Origin: Drechmeria coniospora
Taxonomy: Eukaryota > Ascomycota > Sordariomycetes > Hypocreales > Ophiocordycipitaceae
Direction: 5' to 3'
Length of the DNA stretch: 64,000 nt
Assembly: GCF_001625195.1 (NCBI RefSeq)
Contig: NC_054389.1
Location: 744,001-808,000 of the forward strand
This document shows positions 1 to 64,000 of the stretch, one piece after another; within the stretch, counting starts at the first letter, position 1, and each line of letters opens with the position of its first letter. The notes below the pieces were generated by a model. The model made no database searches. It was not told where the DNA came from and saw nothing but the letters and a program-made list of their open reading frames with translations. Position numbers and translations under genes: made by a program.

Positions 1-96
1 CTCAGGCCGGAGGAGCGCACCAAGGTTGTCATGGGCCAGCATGCGAAACCGAAAGTCGACTATACGAATCGGGCCGTCTACGTCGATGAAAAGTAG
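1..96 (+). CDS. C-terminal fragment of an unidentified gene (partial)
   Basis: Frame 1 is open from the first base to a TAG at 94-96 and reads as 31 residues of ordinary, charged, protein-like sequence ending in AVYVDEK. The body of the gene would lie left of the window. I do not recognise the family. It could also be a chance open frame of this length, so this is a tentative call. The next gene is convergent to it, ending at 225, which leaves about 130 bases for both 3' ends. Confidence 0.3.
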   Translation, partial: LRPEERTKVVMGQHAKPKVDYTNRAVYVDEK

Positions 97-224
97 TGGC
101 AGCAAGAGTCGAGGAGGACGGGTAGACGTTGCGATGCCGGCCATGTAAACCCTACGGTACCCTCCAGGCATGATTCTGGTCGAGCCGTGGCCGGGGCATC
201 GCGAAGGAAAGCAATTCGATAGCC

Positions 225-585
225 CTAGCGCGAGTACGCCCCGCGGATGCTGTAATCTTTCTTCGGCCCGTTGACGGTATACTCGATGCTCCAGTCCCTC
301 AGGTTCACGGCGTCAAAGGCAAACCTGTACTTGACGTCGTAGTAGTCGTCGACGCACAGATGCCCCGCCTTGGCCCTCCAGCTCTCATCGCCCCGAGCCG
401 TCGGCTGCTCAAACTCGATCTCGTGGAAGAGGTAGTCGGCGCGCTTGTCGTCGTCTGGCTTTGTGAACCACACGCTGAGCAGGTCCTTGCGCTCGTCGTA
501 CCGCCACACATAACGCCTCGTCGCGGGGAAACGGAAGCCCGAGTCGGTCGTGAACTCGCCCGCCTCGACGTAGAGGTATTCCAAG

Positions 586-626
<41 letters not shown>

Positions 627-2597
627 GCCGGCCGACGTGCCGTCGGTGCTCTTCTCGCGAAGAAGAAACTGTGCCGTGCCGCCAAAGGAGCCGCTGGGGT
701 GCGAGGGCAGCCTGCTCGTGATTTGCCGATGCAGCTTCCAGGTGCCGAGCAGGCTGCGGAAGACGGCGCGGGAGATGAACGTCGGCGTCCCGAGGCCGGC
801 TGCCGTCACGTCGAGCGTGTCCTGGACGGAGAGGGCGGCACTTTCCCTTGCCGCGTCGTCGTCCGTCGGGGAGGTGAACCTCGACGGCGTCAGCGTATCC
901 AGCACCTCGTCGTTTTGCGTGAGGCGTGGAAGCTCCGGATGAGAGGGCCGTGACGCTCGTTCCATCGACAGGGCCTCGGCAAACTCTTGCATGAGCCATT
1001 GGTAATCACCCATGGGGAACTGCGAGAGTTGAACGTCGTTGCGCAGGGAGAGCGTGCGTTGGATGGAGTCGTCGGCGGCCAGTCTCCGCGACAGGGGTGC
1101 CGCGAGCGCCGCTCGGCCGGACCAGAACTCGGCGAGGAAGCGGGCCTGCATCTGCATGATGCCCCAGTATGGAGAGCGGTAGAAGCCGACGAAGCCGAGG
1201 TTGGGCACCTCGGGATGGTGAGTGCCGTGAAAGGCGAGGGCCAGAGGCTGCTTCGTGTGCCGCGGCGAGTGCTGCAGCCTCTCGAGAGTGTCCCGGGGTA
1301 GAAAATCCAGCGAGGGGGAAGGGTCGAAGCCCGTGGCCACGACGACGGCGGCGACATCATCCACCTGGCCGGCGCCGTCGGAGAGGACTGCCGTGGTGCC
1401 GACGAGCGACTCGACCTTGCCCTTGGACAAGGTGATGAGCCCGGACCGTACGAAGTCGCAGTACCAGTCGCTCACCGCCAAGTACGGAGGCGCCGTCCTG
1501 TCGTCGCCGTCGACCCGCAGCAGGGGCGAGAACTGCGATTGGTTCGTGCCGAGGACATTTTCGTACACGCCGTGAACGACGCTCGCGACGTCCTGGGCGA
1601 CGTGCCCTTGGGTGTTGACCAGCGGCTGGGGTCGGCTGTTGGAATTGTACGAGGCAAAGTCGATGGGGAGAAAGGGCGGAGCCGCCAGCTTGGGCTGGTG
1701 CCGGCGTCAGATGCCTTTGACGACCAACGGAGAGGAGCGGCCGAGACGTACCTCGGGCGTCGTGAAGTGGGGGAACACCCAGACGGGTCGCTGCAAGACG
1801 TGATGAACCGTATACCGGTCGACGTGAGGAATGTCCGCCTCGCCGGGCGCATGCGCGGCCGACGACAGGTGCGAGGCGATCGTCGCGGCAATCTCGACGC
1901 CGGACATTTGGCCACCGACGACAAGAATTTTGCCCTTTCCTGTCGCCTTCACCAAGAGGTCCTTCAAGTCGCGATAGCGGCTGCTGTGGATGACGGGGAT
2001 CAAGCTCGGCCGGGCGAGACACTCTGGAATCATGGGCTTGCCGAAATGGCCCGAGGCGACGAGCAGATAGTCAAACCTCTCCGTCTTTTCCCCCTCCTCC
2101 GTCCGGAGCCGCACGTGCCAACCTGGATTTCCTTCCATGGCGATGGCGGGCTCGGCGCCGACGACGCGGGTGCGAAGCTGAAGGTCAAAACCAGCCTGTC
2201 CGGTGAGATGGCGGTTCATGTACCGCTCCAGGTACTTTCCGATCATCCAGGCGCGAGGGAGCTGCGGAGCATCCCGTTCCCAGGCGAGGTCGCTAAAGTG
2301 CATCGTGTGCCTGCTCTGGTTGGTGATCATGAGAGGGTGAATCAAGCGGCCGTTGTCCGTCTTGGACACGGGCCACAGGCCACCGATGGCGGCCTGAGAG
2401 TCGAAGACGCTGACTTTGAAGGCGTCCTTGGGAGCATTGTGAAGGAGGGTTTTGGCGGCCACGAGTCCAGAAGGACCGGCGCCTGTTGGTCATCGGATCA
2501 GCACGCGGGCTTGTGCCTTTCGAAGCAAATCGGGCAAACGGTGTGGGTGCGGCGAAGTTGGTTGCTGCTCACCGACGATGCACACAGTCTTGGTCAT
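225..2597 (-). CDS. Flavin-containing monooxygenase fused to a C-terminal DUF6314-like domain
   Basis: Predicted 741-residue FAD/NAD(P)H-dependent monooxygenase. Exons on the minus strand are 2597-2573, 2482-1752 and 1694-225. Intron 1 (2483-2572) has a GTGAGC donor; splicing it joins MTKTVCIV to GAGPSG, giving the N-terminal FAD Rossmann motif. Intron 2 (1695-1751) has donor GTACGT, branch CTGAC and acceptor CAG. A second nucleotide motif (VVGGQMSGVE) and the FMO-style ATG motif (VVVATGF) follow. The last 175 residues (about 567-741) contain GTWKLHR, YVWRYDE, HLCVDDYYD and KDYSIRGAY, which match the fungal DUF6314 pattern as I remember it, with a glycine/aspartate run inserted at about 608-621. 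Substrate is unknown. The reductase gene at 3714 is divergently transcribed from a 1.1-kb spacer, so co-regulation is possible but not shown. Confidence 0.85.
588..631. repeat. Trinucleotide run coding Asp10 next to a Gly run
   Basis: On the plus strand the sequence is (GTC)n followed by (GCC)n. Read on the minus strand it gives four glycines and ten aspartates inside the C-terminal DUF6314-like domain of the monooxygenase gene. It is in frame, so length changes by whole triplets would be tolerated. It is probably a disordered acidic loop. Confidence 0.9.
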
Positions 2598-3713
2598 GCC
2601 ACCCCCTTGCTGTAACCGAGGCGGAATTAAACGCAAACGACCCGCCGTTTATTTGACTTTCGGGACATGTATTCGGGGGAACGTGTTGCCAGGATGCAAG
2701 CTTGGCATCGGCGACAGCCAAGCGGGGGGGAGGGGGCGGCTCTGGAGAAGCAGCGGAAACGGCGTTGTCGAGGATATTTCCCGACTGGTGTGTCACCGAC
2801 GAACCCTCCCTTTCTCTAGAGAAGCTTGAACCCAGGCGATGAGGGGACCAAACCTCACGAGTGGAAAGGCTGATGGGAGGGAAGCATCCAGAATTCCCTC
2901 CTGGGGAAAAAGGAGCAGGTTAGGCCGAGGCGAGGCCAAGCACAGGCCATTCGCTGCCAGGTTGGCTCGGTCCAAGCCGCCGCGAACTTCCGAGCCGAGA
3001 TTACATAATTAATATGCAAGCACACCTAAGCATTACATACAGTATGTGTACGGAGTACTGTATGAAGGCTATTACAGCACACCCTACAGCGGCAAGTGCA
3101 GTACAACGGGAGAGTAATTATCTGCCTCTGCTCCGTACCGCGACTTGCCTTTTGATGCTCCTTCACCACGGCATGAAATGAATGATGGACTGATTGCAAA
3201 CCAAGAGCAGGATTCATCGAGGATGATGCTCGCAGCTCCAACAGCATCTCCATGCATGGCACACAAAACCAGACAAGATGCAAGATACAAGATGGCCAGC
3301 CAAGACGGCCAAGATGTCCAAGACGGCCAAGATGTCCAAGACGGCCAAGACGGCCAAGATGGCCAAGACGACCAAGTCAGCCAGCCAATGGATTGACCAG
3401 CTTGCATCTCCGAGACATCTGAAGAGCTAGGCTGATGCACCCAGTAATGTACTCGCGACCGCACACCAGGGTATTAACCCCGCCATCGAATCGAGCATGG
3501 CGTTAGCCGTTGTGAGGAGGAGGGGGTGGTCGGCCATGGCATTGTTCCGGGCGAAAGGCAGTCAGGCTGAGATGAGTGGCTGCAACAGATGATGCTTGTA
3601 TCTGCGGTTGCATCCTCGTCTCTTCGTGGCCGACCTTCACCGGCATTCTAGGAGAATTCAGTCGACCCGAAGCAAGCGACGCAACAGCGGCAAGCCTCCC
3701 GTTGGCAAACGAA
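2598..3713. other. Divergent intergenic region with a 9-bp minisatellite
   Basis: This spacer lies between two divergent start codons and must hold both promoters. It contains one GTACGGAGTAC 11-mer near 3050 and a 9-bp tandem array at 3301-3380. The small open frames across it are repeat-driven or short and show no recognisable protein. No RNA gene was seen. Confidence 0.7.
3301..3380. repeat. 9-bp minisatellite, about 9 copies
   Basis: Tandem copies of a unit close to CAAGACGGC, alternating with CAAGATGTC variants, run without interruption. The array lies about 330 bases upstream of the reductase start codon. The unit is a multiple of three, which explains the short Gln/Asp-rich or Trp/Pro/Ser-rich open frames on either strand. 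Confidence 0.9.
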
Positions 3714-4646
3714 ATGTCCCGCCACCATGTCCTCATCCTCGGCGGCCACGGCAAAATCGCCCAGCTGCTCACCCCGCTTCTCCTACAGCGCTCCTGGACC
3801 GTCACGAGCCTCATCCGGACCGAGAGTCAGAAGGCCACGGTCGAGAAGCTTGGCTGCGACTTTCCCGGCAAGCTCAACGTCCTCGTACGCAGCATCGCCG
3901 ACGTCGACAGCCAGGACGGCGCTCGGTGCATCCTCGACGAGGTCCAGCCTGACTATGTCGTCTGGAGCGCCGGTTCGTAGACGAGCGAATCCTCCTCGGC
4001 CGCCGATCGTCCCGCTGACCATGGCTCTCGCCATTCCGCCCAGGTGCCGGTGGCAAGGGTGGCAAGGAAATGGTAGGCAATCGGTGATGCGTGACGAGAC
4101 GTTCGCCGACGCTGACGCCGACACTTGGCCTGTCGATAGACGTTCAGGGTCGACCGCGACGCCGCGATTCACTTCATCCACGCCGCCGCCTCGATGCCGT
4201 CCATCAGTCGCTTCCTCCTCGTCTCCTACACGGGCTCCCGCCGCTCGGGCGCCTCCTGGTGGCGCGCGGGCGAATGGGACGAGTACAACCAGAAAGTCAA
4301 CCAAGGCGTCCTCGCCGACTATTACCGGGCCAAGATTGTCGCCGACGAGGTGCTGTACACGACGACGAGCAGGAAAGACTCTTCGCTCGTCGGCCTCTGC
4401 CTGCGGCCAGGCACCCTCAGCGACGGGCCTGCGGGGGGCATCGAGTTTGGCAAGACGAAGCATGTCATGGGCCAAGTGAGCAGGATATCGGTCGCGCGGA
4501 CGGCGGCGGCGCTGCTTGCCGCCGACGGCGTAAGGACCTCTTGGCTCGATCTGCTCGACGGTGACGAGGACGTCGACGCAGCCGTCGGGCGCGCCGTTCG
4601 TGACGGTCTCGACGCAGCCGAGGGAGAGAAGGTGCATGCACCGTAA
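3714..4646 (+). CDS. NAD(P)-binding Rossmann-fold reductase (atypical SDR)
   Basis: Predicted 264-residue atypical short-chain dehydrogenase/NAD(P)H-binding protein. Exons are 3714-3972, 4044-4072 and 4140-4646. Intron 1 (71 nt) has donor GTTCGT, a CTGAC branch and CAG acceptor; intron 2 (67 nt) has donor GTAGGC and acceptor TAG. The N-terminus VLILGGHGKIAQ is the dinucleotide-binding loop. After splicing, a GAGGKGGKE segment follows strand 4, and the second half has SYTGSRR and a Y-x3-K (YYRAK), as in the reductase-like family that includes YwnB/PCBER relatives. A conserved ADY(Y)RAK-VADEVL helix and an RPGTLSDGP turn support a functional protein. The substrate cannot be deduced. The upstream in-frame extension to 3576 is not needed: the ATG at 3714 begins directly before the Rossmann strand. 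Confidence 0.85.
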
Positions 4647-5544
4647 CGGAGGCCGTCTTGCACTCTCACCCGCGTCGACGGACTCCGTCATGGAACGCCG
4701 CGACAAAGGTGCCGGCGCTCCATGCTGACAGGCAAGGACGAGAAATGAAGGCAAGGCGCAACGCACTCGCTTTGTTGGCAACGACGACGGAGGAGCCGAT
4801 GGGTCTTTGGTGACAGACGCAGCAAATGCTTTCATGGATGGAATTCGTACTTTACGGGACAAGGACGGCGAAAACGACAATAAAAGACTCTTGGGCCCCG
4901 GACGGAGTACGCAGCTCGCTGTGCGTGTGACTGCTCGTCGCCAACAGAAGGCAACGATTGGGCTGGAAAATATGCGAGACAGCAGACGGTGATCTAGGCA
5001 TAATCAGTTGACGCAGAAAACGGACGAGTCCATCTTCTCTCATCTATATACGATAATCAATCGGATGCACTGCTCGCTAATGGATTCTACCCCCCCCCCC
5101 CCCACCATATCGCGCTCTTCTGGCCGTCCGCAGCCAGTTTGGTAGCTGATACCTCCCATCCATTATTATTATCATTATTATCATCATTATTATTATTATT
5201 TTGCCCTAGTGTACGGAATACTGTTTTTCATGTTGAATGCATTGGATATATTGTTTCTGCGTCAAGCGTTCAACCATTGCTGGAGCCGGGCTGGTACACG
5301 AAAGCCCGTCATTGGCCTATGGCATCGAAATTTGCCCGTTGGGTTACCGGCGCTGCAAGGGGTTAGGGGTCGCACAATGGCGCAGCATTCGAAGCATCCC
5401 TCCTGGAGACCTTCACTCATCAACATCTCATCGCAAGCTAAGCTTGGTTATTTCGTCTTTTTTCGACTTGTTCTGTTCGCTGTTGGATGGGCAAGCGAAT
5501 TCAAATCAATATTCAGTAGTCTTCATTTCCGTCAGCTCCCGGCA
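4647..5544. other. Intergenic region with simple repeats
   Basis: No coding region is supported here. It carries a run of about 14 cytosines at 5090-5103 and an ATT/ATC trinucleotide tract at about 5161-5201. The last 300 bases, pyrimidine-rich, are the probable promoter and 5' leader of the thioesterase gene. An in-frame extension upstream of 5545 exists, but its sequence does not look like part of the enzyme. Confidence 0.65.
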
Positions 5545-6276
5545 ATGCGTCAGAAACCTCCGTCCATTGCCTTGTCTCCCCTCAACCGCGTCCTCTCTCC
5601 CTCCCTTGGCCTCATCCCGGACAATACGCCGCCTCGGCTATTCGCCGACGCCTTGTCGCACTTCAGCGCTATTCCCTGGTGCGCCGAGCGCCTCGGGACC
5701 AAATCGTCATCGTCTCCCTCCGCGGCATCGTCGTCGGATTCCTCATCCTTGCCCGGCGGCAGCTGCGCCGTCATCACATTCATCCCGCAATGCTTCAACC
5801 CCGCCTCCCCGAAGCACGACCAGTTCGTCGGGGCGACGCTTGCCCACGCGCCACGCGGTCTCAAGCAGATGCTTTGCTACTTCCGGCCCCAAGACGCCGA
5901 GCATCTCCACGACCCCAGCCGGCCCATTACGTGCATCTCGAGTCTCTGGGCGCTCGACGAGGGCCTCTCCGGCTATGAAGGGATCTTGCACGGTGGTATG
6001 ACGACGACCATGGTGGACGAGACGCTCGGCGTCATCCACGAAATCAACACGGCCCTCGGCAAGTCAGGAAGCTTGTTCGCCGCCAGCAGCGTGACGGCGT
6101 CGCTGAGTATCAAGTTCCTGCGACCCATTCCCGTCGAGGGTGCCGTCTGTGTGACGGCATCGGTCGAGGCCATGGAAGGTCGCAAGACGAGACTCAAGGC
6201 AGAGGTAGTCGGTGCTACGGGAGAGACGCTGGCCGTGGCGGAAAGCGTGTGGATAGCAGTTCGGGCAAAGGTGTGA
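5545..6276 (+). CDS. Hotdog-fold thioesterase (4HBT/PaaI-type)
   Basis: Predicted 243-residue intronless acyl-CoA thioesterase-like protein. The key motif is EGILHGGMTTTMVDE, with the HGG at residues 149-151 followed by the long hotdog helix; then come SLSIKFLRPIPVEG and a final beta-sheet run (TRLKAEVVGATGETLAVAES), the usual order in fungal 4HBT proteins. The first 110 residues hold a Ser-rich insertion and a proline-rich N-terminus typical of the fungal subgroup. The start at 5545 is chosen because residues before it look like leader sequence; an in-frame ATG lies further upstream near 5389. Physiological substrate unknown. It is convergent with the C2-domain gene, 231 bases apart. Confidence 0.85.
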   Translation: MRQKPPSIALSPLNRVLSPSLGLIPDNTPPRLFADALSHFSAIPWCAERLGTKSSSSPSAASSSDSSSLPGGSCAVITFIPQCFNPASPKHDQFVGATLAHAPRGLKQMLCYFRPQDAEHLHDPSRPITCISSLWALDEGLSGYEGILHGGMTTTMVDETLGVIHEINTALGKSGSLFAASSVTASLSIKFLRPIPVEGAVCVTASVEAMEGRKTRLKAEVVGATGETLAVAESVWIAVRAKV

Positions 6277-6507
6277 CGTGACGTAGCTGGCCCTTCACCA
6301 CGGCCGCAGGCGGTCCGCCATGACGCTTCAGGTGTGTAGATTGTACTGCGCAGTCAGACTTGCTCGTGGGCGAAAACGCGTCCGGTTGACGTTGAATATA
6401 ACATTTGAATCATAAAGGGGAATATTGGGCAGCCTGCCGCAACACCTACGATGTGCCTCCACTTTGATGACTGCGGCCGCTGCGACGAATCTATTGGCGC
6501 ACCCGGC

Positions 6508-8357
6508 TCATACCTGTTGGCTGCGTCGAACTCGCAGCGAATGATGATGAGTAATGGCAGCAACAGCATCCTTGATCTTGTGCGGATCTTCGAGCGCCTC
6601 GAATGCTGCCTCGCGCTTGCTCTTCTGCCCCTGCTCCCACCTACCGTCGCGGTCGGCGAGCTCGCTCTCGGCGGAGCTGATGCTGCTGCGGCTGCGGTTC
6701 ATCACAAGGTTGATGGCCCGACCCTCCTTCTTCTTCGTCTCGCGCTGCGTCTCCTTGATCTTTTGCAGCTTCTCATCCTCCCAGTGCATGGCCACGATGC
6801 CGAGACCGGGCAGGTTCTTCTGGAGAAAGCGTTTGAGCTCCGGCAGGATCGACTTGTCGGGTCTGTACGTTCCGGAGTCGTTGTCGATGACGAGTTGGTA
6901 CATGGACGGGTCGAGAGGAGCTTCCTGCTTCGGCGGCCCGCCCTCAATCTCCGACCCGGGCTGCGACTTCTCCTTCGACTGCGGGTCGTCGGGCCGGTCG
7001 GCGTGGTGCAGTCGTCGGACGAGAAACTCGCCCGAGCAGGCAATGTAGGTTTCGACGTTGGAATGCATCGTGTGCTTGCTCAGCATGTCGATGCCGAATT
7101 CCTTGCCCGTCTCGGTGAAGCGCAGCAGGCCGTCGAGGGTCAGAACGTAGGTGAAGGTGCGGGCGCCTTCGTCGAAGTGGACGAGGCGCAGGAACTGGAG
7201 GGACGCCTGCTCCGAGCACGGCTCGAAATCGCCGTACTCGGTCGACGGGTCAAAGTTGTAGACTCTGTTGTGCTGCTTGTGGAGCGCCTTGTTCAGTATC
7301 TTGCCGCGGAGCCCCTTGGAGGCGAACATGGCGCCTATGATGGGCCGGAACTGGACGTATCGGTGGTAGAGCTCGGGGGGTACGGGGCCTTGCAGCTGCA
7401 TCTCGTTCGCTTGGAAGCTGGGCACGAGGAGCAGACTGTCAGTGAACGGGGCACCGCTTGCGAGCTCGCCTTCGTCCGCTTCCGAGGGGAAGGAGGGAGA
7501 CGGAACACGTACTCGTATTTCTGGCTCTTGCCCTTTGCATTTCCCTTGCTGCCCTCGCCGGCGCTCCCGTTCTGATCCTCCTCCTCGTCGGTGTTGACCT
7601 TTGTGCCCGTGAGGCGGCCGATCATGGGACTGAAGTGCTTGATCCATCGCGTCGGACCGAGGGTATGCATCTGGGCGTGTGGTGCATCCGACCGTCCGAG
7701 AATCTCCATGCTGACCGTCAGTCTTGGCGTCATGTGCGCGTCTTTGCTGAAGATGGTGGCGACGCCCTTGACGAGGAAGGCTCGCTTGCTCATCATGCGC
7801 TTCTTGGCACCAAACGCCTGGCCCGGCGGAGGCATCCCCTCCCACTTGTCGGAGATGTGGGGGACTTTTATGGTCACGTTTCCGAGACGGTCGTCCTTGT
7901 CAGGCGAATCCTCGTCGTACAGCCGGCACTTGAGGGTGAAGCCGGAGGCCGGCACGTTTGCGACGATCCATTCCTCGTTCCATTCGGGCTCGGTTGTTCG
8001 CCGCAGGGTGCGGGTCCGGTGCACGAGATCCGGGTCCTCCTTGTGTCTTTTGGGGTTCGACGCCTTCAGGGTCGCCGTGAGAAAGGGATCCGAGGATATG
8101 GTGCTGAAGTCGGCAGGCGGCAGGTTGGAGGCACCGCAGAAGCAGAAGCGGACCGTGTAACCGGGGGGCGCGTCCGGGAGAGGCGTCGTGTCGAACCCTC
8201 CCGGCGGTTTCTGCTTTGCCTTTGCCTTGTTTGCCTTTTCCTTGACCGATTCTTTCAAGGCCGAGGGCAACTTGTGGTGCTCGGCAGGCTCACCGCTACC
8301 GTTTTGGCCTTGCGTCATCCCCGTGGGCGATGCATTGCTGTCGTCGACGGCGACCAT
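6508..8357 (-). CDS. C2-domain-containing protein
   Basis: Predicted 584-residue cytoplasmic protein with exons 8357-7513 and 7417-6508. The intron (7418-7512, 95 nt) has donor GTACGT and acceptor CAG; splicing gives KYDFQANEMQLQG across the junction. Residues of about 48-160 form a C2-like domain: YTVRFCFCGASNLPPADFSTISSDPF, then TEPEWNEEW, LKCRLYDED and DDRLGNVTI, with aspartates placed as in Ca2+/phospholipid-binding loops. The C-terminal half (LYHRYVQFRPIIGAMFASKG onward) is a conserved alpha/beta region of unknown fold that ends in a charged tail. In fungi such proteins are usually uncharacterised; membrane or lipid association is inferred only from the C2 domain. The N-terminus is lysine-rich and probably disordered. 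Confidence 0.8.
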
Positions 8358-9516
8358 GGTGAATCTGGCTGCTACTGGTGAGCTAGCCTCGGTCGCGCAT
8401 TGGTGACTAATTGAAAAGGTCTGTTATCGCGTGGCGAGTGGTTATTTGTGCAGTCGACGAGACGTGGCAGCAAAGCCCAGCTGGATCTGGATGCTGACGA
8501 TGTCTTCAGTTGCTGAGAGCTGGCCAGGTGTAGTATTACGCAGTTTGGGTCGACGGCTCGTATTCGCTGTGGATTCTACAAACTCTTCCTGGATGGCAGG
8601 GAAGCGGGCAAGACGAAGACTGAGTGGATAAAGTTGGGCAGACGGAACAGAGTAACGGGCACAGGGAAGCGAGCAACGAGGTTGATCAATATTGGCCGAA
8701 AGTTGGCCTCGCCATCTATTGCTGCGTTTACTAATGAAAAAGTACATGAATACATGACGTCAACAGCTGGTCGGGAGGTGCCGGACAGCCGAAATCAGGG
8801 GGCTAGGGCCCATTCTAGGCAGGCCGAAGGCCCAGACAGTGGACGGGCACCGCCAATCAATGCCCTGTTGCCGCCAACCAATGCCCTGTTGCCGCCAACC
8901 AATGCCTGTTGCCGCCAATCAATGCCCTGTTGCCGCCAATTCATTCCGTGCCCCTCCCTGGCTTTTGTTCCACCAGAGGGGATGGGGAGGGGAGGGGCAA
9001 GGGGGGCTGGCGATATTACAGTACACTGGTGGCCCGAGTCTCGACCGCCGACCCCTACCCTTAGGCCCCCAAAGAGTTCCTGTCCCAGCCTCCCGGCAAA
9101 TGGCTCGTGAGGGGACGGCATCGATAAATACCTCGAAAATACAGAGTACGGCCGGCCGCCTTCAAGCTTGGGTTCGCTCGACGGGCTTGGGTTCGCTCGA
9201 CGAGCTCTGCCTTTTCTCAAGGTCGGTCGGTGAAGCTGCGTCGGCCGAAACCAGGCTCTGAACCAGCAGATCTCCAGAACGAGAATCTGTCGTGCCACCA
9301 CCCTTCAAGCATCCCGTCAGCTCTGTGCGCCGTGTGGTTGAATAATGCGCTCATACGTTGGTTTTGTGTTCGTTCCTCGTCGCTCCATCATGCCGCGGTG
9401 ATTGGATACTCTTCCGTCGATGTGAGCAAGCTCATGCAGCGACTCCCACGTTGCCTACTCTCTTCAGCCACGGACGAAGCATATTTTCTCCAACGTCCGT
9501 TTCGTACGCTATGCTT
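8358..9516. other. Intergenic region with a 21-bp minisatellite
   Basis: The region holds the promoter of the C2-domain gene and the 3' end of the glycosyltransferase gene. It contains the 21-bp array at 8850-8940 and a direct duplication of a 19-base segment (CTTGGGTTCGCTCGACG core) at about 9166-9204. No convincing gene or RNA was seen. Confidence 0.65.
8850..8940. repeat. 21-bp minisatellite, about 4.4 copies
   Basis: Tandem units CCGCCAAYCAATGCCCTGTTG; the third copy lacks one C and is 20 bases long. Copies are nearly identical, which suggests recent expansion. The unit includes a CCAAT box on the plus strand (CCAAYCAAT), repeated four times. Confidence 0.9.
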
Positions 9517-10791
9517 TCATCTCTGCGCCTGGTTCGCCTCATGCTGCCCCTTGCCAGCATCGTCTTCTCTCAGCAATCGTCCCATCTTCACGGCCGGTAG
9601 CTCCCTGAATTCCAACCTCGCCGGGAGTTCGTTCGGGCACCAATGCAGCATGCCGTATCGTAGCCAATGGCCGTAGGTTCCCGTCACGGCGTCGGCACCC
9701 TCGTGTTTCCTCCACAGCGAGCCCAATGTGTCGCCCAAAACTCGGAGGATCAGGCCGTGGGCCAGCTTGAAGCCAAAACTCCTGGTCAGGCACGCCTCGA
9801 CAATCTCCCGCCCCTGCCTCTGCTCGTCCGTCTCCTCCTCTCCCTCTCGGGGGAGCGGCAGCGACATGAGCTCGAACTGCCTGGGGCCGTTCCAGTCCGT
9901 CATCTCGTTGATGAGCTGCGAGCCCGCCATGTAATCGATGGCGAAGATGTGCTCGGCCGCGTACTTGGGGCCGTTCCAGCCGTCTTCGTCGTCGACGAGG
10001 CTCATGACCATGGTCATGACCTGACCCTGGATGATGTAGTCCGTCAGCAGGACGCTGACCTCGTCCATGCCGTACCATTTCCCATCCTCCTCGAACGGGG
10101 CGCCGGCGCGGATGAGCGGCAGACCCTTGAGCAGCGGGCTCGCGTGCATGCCGTCCGTGCTCGTCTTGCCGCCGTCGGCATCCCACAGTTGGAGGAGCAG
10201 CTTGTGGCATCGGGCGAAGAGCGCGTTGTTGCGGCCCGAGGCGAGAAAATAATTCGTCAGGGCGCGGCCGTCGATGCCGCCCATGTTGTAGGTGAGAATC
10301 TCAAAGGGCGAGCTTGGGTCTCCGACGGTCGTGCTCCAGACCTTGTCGAGGTCGCCAATCTGCATCATGCCCACGTCGGCGTAGACGCCGCCGTACCGCA
10401 GCAGCAGCGGCCACCGCACGAGGTCGGACGTGTGCTGCCGGGCGTGGTCCCCGCCGATTGTGTCGTCGACAAAGGCTCGAGGAAAGGTGTGCCGGTCGTT
10501 CACGTCGAGGTAGTTGGCCACGTTCAGGGCCGAATTGGGCTCGCGATCGAGCACCCGCACGGCCCATCCCTGCCTCGAGAATCTTCGGTGCCACGCGCGG
10601 ACGGTTCGTTGGCAGTAGGGGTGCATGGACCGAAAGCCGCTGTGCCAGAAGAACCAGATGTTCTTTTCCGTCGTCACCGGTCTGGGATGGAGGAGGTCGT
10701 CGTCGACTTCAGCTTCGGATCGAAGGTCCAGCTGATCTCGGTCAATGACGTGCACCCCGTGAGGTTTGGGATAATGAGCAGAAGCGTTCAT
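9517..10791 (-). CDS. Capsule-synthesis-type (DXD) glycosyltransferase
   Basis: Predicted 424-residue, intronless glycosyltransferase of the Caps_synth/Gly_transf_sug (OCH1-like) group. NIWFFWHSGF at about 44-53 is the N-terminal strand. HTSDLVRWPLLLRYGGVYADVGM at about 120-141 contains the sugar-nucleotide and metal motif (D139 in the DxG/DXD position). A conserved NMGGIDGRALTN and a C-terminal WLRYGMLHW follow. No signal peptide or membrane anchor is visible, so the protein may be soluble; similar fungal proteins commonly lack an anchor. The open frame extends to 10875, but that codon is TTG; the first in-frame ATG is at 10791 and gives an N-terminus (YPKPHGVHVI) fitting the family. It is divergent from the G-patch gene across 1.26 kb. 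Confidence 0.8.
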   Translation of the reverse strand: MNASAHYPKPHGVHVIDRDQLDLRSEAEVDDDLLHPRPVTTEKNIWFFWHSGFRSMHPYCQRTVRAWHRRFSRQGWAVRVLDREPNSALNVANYLDVNDRHTFPRAFVDDTIGGDHARQHTSDLVRWPLLLRYGGVYADVGMMQIGDLDKVWSTTVGDPSSPFEILTYNMGGIDGRALTNYFLASGRNNALFARCHKLLLQLWDADGGKTSTDGMHASPLLKGLPLIRAGAPFEEDGKWYGMDEVSVLLTDYIIQGQVMTMVMSLVDDEDGWNGPKYAAEHIFAIDYMAGSQLINEMTDWNGPRQFELMSLPLPREGEEETDEQRQGREIVEACLTRSFGFKLAHGLILRVLGDTLGSLWRKHEGADAVTGTYGHWLRYGMLHWCPNELPARLEFRELPAVKMGRLLREDDAGKGQHEANQAQR

Positions 10792-12053
10792 CGTGGTCTG
10801 CTGAATCGAAGCCGTCGAGTCTGGGTGCAGGTTCGAACGCTCGTCGGAGGCTGGGCCCTGCACGAGGGCTAGCAAGTGTCCTCAAGCGACCGCCCGTTGT
10901 TCGGTTGCTGTCGCCGTGGAACATGCTCGTCAAAATGCTCGGAACCGATCTCTCGTGGTTTTAAATCATTTTGCTTGCGTCGTGTCGTATTTTCGATGCA
11001 TCCTCTCTCACACCGGTCGACCATTGCCCCGCCTTGAGTCGATATGATTCATACCCTAACGTGCATCAACGGTCTCCATACGGCATAGCTCGTTGGACGT
11101 GCATGCTGCCGACATTCCTGCTGTGTATAATACAAGTCTTACATTTCCCAGCAATATCGACACTGACACATGTCTTTGCGCCTTACTTGGTATACGGGTT
11201 GGGGCTGAGCCTGGCCGCCAAGGTGCTGCGGAACCATTGGCAGGCGAATGATGGCGACGATGAACGACGGCCCCCAAACTGTCAACGTGGGAGCTCGGTT
11301 GCAAAGAGATGATGCTTCTTCTTTCACCCTTATCCGTGAGAATATCAGGCTGCAAATACAACATGCACTTACATTCGCACATATGAGTAGGTCCTTGTCA
11401 AGATAGGGTGACCTCCTGACCGTACGCAGACGAACGATGGACATGGTGTGCATGTGCAGCAAGGAGTACGAAGTACAGTGCCAGCGCAGGTGATATACTT
11501 ACTAGTACTTAGAGTAATACTCCGTAATTACTGCGCGGAGTAAATGTGGATGAACCATCTACTGTATTCTAAAAAGTCAATATTAGTGGACTATCAGTGT
11601 ACAAGTACGTACTGTATTACTTGAAGGTGTACGGAGTACTCCGTACGGAGAGCCTGTGTTATAGTTGAACCAAGTATTTTCGGTTCGTCTTCTTACAGTA
11701 CATCAATGTACTCCGTACGCCGCACAGTACTAGGATAGTAGAAGCAAGTACTTACTCCGTCCTTGTACTCCGTACGGTACAGAGGAATTTCTTGGTATCG
11801 CTGTACTCCGTATATAGTATACTGGGTATTACGGAGCACAGCACCTAGAACTTACTTACAAATACTACCCAAGTCCTGTTACTGGTACGGGCGGGTGAGC
11901 TTGCGGGCTACCCAATCAACCGAAGCCAGCTCAAATAAAACCCCGGCAGACGCTTGCCTCGCCGCACGGCACATCCACCTACACCTACCTGTGCGTGCAT
12001 GCCGAGGGCAATCATCTCGTCCAAAGCCATCCACTGCTGTCGTCGCCTCCGAT
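10792..12053. other. Divergent intergenic region, rich in GTACGGAGTAC-type elements
   Basis: This spacer separates two divergent genes. From about 11470 to 11870 it is AT-richer and densely populated with TACTCCGTAC / GTACGGAGTAC elements, complete or partial, including a fused inverted pair at 11629-11645 and further copies near 11708, 11766 and 11804. The upstream in-frame extension of the G-patch frame through this stretch is not credible as coding. No RNA gene was seen. Confidence 0.7.
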
Positions 12054-12770
12054 ATGCGACGGACGAGGGAGCAAGACGATGAAGATGATGACATTCCTCT
12101 GCACCGCAAGAAACCATTCGGAGCTGGCCTGAAGCGGAAGCGAGTCGAGTTTGTGCCCGCCACCGATGCTGATTCCGGAATCTCGCCCTCTGGGTCGGCG
12201 GCGGCGGACAAAGGACTCGCCATCGGCGATCTCTATGCCAGAGTCGTCCTAGGCAACCGGTCCGCCTCCGGCTCCGGTTCCGTCTCCGGCACTGACGCGC
12301 AGGCAGCGACGGCGGGCGTGGAACTGGCGTCTGTTTGCTCCGTCTGCTCGCTCCCGATCACGACATCGATCCGGCAGCATGAAGCATCGCTCGCCCACCA
12401 GGTCAGCCTAGCGCACTCACACCCGCCCTCCGGTCTGGATCGAAGCCGTATGGGACTACGGGCGCTCCAGCTGCAAGGCTGGGACCCTGATGCGCGCCGC
12501 GGGCTCGGAGCAGAGGGCGATGGATTACGATTCCCCATCAAGGTTGCCGCCAAGGACGACCAGCTCGGCATCGGCGCCGCGTCACAGGCTCCGAACAAGG
12601 CCGATGGGAAACAGGACGTGTCGCAAGCACGGAGGCAAATGTCAGCCAAGGAGAGAAAGGCGTTGGCCTTGCAAGAGCGGCAAAAGGCCGACCGACTGCA
12701 AGCCGAGATGTACGGCAGCCTCGACGTCGAGAGCATTCTACGGGGGAACGGTGCCGACAATGACATCTAG
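12054..12770 (+). CDS. G-patch domain protein
   Basis: Predicted 238-residue intronless nuclear protein, probably acting in RNA processing or as a helicase cofactor. The N-terminus is acidic, followed by a basic patch (HRKKPFGAGLKRKRVEF, a possible nuclear signal). A putative small zinc-binding element has C95-x2-C98 and H109-x5-H115. Residues 131-175 (RSRMGLRALQLQGWDPDARRGLG ... DQLGIGA) match a divergent G-patch. A charged C-terminal helix (QARRQMSAKERKALALQERQ) is typical of fungal G-patch proteins of this kind. The start at 12054 is taken as the first ATG before recognisable sequence; the frame is open further upstream but is built of promoter-like sequence. The SEC1 gene follows on the same strand after a 1.5-kb spacer. 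Confidence 0.8.
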   Translation: MRRTREQDDEDDDIPLHRKKPFGAGLKRKRVEFVPATDADSGISPSGSAAADKGLAIGDLYARVVLGNRSASGSGSVSGTDAQAATAGVELASVCSVCSLPITTSIRQHEASLAHQVSLAHSHPPSGLDRSRMGLRALQLQGWDPDARRGLGAEGDGLRFPIKVAAKDDQLGIGAASQAPNKADGKQDVSQARRQMSAKERKALALQERQKADRLQAEMYGSLDVESILRGNGADNDI

Positions 12771-14261
12771 AATTTTTATACCCCGTCATGCTTGCAGCAA
12801 CTCATTCATTCACGCCGCCATCGGACCAAGGCAGCCGGCGCTTTGTCCTGCGGTGTTCTTTTCCTCTCCTATTCTGGCTCGATACCACCGCCCCCCTCTT
12901 CCCGTCGATGGCCTACAAGATGCACCTTGGTCGCTTGGAAACGCCTCACTGTGCCTTGTGCCCATTTCTCGTCGCCGCAAGTACCCCACGACGAACCACG
13001 GGGCAATCGCCAGATCACGGTGATGGTGCCCTTGGTCCTGCGGAACAGCGGACTCGGCTCCCCTACAAATCTCATCGGCGGCTATGGAAGACGCCACTAT
13101 GCGCTGCCCATGTCCTGAGCCGCAGAGGATGCTGGGCCTGCAGGGAGTGTGAAAAAAAAAAGAGCATGGTTTCGGAGTGTCGAACGCGTAATTCCATAAT
13201 AACTCTTACAATTCCTTCTTGACCTGCTTGCCCTGCGAGGGCACGTACAGATAACAGGCAGGTCAAAGAACGGATGAGGCTGTGTCGCCAGTTCACGACA
13301 ACTGATTCAGTGTTGAGACCAGACAAGCCGCATCAAACTATTTGGAATAGTAGTCGACTGGTGTGCGCTTGACAAGGTCGCCTGTAATTATACACCTGCA
13401 AGAAGCTTAATAGCTTGTCGGCATGCGGAAAGTCTTCACTTGCGTACGGAGTACTCCGTAATAGATACTACTAGGTATTATTTACTGTAATTACTTACTC
13501 CGGACTCTGTACTCCGCATGTTCTCCGTAATTAGTTGTACGTGTATTAATTACCGTAAAGTACATATTAGGCACACACGGAGTACTTACATGCACTGCAA
13601 GTACAGTACTTACATGCACCGCAAGTACAGTACTTACATGCACTGCAAGTACAGTACTTACATGCACTGCAATTACAGTACTTACACTAGTACTTGCTAA
13701 CATAAGTACAACCTATGCCGAGTAATAGTCCTACTGCCCGTCCATGCTTAAGTTGGTGGGTGTGCCGAACTTGCGTAGTCTTGATGTACCTGTACACGTA
13801 CTTGCGCTGCAGGTACATATTACCTCGCTCAAGTACCGTGCTCTGCAATGTACACACATGTACAGTACACTGCGCAACGCTGCTCGCACGAGTTCATGTG
13901 CTGTACAATGAATGGTACGTCCAAGATCATCGCCAGAGAGCTTCTCCGGCTCCACCGGCGCCAAACCGAGCGTCGTCTCGGCTTTGGCCGTTCGTTGATG
14001 GTGTCCTCTGCAACGCTATAGTGATGACCCCGCCAAATCTCGCCCAGACGTCATCATCCCGGACCTCACTACCTGCAGCCGCCGCCGCAGCAAGGCTCCA
14101 TCGTCCATCCTTTCTCTCCATCTTCTCCATCTTCTCCCCATCTTCTCTGTAGAATATCGCAGCTGCTTCCCCCCCTCTCCCCTCGTCGCCCCGCCGCCTG
14201 CCCTTGATCGTCGACCGCCCGTCACCCTCGGCTCGCTCGCTCAGCAGGCTCGAAACCGTCT
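12771..14261. other. Intergenic region upstream of SEC1
   Basis: No gene is supported. It contains a GTACGGAGTACTCCGTA cluster at 13444, the 24-bp minisatellite at 13581-13690, many GTAC-containing words between 13440 and 13920, and a pyrimidine-rich segment at about 14090-14190 (TCTCCATCTTCTCCATC) just before the SEC1 start, a usual fungal promoter or leader feature. Confidence 0.65.
13581..13690. repeat. 24-bp minisatellite, 4 copies plus a partial
   Basis: Units begin AGTACTTACATGCA and end GCAAGTAC; the second copy has ACC for ACT and the fourth AAT for AAG. Each unit starts and ends with a piece of the AGTAC/GTAC words seen in the dispersed 11-mer, so the array probably grew out of such a site. 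There are no spacers, so it is not a CRISPR-like array. Confidence 0.85.
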
Positions 14262-16678
14262 ATGATGGGGCTGTCTGTGATCCAAGAGCAGCATGATGGT
14301 ACGCCGCATCAGCCTCGGTCTCGGTCTCGATCTCGCGTCATGCATTGGCTAACCCCGACGTTCAGTCATCCTCCAGGAGATCAAGAACATCACGCAAGGC
14401 GACGTGCGTACCGACCCCCCAGGCTCAGCCTCGCCCGACGACCAGATGGCTAACGAGGGAAGTCGACAGTGGAAATGCTTGGTAATTGATGAGACCTCCC
14501 AGAAGATCCTCGACAATGCCGTCAAGGAAGATGATATCCTCAACAACAATATCGCCAGTCCGTTCTGTCCCCGGTGACCCTGCAATTCTGCCGCCGACCG
14601 CCCGCTGACTTGCCTTTGCCAGCCATCGAACGCATCGAGGACCGTCGCGAACCCAACCCCGACATGGATGCCATATACCTGCTCACCCCGCAGCCTCACA
14701 TCGTCGACTGCCTCCTCGCCGACTTTGACCGTCGACGCTACCGCAGGGCCTACTTGCTGTGGACCTCCCTCCTGAACCCCAACCTGCGGAGACGGCTCGA
14801 CGACTTCCCAGCCATCAGGCAACTGCGCGCAAGCTCCAAGACGCTCTTCATCGATTTTTATCCCCGAGAATCTCACCTCGTCACGTTTCGCGACCCCTGG
14901 AGCTTCCCGATGCTCTACCATCCGTCCTGCAACCCATTGGTTCCCAAGCATATGCAAGCCATGGCTCAGCGGGCAAGTCAAACGATGCCCTGCGTCAGAT
15001 CCGCGGCACTTGCGCTGACCATGGAGCCCATTAGATTGCCGGCATCTGCATAACGCTGGGTGAATACCCCAAAGTCCGATATTACCGGCCCAAGAACGCC
15101 TTCCATGAGGCTTGCGTTCTATCATCACACCTCGCGAGGTTCGTGCAGGAGGAGCTGGACGGTTATGCACAGTGGGATCCCAATTTCCCACCACCGTCGA
15201 ACCGACCGCAGGCCAACCTCATCATCACCGACCGTTCCATGGACCTCATGGCCCCTCTGATCCATGAGTTTTCCTACCAGGCCATGGCACATGACGTCCT
15301 TCCCATCAAGGAGGCCGACAAGGTAACCTTCCACACCACCATCAACCAGGGCACGCGAGAGGAGGAGGAAAAGGATATGGAACTTGGCGAAAAGGACAAA
15401 ATATGGGTGGATAATCGGCATCGGCACATGAAGGACACCATCGACCAACTCATGGGCGACTTTCAAAAGTTCCTTGACCAGAACCCCCACTTTACCGACG
15501 AAAACGCCGATGCGACGAATCTGGGCGCCATCAGGGACATGCTGGCGGGCCTCCCGCAGTTTCAGGAGATGAAGGAAGCCTACTCGCTCCATCTCACCAT
15601 GGCGCAGGAGTGCATGAACAAGTTCCAGCACAACAAGCTGCTCGACATTGCCTCGATCGAGCAGACCCTGTCCACCGGGCTCGACGAAGATTTTAGGAAA
15701 CCGAAGAACATGCTCGAGTCGACGGTGCGCCTGCTGGACGACGACGCCATCATGCCATCCGATCGTCTGCGTCTCATCATAACATACATTCTCTACCGTG
15801 GCGGTGTCATCACGGAGGATATACAGAAGCTGCTGACGCACGCATCCCTGCCACCCCATGACGCAGAGGCGCTGACCAACATGGAGCTCCTCGGCGGCAA
15901 AACATCGCACGCCCTGAAGCAGCCGCGACAACCACTGCAGCCGCTGTTTCCCATCGATCCGAAGACGGCCCAGACGAGCGAGGAATACAGCCTCTCTCGG
16001 TTCGAACCGGCGCTCAAGTCGATGCTGGAAGCCCTCGTCAAGGGAACCTTGGACCAAGTCGTTTTCCCATACGTGAAGCCCCCGCTGGACCCTAACGAGG
16101 ACCTGCTGGCTGCACAGGGGGGCTCGCTGCGGGCAGGTCGGCCGAATTGGGCTGCCGCTGGTCGCCGACCGCCGGAAAATCGACAGCGCATCATCGTCTT
16201 CATGGCGGGCGGAGCCACCTACAGCGAAAGCCGTGCCTGTTACGAAGTGAGCAGGGAACGGAGCCGAGACATCGTTCTCGCCACTTCACACATGCTCACG
16301 CCGCAGCTCTTCGTCCGTCAGGTGGCCGATCTCAGCCGCGACAAGAGACATCTTGACCTTCCCATGGAGCGCCCCAAGCCTCGCGCTCCAGCACACCTCT
16401 TTGAGCGCCCCGCGCCACCCCCCGTCCGGCATCCGTCGCCGGGCCACGGCGCGCCTCCGCGAACTGCGGCCGGTGCAGTCCCAGGGGGTCGAACCCTTCC
16501 GCCTCCTCCTGGAGGACTTCCCAACCGACCGGCCCCCCCGCCTGGGCCTGCCTTGCCGCCTACGCAGTCGATGGCTTCCATGAACCTCCACTCGGCGCCT
16601 CCCACTCTGGTGAAGAAGGATGATGGCAAGAATCACAAGGAGAAGAAGCGCAGGAACTTTCTGGGTATGAAGAAGTAG
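14262..16678 (+). CDS. SEC1: Sec1/Munc18-family protein Sec1 (exocytic SNARE regulator)
   Basis: Predicted 718-residue Sec1, which binds syntaxin/SNARE complexes at the plasma membrane and acts in exocytosis and hyphal growth. Exons are 14262-14298, 14366-14403, 14470-14557, 14623-14972 and 15035-16678. Introns are 62-67 nt with CTRAC-type branch points. Intron 4 (14973-15034) has a GCAAGT donor, a GC-AG intron. Recognisable order: VILQEIKNITQGDWKCLVID, DAIYLLTPQ, FIDFYPRE, ITLGEYPKVRYY, then QANLIITDRSMDLMAPLIHEFSYQAMAHDVL, the syntaxin-binding core, and IIVFMAGGATYSE with IVLATSHMLTPQLF. The last 130 residues are proline-rich and end in a lysine/arginine-rich tail, an extension common in filamentous fungi. 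Two consecutive ATGs start the frame (14262 and 14265). Confidence 0.93.
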
Positions 16679-17349
16679 GGCTCTTTACGCACGACCCGGC
16701 ATACGCGTTCCTCGTCGCGACAGCTCCAGGTCGCACAAGGCCAAGAAGAGAAGGCGTCATCGGTTCAGGATAGATTGAGCGAGTGAATTGTCTCCACGAC
16801 TCTGGGGGGCCGAATAACCACACTCCAGCTGCGAGGTTGCACGAGGGAGTTGGCCCTTTTTTTCAAATAGATGATCCAATACGATGATTGAGTAGCGTGG
16901 CGTTTATGGACATGTGCTCGCGCGTCTACAAAGTTGTTGACCCGAGATAGTGGGGGACGAAGGCTAAAGGGGGGTCGGCGTCTGGTTACAAGTGTATCGA
17001 TGCAATGTCCTGTCATGCTGCCAGCAAACTCTACAACATGGCATACATAAGGACAATCACCGCAGGCTAGCCGAATACGCACACACAGCTGGCCTCTTTC
17101 ATTTATATACCATTCCACTGGCTTTCTGGGAGCAATACATGATCCGCCCAACAACTTCCGAGCGACGTAGAAGTCAGGGGCGGCTATGTGAAAGTCAAAG
17201 CTCGTTGAGACGGCACTGGCGCCGTGCTGGCACACCGGGACAAAGCGAATGTCTGGCGCTCCGATTCCACCTTCCACGCCCAACTGCTGCTGTCGTCTAC
17301 CCGCAGCATGGCTGTTCTAGAATATGGTGAATCTAGAGCCCCGACTCCT
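16679..17349. other. Convergent 3' intergenic region
   Basis: The spacer lies between the 3' ends of SEC1 and the 4E-T-like gene. No domain or repeat was recognised; the short open frames on both strands are unremarkable. Confidence 0.6.
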
Positions 17350-19563
17350 CTAAGGCCGGCCATAGCTTGCTCCACGGTTACCGGGGGGAGGCATGCCACG
17401 TGCTTCAAAGGGTGGTCCGGTGAAGCCGTGCGAGTCTGGGCCGGGAGGCCCATTAAACCCAGCTAGGCCCGGGGGCATGAAGCCTTGCGGTGGCGGGCCA
17501 GCGAAGAAGCCCGGTGGTGGCAGCGGCATGTTGCGAGGCGGCATCCCGCTCATGGCTTCCGGCGGAGGAGGCATGGCCCCGGGAGGAAAGTTGGGAGGAA
17601 ACATGTGCGGCACGGGCATGCTGCGACCCAGCCCGGCGGCCAATCCAGGTGGCGGACCCATCGGCGGGCGCTGCTGAGGCGGCGGCATCTGCCCTCTTGC
17701 CATCCATTCGGGAGGCATCTGGTCCAAACCAGGTGGAGGCATAGGCCGCTGCAAGATCTGAGGAGTTTGGCCCTGTCGCTGATCCGGGTCCGCATGGAAG
17801 GATTCGTCCATGAGAAATCCGGGTGGCGGCTGAGGTCGTCCCTGGCGCGGGGCTTGACGGTTCTCCCTGCCTGGAAACTCGGGCTCGCGTTCGCCGTAGG
17901 GAGCCATGGGCGGCGGCGGCTTCTGGGGCTGCTGCGCCTGCTGCAGGCGTGCCTGCAGGTCCGAATGCTGCAGGTCGGAGGCAGGTCTCATGAGGTTCAT
18001 GAGGAACTCGGTGTTGCTGGTGTTTCGAACCGTGTTCGGATCGACCCGCATCGACCCCTGGCTACTAACCCGGTTGTGATGGCCAACGAGGTCTTGCAGC
18101 AGCTGGTCGGGGCGGGTGCCCTGGGGTTGCGGCTGAGGAGTAAGGATATCTCGGGGTTGCTGAGCTGGAGGGTGGTTGGCCGGAGGACCATCGCGTCGCT
18201 CGGCGCCAAACTGCTGGGGAGGCTCCGCCTGTCCGGCCTGCTTCCCCATCTCCATAGGGTTGCGCTGTGGGGGAGCAGAAAAGGGAGGCGCCTCTGGCGG
18301 TGTGGCGGCCAGGCTCTGCTTCTGCAACTTGGCAAGGAGCTGCTGGAAGGCTTGGCGTTCCTCCTCGGGCGCGCCAGCGGTCCCCGGCGGCTGACCTGCT
18401 CCGGCCATTGCGGAGAGCAGGCTGGCAGGCGGTCCGGCGAGAGGCGTGGCGGCCTCGGTCCTTGACCGGCCATCGGGCTGGGGCTGGGCAAAGAAGGAAG
18501 TGAAGCGCGAGGACTTGCCGGCCGCCTTCGCTTTGCTGCTCGCGTCCGTCTGCTCGGGCGGACTCGTGACTTCCATGTTCGGGGTGGAACCAAAGGCCAT
18601 GAAGAACTTGTCAGGTGCGTCGGCGGCGGACGAGGATGCTGCTTGAGGCTTCGAAGGGTCGACGGCGGCCTCGGTTGGGGCGGGAGGACCCCTTGCGGCA
18701 GGAGAATTACCGCTCTTAGCGGCCTTCATCTGCTCCATCCATTTCTGGAAGTCTTGCTGCGTGTGGGCTTCCCGCTGGTCCACCTGAGGCTCGTCGAGCC
18801 ACTCGGGCTCACGCTCGACCCTCTGATCTCGGTCACGGCCCCAGCGTCTGTCGGTGGTCCTGCCGGCGGGACGGTCGTCCGAGGCGTCGGCGTCACGATC
18901 ACGATCGCGCCAGCTTTTTGTTCGGTCGCGGTCACGCTTCTCCGTCGCGGCGGGAGCTTCCTTGGCATCATTGCCTGATCGCCAGGTGTCGAGCTTGTTT
19001 CTCGTCGTTCCATTGCGTGGGCGGCTGTCGGAATCGGCACCATCCTTGTCTCGATTGCCACCGTCCAAGGTTCTCGTTTGACGATCTCGCGTCGCGTCTC
19101 TATCGTCCCGATCCTTCTGGGAGCGTCTGTCATCCCGGAAGTTGCCGCCCATCTTGCCGTGAAAGCGCTCGGCGCCATCGGTACCGAAACTCTTGCGAGG
19201 CTTCACGGTGCTCCAGCCATCGCTGTCCTGGTCAGCATCGCCGCGGCGGATCGGCGTCCGTCCGTCACGCAGTCGATCGGCATCAACTTCACCGCTTCGG
19301 ACTCGAAGACCAGCCCGACCCTGTCCGTCGGATTCCTTGCCACCCTTATCATTGTCCGAGGACTTTATGCCTCGCGCGGAGGCAAACGCGGTGCGGGGTG
19401 GGCCAAAGACAATTTCATCGGGGTCTTGAGGGGGTCGGTTAGCACGGCACGTCAAGCTACAGGTGGGAGTTGGCCGCAGGGTGGCACGTACTACCGGTGT
19501 TGCGCGATACCTGGCGATCGACGGCGGAGCGTCGGTTGCCTTGGTCGAGAAGCGAGACGTCAT
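17350..19563 (-). CDS. Proline/arginine-rich protein resembling fungal eIF4E-transporter (4E-T) proteins
   Basis: Predicted 737-residue, mostly disordered cytoplasmic protein, read as one exon. Features in order: an N-terminal MTSRFSTKATDAPPSIARY; DPDEIVFGPPRTAF; an Arg/Asp-rich stretch (DRDRTKSWRDRDRDAD); EPEWLDEP at about residue 250; QQDFQKWMEQMKA; SRFTSFF at about 350; a Gln-rich middle; and a long Pro/Met/Gly-rich tail (MPPPG repeats). EPEW and SRF-x2-F motifs in this order recall metazoan 4E-T, which links eIF4E to decapping factors; that assignment is inference from motif memory. The classical YxxxxL-phi site is not evident, and an intron near 19460-19520 could hide or alter it: a GTATCG donor, a GTACGT donor and a CTAAC branch all lie there, but only a 54-nt GTATCG-GTAG intron keeps the frame. 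The open frame runs to 19695 without ATG; ATGs are at 19581 and 19563. Confidence 0.6.
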   Translation of the reverse strand: MTSRFSTKATDAPPSIARYRATPVVRATLRPTPTCSLTCRANRPPQDPDEIVFGPPRTAFASARGIKSSDNDKGGKESDGQGRAGLRVRSGEVDADRLRDGRTPIRRGDADQDSDGWSTVKPRKSFGTDGAERFHGKMGGNFRDDRRSQKDRDDRDATRDRQTRTLDGGNRDKDGADSDSRPRNGTTRNKLDTWRSGNDAKEAPAATEKRDRDRTKSWRDRDRDADASDDRPAGRTTDRRWGRDRDQRVEREPEWLDEPQVDQREAHTQQDFQKWMEQMKAAKSGNSPAARGPPAPTEAAVDPSKPQAASSSAADAPDKFFMAFGSTPNMEVTSPPEQTDASSKAKAAGKSSRFTSFFAQPQPDGRSRTEAATPLAGPPASLLSAMAGAGQPPGTAGAPEEERQAFQQLLAKLQKQSLAATPPEAPPFSAPPQRNPMEMGKQAGQAEPPQQFGAERRDGPPANHPPAQQPRDILTPQPQPQGTRPDQLLQDLVGHHNRVSSQGSMRVDPNTVRNTSNTEFLMNLMRPASDLQHSDLQARLQQAQQPQKPPPPMAPYGEREPEFPGRENRQAPRQGRPQPPPGFLMDESFHADPDQRQGQTPQILQRPMPPPGLDQMPPEWMARGQMPPPQQRPPMGPPPGLAAGLGRSMPVPHMFPPNFPPGAMPPPPEAMSGMPPRNMPLPPPGFFAGPPPQGFMPPGLAGFNGPPGPDSHGFTGPPFEARGMPPPGNRGASYGRP

Positions 19564-20794
19564 TCGTACGGGACCTGTCATTTGTCGTTCTGTTTTGAGC
19601 ACGGAGCTGTTCAAGCGGTGCACTGCGGCATGAATCGTTAGCCAACCGTGGCGGCTGGGCGAAAGGTGCGAGGCGACCCGACTCACCCCATCCACTCGTC
19701 CGTCGGGGGCAAGTTATCTGGTCGGGTGCATAGTGGCGAATCCCGCAGGTGCAGCAGAAAATCTGCTGAGTATCGAAAGGCCATATCAGGGCGGTGAGGC
19801 TGTGATGCCCATCGGTAAACGTGGCCCGTCACAACAGCAGAAGGTGTCGGAAAGGATGATGTGTGGTGACGGACGTTTAGGTAATACTTGGTTGCTTGTT
19901 AGGCTGCCAGCTGCAGGAAGGGCTGTGGCCTGGCTGCGGCCGCAAAGTAAGTGGGTTCGGAATCGGAAAAATGTGCCGGGAAGCACTCGCGACGAAGGTG
20001 CCTCTGTCGAATTTCCGGCGGACGCTTGACACGCCCTACGAGCCCTGTACGGCCTACTGTAATTCTCCGCAGGGCAGCCTTCATTAGCGTGCTCCAAGCC
20101 TGCAACATCGCAGGTCACATCATTGAGGGGCTAGCGGCCAGCAAGACATACTGTAGGAAGCAGGAATCCATAGGAGGATGCATCCATCTTTCCACCGCTG
20201 CAGTCACCAACCCTACGTACGCAAGTTCTGGTTCGCAAGTTCTGGTTCGCAAGTTCTCTCGCCTTCTTTCTTCGTACTGATCATCGCCAAGAAAGGCTAT
20301 TAGGGTATGACGGCTACTTTACTTGCGCAGATGCACGAACAAGTGGAATATGCCAAGTCGAGGACGATCCCCGCTGCACTGCAATTGCTGCACACACCTC
20401 CTAGGTGGCCAGTTGCTCATGCCTCCGTAGTACTCATGTGCCTGTTCCTAGCAATGCGAATGCTCCCTGTCGTTCTCCTTGGACGTGCATGTGTTTGGAA
20501 TCATTTGGTGATTTGTAGCTTTTTCGGCAACAGTGTTGGCGAACCTTATCCTTACGTGTCCCTACGAGGCAAGGCAGCCGCTGCGGCCGTCATGTCACAT
20601 GCCATACCGGAAAGGGCCTCTCACACGGTTTGCCATTGCTACTTATCTGGTGTGGGCGACGAAGAAGGGTACGACTAGAAATAGCAAGTGCGGGATGAAC
20701 GAGACTGGTCCCCAACGAATCTGACTGCTGGCGACTCGGGAATTGCCATCGGGAATTGCCACGAGCCAACGCATGCGCCTCGATCTTGGCTTCC
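19564..20794. other. Intergenic region between two minus-strand genes
   Basis: It contains the promoter of the 4E-T-like gene and the 3' region of the Ecm4-like gene. A short triplicated segment (GTTCGCAAGTTCT) occurs at about 20228-20260. No coding sequence or structured RNA was identified. Confidence 0.6.
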
Positions 20795-22273
20795 TTACTT
20801 TGGTCCCAGAGCGGCAGCGACGGCGGCTACCTCCTCGTCCAGAGGTAGGATGTGCGGCAGCGGTCCGACGGTGGCGATGGACAGCGGGTTGATCTGCGTA
20901 TGGCTTCGCATGTAGTGAAACTTGATGTGCTCGAACTGCGTCGTCGCCTTGAACGCGCCGCTCTCGTGCTTCCAGTACAGATTGCGCATCCAGCGGTGCA
21001 GTTGCGGGTAGCCCGAACGGATGTCCCGGATGTTGCACTTGAAGTGCTGCACGTAGACGGGGTCGAAGCGCACGAGCGTCACGTACCTGGAGGGCGCAAT
21101 TCATTCATCAGCGGAAAGGCAGCCGACGGTCGGGGTCGCGGTCAACTTACAGCCGGATGTCGGCCTCGGTCAGGTTCTTTCCAAAGTAGTAGGGACCATC
21201 TTTCTGCCTGCCCAGGTGCTTCTCCGCCTTGTCGAGCGCCTCGAACAGGGCGATGACGTTGCGCTCGTACGCCTCGGCCGTCGTCGCGAAGCCGGACTTG
21301 TAGACGCCGTTGTTGATGAGGTCGTACGTCCACGTGTTCGTCTCGTCGATTTCCGCTCGCAAGTTCTCCGGATACAGGACAACCTTGCGGAACTTTTCGT
21401 CGATCAAGTCGTCGAACTGGAGCCGCCGCGTCAGCCAAACGAAAATGCCGCGGAATGGTCGAGGCGTCTGCCTCGGCTCACCTCCGTCGAGAGCATGCGC
21501 AAGATTTCGCTGCTCTCGTTGTTCACGATCGTCTTCGTCTTCTTGTCGTACAAGACTGGGACGGTGAAGCGGCCCTCGTAATCCTTGCTGGATTCAAAGT
21601 ACACCTGTCGGAGGTGGGTGAACGTGGCGTGCCCCTCCATGGGATCGGGCACTACGTTGTCGCCCGGCAACTTCTCATCCTTGGTCACGAAGCGCCATCC
21701 GCCTTCGGCGAGATGCCAGTGCACGACGGAAAAGGAGATGAATTCATCAAGGCCCTTGAGCTTCCTCGTAATCAGGGTGCGGTGAGCCTGCGCGGGAGAC
21801 GGGTGCGATGGTTAGCGAGCGCAGCTCGAGGCCGGGACGCACAGAATTCCTCGAGGCAGAAGACGTACCCATGGGCATGCATAGCTCACGTAGAGGTGAT
21901 AACGCCCCTTCTCGGGTGGGTACTTGGCACCACTCTCGCGAGAGATCGAGTCGCGGAACGAGCTGACCTGTCGCTTGTACTCTCCCGTCTTGTCGCCGGG
22001 CTTGACCCAGTCGGTGAGTTTGCCGCTAGTCGACTGCGAACTGTCAGCCATCATGGCCTTTGCGGCAGGTATTCGACTCATCCGTAAACTCACCATTCTG
22101 CTCGGATTTGCTTGCGATTGTTGTCTTTGGGTTGGTTGACGGCCGAGGGCTGCTTGACGGCTGAGGGTTGCTTGACCAGCTGTCGTCGTCGAGGGTATGG
22201 AACGTGTAAGTGGATGATGGAACTTGGTGCGGGTGAGTACGAATGGTACTCCTCGCAATCGCAGAGAATTCAT
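20795..22273 (-). CDS. ECM4: Ecm4-type glutathione S-transferase / glutathionyl-hydroquinone reductase
   Basis: Xi/omega-class glutathione transferase that reduces glutathionyl-hydroquinones. Exons are 22273-21869, 21787-21482, 21416-21151 and 21086-20795; introns are 81, 65 and 64 nt with GTACGT, GTGAGC and GTAAGT donors. The long form has 422 residues. Motifs: [20 protein letters not shown], then SYACPWAHRTLI, with the catalytic Cys followed by Pro-Trp as in Ecm4 (C133 in the long form); [11 protein letters not shown] (glutathione binding); and [12 protein letters not shown] in the C-terminal helical domain. A second start (ATG pair at 22054/22051) would give about 349 residues, the usual length of the family. 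The extra 73 residues of the long form are basic, with Ser/Thr/Arg and no acidic residue before the second ATG, like a mitochondrial presequence. A possible 60-nt intron near the short-form start is discussed in the findings. Confidence 0.85.
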
Positions 22274-23121
22274 TGACAAGCTCACCGTAGGTTATCTCGC
22301 TATCCCAGCCCAGCACTGTAGATGTAAGTACGCAAGAAAATAGAGCTTGGCCCGAGAGAGCCGTATCGTTGGGGCCCTGAGCAGCTTAGTAGCCTGCGTT
22401 CACCTTCGGAGCGGTGCGGGGAAGGCAATCGAGCATCATGGTAACGACGGCTTGGTAATGATGACGTAATCTGTGCCGCCCGCTGCAACCGGCTGCAATC
22501 GGGGCCCAGTCCAGCCACCAACGTGAGCAAGGCGGGGGAGCGTTGCACTGGAACGTCGCGTTGCCGGGTGGTTCGGGAACACGCCGTATTCTCGTAATTA
22601 ATTAATACGGTGTAATATTGTAATATTCGTCGAGAGAACAAGCCTACCCGAGTTTGAGTGTTAGTGCAGCAATACCGCAATACTAGGACGCCCAGCAAGC
22701 ACCTGGGCTGTGCTTCGGTGAACCGCTGCCACCTGCATAGTCTAGTGGATGGGTGACGACTGAGTGGTCGAGCGAGTTTCTTCCTGCGTACGGCATTCGT
22801 TCCATGAGACGCAGCCTGGCAAACAACTCGTCTTTGCGCCGGACGCACGGGTTCGCTCGCTCGCTAGTTTGATCTTGACTGGTTTGATTCTCGCTTGTCC
22901 GACTTCGAGCATGAGCCGCTGCCTCAAATCGATACGTTCTCCGTATGGCGCTGTGTGCCCGTCTTGAGACCTTTGTGGATTCAATCTCGTGACGAGCGTG
23001 TTCCCCCATGCAAGCCTACACTCGACAGTCGACATTACATCTACCGCTATCAGGATGGAATGTACGATATTTTCCCCCTTCTATGCATCGGCTCCAGAAA
23101 CACCCATACCTGCCATTCCAC
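22274..23121. other. Intergenic region
   Basis: It separates the Ecm4-like gene's 5' end from the UBA1 3' end. It includes a short AT-rich patch at about 22590-22630 (TAATTAATTAATACGG). Open frames on the minus strand (for example 22300-22848) have no recognisable protein character. Confidence 0.55.
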
Positions 23122-26100
23122 TCACTGAACTCGAACCTTGATGTAAGGCACCTCGACATCTTCCTCGGCCATGTCGTCGGCGACAATCTCGAAGATGACC
23201 TCCTTCTGGTGCGGGGGAATTGGCGTCTTCGAGATCGACTCCACCAGTTCGCTGAGCTTCATCGGATACCGGTCCTTGAGCTTCGCCGGGGGGAAGAAGC
23301 TCGCGTACAAGAGACTGACGCCCGAGCTCAGCATGTTGATGCTCAAACCCTTCTCTTGGAACTGGTCAATCAACTCCCGCAGCGTGATGTTGTCCACCTC
23401 GAATCGGTCCCAGATCTTGTCCAGAGACACCTTGCCGTCGGGGCCTTGGTACTCCACCTTCGGGCTCGCGATGGGTTCGCTGAAGCCAAAGAAAGGCAGG
23501 GCGAGGTTGATGAAGCCGTTCTTGTACTGTTCGAGGTCCGTCTTGCCGTCGACGACCTTGTAGAGCTCCAAGACGACCAGGCCGGTGACGAGTGCCGTCG
23601 TCGTGGCAATCGCGGGGATGATCTTGCCGGCAATGAACTTGGTCTTGTGCCGGTCGGCCTGCTCAATCTTGTAGTTCTCGGCACGCAAATTGCTGCAGGC
23701 GGTAATGAAGTCGATGTGGTGGTTCGTGTCGTCGTCCTTCTCAAACTCAACAGCCTGAAGCTGGAAGCCCGACAGCGTGTTCGCGGCCGGTATGCTATCA
23801 ATGATCTTGTCCAGCTCCGCGCTGTCGTCGAAATTCGTCTCGGCGTTCGGATCCTGTCCGGTTAGCCTTGCATTCACTCATGCACGGATGGATTCGCAGG
23901 CATGCCAACGTACCGGCTCCTTGTCATCCGCCTGAATCTTGACGTTGGCGTCGGGCGCGAAGTCGGGGACGATGACGTTGTCCAGCTCGCGCAAGTAAAG
24001 GCTCCTGTCCGTGCCGGGGGACTTGATGTTGAAGTTGAAAGCGTGCAAGTTGGCGGCGGCGACGACGAACCCAAAGTGAGTCGCGTTGTTTGGGTCGAAC
24101 TTGAGAGCGTCGGGGGCGCGCTTGGGGCCGGACCAGAACGGGGCGCCGCTCGAGGTTGTCGAGTCCTTGGGGAAGTTGTACAGAAGCTGCTGGATCTTGT
24201 TCGAAAATTCCGTCTCGAACAAGGCGCGGGCCCATGCGATGCAGTCCTCGAACGTGCGAGGTCGCTCCGTGGTGAGGAAATTTCGAATCATCTCCAGCGT
24301 CTCCTTCTGGTTCCCGCCCTGCTTCATCGTCGCCTCGAGGAAGTTGGGCTGCGTCAGGTACAGATTCACCGTCTGCGGCGTCTTGACGAACAACTTCTCG
24401 AACATGTACTCCTTGGACCATGCTATGGTGTGCTCGATGCGGTTGGGGAAGCTCCGGACGGTGCACATGGGGAATTCCTTCTCGGGGGGGTCCTGCGAAG
24501 ACGAGTACGACTCGGTCAGGTGTGGCAGGACGACTTGGGTGTTGCCCTTGGTGCCGAGCGTGCCGCTCTCGAGCAGGGGTTTCCGGAAGAAGACGCATCG
24601 GCGGTCGACGTATGTCCTCGCTTCGACATTGTCCAGCGCATTGGTGACGCCGTCGAGACCTTCCCAAAATTCTTCATTGAAGACGTGCTCCGTGTCGGCG
24701 CTCACTCGGTCCTTCAGCGTCTCGATGTGGCCCTGGAGCTCGGGGTTCATGCGCTGCACCGCCCGAGCAGCACAGTCGCTCTTCATGTTGCCGACGTCGG
24801 CGGCGCGGAACAAGAATTGGCGGTTCAGGTTGCTCTTCTCGATCGAGTCCATGTCCGTGACGATAATCTTGCCCTTCGGGCCCGTTCCCAGCCCCATCAT
24901 GGCCCAGTTCTTGAGCATTTCGCATCCGATGGCGCCGGCGCCGACGAGGAATTGCTTCAGATTGGCAATCTTCTCTTGAAACTCGGTGCCGAAAACGGCA
25001 ATCTGGCCGTCGTATCGGCTTCCGATGGGCTTGCAGAGCTCGGGAGAGCGCTTGGTGCTGGTGGGAAGCGATTCGAGCGAATCAAAGTACATCCACTGCT
25101 GAACGGGCTGAAACTTGCCGGAGACGGCCTTGAGGACCTCCTGCGCGGTGATGCCACCGAAGAAGGCGGCCATGGGGCTCAGATCACCCATGGCTTGGTA
25201 GCTGAGCTCCTTGATCAGCTTTTCGTCGAGGTCCATTTCAAGCTTCTCCTGCTCGGCAAACTTCTTGGCCGCGCCCAAGACGACGGCAGCGTCATCTTCG
25301 TCCATCGGCTTCGGCAGACGGCCGTTGGACTCCTCGAAGGCCTCGAGGGCCTGGAAGCCGAGGTGCAGCTGCTGGGGTCGGTCAAACTTGGCAAAGTCGG
25401 ATATGGCGAACTCGGGCTCCTTCAGAGCGGCGGTGAAGTTCTTGAAGTCGATCTGCTTGGGCATCTTGACCTGCTGGTACATGCCGCCACGCCGGTACTG
25501 GCCGAGGCTGGAGACGTCTCCGATGGAAAACGTGTAGGGACCCTTGACGGAAACCTTTCGAGGCTCGCAGCCGTTCAAGGCCTCCATTCCCTCGACCTCG
25601 GAGAAGGTGACGTAGTCGCCGTCCTCCAGGCCATGCCTCGTCTCGTCGAGCGCAGAGACCAGGCCCTCCTCGTCGATTCCGGCAATGATGCCGCTCAACG
25701 GCGACTCGCCCGTGGGATCGATGACGGTAAACTTTTTGCCAAAGTCGCAGAACAGGGAGCCGAAGAGGCCAAAGGTGCTGGCGACGACAACAAAGATGCC
25801 CTTGGCGTGGCAGTAATCGGCGATGACTTTCTGGGAGGATATCGGGACGTTGGTCAGAACGACGACCTGGTACTTTTCGAACTGCTCTGGATTGCTTCCA
25901 AGCCTTGGTACGATTAGCATTTGGCAGGCGCTCGCAGGAAACGGCAAGAAACACGCGAGAAACATACCCTGGTGATTGGTGAACGTTCACGGGCGTGTAG
26001 GCGTTGAGTTCGGCGACGCGCGGGGCCGTCACTTCGTCTCGAGGCTTGCCGACGTCCGAGGGGGAAAGGAAGAATTGGGAGGAAAGGTCGGCAATCCGAG

Positions 26101-26404
26101 CGGGGGCCGGATCGTAGAGGGTCAGGCTCTTGACGCCTGCGAGAGCAATGTTCTTGGCAACCTCGACGCCCAAGCCTTTGAGTCCAACGATGAGGACGTT
26201 GGAGGCGCCCATGCGTCTCATGGCTTCGTGGCCCAAGACGTAGAGCTGTCGACTGTAGAGAGACTCATCGATGTCGGTGTTGCCTACGACGGAATCGTCG
26301 ACCTGCATCCGGGTCGTGAGGTCGACCTCGGGAAGCTTTTTGCCCTGCGGAGGGGCGTCAGTATGGTCCAGAAAAAGGCTTCCGGGCATCGTACGCACCG
26401 CCAT
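23122..26404 (-). CDS. UBA1: Ubiquitin-activating enzyme E1 (Uba1)
   Basis: Predicted 1,052-residue E1, which adenylates ubiquitin and charges it to E2 enzymes. Exons are 26404-25968, 25903-23914 and 23853-23122. Intron 1 (64 nt) has donor GTATGT and branch CTAAT; intron 2 (60 nt) has donor GTACGT, branch CTAAC and acceptor CAG. N-terminal half: [20 protein letters not shown] and [16 protein letters not shown] (inactive adenylation repeat). Active repeat: [19 protein letters not shown], then [19 protein letters not shown]. The catalytic cysteine is C626 in [17 protein letters not shown]-terminal ubiquitin-fold domain ends the protein ([16 protein letters not shown]). Length and order match yeast Uba1. 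The start ATG lies in a short N-terminal extension before [11 protein letters not shown]. Nothing is odd about the gene; the nearest neighbour upstream is the divergent giant gene, 4.1 kb away. Confidence 0.96.
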
Positions 26405-29400
26405 GGTCCGTTTACTGTTCGGCCGCGAGGCTCCGTCGGAGAGCTTTCGCTTCCCCTGCGTTCCGGTCTCTGCTGGGGGAGGAATTTTGAAGGCGTAATC
26501 AGCACCCGGTTGAGCTCAGCCTCGACCTAGGTACCGATTCCGGAGGCGAGTAACCTGTCGGGAAAAGTAGGGAGGTTGTTTGGCGGCCGTGATCCTGTTT
26601 GATTGCGGAGGGTTGGGTCACAAGCGAATGTGCTCAATGTGACGAGAGGGTTGTTGGGATGTGGGAAGATGGCCAGGCCAGCGCTGGAGAGAGTTGATGA
26701 GGTAATGCTGTCACCGCGACGGTCACGGCCGAGAGGGGCTGATGGGAATTGGAGGGGCAAAGAACAGACCAGACCGACACCTCACATGCACATCAGAGAC
26801 CACAGTTGTGCTTAGCAACCAACCTCTAGCCTAAGTGGGGTTGCCTCCCGAATCTTGATAGCTGACTTTGATGGACGAATATCACCTACCCTACACCAAT
26901 ATCCAAGCTGATGGGATTCGTGTTCAATTGCCATTACCCCTAGAAACGGGCATGAAGCAGAAACTCCAAGTACGAACGGTCCTTTTGAGAGGATTCTGAG
27001 CCAGAGAGCACTCGACAGGAACGGCATTATCTCGATCAAACACTTCAAATTTCTGCACTTACAAAGTTGTCACCTTGCGTTCGTGGGCTGGCCATGTCAC
27101 TGTTTCCATTCTGCCTCTGTGATCAGAGAGGGATTCATGGAAGATGCAGTTTGGCTCCGGGGTGGATGACAAAGCGTCCTCTTCTGCGGTTCTCCAGAAG
27201 AGGGTTAGTAATGGGGAGATGCCAGTTTCGACTCGTTTGTTCCTGATGGAATTACCAGCTGATGACGTAGTGCGATGTCGGTGTAATTTGGTGTCTCGCT
27301 AGCAGCTTTGCCATACTTGAAAATCGACGCAAACATAAGGAGAAACATGACGAGATAAGCCGAGTCGGCTTGAAGGTGCTCGAGCTTCATGCGGCGTCTC
27401 AACTTGAACTCGCGTGGCATGGAAACTCAGGCTCGCATGGCGCGTAAAGAAGCTAAAACGGGTTCCTTAACCTTCAGCCGATACCTGGATTGCTGTAGAT
27501 ATTGTACTCTACCGTGTACTTGTACACATGGTATCGCTACGTCCTTCGCCTTGACACCCCCAACGATGTCTATGCATGATTTGCGGGACGGTGGAGGAAT
27601 GGGAATGGCAATGGAGGGGTGGGATGAAACAATACAACCGGGTAACTGGTGACTTGACCTGGGTCTCGCCAAGGCTGAAGCTCCATCCATGCACTGTAGC
27701 CTTCGTCCTCTCCTCCCCCCTTCATCGACCACGCGACTGCGGATCGCGACCAGCCCGAAACGTTCTTCCGGTAGGCCGTTTGAACTTTCCAAGGATGCAG
27801 CATCCAATGTTAAAGCAAGGTAGGGGTCCATCGGTTCGTAGCGACTAAGCCATAACAACACTCATATCAGTTTCTAGGAACTCAGAATGTGACAAAGCGC
27901 TGAATCCTATCATTGCTTGCTCGTGACTGCCGGGCAACATCGGCGTCGGATTCATATTAGGGCGGACCTTTGAAGCTTTGTTTCAGGGCTTTCCCCGACG
28001 TTTTTTCTCGGGAGACTCTCACACGGTTTACCTGAGAGGCTGAGGATTGAGGGCTTGCTGAAGGGATACGCCAAGACAAGACTCGCGGTGCGACATGAAT
28101 GTATGCATTATACCTTTCACGTAATTGTTGATTGGGTGCGCGATGGCTGGACGGTGCAAGTTGCCATATCGTTATTCCGCACATCGTCTTCCAATGATTC
28201 GCTGGCGGAGACCTCCCCTCTCTGCCTCTGATTTGCAGTCCCAGACAGCAATGGCCAACGCCGTGGGAATTATCGAATGTGGGACAGTGGCAGAAATCCA
28301 GAGAGCCGACGAGCAAACTACCCCGACATTCATAGGCCCCCCCATTTCACAATGGAGCTTCACGTGGGGGTTGGTGACGGGAGCGACTTGGGGCGAGCAT
28401 CTCCAGTATTACAGGGAATGGTAAGGAGTACACTTGCTGCTGTGGGAGCACTAAAAACTTGCAACAGTGCCAGACCGACATGTGGGTGTCTGGGACCCAC
28501 TTTTGGTATCAACCGAGTTTGTACCTACGAACTTTCAGGCACATACAACAGTAAGTACTCCGTACAGCTAGCTAGTATTATCATTCATTTTCTGTTCTTG
28601 TCGAATCTCAACTCAGGGTTGAGGTCTTTTCTAGCACTGCCTTCTCGTATCGTAACGAACGAGAACGAGATTGAACGTGCTCGGCCTTGGGCAACAGCTC
28701 CCAGACGGCAAGGGGTGTTGCGACTAATGAATGTGGCGTATCCGAGTTCCAGTGGGTTCAGCGCAATTAGAGCAGTTCAGTGCAGAACAGTTTGTGGCGA
28801 GTCAAAGCAACGTTCGAATGTCTCACAAACACATCTCCGGCAAGGGAAGCCCGGGGAGGGAGGCGGGAGCAGGCGGAACGACTGGAGGTTACGGAGTACT
28901 TCGTATAATATTTACATGTACGGGGCGTAGTAGTTTTACTCCGTGTACTCTGTACTTGTACGGGGTATTGATATTACTACTCTGTACGGAGTACGAAGTA
29001 CAAATACTTGTGTTGCTCCGTATTGTACAGAGTAATAATACTTCGCACTTGATCCCGCGCAAGTACGGAGTACTTAAATAATACATCCCATACATGCGGC
29101 TACAGTGCTCTGTACTATTCGCAAGTTTTATTAGCAAATGTAGATGCGAGGAGTAATGCATGCACGCACGTGTTGCATGTAATGACTCCTCAAGTAAAAC
29201 TCCGTACTTGTAAGTAGTAATACTGCATCATCGTACCCCAACGGCTACCCACATCACGACTCTATATGGGAGCAGTATCCGCCGCCTCCCCTCGTACTCT
29301 GTGAATCCCGCTCAGGTTCGTTGCATGAGCCATGCTGAAGCGACATGGTGATTCCCCGGTGCCCTTAAGATTCATAGGGGGGATGTGAGAATTGTCTACG

Positions 29401-30550
29401 GGTCGGATATCTTTGCACACAATGAGTGACGTCTTGGACCGCCAGACCGCCGGGCTCAGACCAGTGAACCTTGTGCTGGCTACGACGGCACGCGGCATGC
29501 CCGTACGGGGTGAGAGAAAGAGGACTAGAACGCATCTGCGTATGGCTCGCAAATGAGACGCGTTCACGACTCGGCGACTATCCGAGCGCAAGGTAAAGTA
29601 ACGGCGCGTTGATCGCCCCGGAGGCGTGACATGCGGCACTCGCCAGGAGGGCATCAAGTACGGACCATAGTACAAAATACATGGCAAGTAAGTACATTCC
29701 CATGCATCCGGGTATCCCTACTCGATTCCTTACCCAGTTTGGAGGATTAAACTCCGCTGGAATGTCGCGGGAACGAGCCGGGGGACGAATCCGCTGGCGA
29801 GGCCGGTACCCCGTGCTCCGCACTTGGTCCATGGTTCGGAAAGGAATCCCGATCGGTCGAGGAATGGAATTTGGCCTTTCGATGTGCGCTTGGACTTGAA
29901 CGCCTGCCTGTCTCTCTGGAGCAACCCGCAGGTGAAGTTGCACGGACGGAGCACAGTACATGTACACGGTATGCAGCTGCCCATGATGCATGCACATGTC
30001 CCCTGTAGTTGCATTGTTATTCATGAACGGACTGCCGGTGCTGTATGGGCATTGCACAGCAGCGTTGCCTGTGCAGCGGTGGTGTTGAACCCGCTCCCGC
30101 CACGGTTATGCACCGTACGGGATCGTTGCTCGCATGATGAGGCCAATGGCCTGATCGAACGACGAGTGTATGCTGAAGTACTGGACGGTGCAGGGCATTC
30201 CGCATTGTCTTGCGGCCTGCCGAGGCGTAGACACCATCGACACGGATACCGGGAAGGGGTGTACGTCTAGAGGACCAAGCATCCTTCGTTCCCTGCTAGG
30301 ATCGATGGGGATGCATCGATCGATCGCCAAAGATCGGTCGTACGCATGCATACTGTATGCATCCATGTACAGTGTACCGCAATTCCTGTATGTACAGGTA
30401 CGGATGGTCGAATCGAACTCGAAAGGCGCGCAAACCGTGCATCTCGCGTCTCTCCCACGCATGCGTACCTGATCTCGTAAGTCGAAAAGCAGACGTCCTG
30501 TTGTGTCCAAGTCAGCAAGCAGCGATTGAATCGATGGAGCTGCCGCGAAC
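26405..30550. other. 4.1-kb gene-poor spacer between UBA1 and the giant gene
   Basis: No open frame here shows recognisable protein features. From about 28540 to 29215 the sequence is AT-richer and carries repeated GTACGGAGTAC/GTACTCCGTAC elements (for example 28984-28994 and 29063-29073). The stretch 29900-30450 is rich in GTAC and ATGCAT words with small palindromes (ATCGATCGATCG near 30317). The first kilobase is the probable UBA1 promoter; the remainder would be upstream sequence of the giant gene. No RNA gene or intact transposon was found. Confidence 0.6.
28550..29210. repeat. Cluster of GTACGGAGTAC-type elements
   Basis: Full or near-full copies on both strands occur near 28555, 28893, 28940, 28984, 29063 and 29200, in an AT-richer stretch. 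The same 11-mer recurs in other spacers of the window. Its function is unknown. Confidence 0.75.
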
Positions 30551-33500
30551 ATGACGGCAAAGACCGGCTGCATGGTTGTCCTGGCCAGCCTGGCATCCAT
30601 GGCCATGCCGCTGCAACAGATGGAAGGTCCAACTGGGCAACTCCTTCCTCGCCTGCAAGTCCATGTCGGCCACTGTCCCGGGGCCAGTTTCTGCGTCGAC
30701 AAGATCTGCACCACAAACGTCGTCAACCTCGATCCCCTTCATTGCGGACCTGCTGGGCAGGCTTGCAAAGCAGGAGAGATCTGCGTTGTCGGCTCTTGCC
30801 TGCCGCTAAACATCAGCAGCCCAGCAACGGCAGCTGGCGGAGTCGAGGACTGCAGAACGGGACAATGGAGAGACGGCAAGGGTGATTGCCAACCGCTCCG
30901 AATCGCCCTCGACGCGAGACGCTGCGGCCCGCAGGAGAGAGTGTGCGACCCAGGACAGCTCTGTGTCAACGACGTCTGCGTCACCATCGACATCGGGGCC
31001 GATCCCAAGAGCTGCGGCGAGTCCGAATTCGCCTGTGAGCCGGGAAACTGGTGTTTCAACGGCACCTGCACCCCCTTCGAGCTGGGAACGAAATCGACCA
31101 AATGCCGCTGCGACGATGACTGCCCCCTCGGGTTTCCATGCGGAGACGGCCTTTGCCGTCAGATCAGCGTTACCACCGACCTAAACAGCTGTGGTCCGAA
31201 CGGGACGAGATGCCAACCAGGAGAGCTATGTCTTTCGGGCGCATGCCGGCCGGTCAACATCACGGAGGAGGATGCTCTGCACCGGGATTCGGCCGCATGT
31301 CGTGTTGGAGAAGCGAAGCTTCTGGACCGATGCTCCCCCATTTACATCGGGCTGGACCCGTCCCGCTGTGGCGACCATGCTGAGTGCGACGGTGCAGAGG
31401 TCTGCATTTCTGGTGCATGCGTCCGCGACGTTCACCATCCAGGGACCAATGTCGTACACTGCGGCCATGATGCCTGCTCCTGCGCCGTCGTCAAGATCGT
31501 CACCGTCACCGTCGTCGGTGGCCAAGATCCAGCCGACAAGAGCACCTCTGACGCCGGTAGTGCAGGAGCTGCTTCCTCCAGAGGCACTGATGGAAAAACG
31601 GCAAAAAGTGCGCAGAATACAGCTCTAGACACCGAGACAGCTAACCCAGACAATGCGACACAAAATACGTCCAAGACCGAGCGCCTGTACACGGAAGAAA
31701 CCGACATCAAGTCTGCCACTCCCAAGAGCGTCCGGCAAAACAACTCGGCTCAAAATGACGGGACTGATGCCATTGATACCGATAGTCCAGTATCAACCCG
31801 AATGCTATCCAGCATGATGGGAAATGAAGCCACTAGGACTGAGAGAAACGGGACGACAACTTGGCTGACAACGGGCAACGGGATCGGCGAGCCGCAAGGA
31901 ACCGCAAGCAAAGACACGGAAGCTCCGTCAAGCGGTGACACTGAGAGCACGACAAAATCTCCAGCACAGAGCGAGATCACATCTGAGGGTGGCGTTCCTC
32001 CATTAAGTGAACATCAGGGAACTGGCTCAACTTCGAAGAACACCGACGGCAGTGCGACGAATGCCGGACGCGAAACGAGAGTCACGACGAATGAAGAAAG
32101 TAGGCGCACATCTGGAGGCGAACAGCACACATTCAGTAGCCATTGGTCGGCCACCAGCGGTGAGAGGTCCATACGCACAATGCACGTAAACGACCCAGAG
32201 ACGACAGGCGCTACGGATTTCTCGCATTCGAACGACGGGAGCGAGAACACCTCGCAAAATGCCGGCGAGATCAGAAGTCAGAGCACCACTCTTAGCAATC
32301 AGCACACCAGAACAGAAATGTTTTCGAATACCATCGGCCATTCAACTAGTGCTAGAGCCGCCGGGAGCAACGCGAGTGATATTGAAGGAACCACATCTAC
32401 TACCATTGGAGCCGGCAAGAGTACCAGCAACAACGAAGCCATTGCCACCACAGGCACTGGGATGTCTAATAGTACTACTACCAGCATTCCAAGTACAATT
32501 GGTGATTCAGAACTACCCAAGTACTCTTCAAGAGCCTCCAGTGCAACTAATGAGAACGGAGAGGTCAAAAGTACCCGTGAGGGAGCCCCAAGAACCTCTG
32601 GCAGGACAACTTTGCAGACGAATTATAGTGGCAAAACCAATACCGAAGTCAACAAGACTACAAGTGAGATCGACCAGACATCTAGCACTAGAGAGATATT
32701 CACATTGGAAACTCGCTCAACTATAACTGAAGCGAATGCGTCTAAAGAAAGCAAAACCGAAGCTCAAACCCGCACTGAAGGAAGCCTGACAAGTACTAAA
32801 AATCCCGAAACAACCACAACGACAATCAGCACGAGTACAAAAGTGACCCAGTTCACGTTGATTGACGAAACAGGATGGATCAACAGGACTAGTGGCTCAC
32901 CTACAACCCAGGAGGCTCGAGTGCCAACTTCATCAACAGGAGAATTTTCTACTTTCAATAGTCTCAACTCCTGGAGTGGTGATCAAGGGCCCACAAGCAT
33001 GACCGAGGAATTGACACAAACTAGCGCAAATCAAGAGATGACTGGTGGTACGGAGACTGATCAGTCTATCAGCACCAGCAGTATGTTCTTGACCACCAGA
33101 GATGCCGGAGGAACTATCACGAGGAACGATGCTTCCTTAACTAGGGAGATAGCTTTTGAGTCTACATTTACGACAAACTTGCCCACTGCGGCAACGCAGG
33201 ACGGTAGCACGAGTGGTGATGGCAGAGTTAGGAGTACCACTACGGAAAAGCACGAGTCTACAAAAAGCGACGTTTCCAAGGAGGTCCAAATCACCAAAAT
33301 CGGTTTTGTAGCCACTACCAGAGACGTTGGAGAATCTACAACATCTACTGGCGTCTCTACAATCGAGACGGCCGATATCATTTTGAGTACCACTGAGGAA
33401 GTCGGGGGTCCTGCAAATAGGAGCAGCAGCTACAGAGCTGGAGAGACAGGGGCCTCAACCACTATCAATAATGCTCCAATCACTGCAAATCAAACGACAT

Positions 33501-36500
33501 GGCAGAAAGGTTCTACTAACACTTCTGCTACAAATTTCTTGACAAGTACTATAACTGGGGATACCACAACTGAGCACGATGAACCGACGAGTGTTACTCT
33601 GAATGACGGACGGTCTACGAGTGTTGTGGATTTTACCTTTGTGACTGGAGAAACTGTTGAAACCACTACCTTCAGCATTGAAACGGCTCTTACTGCTAGC
33701 GAAACGGGAGAACCGTCAACCTCCTCCGTGACCTCAACTACCACAGACACCACGGAGAATACTAGTGGTAGCGAACAAAGCTCAACAACGAGGAGAAACC
33801 AACAGCATAATTCTTTCGGTGAGGCTCCAAGTGACGCCCCCGGGACCATGACTGAAAACAATTTTACGTCCAGCTCTACTGTTGAAGAGACTGGAGTATC
33901 AACTAGCAGTAGCGGCGCGATAACTACTGAAACAACTGGGATGACGACCATAAAATATCCTACTACCACTGCTACTGGGGAAACTGACGGAAAAACTAGC
34001 AGTAGCGGTACTATCGCCAGCGACACAGCTAGGAATACGAGCGGAAACAATACTAACATCTCTGCTGTTAGTGAAACTGGAGGAATGACTAGCAATGGTG
34101 ATGAAACAGCTACTGATACAACTGCGAGTACAACCAGAAACGATACTACCATCTCTACTGTTCGGGACATTGAAGGAATACCCAGTACAACAGCTACTGA
34201 TACAACTGGGACTGTGGCCGAAAGCAAGAAAACCGCAGGAACAACTATCCGTAGCAATCCAAACCCTACTGGTACAACTGGGATCACAACTGGAAGCAGT
34301 TCTATTATCTCTACCGTTTTGGAAACTGAAGGAACAACTAGTAGCAGCGGTACAAAACTTACTGATAGCACTGGAAGTGCAACCGGAATGGGTACTACCA
34401 GTTCTACTCGTGGGGAAACCGATAGAGTAGCTAGTAGCAGTGGCGCTGAAGGTACTGGCACACCTTTGAGCACAACCGGAAACACTACCATCTCTACTGT
34501 TCGGACAACTGAAGGAATAACCAGAAAAAGCGGTGTGGCAGGTACTGAGACAACCAGGACTGCGGCCGGGAACGATGCTACCATCTCCAGTATTATGGAA
34601 ACCGAAGGAACAATTAGTAGTAGCGGTACGATTGCTGCTGAACTAACCGGGACTGTGACTGGAAACAATACTACCAGTTCTGCTGTTAGGGAAACTGGGG
34701 GAACAACTAGCAGTGGTGGCACCACAGTTACGTATGAGACCCCGGAGTCGGCGATGACAAGCAGAAATCCAACCAGCGCGCCTGCAACGAGTGGAACACC
34801 GCCCGTTGGAGACTCAACTACTGGAACTGTTTTGACCAGAGAGGCGACTATTGGAACCATTCCAACTGAAGACTCAATCACAGCGACTACATCAACTACA
34901 AGACTTTTTACCGGAGATGGCGATACAATAGACACATCTATGAGAACGTTGGCTACTAGAGATGCATCCACTCTGGACCTAACTACTGGAACCTCAGCCA
35001 CTGAAACCACAACCACAGAAACGTCATCTACCGAAGTCTTGACTACTGCATTGTATTCCACCAGAGACTCAACTGCGGAAGGCTCAACCACTGGCCATTT
35101 GACATCTGGGGTATCCACCAATGAATCATTGACTACTCAAACCTCAACCAATTTGGGAATCTCAACGATCACGAGGTCATTTACCGGTCACAAAGAGATA
35201 TTACTAAGTACTATGGAATCCTCAACTGATGGACTATCAGATGGGAGCATTTCAAGCAGGAGTGATCGAGCAGCAAGTACTGGTCTATTTGATGAGGTCA
35301 CAACTACTACTGAAGCCCTGGCGCAAACAAGTGGTACCAAGAGCAGTATCGGAACTACAACTTTTGTGGAAGGAGGGGAGTTTAAAACAAGTACTGGGAA
35401 TTCAGCCGAAACCAGTGGCACACAAGGTGATGTAAGCACAACTACTGGGGATTCCGAGGAGATTACAACAACTCCGAGCAAAATCTCAATCATTGAAAGC
35501 TCAAACAGTGATACCGGTCAGGAGACTACAACTGCCATGCAGTCGCAGGAAAACACAATTTCTACCGGGTTCTCAACAACTCAGACCAAAAGCGAGACCA
35601 ACAGTGAAGGTGGAATAACTCCCAAAGACCCTACCATGACTAGTAGAACTTTCGTCGCATCTAGTGAAACAATCAGTACTAGAAACTGGTTTTCCAGCAG
35701 CTCGGGCAGGTCTACAACTACAACTGTGGAGTTGGTCAGCTCTAATAGTGATGAAACCACAACGGCGAGAAAGTCCGAAATCGGTACGATTTCTGCAAAC
35801 TCATCAACCACTCAGACAGCAAGCGACGCGAGTATTGAGGGAGAAGCATACACCAAGAGTAGTACGACGTCCAATAAACCCTCAGCTGATGATAATGGCA
35901 CATCTAGTGGTACAGCAACAACTGCGAACGAGTCCGAATATGCCACGTCTTCTACTGGCGAGTCAAAAACCGAATCAACAAACAGCGCTCGCAGTGAATC
36001 AACCAGGACAGCCACGGAGTCAGAAAAGGCCACGCGAATTACGGAAATCATGGCAACCACAACTCAAACTAGTAGCACAACTAGTGAAGGAAGTACAGGC
36101 CATAGTGTGTCCACTGAGCCTATGGTGGCTATTCCAGATTCAACTACAACTACTGAAACCTCAAGTGAGACTAATATTGAGCATTCATCAAGTACTATAC
36201 GGTCTGAAGAACTCTTCAAGACTACTAGAAGCTTCGACAAAAATGGTACTACAAGTGAAAGAGCTACGACTGACATAGGGCCAGTAGAGGGTACAATCAC
36301 TGCTGGAACATCAGCCTCAAGCGACTCAACCATTGAAATCTCAAGTGGTACTATTAGTGAAAGCACACAAATTACAGGTGCCTCCACGAGTACTGCTAGA
36401 AGCTCAGTCAAGGTTTCTAGTACAAGTAGTGAGAGTTTTACAACTGATGAAGATTCTAGAGAGACTCCATTCACTTCTGCAGCTTCTACCACAGTCATGA

Positions 36501-39500
36501 TCAGCGACACCAGAAGACACACTACAGAAACCATCAATGACTCAGCAGAACATAGTATTGGCGATCGCAGTCACGTACAAACAGGTACTGGGGGTTCTGG
36601 GGAGAATACAATCGTCTCCACTTTGATACTTGGCACCTCCAATGCAGGGATTGGAACAATTGTCGGCACAGCAACGGTTACAGGGACCAAACCAACAGCT
36701 TCAATTATTGGCAAAGAGACCTCCAAAAATGATGATGAAGAAATTACGAGGACAGAAGTTCTGACGACTGAGATTTTAAGTGGCAATTGCAAGGAAACTA
36801 CATCTATTACCCCAACTACCGTGACTCCAAGTGGCTCTACTGAAGAGTCTACCTCAGGAGACACATCAGGAACCAATACCTCAGGCAGTACTGGTGAACA
36901 AGGCAAAACCTCAAGAGCCACGACTACAACAGCCTCCGCGGTTGAAACCTGGAGCGAAATGGATACCACGAGCTCGGGAATCTCGAAAGCTAGTACATCA
37001 GCCAGTACCATTACTGGAGATGAAGTTTCAAGAACTCCGACCGCCGAATCCATGTCAACGACAGAGGCTGTGAGCGGCACAGACGTGAAAGCTACAACTA
37101 AATCCTCAACCCAGACATCACGAGGCTCCAACAAAGACTCAAAAACATCAGCAATTACAAACTCAAGAGCCACAGAGACCGGGGGTTCCTCAAGAACTGG
37201 GACGCAGGATAACACCATCAATGAGGCCACACAATCGGGAACCATATTATCGTCTAAAACTGAGGGTGCAAGCGGAAATAGTGATAATCGTGCAACTTTC
37301 ACGCCCCTGGAAACGGAGATTTCAAGTAAGACTAGCGAAGTAGATACAGTCACCGGAGCTTCATCACCGACTCAGAGTTCAAGAGGGACCAGTGAAACCA
37401 TGACTACAACTGCAAATAGCGGAGCCTCATCAATGATTGCTAACTCAGGTAGCACTACAAAAGCGGTCACAACCTCAGGAACTACAGGGACCGAGACTTC
37501 ATCAACCACCTACAACATACCTGGCACTAGCAACAATGCAGCATACTGGACCTCAACTACTGAGCCCCTAAGCGATATTAGTATTGGAACTCCAGGCTCC
37601 GTGATTTCATTAACAGAGATTTCAAGCGCCGATGAAGGCACGGCCATTTCTTTAACTACAGCGGCCTTTTCAACAACTGAAACCCCAAGCAGTGCTAGTC
37701 TAGATAACACAGCCGCAGCTATTACCACTGGGACAACGTCAATAACTGAAACGTTAAACGCAAATACTGAAGGCACATTCAGACACTCAACGACCGAAAC
37801 CCCAAGAGACACCATTCTTAATATCACAACCTCCATGACCTCGACGACTGAGATATTAAGCGGCACTTCTAGCGATTCCAAAGAATTTCTTTCAACCACT
37901 GAGTTGGCGTACGGTACAAGCACTGGGTTTGCATCAACAGTATCTGTGACAGAGACACCCATTAGCAACAACGACATCACAACACCCAGGACCTCAAGAA
38001 GCAATAGCAATGAAGTGCCTATGAATACGTCGTATGGGTCTTTAAGTGATACAACTGAAACAGTCACAGCAACTGGAGTCCCATCAACGGCTCAGACCTC
38101 AAGCAGCATCAATATGAAATCTGACGCTACGTTTTCCATGACAGAAGTCTCAAGCGGCACTAACCTTGAGGTAACCATTGAAACTGCAATGTCGGAGGCA
38201 TCAAGTGATATCAGCGAAGGGATCAAAACGTCTGGACCCTCAACAACGAGCGGCCCCGGTAAAGAAACCACAGCCACTGAAGAGTTTTCAACAGCTTGGG
38301 TCCCTAGCAGCACTAGCGATGAAGCTGTACCCTCAGTCTCAACAAAACAATCGGCAAGTGGTACCTATTCGGGGGTGGTATCAACAATGGAAACCCCAAC
38401 TGAAAGCGGTGGCGAAGCGAACACCACCAAAACCTCAATGATTAAGACCTCTGGCAACCATAGTGACGAAGCCACATCTACTAGAGTTACATCAGCCACC
38501 TCCAGTGCAGAATCGATCTCTGTGTCCATGCCGACTCCAACCAGCAGCCGTGAAGAGGACCCATCAGGAGCCGTGGGGTCTCCAACTCTAAGCAGCGCTA
38601 GTGAAGTGGGAACGTCTGGGTCTTCATCAACGCTGGGGGCCCCAAGCAACACGAATGACTCCGTCACCCTTACTAGAGTTACATCAGGTACTGAGATTCC
38701 AAAGAGTTCCAGTACAGAATCGTTTTCTGTATCCATAAAGACACCAAGCCACAGCAGTGACGAGGCTACAGTAGGAGTCTTAACGTCTCAGACTTCAAGC
38801 AGCGCTAGCAAGGTGGTGACAGACTACAGGCCTTCATCAAGGTCGGGGGCGCCGAGCAGCACAAGTGACGAAGTCACTCCTACCAGAACCACAACAGCTA
38901 ATGAGCCTCCAAAGAGCTCTAGTGAAAAATCGAGCTCCGTATCCATACGGACCCCAAAAAACAGCAGTGACGAGGCTACAGCAGGAGCATCCACGTCTCA
39001 GACTCTAAGCAGCGATAGTGCAATGGTAACAAACTCCTGGCCGGCATCAACGCTGGGAGCTCTGAGCGGCACAAGTGACGAAGTCACTCCTACCAGAACT
39101 ACAACAGCTAATGAGCCTCCAAAGAGCTCCAGTGAAAAATCAAGCTCTGCATCCATACGGACCCCAAACAACAGCAGTGACGAGGCTACAGCAGGAGCCT
39201 CCACGTCTCAGACTCTAAGCAGCGCTAATGCAGTGGTAACAAACCCCTCACCGGCATCAACGCTGGGAGCTCTGAGCAGCACCAGGGAGCAAGACACATT
39301 CGCAATCCCCACGACCCAGATCCTAAGTAGCAATAGTGGAATGACTACATCAAGAATTTCATCGACTCAGATACGAAGCAGTACTACCGAAGAATTTTCA
39401 GCCTCTACAACATCCTCTTCTGACACAACAATCAGTATCAGCATTGAAGCTACATCAACATTGTTGACGTTGAAGTCTTCAGGGAACATTACTGAAGCGA

Positions 39501-42500
39501 ATACATCAAGAGAATTACCGAACCCCGAGACGACGAGAAGCGCTAGTGAAGATGATTTTTCAAGAACCGTAACAACTAGGGCACTAAGCATTACCAGCGA
39601 TATGTCGGAATCAGCTACTTCAACGGCTCAGATCTCAAAGGTCACAATCAAAGCAACCACAGCGACCGAATACTCGTCAATGTTTGGATCTGACACTATG
39701 AGCAACGACGCTACGCAAGAATTCTCATCCAAGGCTATAACTCTGAGAAGCTCCAGTGACGAAGCTATCAACGCATCGTCCACGAGTCAGAGTCCAGGCA
39801 GCTATATCAAAACATTCACAACCACTGAGGCGTCTTTGTTTTCCGAGACTCCGAGAAGTAGCAGCAATGAAGCCACATCGAGAGGCTCACTGAAAGCTCC
39901 AACGAGCAGCACGAATGACGAAGCTATATCTGGGACTCTAACCCTGAGTGGCACAACAGAGGCGGCAACGTCAGGAGGTTCAACAACTGAATCAAGCGGC
40001 ACTGATAATGACAAAAGCTCTGAAGCCTCATATACCACACAATCTCTCGGGGATTCCAGTGAAGTTGCTACCTCAGAAAGTCCCAGTACAATGTCTTCAA
40101 CTGGAGCTAGCACCGATGCCACTGCAGATGTCACATCTACGATCCAGAACTCCAGTGACACCAGAAATGAGGCCGCATCAGAAAGATCTACCACAAAATC
40201 ATCAACCAATCATGCTACCAGTAACTATGTTGCAAGTTCTAATGCCTCAACTATAACACATAATTCAAGGGGCATCAGCGAAGTAGCTACATCAGGAAGC
40301 ACCATAAACGGATTGTCAAGTATTATTGCTACCAATAACGAAGGTTCAAGTACTACTAATGCAATACAGACATCAAGTGGTACCAGAAACGACGTTTCAA
40401 CAAGAAGCTCTATGACAATATCATCAACTGGTACTGATGCCAGCACAATGAACGGATTGTCAAGTATTATTGCTACCAATGATGGATCTTCAAGTGCTAC
40501 TAATGCAATACAGACATCAAGTGGTACTAGCAACGACGCTACAACTAGAAGTTCTATAACAATATCATCAACTGGTGCTGATGCCAGCACAATGAACGGA
40601 TCATCAAGTATTATTGCTACCAATAATGGATCTTCAAGTACTACCAATGCAATACAGACATCAAGTGGTACCAGCAACGACGCCACAACCAGAAGCTCTA
40701 TGACAATATCATCAACTGGTACTGATGCCGGTACAATGAACGGATCATCGAGTATTATTGCTACTAATGACGGATCTTCAAGTGCTACTAATTCAATACA
40801 GACATCAAGGGGTACCAGCAACAACGCTACAACCAAAAGCTCTATGACAAAATCATCAACTGGCACTAATACCAGTACCAAGGACGGATTTCCAAGTAAC
40901 CCTGCTACCAATACTGAAGCTACTAGTGCTTTAAGTATGATGCAAACTTCAAGGGGAGCCAGCAACGACGCTACAACGGGAAGCTCTACAACAAAATCAT
41001 CAACCGGTACTGATACCAACACCAAGAACGGATTTCCAAGTAACACTGCTACCAATACCGAAGATACTAGTACCTCAAGTACAATGCAATCATCAAGTGG
41101 TATTAGCAACGACGCTACAACCAAAAGCTCTATGACAAAATCATCAACCGGCACGGAGACCAGCACAATGAACGGATCATCAAGTATTATTGCTACCAAT
41201 GACGGATCTTCAAGTGCTACCAATGCAATACAGACATCAGGGGGTACCAGTAACGACGCTACAACGGGAAGCTCTATAACAAAATTATCAACTGGTACTG
41301 ATACCAGCACTAAGAACGGATTTCCAAGTAACATTGCTACCAATACCGTAGCTAATGGTACCTCAAGTATGATGCAAACATCAAGAGGAGCCAGCAACGA
41401 CGCTACAACAGGAAGCTCTATGACAAAATCATCTACTGGTGCTGATATCAACACCACGAACGAATCGCCAAGAAACACTGTTACCAATAACGAAGCCACT
41501 AGTGCCTCAATTATGATGCCGACATCAAGGGAAACCAGCGAAGAGACTATATCGGGTGCGTCAAGAATAGCATCAAGTAGCACAAACACTGGTGAGGACG
41601 CTATCACAGGGTTCACTTCAACAGCTGAGGCCCCAAGTGGTACTGCAATAGGAGATGTGACGACAAAAAAACAACACGGCTCCAGCAATGGGTACATAAC
41701 CTCCAGAGACATGGAAACAACAGTCTCGAGTGACACTGGTGAAGAACCTTCATCAGGTACTCAAAAAACAGAATCAACAAGGGATACCAGCACACCCTCC
41801 ATGACGCTTGGATCCTCATCAGCACCCCAGATTTCAAGCCACACAAATGCGGAAACTACAGCTTCAGAGGTCTTACCAATGACAGAATCCTTAAGGAGCA
41901 CGGCTTCTTCAGCAGCCTCACAAATGGTCGATGCACCAAGCAGTGCTGACGGAGCTACATCGGAAGCCTCGTCAACAACTAAAACCGTAAATACTGCAGC
42001 TGAGGGAACTGAATCAGAGACCGAAACGAGGGAAACACCAAGTGGAAGAAGCCAAGTGAGCACAACCTTGGGGGTCTCATCGGGAATACAGACCTCAAGA
42101 GAATCCAGTGAAGTAACTACGACAACCCGTGGCAACAGCGACAAAACTACATCGAGCAGCAAAATCGAGACCGCCGGAGCTTCCACCCCTACAGAAAACT
42201 GCTACCCAAGTTGTGTCAACAGCAGTGTCTGTGTTGGAGGAATCTGCCGGCTACCGTGCAACGCAGCAGTCGACTGCATTGACGGCGCCATTTGCATTGA
42301 CAATTTTTGCACCTCCAACAAGACCTGCACATCGGATGGGGAGTGTGGAGACGGTGTATGCGTTGCCGGACGGTGCAAAGCGATTGTTTATCCACCGTGC
42401 ACATTGTCAGGGAATTGTACGGATGGTGAATCCTGCATATCTGACTTTTGCCTCCCTACCTCGCTTACGGCTTGCTTACGGAACAATACCTGCGCGGCGC

Positions 42501-45500
42501 ATCAGACTTGCGTTGGAACGGTCTGTCTCCCCACGCTGCTGGCGACTTGCGAGAGTGATTCTTCATGCGGAATCGGCCAGGTGTGCCGTCTCGACCGATG
42601 CATCCCCGACCTCCTTACTGTCTGCACATCCAACACGAACTGCAGTGCGGTCCAGACGTGCGTTGCCGGGCTATGCCTGTCACAGGTTTACCAGCCATGC
42701 ACAATAGGCCAGGACTGCAATAACGGCGAGGAATGCTTGGGCGGCTCGTGTCTTCGGAGCGGACTGCTGCATTGCCTGGTTGATGCTGACTGCGGTGCTG
42801 GCCAGCGGTGTATTGAGGGCGCTGTTTGCCTACCTGACATCCTCTCGTCCTGCACGTCGGATGAACAGTGCGGCTTTGGAAATGTGTGCAGGCTGGAAGT
42901 CTGCTTGCCGCGTACGCTGGCGAATTGCACTATTGATCAAGGCTGTGTTGACAGGTCCTTGGTCTGCAATGCTGGGTTCTGCCTCCCACCACTGTTCCCA
43001 CCATGCTCGGAGGAAGACGACTGCATTGAGGGGCAGACATGTACGGCAGGGATGACGTGCCTACCATCAGGGCTCGAGACGTGTCTGGTTCCAGATGGGC
43101 AATGCGGTGCCGATCAAACTTGCAGGAATGGAACCTGTCTTCCTACAGTCCTGCCCGCTTGTATCAACGACACCACATGTGGCAGCGAACAAATCTGCAG
43201 GTTGGGTTACTGCATACCCAAGGGGCTTGTCGTCTGCCAAAACGACAGTCAATGCGGAAACGGGGAGGGGTGCGTTGCCGGCATCTGTCTCCCCGAAGCA
43301 CTCCCTCCTTGCGCAGACGACGCCAACTGCGGTGAGGCAGATGTCTGTGCTGGCAGTGTTTGTCTTCCCGGCAATCTCACAGCTTGCGGTGGTGCGACCG
43401 ACCCGATCTGCGGCGAAGGCCAGACTTGTGTCGGAGGACGATGTCTACCAGCGAATCTGCCGGCGTGCGAAGACGATCATGGATGCAGCACAGGAAAGGT
43501 CTGCAGACTGGACTTATGCCTCCCCTCCAAACCCATTCTCTGTACCACGAACGGGACGGAATGTGTCGTTGCCGAGCTCGTCTGCTCGGGAGGTCTTTGC
43601 TTACCCTCGATTTACCCCCCCTGCATCATCAGCAGAGATTGCGATGCCACCTACGCCTGTCGATCGGGAACTTGCCTCCCTGAAACGTTGCCGGTATGCG
43701 GAATCGACGAGGACTGCGTTGGCGGCCGCCAGTGCGTCGGTAGTGTCTGTCTCCCCCCTATGCTTCCTGTGTGTGCGGCAGACGGCGACTGCGGCACGAG
43801 CCAAGTGTGTCGGCAGGACAGGTGCATTCCCTCTGAGCTCACAAGTTGCAACGCCACGGGAGATTGTGGTTCTCACCAGCGGTGCTCGGCCGGTCTGTGC
43901 ATCCCCGAGTTGCTACCACCGTGTTTGATATCTGGAGACTGCGGTAGAGGCGCGTTATGTCGCAACGGTACCTGCCTCCCAGACAAACTTCCCGCCTGCT
44001 CGTTCAGTGGAGAGCCTTGTGCTTCCGGCGACCAGAGATGCGTCGCTGGTGTGTGTGTCCCAAGCGACCTGCCAACCTGCGGCGTCGATGCTGACTGCGG
44101 CGCCGGCCGCGTCTGCCGTCTCGGACTTTGCTTCCCTAACGCGGCAACCACCTGCACGGCGGACAACCCATCCGCATGCGATGGTGGAGAATCGTGCAGA
44201 GGCGGTCTTTGCGTCCCCAAGGTCTTTGCGCACTGCTCAACAAGCGTAGATTGTCTCCGAGGCCAGGCGTGTACGGAGGGCGTGTGTATCCCGACCATCT
44301 TTTCCAACTGCACCGATACTTGCCCCGCGCAGCAGTCGTGCGTGTCCGGCATATGCCTGCCCTCGGCTCTTCCAGATTGCGACGCAGATACCGACTGCGG
44401 CAATCGGCAAGTCTGCCGGCTCGGGCGATGCATTCCCGCTTCCTTGGTACCCTGCCAGAATAGCAGCTCATGCAGTGATTACCAAGCCTGCACGGCGGGA
44501 CTCTGTCTTCCAGAGCTGTACTCGCCCTGCAGCGAGAGCGCAGATTGCGGCAGGGGAAAGACGTGCTCCAGCGGCCTCTGCTTCCCGTCGACGTTCGATA
44601 CGTGCGAGATCATCGATACTTGCAATCACGGCCAGATCTGTCTTCTTGGTAAATGCCTGCCCAGCACACTCCTGACATGTGAGGCGGATGCAGACTGCGG
44701 TGGGGGACATGTCTGCCGCGAGACGGTCTGCCTCCCGACAGATGTCCGACTTTGCGAGACAGATGAGCAGTGCGATATGACGCAGCGTTGCGAGGGTGGC
44801 CTCTGCCTTCCAGAACCATTTCCGCCATGTCAAGCAGAGAGCGACTGCGCCAAAGGGCTGGATTGCCGGTCCGGGACGTGCGTTCCTAGCACACTAAGGC
44901 AATGCGAGAGCCAAGGGGGGTGCGATGCCGATGAGATGTGCATCGATGGCGTTTGCTTTCCAGACTTCCTAGCCACGTGTTCCAACGACGGCCAGTGCGG
45001 AAGCGGCCAAGTCTGCAGATTGGGTGTTTGCATCCCCGAGACAACAACCAACTGCACTATGACGAGCACTTGCAACCAGGGCCAGGTCTGCGCTGCCGGA
45101 ATCTGCGTGCCCGAAATATTTCCCCCGTGCAACACAGCAGTGAACTGCAGTGCCGGACTGGTGTGCTCATCCGGCCGGTGCCTCCCAGACGTCTTCCCGC
45201 CTTGCGGCGCCAGCAACTCGTGCGGCATCGGCCGCATTTGTGCGGAGGGTCTCTGCGTGCCGGACCTGCTCCCTGCTTGCACCAACGACACCTCCTGCGG
45301 GAGCGGCACCATCTGCAGGCTTAGTGTCTGCCTACCAAAAACAATCACGTCCTGTGCTGATGGCAGCTCCTGCGGCACGGGTCTAGAGTGCGTCTCAGGC
45401 GTCTGCATGCCGCCGAGGTATCCGCCATGCGCCGGCGCCGATGCCGATTGTGGGGCCGGCCGAAGCTGCACCGGCGGCGTGTGCCTGCCGAGCCTGGTTC

Positions 45501-48500
45501 CGTCCTGCGCTGGAGGCAATTCCACCTGTGCCGTCGGAAACATCTGCATTTCAGGAGCCTGTTTGCCTGATGCGCTCGACGCCTGCACAGCGGATGTCCA
45601 GTGCTCCAGCGCTCAGGTCTGTAGGCTTGGCCGTTGCTTGCCCAATGTCCTCACGGCATGCGGTAACGGCACCGCAGGATGTACCGCTCCGCTCGTTTGC
45701 ACGGAAAGCATCTGCCTGCTTCCACCAATACCCCCTTGCACATCGGCCGGAGACTGTATCCAAGCCGACCGCTGCGTCACCGGCGTTTGTCTCCCCGACG
45801 GGCTCGTCAACTGCACCACGAGCGCAGGCTGCATCAACGGTCAGAGTTGCACCGAGGGCGTTTGTCTGCCCGGCCTGCTGCCGCCATGCTCGAGCGACGC
45901 GACGTGCACCGGCATTGGCCAGGTATGTCGTCTCGGCGTCTGCATGCCTGGCGACGTCACCGTCTGCTCCTCCTCGAGCCAGTGCGTCGGCGGCAAGACG
46001 TGCACGTTTGGAATATGCCTGCCTACCGTGTTGCCACCGTGCAGCGTCACGCAAGACTGCAGCGCAGGACAGGTCTGCCAGGCCGGTACCTGTCTCCCTC
46101 AAGGACTGTCCAACTGCACCAGCAGCATCCAGTGTACCGTTGGACGAGCGTGTATAGGGGGGGTCTGTCTCCCCGGTGACATACTTGCACCATGCACCAG
46201 CGACGCGGCATGTGCCACCTCGGACGTTTGTAGGATCGGTGTTTGCGTACCACGCAACTTGACGAGTTGCAAAACCGATGCGCAGTGTGACGGCAACGAT
46301 AGCACTTGCACCTTTGGCATATGCCTCCCCACAGCCTTTCCAGGATGCAACGACAACGCAACCTGTCCAGTTGGCGAGAGCTGCCTTTCAGGGACTTGCC
46401 TACCTGCAAGCATCGTCGGTTGCCGCGATAATGGGACATGTGCCGAAGCAAATCAGATCTGCTCAGCCGCTGGCGTGTGCGTACCCGGCCTGCTCAAGTC
46501 CTGCACGAACGACTCTGGGTGCGAATTTACCTCGGTATGCCGGCTAGGATTCTGCATGCCGAGAAACGTGACGGCCTGTACGAACGATGGCCAGTGTGCC
46601 CCTGAACAGTCGTGCTCCGGTGGCATCTGCCTTCCGATTCCGTTCCCCAACTGCAGCGAGGGGAGCTGCGATGTAACAGCAAACACGACATGCGTCTCCG
46701 GCGTCTGCATCCCCAACAACTCCATTCATGGGTGCGTAACGTCGGCCGATTGTGCAAGTCGCCAGGTGTGCACTTCGGGAATCTGTCTACCGCAAGCTTT
46801 ACCCAGCTGCGGCATCGACAGCGACTGTGACGAAAGCCTCACCTGTCGTTTAGGAACCTGCATTCCCGGTCTGCTCATCCCATGTGGCTCCACAGCCGCG
46901 TGCCGCGCTGGTCAAACGTGTGAAGGAGGGCTCTGCGTGCCCCAATCCGTCCTCTGCACCTCAGACTCGCAATGCGGTGCCAACAAGGTCTGCCGCGCCG
47001 GTCTTTGCCTTCCACAGTCTTTCCCAACATGCAGCCCAGAAAGCGGCTGCACCAGTGGTCAAAACTGCACCGCCGGCTTCTGCTTCCCTTCGATGCTTGA
47101 CAAGTGCGCCGATGCCGCCGACTGTCCTGCGAGCACACCCATATGCTCCGGAGGTATATGCATGACCGCAGGCCTTACAACATGCGCCGCCGATATCGAC
47201 TGTGGCGGTTCCGAGACATGCCGAATCGGCTTGTGCATCCCGACCACGTTGCTCAACTGCGAAGCCGATGGCGATTGCAACGGCGCGAACAGCGAGGTCT
47301 GCCGTGTGGGCCTCTGCGTTTCGACGTTGCAACGCTGCGTCAACAACGTCGACTGCAACGCCTCTGTCAGCGAGGTCTGCGCGCTCGGTTTCTGCCGTCC
47401 AAAACCGCCGCCCGAGTGTGTGCTGGACGCCGACTGCGGCTCCGGCCGCTTTTGCTCACTCGGCGTGTGCCTGGCGCAGACGCTCTCCTGTAGTGGCAAC
47501 ACGGGCTGTGCGGTCGGTCAAATATGCACCGTCGGCGTGTGCACGCCGGACATGGCATCGGCATCCTGCGGCACGAATGGTGATTGCCTCCTCGGCGTCG
47601 GGCTCTGCCGACTCGGACTCTGCATCTGCGTTCTGGGTGTTTGCGGCCTGGATCCATCACTCACAGGGTGCACATCGACGACCGACTGTCCCACGGCACA
47701 AACTTGCCAGAGCGGCGTCTGCATAGCCGAAAAGGCGTGCCAGAGCGCAACCGATTGCGTTCTCGGCCTCGACATGTGTCGCCTGCCGGGGCTGTGCGTC
47801 TGTCTTGATGGCGTCTGCGCCCTCGGCGGCTCGGCCACGCCGCAATGTGCTTCCGACAACGACTGCACCGGCGGCCAAGCCTGCCAGGGTGGTGTCTGCG
47901 TCGCTCCAGACCCGTCCTGTCGTGAGGATGAAGACTGCGTCGGCAAGGTCCTCGGTGCAGACACCTGCCTCGTCGGCTTATGCAGCTGCGCTGACATCTC
48001 GGCGCAGTGCGTCTACCACGGTCCAGCAGCATGCTCGACCGCCGCGCAGTGCAACGGCACCCAGATCTGCACGACCGGCCGCTGCGTGCCGGCGATTCCG
48101 GCCTGCGCCGTGGACGTCGACTGCGGTGCGCAAAAGATATGTCAGTTCGGAAGCTGCGTAACCGGCTGCCGCACGAGCGCCGACTGCGCCGTTGCTGGGT
48201 ATGTCTGCAAGCTAGGCTCCTGCGTGTCCGGGTGCGCCTCCAACGCCGGTTGTGCCGCCGCCCAGAGCTGCCAGTTCGGACTCTGCGTCGACAACACGCT
48301 CGCTTCATGCACCACGAGCTCGCAGTGCCAAGCAGGACTCGTCTGCCAGCTTGGCAAGTGCATCCCCAACATCCTCTCCTTATGTCTCGGCGACTCTCAG
48401 TGTCCGACTGGTCAGATCTGCCCCTCGGGCATCTGCGTCGGCTGCATTCTCGACGAGCAGTGCGGCGCCGGCCGTGCCTGTTCAGATGGGCTCTGCATCG

Positions 48501-51500
48501 CGAGTTCGACGCCGCCTTGCGCCCACGACTCCGACTGCTCCGGAGGCCACATCTGCCTCAACGGGCTTTGTCGCGGATGCACATCCTCGTCGCAGTGTGG
48601 CAACGGCCTCGTTTGCTCTTCCACCGCCCTCTCTTCGACCTCCTCTTCGGGCGTCTGCCAATCATGCACCGCCAGCTCTCAGTGTTCCGCCGGTCAGGTG
48701 TGCACCTCGACCGGCGCTTGTGGAGCCTGTTCCGGGACGGCGCCGTGCCCGACTGGCCAAGCTTGCATCGGCAGTCCCGGCGTCTGCGGGCCCTGCACCC
48801 AATCCTCCGACTGCGGCAGTAGCGGCATCGTCTGCAGCGCGGGCGTGTGCCAGCCCGGATGCACATCTGGCGCCCAGTGCAGCGCCGGCCAGGCCTGTGT
48901 CCTTGGTTTCTGCGGAGCCTGCGTCTCCAACAGCCAATGTCTCGCAGGTCAGGCTTGCCTTCTCCCGCCTGGTGTCTGCGGCTCCTGCACGGCAGACGCG
49001 CAGTGCGGCGTCGGCGAGATCTGCGAGTCTGGCAACTGCCAAGCGGCCTGCACGCTCAACGGCCAGTGTCCCACCGGGCTGTTCTGCTCCTCGGGCCGAT
49101 GCGCTGGCTGCACGCTCAACTCGCAATGCACGTCTGGCCAGGTGTGCGTCGATCATGCCTGCGGCGGATGCTCGAGCTCGGCCCAATGCGGAGCCGGCCT
49201 CGTCTGCGCCTCCGGTATCTGCCAAGCTGCGTGCACGAGCAACATCCAATGCGCCGCGGGCCAAGTCTGCGACACGGCGACCGGCCTCTGCGCCGCCTGC
49301 ACGCAAAATTCGCAGTGCGGCATCGGCCAGGTCTGCGCCACTCCGGGCGGCTGCGGCTCCTGCACGACCGACCTCCAGTGCGGCGCTGTCGGGTCGAACC
49401 AGATCTGCGCCGGGGGACTCTGCATCGGCGGCTGCATAGCAAGCCTCGGCTGCGCGACCGGACAGGTATGCCTGAACGGTCGTTGCGGTGTCTGCAGCGA
49501 TTCGGCGCAGTGCAACACGGCCGTCGGCCAGGCGTGCGTGTCCGGTTCGTGCGGCGCATGCACCCAAAAGGCCGACTGCGGCACCGGGAAAGCCTGCAGC
49601 GCGGGACGGTGCGTGGCAGCTTGCACCTCCAACACGCAGTGCGCCGTCGGAGCCGTCTGTCAGGTCTCGACGGGGCTCTGTACGACGTGCACGCAAAAGA
49701 GCGACTGCAGTACCGGTCAGGTATGCATCAGCAACCTCTGCGTCGCCTGCACGCTCAGCGCGCAGTGCGGCGGCGGCGGACAGGTCTGCGAAGCGGGCGT
49801 CTGCCGCGCCGGCTGCACATCCACCTCGCAGTGCAGCGGCGGCAAGGTGTGCGGCGGCGGGCTCTGCGTGCCGTGCGGCGTCAACGCCGACTGCGGGGCC
49901 GGTCAAGCGTGCCTCTCCGGCGCGTGCGGGGCCTGCGCCGCCGACCTCGAGTGCGGCGTCGGTCAGGTATGCGTGTCCAGCGCGTGCCAGCCCGCGTGCA
50001 CGACCAACCTGCAGTGCGGCGGAGGCCAGGTTTGCGTGACGGCGACGGGTCGATGCGGCGCCTGTACCGGAACGGCGCAGTGCGACACCGGTCTCGCCTG
50101 CGTCGGCAACGCCTGCGGGAGCTGTACCCAAAAGTCGGATTGCCTGACGGGCCAGGTCTGCGCCGCCGGCCTCTGCATCGCCGCCTGCACGTCCAACTCG
50201 CAGTGTCTGGCGGGCCAGGTATGCCGCGCCGACGGGACCTGCGGCTCCTGCAGCAACAGCGGCGACTGCAACGCCGGACAGCTCTGCAACACCTCGACCG
50301 GCCTCTGTGCCGGCTGCTCCTCCACCAACGCGTGCCCGAGCGGCCAGTCGTGCGATAGCAGGTCCTCGCTGTGCGCTCCCACCTGCGCCCTCATTGGCGG
50401 CACCTGCGCGGGAGGTCGCCTCTGTCTCGTAGGCCTATGCGTCGGCTGCTCTTCCAACACCCAGTGCCGCACCGGCCAGGCTTGCCTCCTCGGCATCTGC
50501 ACCATCTGCATCGCCGACGCGCAGTGCGGTGCCGGACAGAGCTGTCGCGGCGGAGCGTGCGTGAGCACCTGCACGGCCAACGCGCAATGCAGCAGCGGCC
50601 AGGTCTGCTCCTCGGGCGTCTGCGCGCCGTGCACCTTGACCTCGCAGTGCGACGCGGCAAGGATCTGCTACTTGGGCTCCTGCGGCTTATGCACGGCCAG
50701 CTCCCAGTGCGCTTCGGGAAAGTACTGCAGCAGCGCCGGCGTCTGCGTCACCGGCTGCGCGTCGAGATCCGATTGCGCCAGCGGTCGCGTCTGCCTCGAC
50801 GGGCTCTGCGTCGCTTGCTCCTCCGGCTCGCAATGCACCAGCGGCCAGGTCTGCTCCTCCGGGAGCTGCAGCGCCTGCTCGACCGACGCCCAGTGTAGCG
50901 CCATCGTCGCCGGCCAGATCTGCAGCAGCGGCGGCGCCTGCGTTCCCGGCTGTTCCCAGAGCGTGCCCTGCTCCAACGGACAAGTCTGCTCGAACGGCCG
51001 CTGTGGAGGCTGCACGGCGGCATCCGAATGCCCGACCGGAAATGTCTGCACCTCCGGAAGCTGCGGGGGTTGCACGGCCGATGCGCAATGCGGGTCCGGC
51101 TTCGTTTGCGGCAACGGCCTCTGCATCGCCGCCTGCGCGTCCGGCAACGACTGCGGCGGCGGTCAGCAGATTTGCTCGGCCGGCCACTGCGTCGCCTGCA
51201 CCGCCTCGTCCCAGTGCGGCACCGGCCAGGTCTGCAACGCCGGCGTCTGCGGCGCCTGTACGGCCGATGCTCAGTGCAGCGCCATCCTCGCCGGCCAGGT
51301 CTGCAGCAGCAGCGCCGGCGTCTGCGTCGCAGGCTGCGCCTCCAACGCCGCCTGCACGGAAGGAAAAGTGTGCTCGGGAGGTCGCTGCATCGCGTGCTCG
51401 TCGGGCTCGCAGTGCAACGCTGGACAAGTCTGCACGTCCGGCACCTGCGGCGCATGCACGACCGACGCCGAATGCGGTGCCATGACGGCTGGTCAGGTCT

Positions 51501-52258
51501 GTAACGTTGGCCTCTGCACCGCCGGTTGCCTCTCCAGCACGTCCTGCTCCAACGGCGAAGTCTGCGTCGGCGGCCGTTGCGGCCCGTGTACCGGGGACGC
51601 GCAATGCGCCCTCGGCCAGGTCTGCCTGTCCGGAAAGTGCAGCGCTTGCACGAGCAGCACGCAGTGCGCCTCCGGTACCGTCTGCAGCGGCGGTCTATGC
51701 ATACAAGCATGCGCAACCAACGCCGGTTGCAGCAACGGAAAGATCTGCCAAGCCGGACTCTGCATCGCCTGCTCGTCCTCCTCACAGTGCACCTCCGGCC
51801 AGGTGTGCAGCTCGGGGACATGCGGCGCCTGCACCACGGACGCCCAGTGCAGCAGCATCACGGCGGGCCAAATCTGCAGCGGCAGCCTATGCGTAGCAGG
51901 CTGCACCCTCGATTCGTCCTGCTTCGACGGTCAAGTGTGCCTGAGCGGCCGATGCAGCGCATGCACGGCCAGCACCCAGTGTAGCGGGGGTCGAGTTTGC
52001 TCATCTGGAAAGTGTGGCACTTGCTCTTCGGCTTCGCAGTGCGACTCTGGTCAAGTTTGCAGCGGTGGTCTCTGCAAGTCATGCTCGACCAGCTCTCAGT
52101 GTGGCACGAACCAGGTCTGCTCGGGCGGTTCTTGTCAGACCCGCCAGTGTGGCAACACAAACGATTGCACCATAAACTTTGGCCTTTGCGCCCTCGGAAT
52201 CTGCATCTGCCTCAACGGCCTCTGTCTGACCAACTTGCTGAGCGTGTCGATCAGTTGA
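30551..52258 (+). CDS. Giant secreted Ser/Thr-rich, cysteine-repeat protein (7,235 aa), adhesin-like
   Basis: One uninterrupted 21.7-kb reading frame from an ATG at 30551. Residues 1-22 look like a signal peptide (hydrophobic CMVVLASLASMAMPL). Residues of about 30-310 hold N-terminal cysteine modules of about 40 residues (CGxxGxxCxxGExCxxGxCxP). Residues of about 317-3880 are almost wholly Ser, Thr, Gly, Glu and Asn, mucin-like, with tandem arrays. From residue 3884 to about 7226 there are well over a hundred four-cysteine modules (C-x5/6-C-x5-C-x4-C), first linked by CLPxxLxxC spacers, later tightly packed (CGACTADAQC). They resemble Dickkopf N-terminal or similar small disulfide modules; no catalytic domain is visible. 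There is no hydrophobic C-terminal tail, so a GPI or membrane anchor is unlikely. The S/T part is AT-richer and repetitive, the Cys part GC-rich. Role inferred: extracellular adhesin or coat. Hidden frame-neutral introns or a multi-gene model cannot be excluded. Confidence 0.85.
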   Translation: MTAKTGCMVVLASLASMAMPLQQMEGPTGQLLPRLQVHVGHCPGASFCVDKICTTNVVNLDPLHCGPAGQACKAGEICVVGSCLPLNISSPATAAGGVEDCRTGQWRDGKGDCQPLRIALDARRCGPQERVCDPGQLCVNDVCVTIDIGADPKSCGESEFACEPGNWCFNGTCTPFELGTKSTKCRCDDDCPLGFPCGDGLCRQISVTTDLNSCGPNGTRCQPGELCLSGACRPVNITEEDALHRDSAACRVGEAKLLDRCSPIYIGLDPSRCGDHAECDGAEVCISGACVRDVHHPGTNVVHCGHDACSCAVVKIVTVTVVGGQDPADKSTSDAGSAGAASSRGTDGKTAKSAQNTALDTETANPDNATQNTSKTERLYTEETDIKSATPKSVRQNNSAQNDGTDAIDTDSPVSTRMLSSMMGNEATRTERNGTTTWLTTGNGIGEPQGTASKDTEAPSSGDTESTTKSPAQSEITSEGGVPPLSEHQGTGSTSKNTDGSATNAGRETRVTTNEESRRTSGGEQHTFSSHWSATSGERSIRTMHVNDPETTGATDFSHSNDGSENTSQNAGEIRSQSTTLSNQHTRTEMFSNTIGHSTSARAAGSNASDIEGTTSTTIGAGKSTSNNEAIATTGTGMSNSTTTSIPSTIGDSELPKYSSRASSATNENGEVKSTREGAPRTSGRTTLQTNYSGKTNTEVNKTTSEIDQTSSTREIFTLETRSTITEANASKESKTEAQTRTEGSLTSTKNPETTTTTISTSTKVTQFTLIDETGWINRTSGSPTTQEARVPTSSTGEFSTFNSLNSWSGDQGPTSMTEELTQTSANQEMTGGTETDQSISTSSMFLTTRDAGGTITRNDASLTREIAFESTFTTNLPTAATQDGSTSGDGRVRSTTTEKHESTKSDVSKEVQITKIGFVATTRDVGESTTSTGVSTIETADIILSTTEEVGGPANRSSSYRAGETGASTTINNAPITANQTTWQKGSTNTSATNFLTSTITGDTTTEHDEPTSVTLNDGRSTSVVDFTFVTGETVETTTFSIETALTASETGEPSTSSVTSTTTDTTENTSGSEQSSTTRRNQQHNSFGEAPSDAPGTMTENNFTSSSTVEETGVSTSSSGAITTETTGMTTIKYPTTTATGETDGKTSSSGTIASDTARNTSGNNTNISAVSETGGMTSNGDETATDTTASTTRNDTTISTVRDIEGIPSTTATDTTGTVAESKKTAGTTIRSNPNPTGTTGITTGSSSIISTVLETEGTTSSSGTKLTDSTGSATGMGTTSSTRGETDRVASSSGAEGTGTPLSTTGNTTISTVRTTEGITRKSGVAGTETTRTAAGNDATISSIMETEGTISSSGTIAAELTGTVTGNNTTSSAVRETGGTTSSGGTTVTYETPESAMTSRNPTSAPATSGTPPVGDSTTGTVLTREATIGTIPTEDSITATTSTTRLFTGDGDTIDTSMRTLATRDASTLDLTTGTSATETTTTETSSTEVLTTALYSTRDSTAEGSTTGHLTSGVSTNESLTTQTSTNLGISTITRSFTGHKEILLSTMESSTDGLSDGSISSRSDRAASTGLFDEVTTTTEALAQTSGTKSSIGTTTFVEGGEFKTSTGNSAETSGTQGDVSTTTGDSEEITTTPSKISIIESSNSDTGQETTTAMQSQENTISTGFSTTQTKSETNSEGGITPKDPTMTSRTFVASSETISTRNWFSSSSGRSTTTTVELVSSNSDETTTARKSEIGTISANSSTTQTASDASIEGEAYTKSSTTSNKPSADDNGTSSGTATTANESEYATSSTGESKTESTNSARSESTRTATESEKATRITEIMATTTQTSSTTSEGSTGHSVSTEPMVAIPDSTTTTETSSETNIEHSSSTIRSEELFKTTRSFDKNGTTSERATTDIGPVEGTITAGTSASSDSTIEISSGTISESTQITGASTSTARSSVKVSSTSSESFTTDEDSRETPFTSAASTTVMISDTRRHTTETINDSAEHSIGDRSHVQTGTGGSGENTIVSTLILGTSNAGIGTIVGTATVTGTKPTASIIGKETSKNDDEEITRTEVLTTEILSGNCKETTSITPTTVTPSGSTEESTSGDTSGTNTSGSTGEQGKTSRATTTTASAVETWSEMDTTSSGISKASTSASTITGDEVSRTPTAESMSTTEAVSGTDVKATTKSSTQTSRGSNKDSKTSAITNSRATETGGSSRTGTQDNTINEATQSGTILSSKTEGASGNSDNRATFTPLETEISSKTSEVDTVTGASSPTQSSRGTSETMTTTANSGASSMIANSGSTTKAVTTSGTTGTETSSTTYNIPGTSNNAAYWTSTTEPLSDISIGTPGSVISLTEISSADEGTAISLTTAAFSTTETPSSASLDNTAAAITTGTTSITETLNANTEGTFRHSTTETPRDTILNITTSMTSTTEILSGTSSDSKEFLSTTELAYGTSTGFASTVSVTETPISNNDITTPRTSRSNSNEVPMNTSYGSLSDTTETVTATGVPSTAQTSSSINMKSDATFSMTEVSSGTNLEVTIETAMSEASSDISEGIKTSGPSTTSGPGKETTATEEFSTAWVPSSTSDEAVPSVSTKQSASGTYSGVVSTMETPTESGGEANTTKTSMIKTSGNHSDEATSTRVTSATSSAESISVSMPTPTSSREEDPSGAVGSPTLSSASEVGTSGSSSTLGAPSNTNDSVTLTRVTSGTEIPKSSSTESFSVSIKTPSHSSDEATVGVLTSQTSSSASKVVTDYRPSSRSGAPSSTSDEVTPTRTTTANEPPKSSSEKSSSVSIRTPKNSSDEATAGASTSQTLSSDSAMVTNSWPASTLGALSGTSDEVTPTRTTTANEPPKSSSEKSSSASIRTPNNSSDEATAGASTSQTLSSANAVVTNPSPASTLGALSSTREQDTFAIPTTQILSSNSGMTTSRISSTQIRSSTTEEFSASTTSSSDTTISISIEATSTLLTLKSSGNITEANTSRELPNPETTRSASEDDFSRTVTTRALSITSDMSESATSTAQISKVTIKATTATEYSSMFGSDTMSNDATQEFSSKAITLRSSSDEAINASSTSQSPGSYIKTFTTTEASLFSETPRSSSNEATSRGSLKAPTSSTNDEAISGTLTLSGTTEAATSGGSTTESSGTDNDKSSEASYTTQSLGDSSEVATSESPSTMSSTGASTDATADVTSTIQNSSDTRNEAASERSTTKSSTNHATSNYVASSNASTITHNSRGISEVATSGSTINGLSSIIATNNEGSSTTNAIQTSSGTRNDVSTRSSMTISSTGTDASTMNGLSSIIATNDGSSSATNAIQTSSGTSNDATTRSSITISSTGADASTMNGSSSIIATNNGSSSTTNAIQTSSGTSNDATTRSSMTISSTGTDAGTMNGSSSIIATNDGSSSATNSIQTSRGTSNNATTKSSMTKSSTGTNTSTKDGFPSNPATNTEATSALSMMQTSRGASNDATTGSSTTKSSTGTDTNTKNGFPSNTATNTEDTSTSSTMQSSSGISNDATTKSSMTKSSTGTETSTMNGSSSIIATNDGSSSATNAIQTSGGTSNDATTGSSITKLSTGTDTSTKNGFPSNIATNTVANGTSSMMQTSRGASNDATTGSSMTKSSTGADINTTNESPRNTVTNNEATSASIMMPTSRETSEETISGASRIASSSTNTGEDAITGFTSTAEAPSGTAIGDVTTKKQHGSSNGYITSRDMETTVSSDTGEEPSSGTQKTESTRDTSTPSMTLGSSSAPQISSHTNAETTASEVLPMTESLRSTASSAASQMVDAPSSADGATSEASSTTKTVNTAAEGTESETETRETPSGRSQVSTTLGVSSGIQTSRESSEVTTTTRGNSDKTTSSSKIETAGASTPTENCYPSCVNSSVCVGGICRLPCNAAVDCIDGAICIDNFCTSNKTCTSDGECGDGVCVAGRCKAIVYPPCTLSGNCTDGESCISDFCLPTSLTACLRNNTCAAHQTCVGTVCLPTLLATCESDSSCGIGQVCRLDRCIPDLLTVCTSNTNCSAVQTCVAGLCLSQVYQPCTIGQDCNNGEECLGGSCLRSGLLHCLVDADCGAGQRCIEGAVCLPDILSSCTSDEQCGFGNVCRLEVCLPRTLANCTIDQGCVDRSLVCNAGFCLPPLFPPCSEEDDCIEGQTCTAGMTCLPSGLETCLVPDGQCGADQTCRNGTCLPTVLPACINDTTCGSEQICRLGYCIPKGLVVCQNDSQCGNGEGCVAGICLPEALPPCADDANCGEADVCAGSVCLPGNLTACGGATDPICGEGQTCVGGRCLPANLPACEDDHGCSTGKVCRLDLCLPSKPILCTTNGTECVVAELVCSGGLCLPSIYPPCIISRDCDATYACRSGTCLPETLPVCGIDEDCVGGRQCVGSVCLPPMLPVCAADGDCGTSQVCRQDRCIPSELTSCNATGDCGSHQRCSAGLCIPELLPPCLISGDCGRGALCRNGTCLPDKLPACSFSGEPCASGDQRCVAGVCVPSDLPTCGVDADCGAGRVCRLGLCFPNAATTCTADNPSACDGGESCRGGLCVPKVFAHCSTSVDCLRGQACTEGVCIPTIFSNCTDTCPAQQSCVSGICLPSALPDCDADTDCGNRQVCRLGRCIPASLVPCQNSSSCSDYQACTAGLCLPELYSPCSESADCGRGKTCSSGLCFPSTFDTCEIIDTCNHGQICLLGKCLPSTLLTCEADADCGGGHVCRETVCLPTDVRLCETDEQCDMTQRCEGGLCLPEPFPPCQAESDCAKGLDCRSGTCVPSTLRQCESQGGCDADEMCIDGVCFPDFLATCSNDGQCGSGQVCRLGVCIPETTTNCTMTSTCNQGQVCAAGICVPEIFPPCNTAVNCSAGLVCSSGRCLPDVFPPCGASNSCGIGRICAEGLCVPDLLPACTNDTSCGSGTICRLSVCLPKTITSCADGSSCGTGLECVSGVCMPPRYPPCAGADADCGAGRSCTGGVCLPSLVPSCAGGNSTCAVGNICISGACLPDALDACTADVQCSSAQVCRLGRCLPNVLTACGNGTAGCTAPLVCTESICLLPPIPPCTSAGDCIQADRCVTGVCLPDGLVNCTTSAGCINGQSCTEGVCLPGLLPPCSSDATCTGIGQVCRLGVCMPGDVTVCSSSSQCVGGKTCTFGICLPTVLPPCSVTQDCSAGQVCQAGTCLPQGLSNCTSSIQCTVGRACIGGVCLPGDILAPCTSDAACATSDVCRIGVCVPRNLTSCKTDAQCDGNDSTCTFGICLPTAFPGCNDNATCPVGESCLSGTCLPASIVGCRDNGTCAEANQICSAAGVCVPGLLKSCTNDSGCEFTSVCRLGFCMPRNVTACTNDGQCAPEQSCSGGICLPIPFPNCSEGSCDVTANTTCVSGVCIPNNSIHGCVTSADCASRQVCTSGICLPQALPSCGIDSDCDESLTCRLGTCIPGLLIPCGSTAACRAGQTCEGGLCVPQSVLCTSDSQCGANKVCRAGLCLPQSFPTCSPESGCTSGQNCTAGFCFPSMLDKCADAADCPASTPICSGGICMTAGLTTCAADIDCGGSETCRIGLCIPTTLLNCEADGDCNGANSEVCRVGLCVSTLQRCVNNVDCNASVSEVCALGFCRPKPPPECVLDADCGSGRFCSLGVCLAQTLSCSGNTGCAVGQICTVGVCTPDMASASCGTNGDCLLGVGLCRLGLCICVLGVCGLDPSLTGCTSTTDCPTAQTCQSGVCIAEKACQSATDCVLGLDMCRLPGLCVCLDGVCALGGSATPQCASDNDCTGGQACQGGVCVAPDPSCREDEDCVGKVLGADTCLVGLCSCADISAQCVYHGPAACSTAAQCNGTQICTTGRCVPAIPACAVDVDCGAQKICQFGSCVTGCRTSADCAVAGYVCKLGSCVSGCASNAGCAAAQSCQFGLCVDNTLASCTTSSQCQAGLVCQLGKCIPNILSLCLGDSQCPTGQICPSGICVGCILDEQCGAGRACSDGLCIASSTPPCAHDSDCSGGHICLNGLCRGCTSSSQCGNGLVCSSTALSSTSSSGVCQSCTASSQCSAGQVCTSTGACGACSGTAPCPTGQACIGSPGVCGPCTQSSDCGSSGIVCSAGVCQPGCTSGAQCSAGQACVLGFCGACVSNSQCLAGQACLLPPGVCGSCTADAQCGVGEICESGNCQAACTLNGQCPTGLFCSSGRCAGCTLNSQCTSGQVCVDHACGGCSSSAQCGAGLVCASGICQAACTSNIQCAAGQVCDTATGLCAACTQNSQCGIGQVCATPGGCGSCTTDLQCGAVGSNQICAGGLCIGGCIASLGCATGQVCLNGRCGVCSDSAQCNTAVGQACVSGSCGACTQKADCGTGKACSAGRCVAACTSNTQCAVGAVCQVSTGLCTTCTQKSDCSTGQVCISNLCVACTLSAQCGGGGQVCEAGVCRAGCTSTSQCSGGKVCGGGLCVPCGVNADCGAGQACLSGACGACAADLECGVGQVCVSSACQPACTTNLQCGGGQVCVTATGRCGACTGTAQCDTGLACVGNACGSCTQKSDCLTGQVCAAGLCIAACTSNSQCLAGQVCRADGTCGSCSNSGDCNAGQLCNTSTGLCAGCSSTNACPSGQSCDSRSSLCAPTCALIGGTCAGGRLCLVGLCVGCSSNTQCRTGQACLLGICTICIADAQCGAGQSCRGGACVSTCTANAQCSSGQVCSSGVCAPCTLTSQCDAARICYLGSCGLCTASSQCASGKYCSSAGVCVTGCASRSDCASGRVCLDGLCVACSSGSQCTSGQVCSSGSCSACSTDAQCSAIVAGQICSSGGACVPGCSQSVPCSNGQVCSNGRCGGCTAASECPTGNVCTSGSCGGCTADAQCGSGFVCGNGLCIAACASGNDCGGGQQICSAGHCVACTASSQCGTGQVCNAGVCGACTADAQCSAILAGQVCSSSAGVCVAGCASNAACTEGKVCSGGRCIACSSGSQCNAGQVCTSGTCGACTTDAECGAMTAGQVCNVGLCTAGCLSSTSCSNGEVCVGGRCGPCTGDAQCALGQVCLSGKCSACTSSTQCASGTVCSGGLCIQACATNAGCSNGKICQAGLCIACSSSSQCTSGQVCSSGTCGACTTDAQCSSITAGQICSGSLCVAGCTLDSSCFDGQVCLSGRCSACTASTQCSGGRVCSSGKCGTCSSASQCDSGQVCSGGLCKSCSTSSQCGTNQVCSGGSCQTRQCGNTNDCTINFGLCALGICICLNGLCLTNLLSVSIS
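33880..34725 (+). repeat. Degenerate 31-codon tandem repeats in the Ser/Thr region
   Basis: About eight diverged copies of a unit of roughly 31 residues with the core TISTVxETEGTTSSSGT and spacers rich in Thr, Gly and Ala. Copies differ at many positions, so the array is older than the 144-bp array further on. Confidence 0.6.
38470..39290 (+). repeat. 210-bp in-frame tandem repeats in the Ser/Thr region
   Basis: Exact 210-base spacing is seen for the word ACAAGTGACG (38861 and 39071) and its variant at 38651. The 70-residue unit includes SDEVTPTRTTTANEPPKSSS, IRTPxNSSDEATAG and STSQTLSS. There are three copies at 210 bases plus an older, 192-base first copy. The last two copies are nearly identical. 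Confidence 0.85.
40304..41545 (+). repeat. 144-bp in-frame tandem array, 8.6 copies
   Basis: Unit of 48 codons, starting at residue 3252, with the pattern MNGxSSIIATNxGSSS, AIQTSSGTSNDATTRSS and MTxSSTGTDAST. Eight full copies keep perfect 144-base phase (40304 to 41455), followed by a partial, diverged copy. Two unit subtypes alternate: one with NGSSSIIATN and one with NGFPSNxATNT. Subtype mixing indicates unequal exchange or conversion between copies. Confidence 0.92.
42200..47560 (+). repeat. Cysteine-module region A: modules with CLP linkers in a four-module super-repeat
   Basis: Modules of about 25 residues have the form C-x5/6-C-x5-C-x4-C-L/I-P-x5-C. From residue 4000 (42548) to 5420 (46808) every fourth module has VCRLGxCxP in place of TCVGGxCLP; I followed this through 56 modules, 14 full super-repeats of about 101 residues. 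The module after it usually ends in a PP (as in YPPC or LPPC) before the next cysteine. The phase breaks down after about residue 5440. Confidence 0.85.
47570..52220 (+). repeat. Cysteine-module region B: compact modules without CLP linkers
   Basis: Modules shorten to about 17-22 residues, typically CxxxxQCxxGQVCxxGxCxxC, dominated by Ala, Ser, Gly, Thr and Gln. Recurrent variants carry an insertion (CSAILAGQVC, CGAMTAGQVC, CSSITAGQIC), which again suggests a multi-module unit. A distinct module, GLCxLGxCICLxGxC, occurs at the A/B boundary (about 47600 and 47770) and once more at the extreme C-terminus (about 52180), like caps. Confidence 0.8.
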
Positions 52259-52689
52259 AAATGTAATATGATGGCGGCTCGAATCAACTTTCCGCGAGGA
52301 GGACCATCGTTTCGCAAAGTTGACGGCCATCGACTCATCCACTCATGCTAGGTTTCTCGTTATTCTTTCACCACAGCCGCTTGCTGTGAACTCTCTTTTT
52401 CCGTTTCTTTTGTCTCATCACCGTCATTTTTCCTTGTGTTGGCCTGGGGTTTGTTTTCCTGCTGTCATAGATATTGCTGCATATGGACCACATTGGACGG
52501 CGTTGCATGGGGGGGGCATTGACGCATCAGTGGAGTTTGGGTTCCTTTCCTGTGCCGGTCACCTAGATTGGTTATCAATGAAATGAATCAGTAAGCAAGA
52601 TATATTCAAAAAGCGGTATGCGCCAGCATGCATCCAAGACGTCGATGTGGTAAATGGTTGGGAGATGCCTCAAGTCGCTGCTCGCTCCA
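52259..52689. other. Convergent 3' intergenic region
   Basis: The spacer lies between the stop of the giant gene and the stop of EXO5. It is AT-richer and pyrimidine-rich (about 52350-52460). No gene or repeat is evident. Confidence 0.6.
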
Positions 52690-54348
52690 TCAGCCGCCAT
52701 TCTTCCGTCTCGACGACATCCGCCTGCGTGCTGATGCAACTCGCTCATCATCCATGGACCGTCGCCATGAGCAGTCCGGGGCGAACTCGCACGAGCGACA
52801 CTTGAAGGCTTCTTCGATATCCACACCTGTTGCTTTGCGATCGCCCCGCCACCAGGCCATGTAATTTGCCAGGTACACATCCAGCGCTTGGTTTGAAACT
52901 GGAAAATCGTGCACGTCAAGCTGCCGGCCGTCATCCCGGTGTATGTACTGCACGCGCAGCATGTGGCCTAGTGATGCGGCGCCTTGGGGAAAGGTGATAT
53001 TGATTTCCCGGCGAACGAGAGGCAGCAGCTCACGAAGAGTCTTGTACTTGACCAGGTCATCCGGCGCCAAAAATTCCGGCCCAAGACTGTCGGCGGCTTC
53101 GCCTGGTTCGGCGAGCAGGATCCCGTCCGCTTCGGCAGAGCTGTACGGGGCATCGTAGAATACTTCATGATGCAAGTCGCCAATCTGAGCGAGGAAGCCG
53201 TCGGAGAATTGAGCATCCGGCGCCAATCCGCACCTTCTGAAGAGTTTGAAAAAGTCAACTTTGTCGGCAGCCAAATTGGAGAGGAAGCGATGGTAGAGGA
53301 GCAGCTGAATCTTGGCGGGACGAAGCATTGTGTTGGATACGGGCGCCAGGCTGCCGCGCGTCTTGACATCGGTCAGGTACACCTTCGGACCCGGCGGTCG
53401 GCTCGAGCTCGGCTTTTGCGGGGGAAAGTAGTCTGCCAGGACGGATTGCTTCATTTGGGTGCTAGATTCCTGGCGGGACAGCTCCTCCTTCAACTCGGGG
53501 TTGGGGTGGTCGTAGCTTAGTCCGTCGATGATGCCGTTGACCCAGTTGTCATCGACGATGCCCCAGATCTCAAATTCGCGCGTCAGTCCCGTCTCCCGCA
53601 AGGTCCTGAGGCCCTGTATGAGGTTCCACAGCCTCAAGGCGAAGGCGTCCTCCTTGCTCAGGACATCGATTGCGACCGACGTATGGACCTCGTCCTCCAG
53701 CTTCTGGTGCATCCTGGTGCCTCCGCGCATGGCAGCCGTCACCGTCCGACGTCCGCCCGGTAGCCTTGTGAGCGTGTACCAGTACTGCAGCTCGCACCAG
53801 GCTCCAGATGTCAAGTCGCTGACGGATAGCAGTTTGCTGGGGAAAGATCGAAATCTCTGCAAGGGAGATTGACGATCGTCGACGTCATGGTCGCCCGTTT
53901 CGGGAGCAGAAGCCTCCGCTTCAACACTAGACAACGCCCGACTCACTAAACGCTTAAGGAGTCAGCAACATGCCGGTACATGGAGGGCAGGATACACACA
54001 ATCGGGGTAGCAGACGTCGGCGCCGACGTCGACAGATTTTGGTGGCACAGAAGGGCTCCGGGCACTCGGCTCTGCAGAAACAGTTCTCCCGCTCGTCGAC
54101 TTGGCCCCATCAAGGTCCGAATGCGTCGAAGTGACATGGCCGTTGCTACGATCGCCCCTGCGAGGCTGCGCCGGAAGGGCTGCAACCCTAGTTTGCACGC
54201 TCGCCGACGAACGCTCGAATGAGCTTGAAACGGGCAAGCTTGCAGTCGCTTCCGAAACGATCCGGATCAAGTCGAGTTCGTCCTCGGGACTGAAGTCGTA
54301 GCCGTAATCGCTGTCGCTATCTTGAGCGGTCATGTCCGGCATACGCAT
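52690..54348 (-). CDS. EXO5: Exonuclease V (Exo5/Dem1 family), Fe-S nuclease
   Basis: Predicted 534-residue single-strand exonuclease acting in mitochondrial or nuclear DNA maintenance. Exons are 54348-54000 and 53945-52690. The 54-nt intron (53946-53999) has donor GTGTGT, branch CTGAC and acceptor TAG, joining YPD to LSRALSSVE. The N-terminal exon has DYGYDFSPEDELDL. The nuclease core has GTRMHQKLEDEV, WGIVDDNWVNGIIDGLSY (metal-binding Asp region), VYLTDVKTR (the D-x-K motif) and PAKIQLLLYHRFL. The 4Fe-4S cysteines are C167 and C499, C502, C508 (CRSCEFAPDC). All four are present, so it should be functional. A second ATG at 54342 is equally possible. Confidence 0.93.
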
Positions 54349-55615
54349 TCCTCATGGTGGTGGCAGGCGAGGGCACGGAGAGAGTGGTGGTGGTGAGGAT
54401 GGCATGTCGAGGCGGGGGTGGCGACGTGGTGGGTTGCGTCATTGACGGTGGTTTCGGCGTACAGTGCCGAGTACAAATCAGCGACTGCGCGATAGTTGCG
54501 CGGAGTCACGTGGGAGGGGGCGTGGGCAGGCGGTTGATTGTGCCTGCTGTTGGTGGAGTATTGATACTGTACGGAGTACTCCGTAAGTACTTGCAACTAC
54601 TTGGGGCTGGCAAGGTAATATTGTTGCAGTACATGTACGGAGTACTTGAGTATAAGTAAATAATTACGGAGTGCAAGTACTGTACTTGAGTATTTAGCTT
54701 GCAAGAGTATCGTGCATGTATTACAGCAAGTACAGTACAGTGCACGTACAACTACAACTACACTCATGTACGGAGTACGGAGTAATAATACTTGCTCGTA
54801 ATTGTCTTGAATAGCACAGAAACAGACAAACAATTGGCAATGCTTCTGGCGACCGTCAGCAAGACTCTAGTGGAGTCCATGGTGACGAGGAGCAGATGAA
54901 TGAGCGCGGCAGTAAATGGGACCCTGGCATCATGAGTGCGTACGGCTGCCTGCTGGACCGAATCATGACGCTAGGAGGCAGCAAACATATACTACGATCA
55001 GCAATCATGGTTGAGGCGATCTAAACACAACACGTGGCGGGTGCAGCTGGTAGGTCAGAAGCGACTCCGTCGTCGAGTCTCCATCCACGTCAGCATCAGT
55101 TTCGTTGCCTAGTGCCGATGTTGGCGGAGATTCCCTTTGCGCCACGACGTCATTCCGTTTACAAGCCCGCTGCCGAATACGACGTGCGACGAAGGAGGTG
55201 CACGCTATCGTGAACAGTACACTGCACCTAACTCGAAGGGTTGATAGAGTTGCCAGTACGGAACTAATAGTGGTGCCTGGGCTGATGTCGACTGAAGCCA
55301 CAGGCTAATAAGACCCTGCCTGACTATTACCTAGCACCCGGTTTTAGTATTCAACTCATACTGTGCGTGCGCTGCAATGAAGCGTATAGGTACTTGCACC
55401 CACCGCACATGCATCGAACACTCCTACGCCGAGCAGTAACGTCATGCGTGTCTCACTCTTCGCCAAGGCAGCAGCATGGAAGTCATGCCTATAAGACCCC
55501 GCAGGCCAGCCTCGGCCGCTGCAGCGAAAGCAAGAGGGACGGTGGAACGCAACACCAGCGCACCACTCACCACGCATACTTGATCCCTAGTCATTCGTCG
55601 ACGGCTCTGCATGAC
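54349..55615. other. Divergent intergenic region with GTACGGAGTAC cluster
   Basis: It contains the EXO5 and F-box promoters. From 54560 to 54790 it holds several GTACGGAGTAC elements, including an inverted pair starting at 54569, one near 54636 and a tandem pair near 54770. In-frame sequence upstream of the F-box start lacks protein character. No RNA gene was seen. Confidence 0.65.
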
Positions 55616-56253
55616 ATGCCGCAGCGCCTAGCGGAATGTTTGCCGTGCACCGAGGCGAATCCCGAGGCGAATCCCGAGGCGGACGGCGACTCCGGACCGG
55701 CTCCCGAACGCAAGCCGGCCCAAGTGTGCTTCCTCTCGCTCCCGACAGAGCTTCATCTAGTCATTGCCGAACTCCTCATCTATCCCGATGCGCTGTCGCT
55801 CAAGCACACGAACCGTCACTTCTACGGCCTCGTCGACACGGGCATCGAGCTCAAGGTGGACTGGCTCATGGAGCGGCGCCGGATGCACCTCGAGTGTCCC
55901 AACGACAAGCGCTGCGATTTGGGGAGCGACCTCCGCTTCTGCCGGGGCAGCGTACCGTACCATGCACCCAGCCCCGTCCTCGTCGTCCCCTTCCGTCCTT
56001 GCATGCTGACGGCCGCAGCCTGCTGATGCGGCGACGGCGCGAACATGTCGAGTGCGAGTCGCTGCCGGGATTGGGATGCCTCGTCCACGGCACGCCGGCC
56101 TGCGCTCATCGTCCCACCCGGCGGGGGCTCTGGCGGTACGGTGTGCGCATCAACCTTACCATCGAGTTGTGGTGGCTGCTGCCGGCCATGATGGCCGTCG
56201 TCATCGCCTGCCTCCTCGCGAAGCAGGCATCCTCGCTCGTTCCGTTTCAGTAG
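55616..56253 (+). CDS. F-box-like protein with a C-terminal transmembrane helix
   Basis: Predicted 191-residue protein with exons 55616-55956 and 56019-56253. The 62-nt intron has donor GTACCA, branch CTGAC and acceptor CAG, joining FCRGSVP to LLMRRRREHVECES. Residues 39-75 (FLSLPTELHLVIAELLIYPDALSLKHTNRHFY) fit the F-box pattern, which would bind Skp1 in an SCF ubiquitin ligase. Residues of about 165-181 (WWLLPAMMAVVIACLLA) form a hydrophobic helix near the C-terminus, so the protein may be tail-anchored. Six cysteines between 94 and 142 are a possible metal site. An EANP duplication lies at 13-20. No substrate-binding repeats follow the F-box. The frame is open upstream to 55367 with another ATG at 55409. 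Confidence 0.75.
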
Positions 56254-56485
56254 CGTACGTGTACGTGCGGGAGCTTCCAACACGACGACAGCACGCATAA
56301 GAATCCATGGTGTGATGTAATCTAATTGCCCGGAACTGCCGAGGGAAAGAAAAAAAAAAGGCCAAGGCGGAAGCATCGTCTAACTGCGCGCCAATCTATC
56401 CGTCTATCGAGTTAACCATCCGTCATCGTGAAGCACAGACGCCATTCAAGTCCAGTCGAAGGCTGTCGTGACGCAGACCACCCGC
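56254..56485. terminator. Short convergent 3' region
   Basis: The 232-base gap between two gene ends includes an A-run at 56347-56359 and must hold both 3' processing regions. No specific signal is certain. Confidence 0.3.
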
Positions 56486-58198
56486 CTAGGCGCCCCGTCG
56501 ACCGCGGCCGCCGCCGCCGCCGCCGCCGCCGCCCTGGGACCGCTTCGGCTTCGGTCGGTCAGGGACCGTGTTGAGGCCCTTGACGCCTCGCAAGCCCATC
56601 TTGCCGACCGTCGTCTTGGCGATGGGCGGCGTCTCGGGAGATCCGAGGCCGGCTCGGGCGTAGATGTTGCCTTGCCTCACGAGCTCCTCCTTGTCCCACT
56701 TAAGGCCGCGGAGGTGATTGTTGTAGTATCCGAGCCACGCCTGGTAGATCTTGGGCGCCTCCTCCTCCGCCATGCTCTCGACGATGCCGTAGACGTCGGC
56801 GGCCGAGGAGAGATCGGCCGGGTGGGGGATGAGCTTGATGTCCTTCATGGTCCAGCGGGGGAAGAAGTCTTCGGCTTCGCAGACGATGAAGATGCCGCGG
56901 CCGTCGGCGTCGGCGCGGGCGGTTCGGCCGAGCCGGTGGATGTAGCTCTGCTTGTCCGAAGGGATGCCGACCTGGAAGACGGTGGTGACGCCGGGAAAGT
57001 CCATGCCGCGGGCGATGACATCGGTGGCGACGAGGACGGCGCTCTTGGCGTCGCGGTATTCGTTGGTCACCTTGGTCCGCTTCGCCTGCGAGATGCGGCT
57101 GTGGAGGGTGGAGACGGGAGGCAGGCCGGGCACGGCCGAGAGGATGTGACCGTACAGGCCGGCGAGGGCGGCCGTGGGGGCGAAGACGATGGCCTTGAAG
57201 TGCTGCTGCTGCTGGGCCGCCTCCTCGCGCACGCTCCCGACCATGGCCGGCGCCACGTCGGAGAAGGCGGGCACCTTGATGAGCATCTGGGGGACGCGCT
57301 CGTGCGTGTTGACCTCGCCGGCGGGGATGGTCGAGATGAACTTGTATCCGGGGCACAGGACGAGGCCGGCGACCTGGTTGACGTGGGGCGCGATGGTGGC
57401 GGAGAAGAGCATGCCCTGGCGGGGCACCTGCTTCCGGTCGGGCAGGCGGCCGACAATCTCTCTCAGCGCCGGCATGAAGCCCATGTCCAGCAGCCGATCG
57501 GCCTCGTCGAGGACGAGGGTGTCGAGGTGGCGGAAGGCGTAGAGGATGTCCTCGTTGGACATGTGATCGATGAGCCGGCCGGGCGTGGCGATGAGCACGT
57601 CGCAGCCGCCGAGGATCTGCCTCTCCTCCTTGTCCTTGTTCGTGCCGCCGATGGCGATGCGGACTCGAAAGTGGGGCAGTCGTTGGAGAAGGTTGGTCGC
57701 CTCCTGGGCGATCTGCATGGCCAGCTCGCGCGTCGGCGAGACGACGAGGAGGGAGATGCCGGCGCCGCGACCCCTGTTCTGTGTGATCATGGTCTGGAGG
57801 GCCGGGAGGAGGAAGGCAATCGTCTTTCCCGTGCCCGTCTTGGCCTGGACAAGACAGTCGCTCTTGTTGGGAGGCAGCAGCTCCCAGAGGGTGGCGGCCT
57901 GGACGGGCATCATGTGATCGAACTTGAGGTCATCCGTGATGGCCTCGATGATTTTCGCGTGCACGAGGTTCTGGCCTCCAAGCTCGGCGAATCTCGGCGT
58001 GTTGAGAGGCACGGCTTCGGTGAGAGGCGGACGGCAGTCCGGGACGGGCGGGGTTCGATTCGGAGTGTCGATGCTTGGAGTGGCATATCCGCCATTCGGG
58101 ACTGCTGACCCGTCGTGATTCCTCGCATCAAGATGGCGTCCTGTACCGCCACCGCCGCGGCGGCGAGGAGGCCGCCGACCGTTTGGTTTGCCGTTCAT
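56486..58198 (-). CDS. MSS116: DEAD-box RNA helicase, MSS116 type
   Basis: Predicted 570-residue ATP-dependent RNA helicase, by family a mitochondrial RNA chaperone for intron splicing. Motifs in order: VQAATL (Q motif), QAKTGTGKT (Walker A), SPTRELAMQ (Ia), ATPGRLIDH, LDEADRLLDMGF (II), LFSATIAPHV (III), KAIVFAPT, ARGMDFPGV (V) and YIHRLGRTAR (VI). The C-terminal extension WLGYYNNHLRGLKWDKEELVRQ continues to a polyglycine/arginine tail (GGGGGGGGGRGRRG), an RGG-like RNA-binding end. The KAIVFAPT and GMDFP segments place it nearer MSS116 than other DEAD-box proteins. The frame stays open to an ATG at 58426, giving 646 residues; that extension has no clear presequence. Localisation is inferred, not seen. 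Confidence 0.85.
   Translation of the reverse strand: MNGKPNGRRPPRRRGGGGTGRHLDARNHDGSAVPNGGYATPSIDTPNRTPPVPDCRPPLTEAVPLNTPRFAELGGQNLVHAKIIEAITDDLKFDHMMPVQAATLWELLPPNKSDCLVQAKTGTGKTIAFLLPALQTMITQNRGRGAGISLLVVSPTRELAMQIAQEATNLLQRLPHFRVRIAIGGTNKDKEERQILGGCDVLIATPGRLIDHMSNEDILYAFRHLDTLVLDEADRLLDMGFMPALREIVGRLPDRKQVPRQGMLFSATIAPHVNQVAGLVLCPGYKFISTIPAGEVNTHERVPQMLIKVPAFSDVAPAMVGSVREEAAQQQQHFKAIVFAPTAALAGLYGHILSAVPGLPPVSTLHSRISQAKRTKVTNEYRDAKSAVLVATDVIARGMDFPGVTTVFQVGIPSDKQSYIHRLGRTARADADGRGIFIVCEAEDFFPRWTMKDIKLIPHPADLSSAADVYGIVESMAEEEAPKIYQAWLGYYNNHLRGLKWDKEELVRQGNIYARAGLGSPETPPIAKTTVGKMGLRGVKGLNTVPDRPKPKRSQGGGGGGGGGRGRRGA
56503..56535. repeat. GCC/CCG trinucleotide run coding polyglycine
   Basis: A perfect GCC-type run near the 3' end of the helicase gene codes for about nine glycines on the minus strand, just before the final arginines. 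It is in frame and likely length-variable. Confidence 0.8.
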
Positions 58199-58429
58199 CG
58201 GACTTTGGAATGGTACGAGGTGACAAGGTTGGTGAGCGATGGGGTATGCGTAGGTGTTTTGCGAGGTGCCGTGCTGTTCGAGCCAAGGAACGAGCTTTTC
58301 GAATTCACAAGACTCGCCGTCGATGGGAGGGATGTGAAATTTTCCCAAGAGAGGAAAGTTCCCGGCTCTGATTGTGTGGTTGGCCGCTGGGATGACGTAC
58401 CCCTGCCTAGTACATGTTCGGATCATAGG

Positions 58430-59220
58430 CCTGGTTTACTTACTCCGTACTCCGTACTTACTGTACAGTACCTGTACTTGCAGTACTTGCTTACTTCATA
58501 CTTCCCATGTACTTACTGTAAGTATGCAACTACTTACCTACTTGAACAAGGTACTCCGACTCCGGACATGCACAAGTATTGCACCTATTACCTGTACTCC
58601 GCATACCTACAACTAATACTTGTACTGCCCAAGGTTCGTCACTACCGAGCCTTCTAGGTGCAATTGGGCGTGCTACATGTAATTGTAGGCAAGAGTACGG
58701 AGTGCAGAGTATCCGTACGAGTAGCCGTATTAGTCCTTCTAGTACTCCGTATTACTCGTGCACTTGTGCCGTGCCTACAGTATCTCACAAACAAGTACAC
58801 GTACCAACCTGCTTATGTACTTGCTGTATTACTGTACACCTACAGTAGCAAGGACAAAGTTTCGCAGTGGACTTGCACAATTATTGGCAACAAGCAACAC
58901 TTACTACTAGGTACCTTGGCACTTATTACATGTAGGTGCCAACGCTCTGGAATTCCATATGGGTACATTTACTGTACGGAGTACAAGTACCCTTTTTTAC
59001 TTGTACTGCGCAGTAACATCAATGGTCTCGGTTCTAGTTCATCGCTGCAGTGTATGGGTGCTGGAGCTTGGTGCATAGTACTGTAGGTACTAGGTACTAA
59101 CCGAAGGAACCTTCTATTGTGCGTACAGTACTCCGTAATACTACCTGCTAATGTTACGGAGTAGTAGGTTAGTAGGTTACCTTACTATTACATCCACATG
59201 TAGGTACGGAGTACTGCCTT
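58430..59220. repeat. Largest cluster of GTACGGAGTAC-type elements in the window
   Basis: At least eight complete or one-mismatch copies on both strands occur in about 800 bases, with numerous half-sites GTAC and AGTAC. Nothing in the stretch looks coding. Confidence 0.75.
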
Positions 59221-60140
59221 TCAAGTTCGTATGGAGGGGTTGTAGTGAATACACGCACATCCACCTGCACTTGGAGCGGCCCTACCGTACACTGTACTTA
59301 CATTCCCCGTCATGCATCTGCCTGGGACATGCGGTACCGTCGAGAAAAATCGGACATCCTCTCACCATCTTCGCTCACTCGGAGAGTAAAACTATCGAAA
59401 ACCACACGGTCAACCAGGATGCATCGATGTATTCTCGACGTACATTGTTTATGTTATACTCATGTCAACGTACCCAAGTTGCAGTGTCAGCTGCTGGAAG
59501 CAGCCTCGAGTGCATGTGTAGGCGCATGAAGAGGTTCATGGTCCGCCGACTCGCTTGTATCTGAGCGAGTGCGAGCGCAAGTCCTATAATGACACCTACT
59601 CGCAAGAACGGAAGCGACTGAGGTGTAGGACCAGTATCAGAGATCATGCCGTCCCATCTCGGGCGAGACTCCATCCCCACAGCGGATTCCAGAAGTGAGC
59701 CAGGTTGACGACTTCTAATCCATCAGGGGTTGGATAGATTCTGGATCCCGTCGCGGTGGGTGCAAGTGCAAACGCGTGCAACGTCGGCTGGTTGGAGGAA
59801 AGCTCGACAAGTTTGCTTCATGTCGCGCCCTGGGCTTATCACGAGTGCTCGCATCGTCCGTTTTGCTGGCATGTGCATGCGCAGCGAGGAGGACTACGAT
59901 CTGGTGATTATTATGACCAGTTGTCCTCCTAGCTTGCTCACTTTGGAGTCTTCCTGGGCGGTGCTGACATGTACCCATCTGTACGCTTATATTACTAGCA
60001 CCTACGTACATGGAGTCATGCAACCACACGTACGTACGAGAACGCGGCCGTAGGGTGTACTTGTAACGATCTCCTAACATTTACAACGTACTCGTACGAG
60101 CACAGCGTGTGCTACAGTACGTAGCGGAGGTTGGCCAAAC

Positions 60141-60184
60141 ACAAACCAACCACAAACCAACCACAAACCAACAACAAACCAACA
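60141..60184. repeat. 11-bp minisatellite, 4 copies
   Basis: Tandem ACAAACCAACC / ACAAACCAACA units with no gaps lie about 210 bases upstream of the rhodopsin-domain start codon, in the presumed promoter or leader. Confidence 0.9.
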
Positions 60185-60396
60185 ATACACTGCCAAGCGT
60201 CCGTCCCAAACTCACATCTTTGATCCAGCCGCAAGCCGATACTGGTTTACGGACAACTCTGACGGCGGTCTGCCGGACGAGTTCGAGGGTAGGAGACGGT
60301 CTCTTCCACGCTTCCGCTGCGCCTGTCGGCCGCAATGACAGCTCACTGGCTGGAGTCGTTTTCGGAAGCAGCCACGGCCTCGACGGCGAAATCAAC

Positions 60397-61613
60397 ATGA
60401 CTCTCTATTCGACGCCGCCGGCGGTGAGGGACTTCAGCGAGGTCAAGCCGACGCTGCTTGTGGCCTGGTGGGCGACTCTGTTCTGCACTTGCCTCATCCT
60501 GCTGCGCCTTGCGGGACGATACATTCGGGTCGAGCGGCTCTTCCCCGAGGACAAAATCATGGCCTTGGCTCTCGTGCCCCTCTACGGCCGCATCGCTTGC
60601 GTTCACGTCGTCCTGCTCTACGGCACCAACAATGCCGACCTGGCCCATCTGCCTCTTGCTTCCGACCAGATTTCGCGCCGCGTGACGGCAAGCAAGTTGA
60701 TCCTGGCGGGGAGGGTATTTTACGCCGCAACGTTCGTCCCCTGCGTGGCCGGCCTCGAGCGAGGCGGAAAATTGCAGAGTGAATGCTGACCTTGGCCAGA
60801 TTATGGACTCTCAAGCTGACGACGCTCGCCTTTCTCGCTCGGCTGGCGGGCGCCTCGATGAAGCAGGTCTACCAACGGCTCGTCGTTTTCCTCCGCCTCA
60901 TGTTGGCCGCGACCTTTCTCGCCGTTGTCGTCAGCGCTCTTGCCGAGTGTCAACCTTTCTCGCACGCCTGGCAGGTCCTCCCTGATCCGGGACCGAAGTG
61001 CCGCCAGGGATTTGCCCATCTTCTTACCGTGGGGATCTGCAGCGCCGTCATGGACGCCGTCCTCGTCATTTTCCCCGTGCCCATCATCATGTCGACCCGG
61101 ATTCCGACGAAGCGCAAGATCCTTCTGGTCATGCTGTTCTGCTTCGGCTTCCTTGCCGTCGCCGTCACCCTATGCAGGATTCCCCAGATCATCAAGCAGC
61201 ATGGCGACCAGGTGACGCGGACCATGTGGGCGTCCGTCGAGCTCCTGGCGGCAACCACCGTGGCCAATCTCGTCGCCCTCGGCTCCTTTCTGCGCGACAG
61301 CGGGGCGAGGAAGACCAAGTTCCGGCCCGACCATCGCAGCAGCGGCACAGCCTCATGGCGGCAGGTCGAGGGCACCACGAAGAGCTGGTACGAGAACCTG
61401 CAACCCAGCGCCGCGCATCCGCAGGCACTCGCAGCTGCACATCGACACCCATCGTCCGACGACAGGGTTCCCAGTCCGACGGAGAGCCATGACTCGCTGC
61501 TGCAGCATGGCAAACGGGCATCATTCGCTCGAGCTGCCGATGTGTCGGAGCCCACACAGCCCAGTCCAGTCTTGTCCGCCGGCAGGGTGGGCCTATGGTT
61601 GCATCGCCGGTAG
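60397..61613 (+). CDS. Fungal rhodopsin-domain integral membrane protein (Pth11-like family, no CFEM)
   Basis: Predicted 382-residue seven-helix membrane protein with exons 60397-60731 and 60800-61613. The 68-nt intron has donor GTTCGT, branch CTGAC and acceptor CAG and joins FYAAT to LWTLKLTTLAFLARL. Hydrophobic helices include LLVAWWATLFCTCLILLRL, LVVFLRLMLAATFLAVVVSAL, SAVMDAVLVIFPVPIIM and ILLVMLFCFGFLAVAVTLC. The fungal rhodopsin/SAT4 family signature is present: aligned W-x-LK-x-T, the C and P around ECQPFSHAW and PKCRQG, and the D in SAVMDAVLV. The C-terminal 110 residues are Ser/His-rich and cytoplasmic. The family includes GPCR-like host-sensing proteins such as Pth11; ligand and signalling role here are unknown. 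The intron contains a stop, so retention truncates after the third helix. Confidence 0.88.
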
Positions 61614-63240
61614 ACTAACTTGCACCCTTGTGTCGGGCCAGCTGGAATGGGATGACATGACAGCCGCTTGATCCTTCATGCTGGCCAGACTCAACGCCGA
61701 CGGCCGGAACGCTAGAGACGAGGATGAAAGCCAACACGAACATGGCCATGGCAAACGCAGCTTCATCTTCATGCGAGCCATGATGGCCAAGACTCGTTGG
61801 TCGGTCGGCCGGGCGTGAAACATGTCATGGTCGTTTAGCTTGAGCGCCTTTCCATCGGTGGCGCCGCGTCCAGCTCGAGTGGCAGATTCGAGCTGCCCGA
61901 ACAGGAACTTTGAATCGACGCCAACCCCAGGTTTGCAGGGGTTCGGAGGGGCTATGTTTTGGCGTCTTCTGTCCATCGTCATGCGAGCAGGGGGGTAGAG
62001 AAGTTGACACGGCCATGCTAATATTACTTCACAGGACAGTGTTGGGTTGGTGTGCTTGATGCTTCAGTGCACTGTACAAGTAGCTGGACTAGTACTAGTT
62101 GCGAAAGTGCAGTACTGTACTCCGTACAGTACTTGTGTGCCTAGGCGTACTGTACATGTACTCCATAGCTACAGGTAGTACTCCGTACCTGCAGATGGCA
62201 TCGAGTCCCGGCTGCTCCATAGGCCGTGGCAGGGTCATTGCATCGAAGTAAATGCTGCAATTGCAAATTCATTCGTTATTCATGTAATTATTTTCAGAAA
62301 TACAGATCCATCCCTACGACAATACATCTATGCTAATGTAGCTTGCAATAAATGTGCCGACGACAGGTACAAAATGGCACCCGCACCGACTACTTCCTGC
62401 TCACCTATGGCCCTTGTACACTGTGCGGAGCAGTATGATACAATGTGCACAACTATTCACAGAGTACGGAGTACATGTAAGTACACGCAATATACTGCAT
62501 GTACGGGGTACTAGGTACTTATTTATACACACTTTGAAGATCATACAAGTACATGCGTACTCCGTATACTTGTAGCACTCCGTATTGCGAGCCATGTCAA
62601 GAGCGTTCCTGCCTCCCAACTACCCACACCGCCAAGAACACGCATGAACTGGAAAAGATACTCCGTGATAATACTCCGTACACCTATTCTTTTCTCTTTT
62701 CCCTTGTTTCCCACCCCCTGTCCCTTGCTCTTGTTCTTCGAAATGTTCCATGCCACGGGAACCATAGCCACACTGCCTAGGCTCGAACCCCCCTGTCCTG
62801 GCTCTGGCTCCAGCATGGCCGGCGATGATACCCGATCCGGACTCGGAGCATTGAGCAGAGCTCTCGAGCTGCCTGGGCATGACTGCCGCTTCCATGATCG
62901 AATTCTCATGGACTGAACGGGTGCGTGTACAGTCTGTTCATGCACAGAACAGAGTAGGTGCTCGGGAGATGACGATGCGGGCTCTGTTGCCTTGGTACAC
63001 ATGCTGACTTGTACGCTTCGTTGCAGAAATCTCGCCGTGCTTGTGAGAAACGGCTCCATACACACGTCGCAGATGTAGCCTCGTGCCGGGACGCATGGCA
63101 TGCCGTCATTGCGTCCCAACCCGAAATCGACGCTGCTGCGTGAACACATCCGGGACTGCTTCACACGCATGAACCTTGCCTCGGCCGCCTGCCGGCAGTC
63201 GCAACCGGACGGTCGATATTGACGACGTCGAAACCAAAAC
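61614..63240. other. Intergenic region upstream of the permease gene
   Basis: No coding sequence is supported. GTACGGAGTAC-type elements occur at 62117-62127, about 62178, 62464-62474, about 62558 and about 62660-62680. The last 500 bases before 63241 are the presumed permease promoter. Confidence 0.6.
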
Positions 63241-64000
63241 ATGGCAAGCCACGAGCATGATAACCCAGAGGCCGTGCAGCATGCCATCACCTGCACACGC
63301 GACTTCGAAGTGGTCGAGATGACGGATCTGTCCGCGTCCGCCGGCAAGTCCAGCGGCCAGTTCCCGACCACGACCGCATTCTACTCCGTCTCTACTCCGA
63401 CCAAGACTCCAGGCGGGCGATCACGCGGCCACCGCTGGGTCGATAGCTTCCGCCGAGTCCCCGGCCTGCCCATCTCGTCCCAGCAAGGCTACCGCCCCGG
63501 TGACGAGATGGCCGACCCGTCGCACGCCCGCGATCGATTCTACGACCTGCGCGCCGCCAATGCCCGGACCGCCAACTCGGCCCTCGTCCGCGAACTCAAG
63601 GGCCGCCATCTGCAGATGATTGCCATCGGCGGCTCCGTCGGTACGCCGTCTCGCCTGCCGGCAAACCTCTCGCTCTCGCCCGAGTGCTGACGGCCACCTG
63701 TCGCAGGCACCGGACTCTTCGTCACCTCGGGCTTGGCCCTCTACGAGAGCGGCCCCGCCTGTATGCTGCTCGCATACGTCTTCACCGGCGCCCTTCAGTT
63801 TTGCACCATGCAGAGCTTGGGCGAGCTGGTTGTCACCTTTCCCATCGCAGGTTCCTTTTCCGTCTTTTCCACCCGTTTTCTCGATCCCTCATGGGGCTTT
63901 GCCATGGGTTGGAAGTGCGTGCCAGCCTGAGTACCACTCCAGGCCCCTCGTCCGAATGCGCGGCTGATGGAAATTTCCCGCCAGCTATGCTTTGCAATGG
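63241..64000 (+). CDS. Amino-acid permease (5' part, runs off the window)
   Basis: N-terminal part of a plasma-membrane amino-acid/proton symporter of the yeast AAT family. Exons are 63241-63640, 63707-63914 and 63985 to beyond the window. Introns are 66 nt (donor GTACGC, acceptor CAG) and 70 nt (donor GTGCGT, branch CTGAT, acceptor CAG). The cytosolic N-terminus of about 115 residues is Ser/Thr/Arg-rich. ELKGRHLQMIAIGGSV joins GTGLFVTSGLALYESGP, the classic first-helix motif. Then come TMQSLGELVVTFPIAGSFSVF and FAMGWNYALQW, the conserved second and third helix segments. The frame is intact to the last base. Substrate specificity cannot be read from this part. Confidence 0.92.

Follow-up and report, generated by a model that had tools for sequence, protein, structure and literature searches.

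The window analysed here is a 64,000-nt stretch of Drechmeria coniospora DNA, free of any N, that corresponds to positions 744001-808000 of the first contig of the host assembly that we searched (32.8 Mb, 28 contigs). A single open frame occupies 30551..52258 on the forward strand and encodes a protein of 7,235 amino acids in 7,235 codons, with a mass of ~724 kDa before glycosylation. In 100 dinucleotide-preserving shuffles read in six frames, no open run exceeded 392 codons, the maxima averaging 222. The five remaining real frames of the ORF DNA carry 80-389 stops each. Four rows of tandem repeats lie inside the ORF with periods of 15, 210, 144 and 432 nt, each a multiple of three, and a scan for fungal consensus introns, run without a shuffle control, returned a single 148-nt pattern in the ORF interior. 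The giant open frame is real. A first-pass annotation had described it from the letters alone, and its coordinates, frame and length were exact. The parts of the encoded protein and the neighbouring genes are listed in Table 1.

Of 20 neighbouring ORFs scanned, 10 had a Pfam match, and the neighbours of the giant ORF appear to be ordinary fungal genes. We note two further features of the window. A tandem array with a 24-nt unit (4.4 copies, 96% matches) lies at 13581-13686, and an ORF at 9520-10881 (-) with Pfam matches to Caps_synth and Gly_transf_sug likely encodes a glycosyltransferase, ~20 kb from the gene of the glycosylation-site-rich giant protein. No tRNA genes or Rfam families were found in the window.

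Table 1. Features of the giant ORF and its neighbours, in window coordinates.
Feature	Position	Strand	Residues	Description
Apparent signal peptide	30551..30610	+	~1-20	Hydrophobic stretch after MTAKTG, read by eye
N-terminal cysteine region	30674..31483	+	42-311	Pattern scan, Pfam Stig1
Ser/Thr stalk	31541..42190	+	331-3880	3,550 residues by chosen boundary
Implied intron of RJ55_06436	31730..31785	+		56 nt, donor GTCCGG, ends model at 406 aa
Tandem array in stalk	38729..39282	+		Period 210 nt, 2.6 copies
Tandem array in stalk	40298..41510	+		Period 144 nt, 8.1 copies to 41462; higher order 432 nt
Bead chain part 1, modules 1-71	42200..47542	+	3884-5664	~25-residue unit, four-module super-repeat
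Transition, modules 72-76	47567..48010	+	5673-5820	Six-cysteine modules 72, 74, 76
Bead chain part 2, modules 77-140	48032..52135	+	5828-7195	Short linkers
C-terminal six-cysteine cap, module 141	52148..52225	+	7200-7225	Hydrophobic
Ten-residue tail and stop codon	52226..52258	+
Ubiquitin-activating enzyme E1 gene	Upstream of giant ORF	Opposite		Pfam
Exonuclease V gene	Downstream, ~430 nt off	Convergent with giant ORF		Pfam
Sec1, Eap1, DEAD-box helicase genes	Elsewhere in window			Pfam

Architecture of the encoded protein

The first 330 residues contain 36 cysteines, one of them inside the apparent signal peptide. A pattern scan resolved six modules of approximately C-x(5,6)-C-x5-C-x4-C in this region, most of them C-x6-C-x5-C-x4-C, separated by joins of mostly 11 residues, two of which carry an additional cysteine pair. 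Pfam Stig1 (PF04885; cut-off 24.1) matched three stretches of the N-terminal half with a score of 33.1 bits, the best stretch being residues 117-174. When the N-terminus was searched against the sequences of solved structures, Dickkopf-4 (E 0.006 and 0.023) and scytovirin (E 0.049) were returned.

The stalk that follows is mucin-like, with 42.7% Ser+Thr, a single Cys, 52 N-glycosylation sequons and a pI of 4.5, and the Ser/Thr share of the giant protein reaches 48% in its richest 300-residue window. Its repeats gave a dN/dS of 0.54 by the Nei-Gojobori method (28/28 pairs). A long Ser/Thr stalk with repeats is a feature of GPI-anchored stalk adhesins, and it is present here. The third-position GC of the stalk is low (0.41), in contrast to 0.67-0.82 in the beads and 0.68-0.84 in four neighbouring genes.

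Beyond the stalk, the 572 cysteines of residues 3884-7225 were parsed into 141 modules, 137 with four cysteines and 4 with six, and the spacing is exactly 5-5-4 in 93 of the 141. Since the parser takes cysteines in order, we place weight on the regular spacing that continues through to the end and not on the zero remainder alone. The first-pass annotation had named N-terminal cysteine modules, a Ser/Thr stalk of about 3,560 residues and more than a hundred small cysteine modules, and all three elements were recovered, the stalk being marginally shorter by the boundary chosen here.

Two regimes can be distinguished along the bead chain. The unit of part 1 is mostly C-x5-C-x5-C-x4-C followed by a seven-residue linker, which is found in 63 of the 69 modules from 3 to 71. 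The signature CR + L/I/Q/E marks 16 of modules 1-68: fifteen recur at intervals of exactly four (6, 10, 14 ... 62), and the remaining one is module 67. Among modules 4-66, 21 contain CR as such, and 15 of these are in the four-module phase. Mean identity between part 1 modules, calculated for 18-residue modules only and with cysteines excluded, was 0.298, 0.274 and 0.291 at lags of 4, 8 and 12 and 0.18-0.23 at the remaining lags to 11. In part 2 the linkers are mixed through module 83 and then measure 2-3 residues up to module 139. They follow a 3-2-2 order in 51 of 51 modules from 88 to 138 and in 54 of 56 from 84 to 139; both this order and the CR signature were picked after viewing the data and counted afterwards. 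Identity in part 2 was 0.305-0.395 by lag, highest at 9 and 6, with lag 3 (0.335) not singled out. Three of the six-cysteine modules (72, 74, 76) sit at the boundary of the two regimes and the fourth ends the protein, and modules 72 and 141 are identical at 14 of 26 positions. These super-repeats suggest that the bead chain likely grew as four-module and three-module blocks were duplicated, the cap being a distinct addition.

Nei-Gojobori dN/dS values for the beads were 0.39 in part 1 (lag 4, 30 pairs) and 0.60 in part 2 (lag 3, 19 pairs), with 0.48 (lag 3) and 0.54 (lag 6) in late part 2, and pN was below pS in all 5 comparisons made over beads and stalk repeats. Because synonymous sites in the beads are near saturation (pS 0.57-0.72) and the pairs are not independent, the range of 0.39-0.60 lends mild support. 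We regard the long regular cysteine spacing as the stronger argument for coding constraint.

The bead half (residues 3884-7235) was matched by Pfam DUF7107 (PF23416) with 359.4 bits in 41 stretches, against a cut-off of 24.6. For Dickkopf_N (PF04706, cut-off 25) the same half scored 19.9 bits, and in the genome scan two single places reached 25.6 and 25.0. Dickkopf_N was therefore dropped as the main bead family in favour of the far better scoring DUF7107. The family pointer of the first-pass annotation (Dickkopf_N and related) has to be revised: by Pfam score the beads fall in DUF7107 and the N-terminus in Stig1, while Dickkopf_N itself is borderline. No enzyme domain was recognised in the Pfam scan, in agreement with the first reading. 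DUF7107 was absent from the literature searched, and Dickkopf combined with Hypocreales returned nothing there.

We predicted two bead segments with AlphaFold. The input alignments had 14 and 11 non-overlapping rows, drawn from the repeats of this protein itself and not from independent homologues. One hairpin per module is predicted, in 8 of 8 and 11 of 11 modules, with mean pLDDT values of 80.0 and 81.7. The description of the bead part as a 'rod' in the first-pass annotation goes beyond these data, since pTM values of 0.46-0.52 do not fix the orientation of successive modules. The sequence search against solved structures returned one 25-residue peptide (E 0.086) for bead part 1 and nothing at E 0.1 for part 2, and a re-test reported no folds other than knottins within Foldseek's own list.

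The C-terminus consists of a six-cysteine module followed by ten residues. The first-pass annotation saw no anchor, and a classic GPI tail is not evident, but the C-terminal module is hydrophobic. The mean hydropathy of the last 20 residues is 1.66, and of all 19-residue windows the twelve with the highest hydropathy (up to 2.31) fall in modules 72 and 141 or immediately behind them. Because internal module 72 is built alike, we read the C-terminal hydrophobic stretch as a module; given its hydropathy, it may also act as a GPI-type or membrane anchor signal. In the Pfam scan, at E up to 1, neither a ligand-binding nor a chitin-binding family was recognised, a result that speaks against the fibre reading proposed below.

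The public gene model and relatives of the modules

In public data the 7,235-codon frame stands as a model of 406 residues. A protein-database search with residues 1-330, covering lengths of ~180-580 aa, returned one match, 'hypothetical protein RJ55_06436 [Drechmeria coniospora]' (406 aa). RJ55 names belong to the Swe2 reference genome of D. coniospora (PMC7500977), whose gene set was built with Augustus and transcripts and in which the authors expect some models to need correcting (PMC4859500). Compared position by position, residues 1-393 differ from RJ55_06436 by a single substitution, A74T. This near-identity points to a D. coniospora genome, probably of another isolate, or to a very close relative. 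The host thus belongs to the Ophiocordycipitaceae and so to Hypocreales, the order that the first-pass annotation had in mind. After residue 393 the model departs from the giant frame, and its last 13 residues are encoded in this window from 31786 onward in a different frame, so that the model must remove the 56 nt from 31730 to 31785. Without this splice the frame continues for 6,842 further codons. To judge from the sequence, a 56-nt intron with donor GTCCGG is implausible and RJ55_06436 cuts the gene short: it represents the first 393 residues of the same gene, but the stalk and the beads are absent from it. In the available text of the strain papers, RJ55_06436 is not named (PMC10512298 has no occurrence of 'RJ55', and the 3 in PMC7500977 are all RJ55_06485).

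Among the best-scoring candidates in the host genome, no paralogue beyond the giant ORF was found at E 0.001. The host genome yielded 16 matches to DUF7107, 2 to Dickkopf_N and one each to Stig1 and to residues 1-330, all of them inside the giant ORF. The protein-database searches accepted lengths of 0.55-1.75 times the query, that is ~3,980-12,660 aa for the whole bead part and ~845-2,690 aa for bead part 2. Within the former range no full-length version of the giant protein was found, and the whole bead part matched two giant proteins at 28 and 32% identity. Bead part 2 gave 83 matches at 23-46% identity; an organism was named for 10, all Myxococcota or Deltaproteobacteria. No fungal relative was found in these searches, which covered the protein database within the length limits and, among fungal genomes, the host's own.

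The bacterial DUF7107 or cysteine-rich repeat proteins, from Myxococcota and metagenomes, share tandem four-cysteine modules with the giant protein, with runs of 42 in P0013 and of 50 in P0035 and P0059, but those retrieved lack a Ser/Thr stalk, have shorter runs and carry other partner domains. Counted with a simple pattern, the longest run among the 86 retrieved proteins was 50. Applied to the giant protein, this pattern counted 147 modules, N-terminal ones included; the longest run there was 74, since the pattern is interrupted at six-cysteine modules. The highest Ser/Thr share of a 300-residue window was 32% among 85 retrieved proteins (P0003, the gene's own fragment, being set aside), as against 48% here. 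None of the 86 combined a mucin stalk with a bead chain, within the length limits of the searches. The giant protein is built from known module families (DUF7107, Stig1), the combination of stalk and bead chain not having been seen elsewhere within the searches made.

Several of the retrieved proteins have features of their own. P0001 and P0002 (4,933 and 7,894 aa) are bacterial-looking giants in which similar cysteine modules form clusters that flank other repeat domains or lie between them. P0014 (1,052 aa) has tandem cysteine modules, and its precomputed Pfam matches are to what we take to be the ubiquitin, fibrinogen C-terminal, Dickkopf_N and DUF7107 families. P0075 (1,868 aa) looks eukaryotic and combines EF-hand-type matches, DUF7107-type modules and long charged stretches.

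Proposed function and its rivals

We propose that the gene encodes a secreted protein with an extended stalk and a disulfide bead chain, held at the cell or spore surface as a long coat or adhesive fibre, a reading drawn from the sequence that we consider evenly poised. The protein would enter the secretory pathway, where the stalk would be O-mannosylated and so kept extended, and the beads would fold with two disulfides each, or three in the six-cysteine modules, into a compact, protease-resistant chain. It might then be retained at the surface by terminal modules that bind the wall, by disulfide links, or by the hydrophobic C-terminal module as an anchor signal. As a long coat or adhesive fibre it would hold one cysteine-rich end off the wall. 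O-glycosylated mucins extend 0.2-0.25 nm per residue. On such per-residue mucin values the stalk alone could be 0.7-0.9 micrometres long, and the bead chain would add further length to this span. By the logic of fungal stalk adhesins, and loosely like BAD1, a long surface fibre or coat would be the likeliest role.

If RJ55_06436 were correct, the real product would be a secreted Stig1 protein of 406 residues, and the remaining frame would be untranslated or translated only with the intron retained. The model was indeed deposited at 406 aa, but it requires a 56-nt intron with donor GTCCGG, and the 6,842 unspliced codons hold 141 regular modules and triplet-sized repeats that untranslated DNA would hardly preserve; we therefore judge a short product very improbable. 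Acquisition of the bead region from a Myxococcota-like bacterium, followed by its joining to a fungal stalk, seems to us most unlikely too. It would account for bead part 2 matches that are bacterial or unnamed, with 10 of 10 named organisms in Myxococcota or Deltaproteobacteria, yet identities of 23-46% across Cys/Gly-rich repeats are a weak sign of descent. The module theme also occurs at the N-terminus, which matches the beads in pairwise BLASTP (E 4e-07, between Cys-rich sequences), and the third-position GC of the beads (0.67-0.82) resembles that of four neighbouring genes (0.68-0.84).

The main rival to an adhesive fibre is a protective coat of wall or mucilage, in which the beads would shield the hypha or spore from host proteases and from the fungus's own lytic enzymes, much as QID74 does. 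The dense cysteines of the beads are consistent with such a coat, as is the precedent of QID74 itself, a secreted Cys-rich repeat protein described as binding chitinase and protecting the wall (PMC13170347). The QID74 repeat, however, is absent here (8/13 mismatches) and nothing in the giant protein indicates a target enzyme, and we regard a purely protective role as possible at a low probability. That the protein is a poly-inhibitor, each bead being a knottin-like unit that binds a protease of the host or of the fungus, appears to us quite improbable.

D. coniospora, a nematode-killing fungus, serves in the study of C. elegans immunity, where infection starts with spores that stick to the cuticle (PMC4859500). 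Since the spores attach to the nematode by an adhesive bud (PMC4859500), an adhesive fibre is an attractive reading, offered as a proposal only. It is rather unlikely, on our estimate, that the giant protein is a main, lineage-specific fibre protein of this bud, overlooked through the 406-residue gene model. The attachment candidates given in the available text of PMC4792172 and PMC4859500 are lectins, ALS-like, CFEM, GLEYA and hydrophobic-surface-binding proteins, hydrophobins and a Mad1 orthologue; they carry DCS_ or g-number names, and the giant gene may be among them under such a name. No paper on adhesive fibrils of D. coniospora was found in the literature searched. Expression of the full gene in spores would make it a testable attachment candidate, since a cassette has reportedly been inserted at a selected locus of D. 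coniospora (PMC4859500).

Comparison with known fungal surface proteins

Stig1, WSC and mucin families are reported among the secreted proteins of nematode-trapping fungi (PMC3828140), and nothing recognisable as the giant gene occurs in the available part of that source. Ser/Thr stalks are common in fungal adhesins, in which the stalk carries a binding end off the wall (PMC6023273). Mad1-type adhesins of Metarhizium and nematode-trapping fungi, which are implicated in attachment to animal cuticle, resemble the giant protein in being secreted and in having Thr-rich repeats. Homologues of Mad1 carry a CFEM domain together with a GPI site (PMC4778117), whereas here a GPI signal is not evident and CFEM is absent: the Pfam scan found none and a CFEM spacing pattern had no match, and we rejected membership of the Mad1 group.

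Trichoderma QID74 shares with the giant protein secretion and tandem Cys-rich repeats, and is wall-associated and likewise from a filamentous ascomycete. Its 59-residue repeat, which includes a tridecapeptide, is present 13 times (PMC13170347); the best match to this tridecapeptide over all positions of the giant protein had 8/13 mismatches, and membership of QID74 / SCREP was also rejected.

Blastomyces BAD1 (WI-1) resembles the giant protein in its secretion and its long tandem Cys-containing repeats. BAD1 lacks a GPI signal and, once secreted, attaches to the surface again (PMC6023273), and in the giant protein, too, a classic GPI tail is not evident. The repeats themselves differ. In BAD1 a 24-residue unit bearing 2 Cys and 4 Trp is repeated 30-40 times, and the protein ends in a chitin-binding EGF-like domain, whereas the giant protein has 141 modules with 4 or 6 Cys, so that it lacks the BAD1-type repeat, adds a stalk of 3,550 residues and has no such end domain that was recognised.
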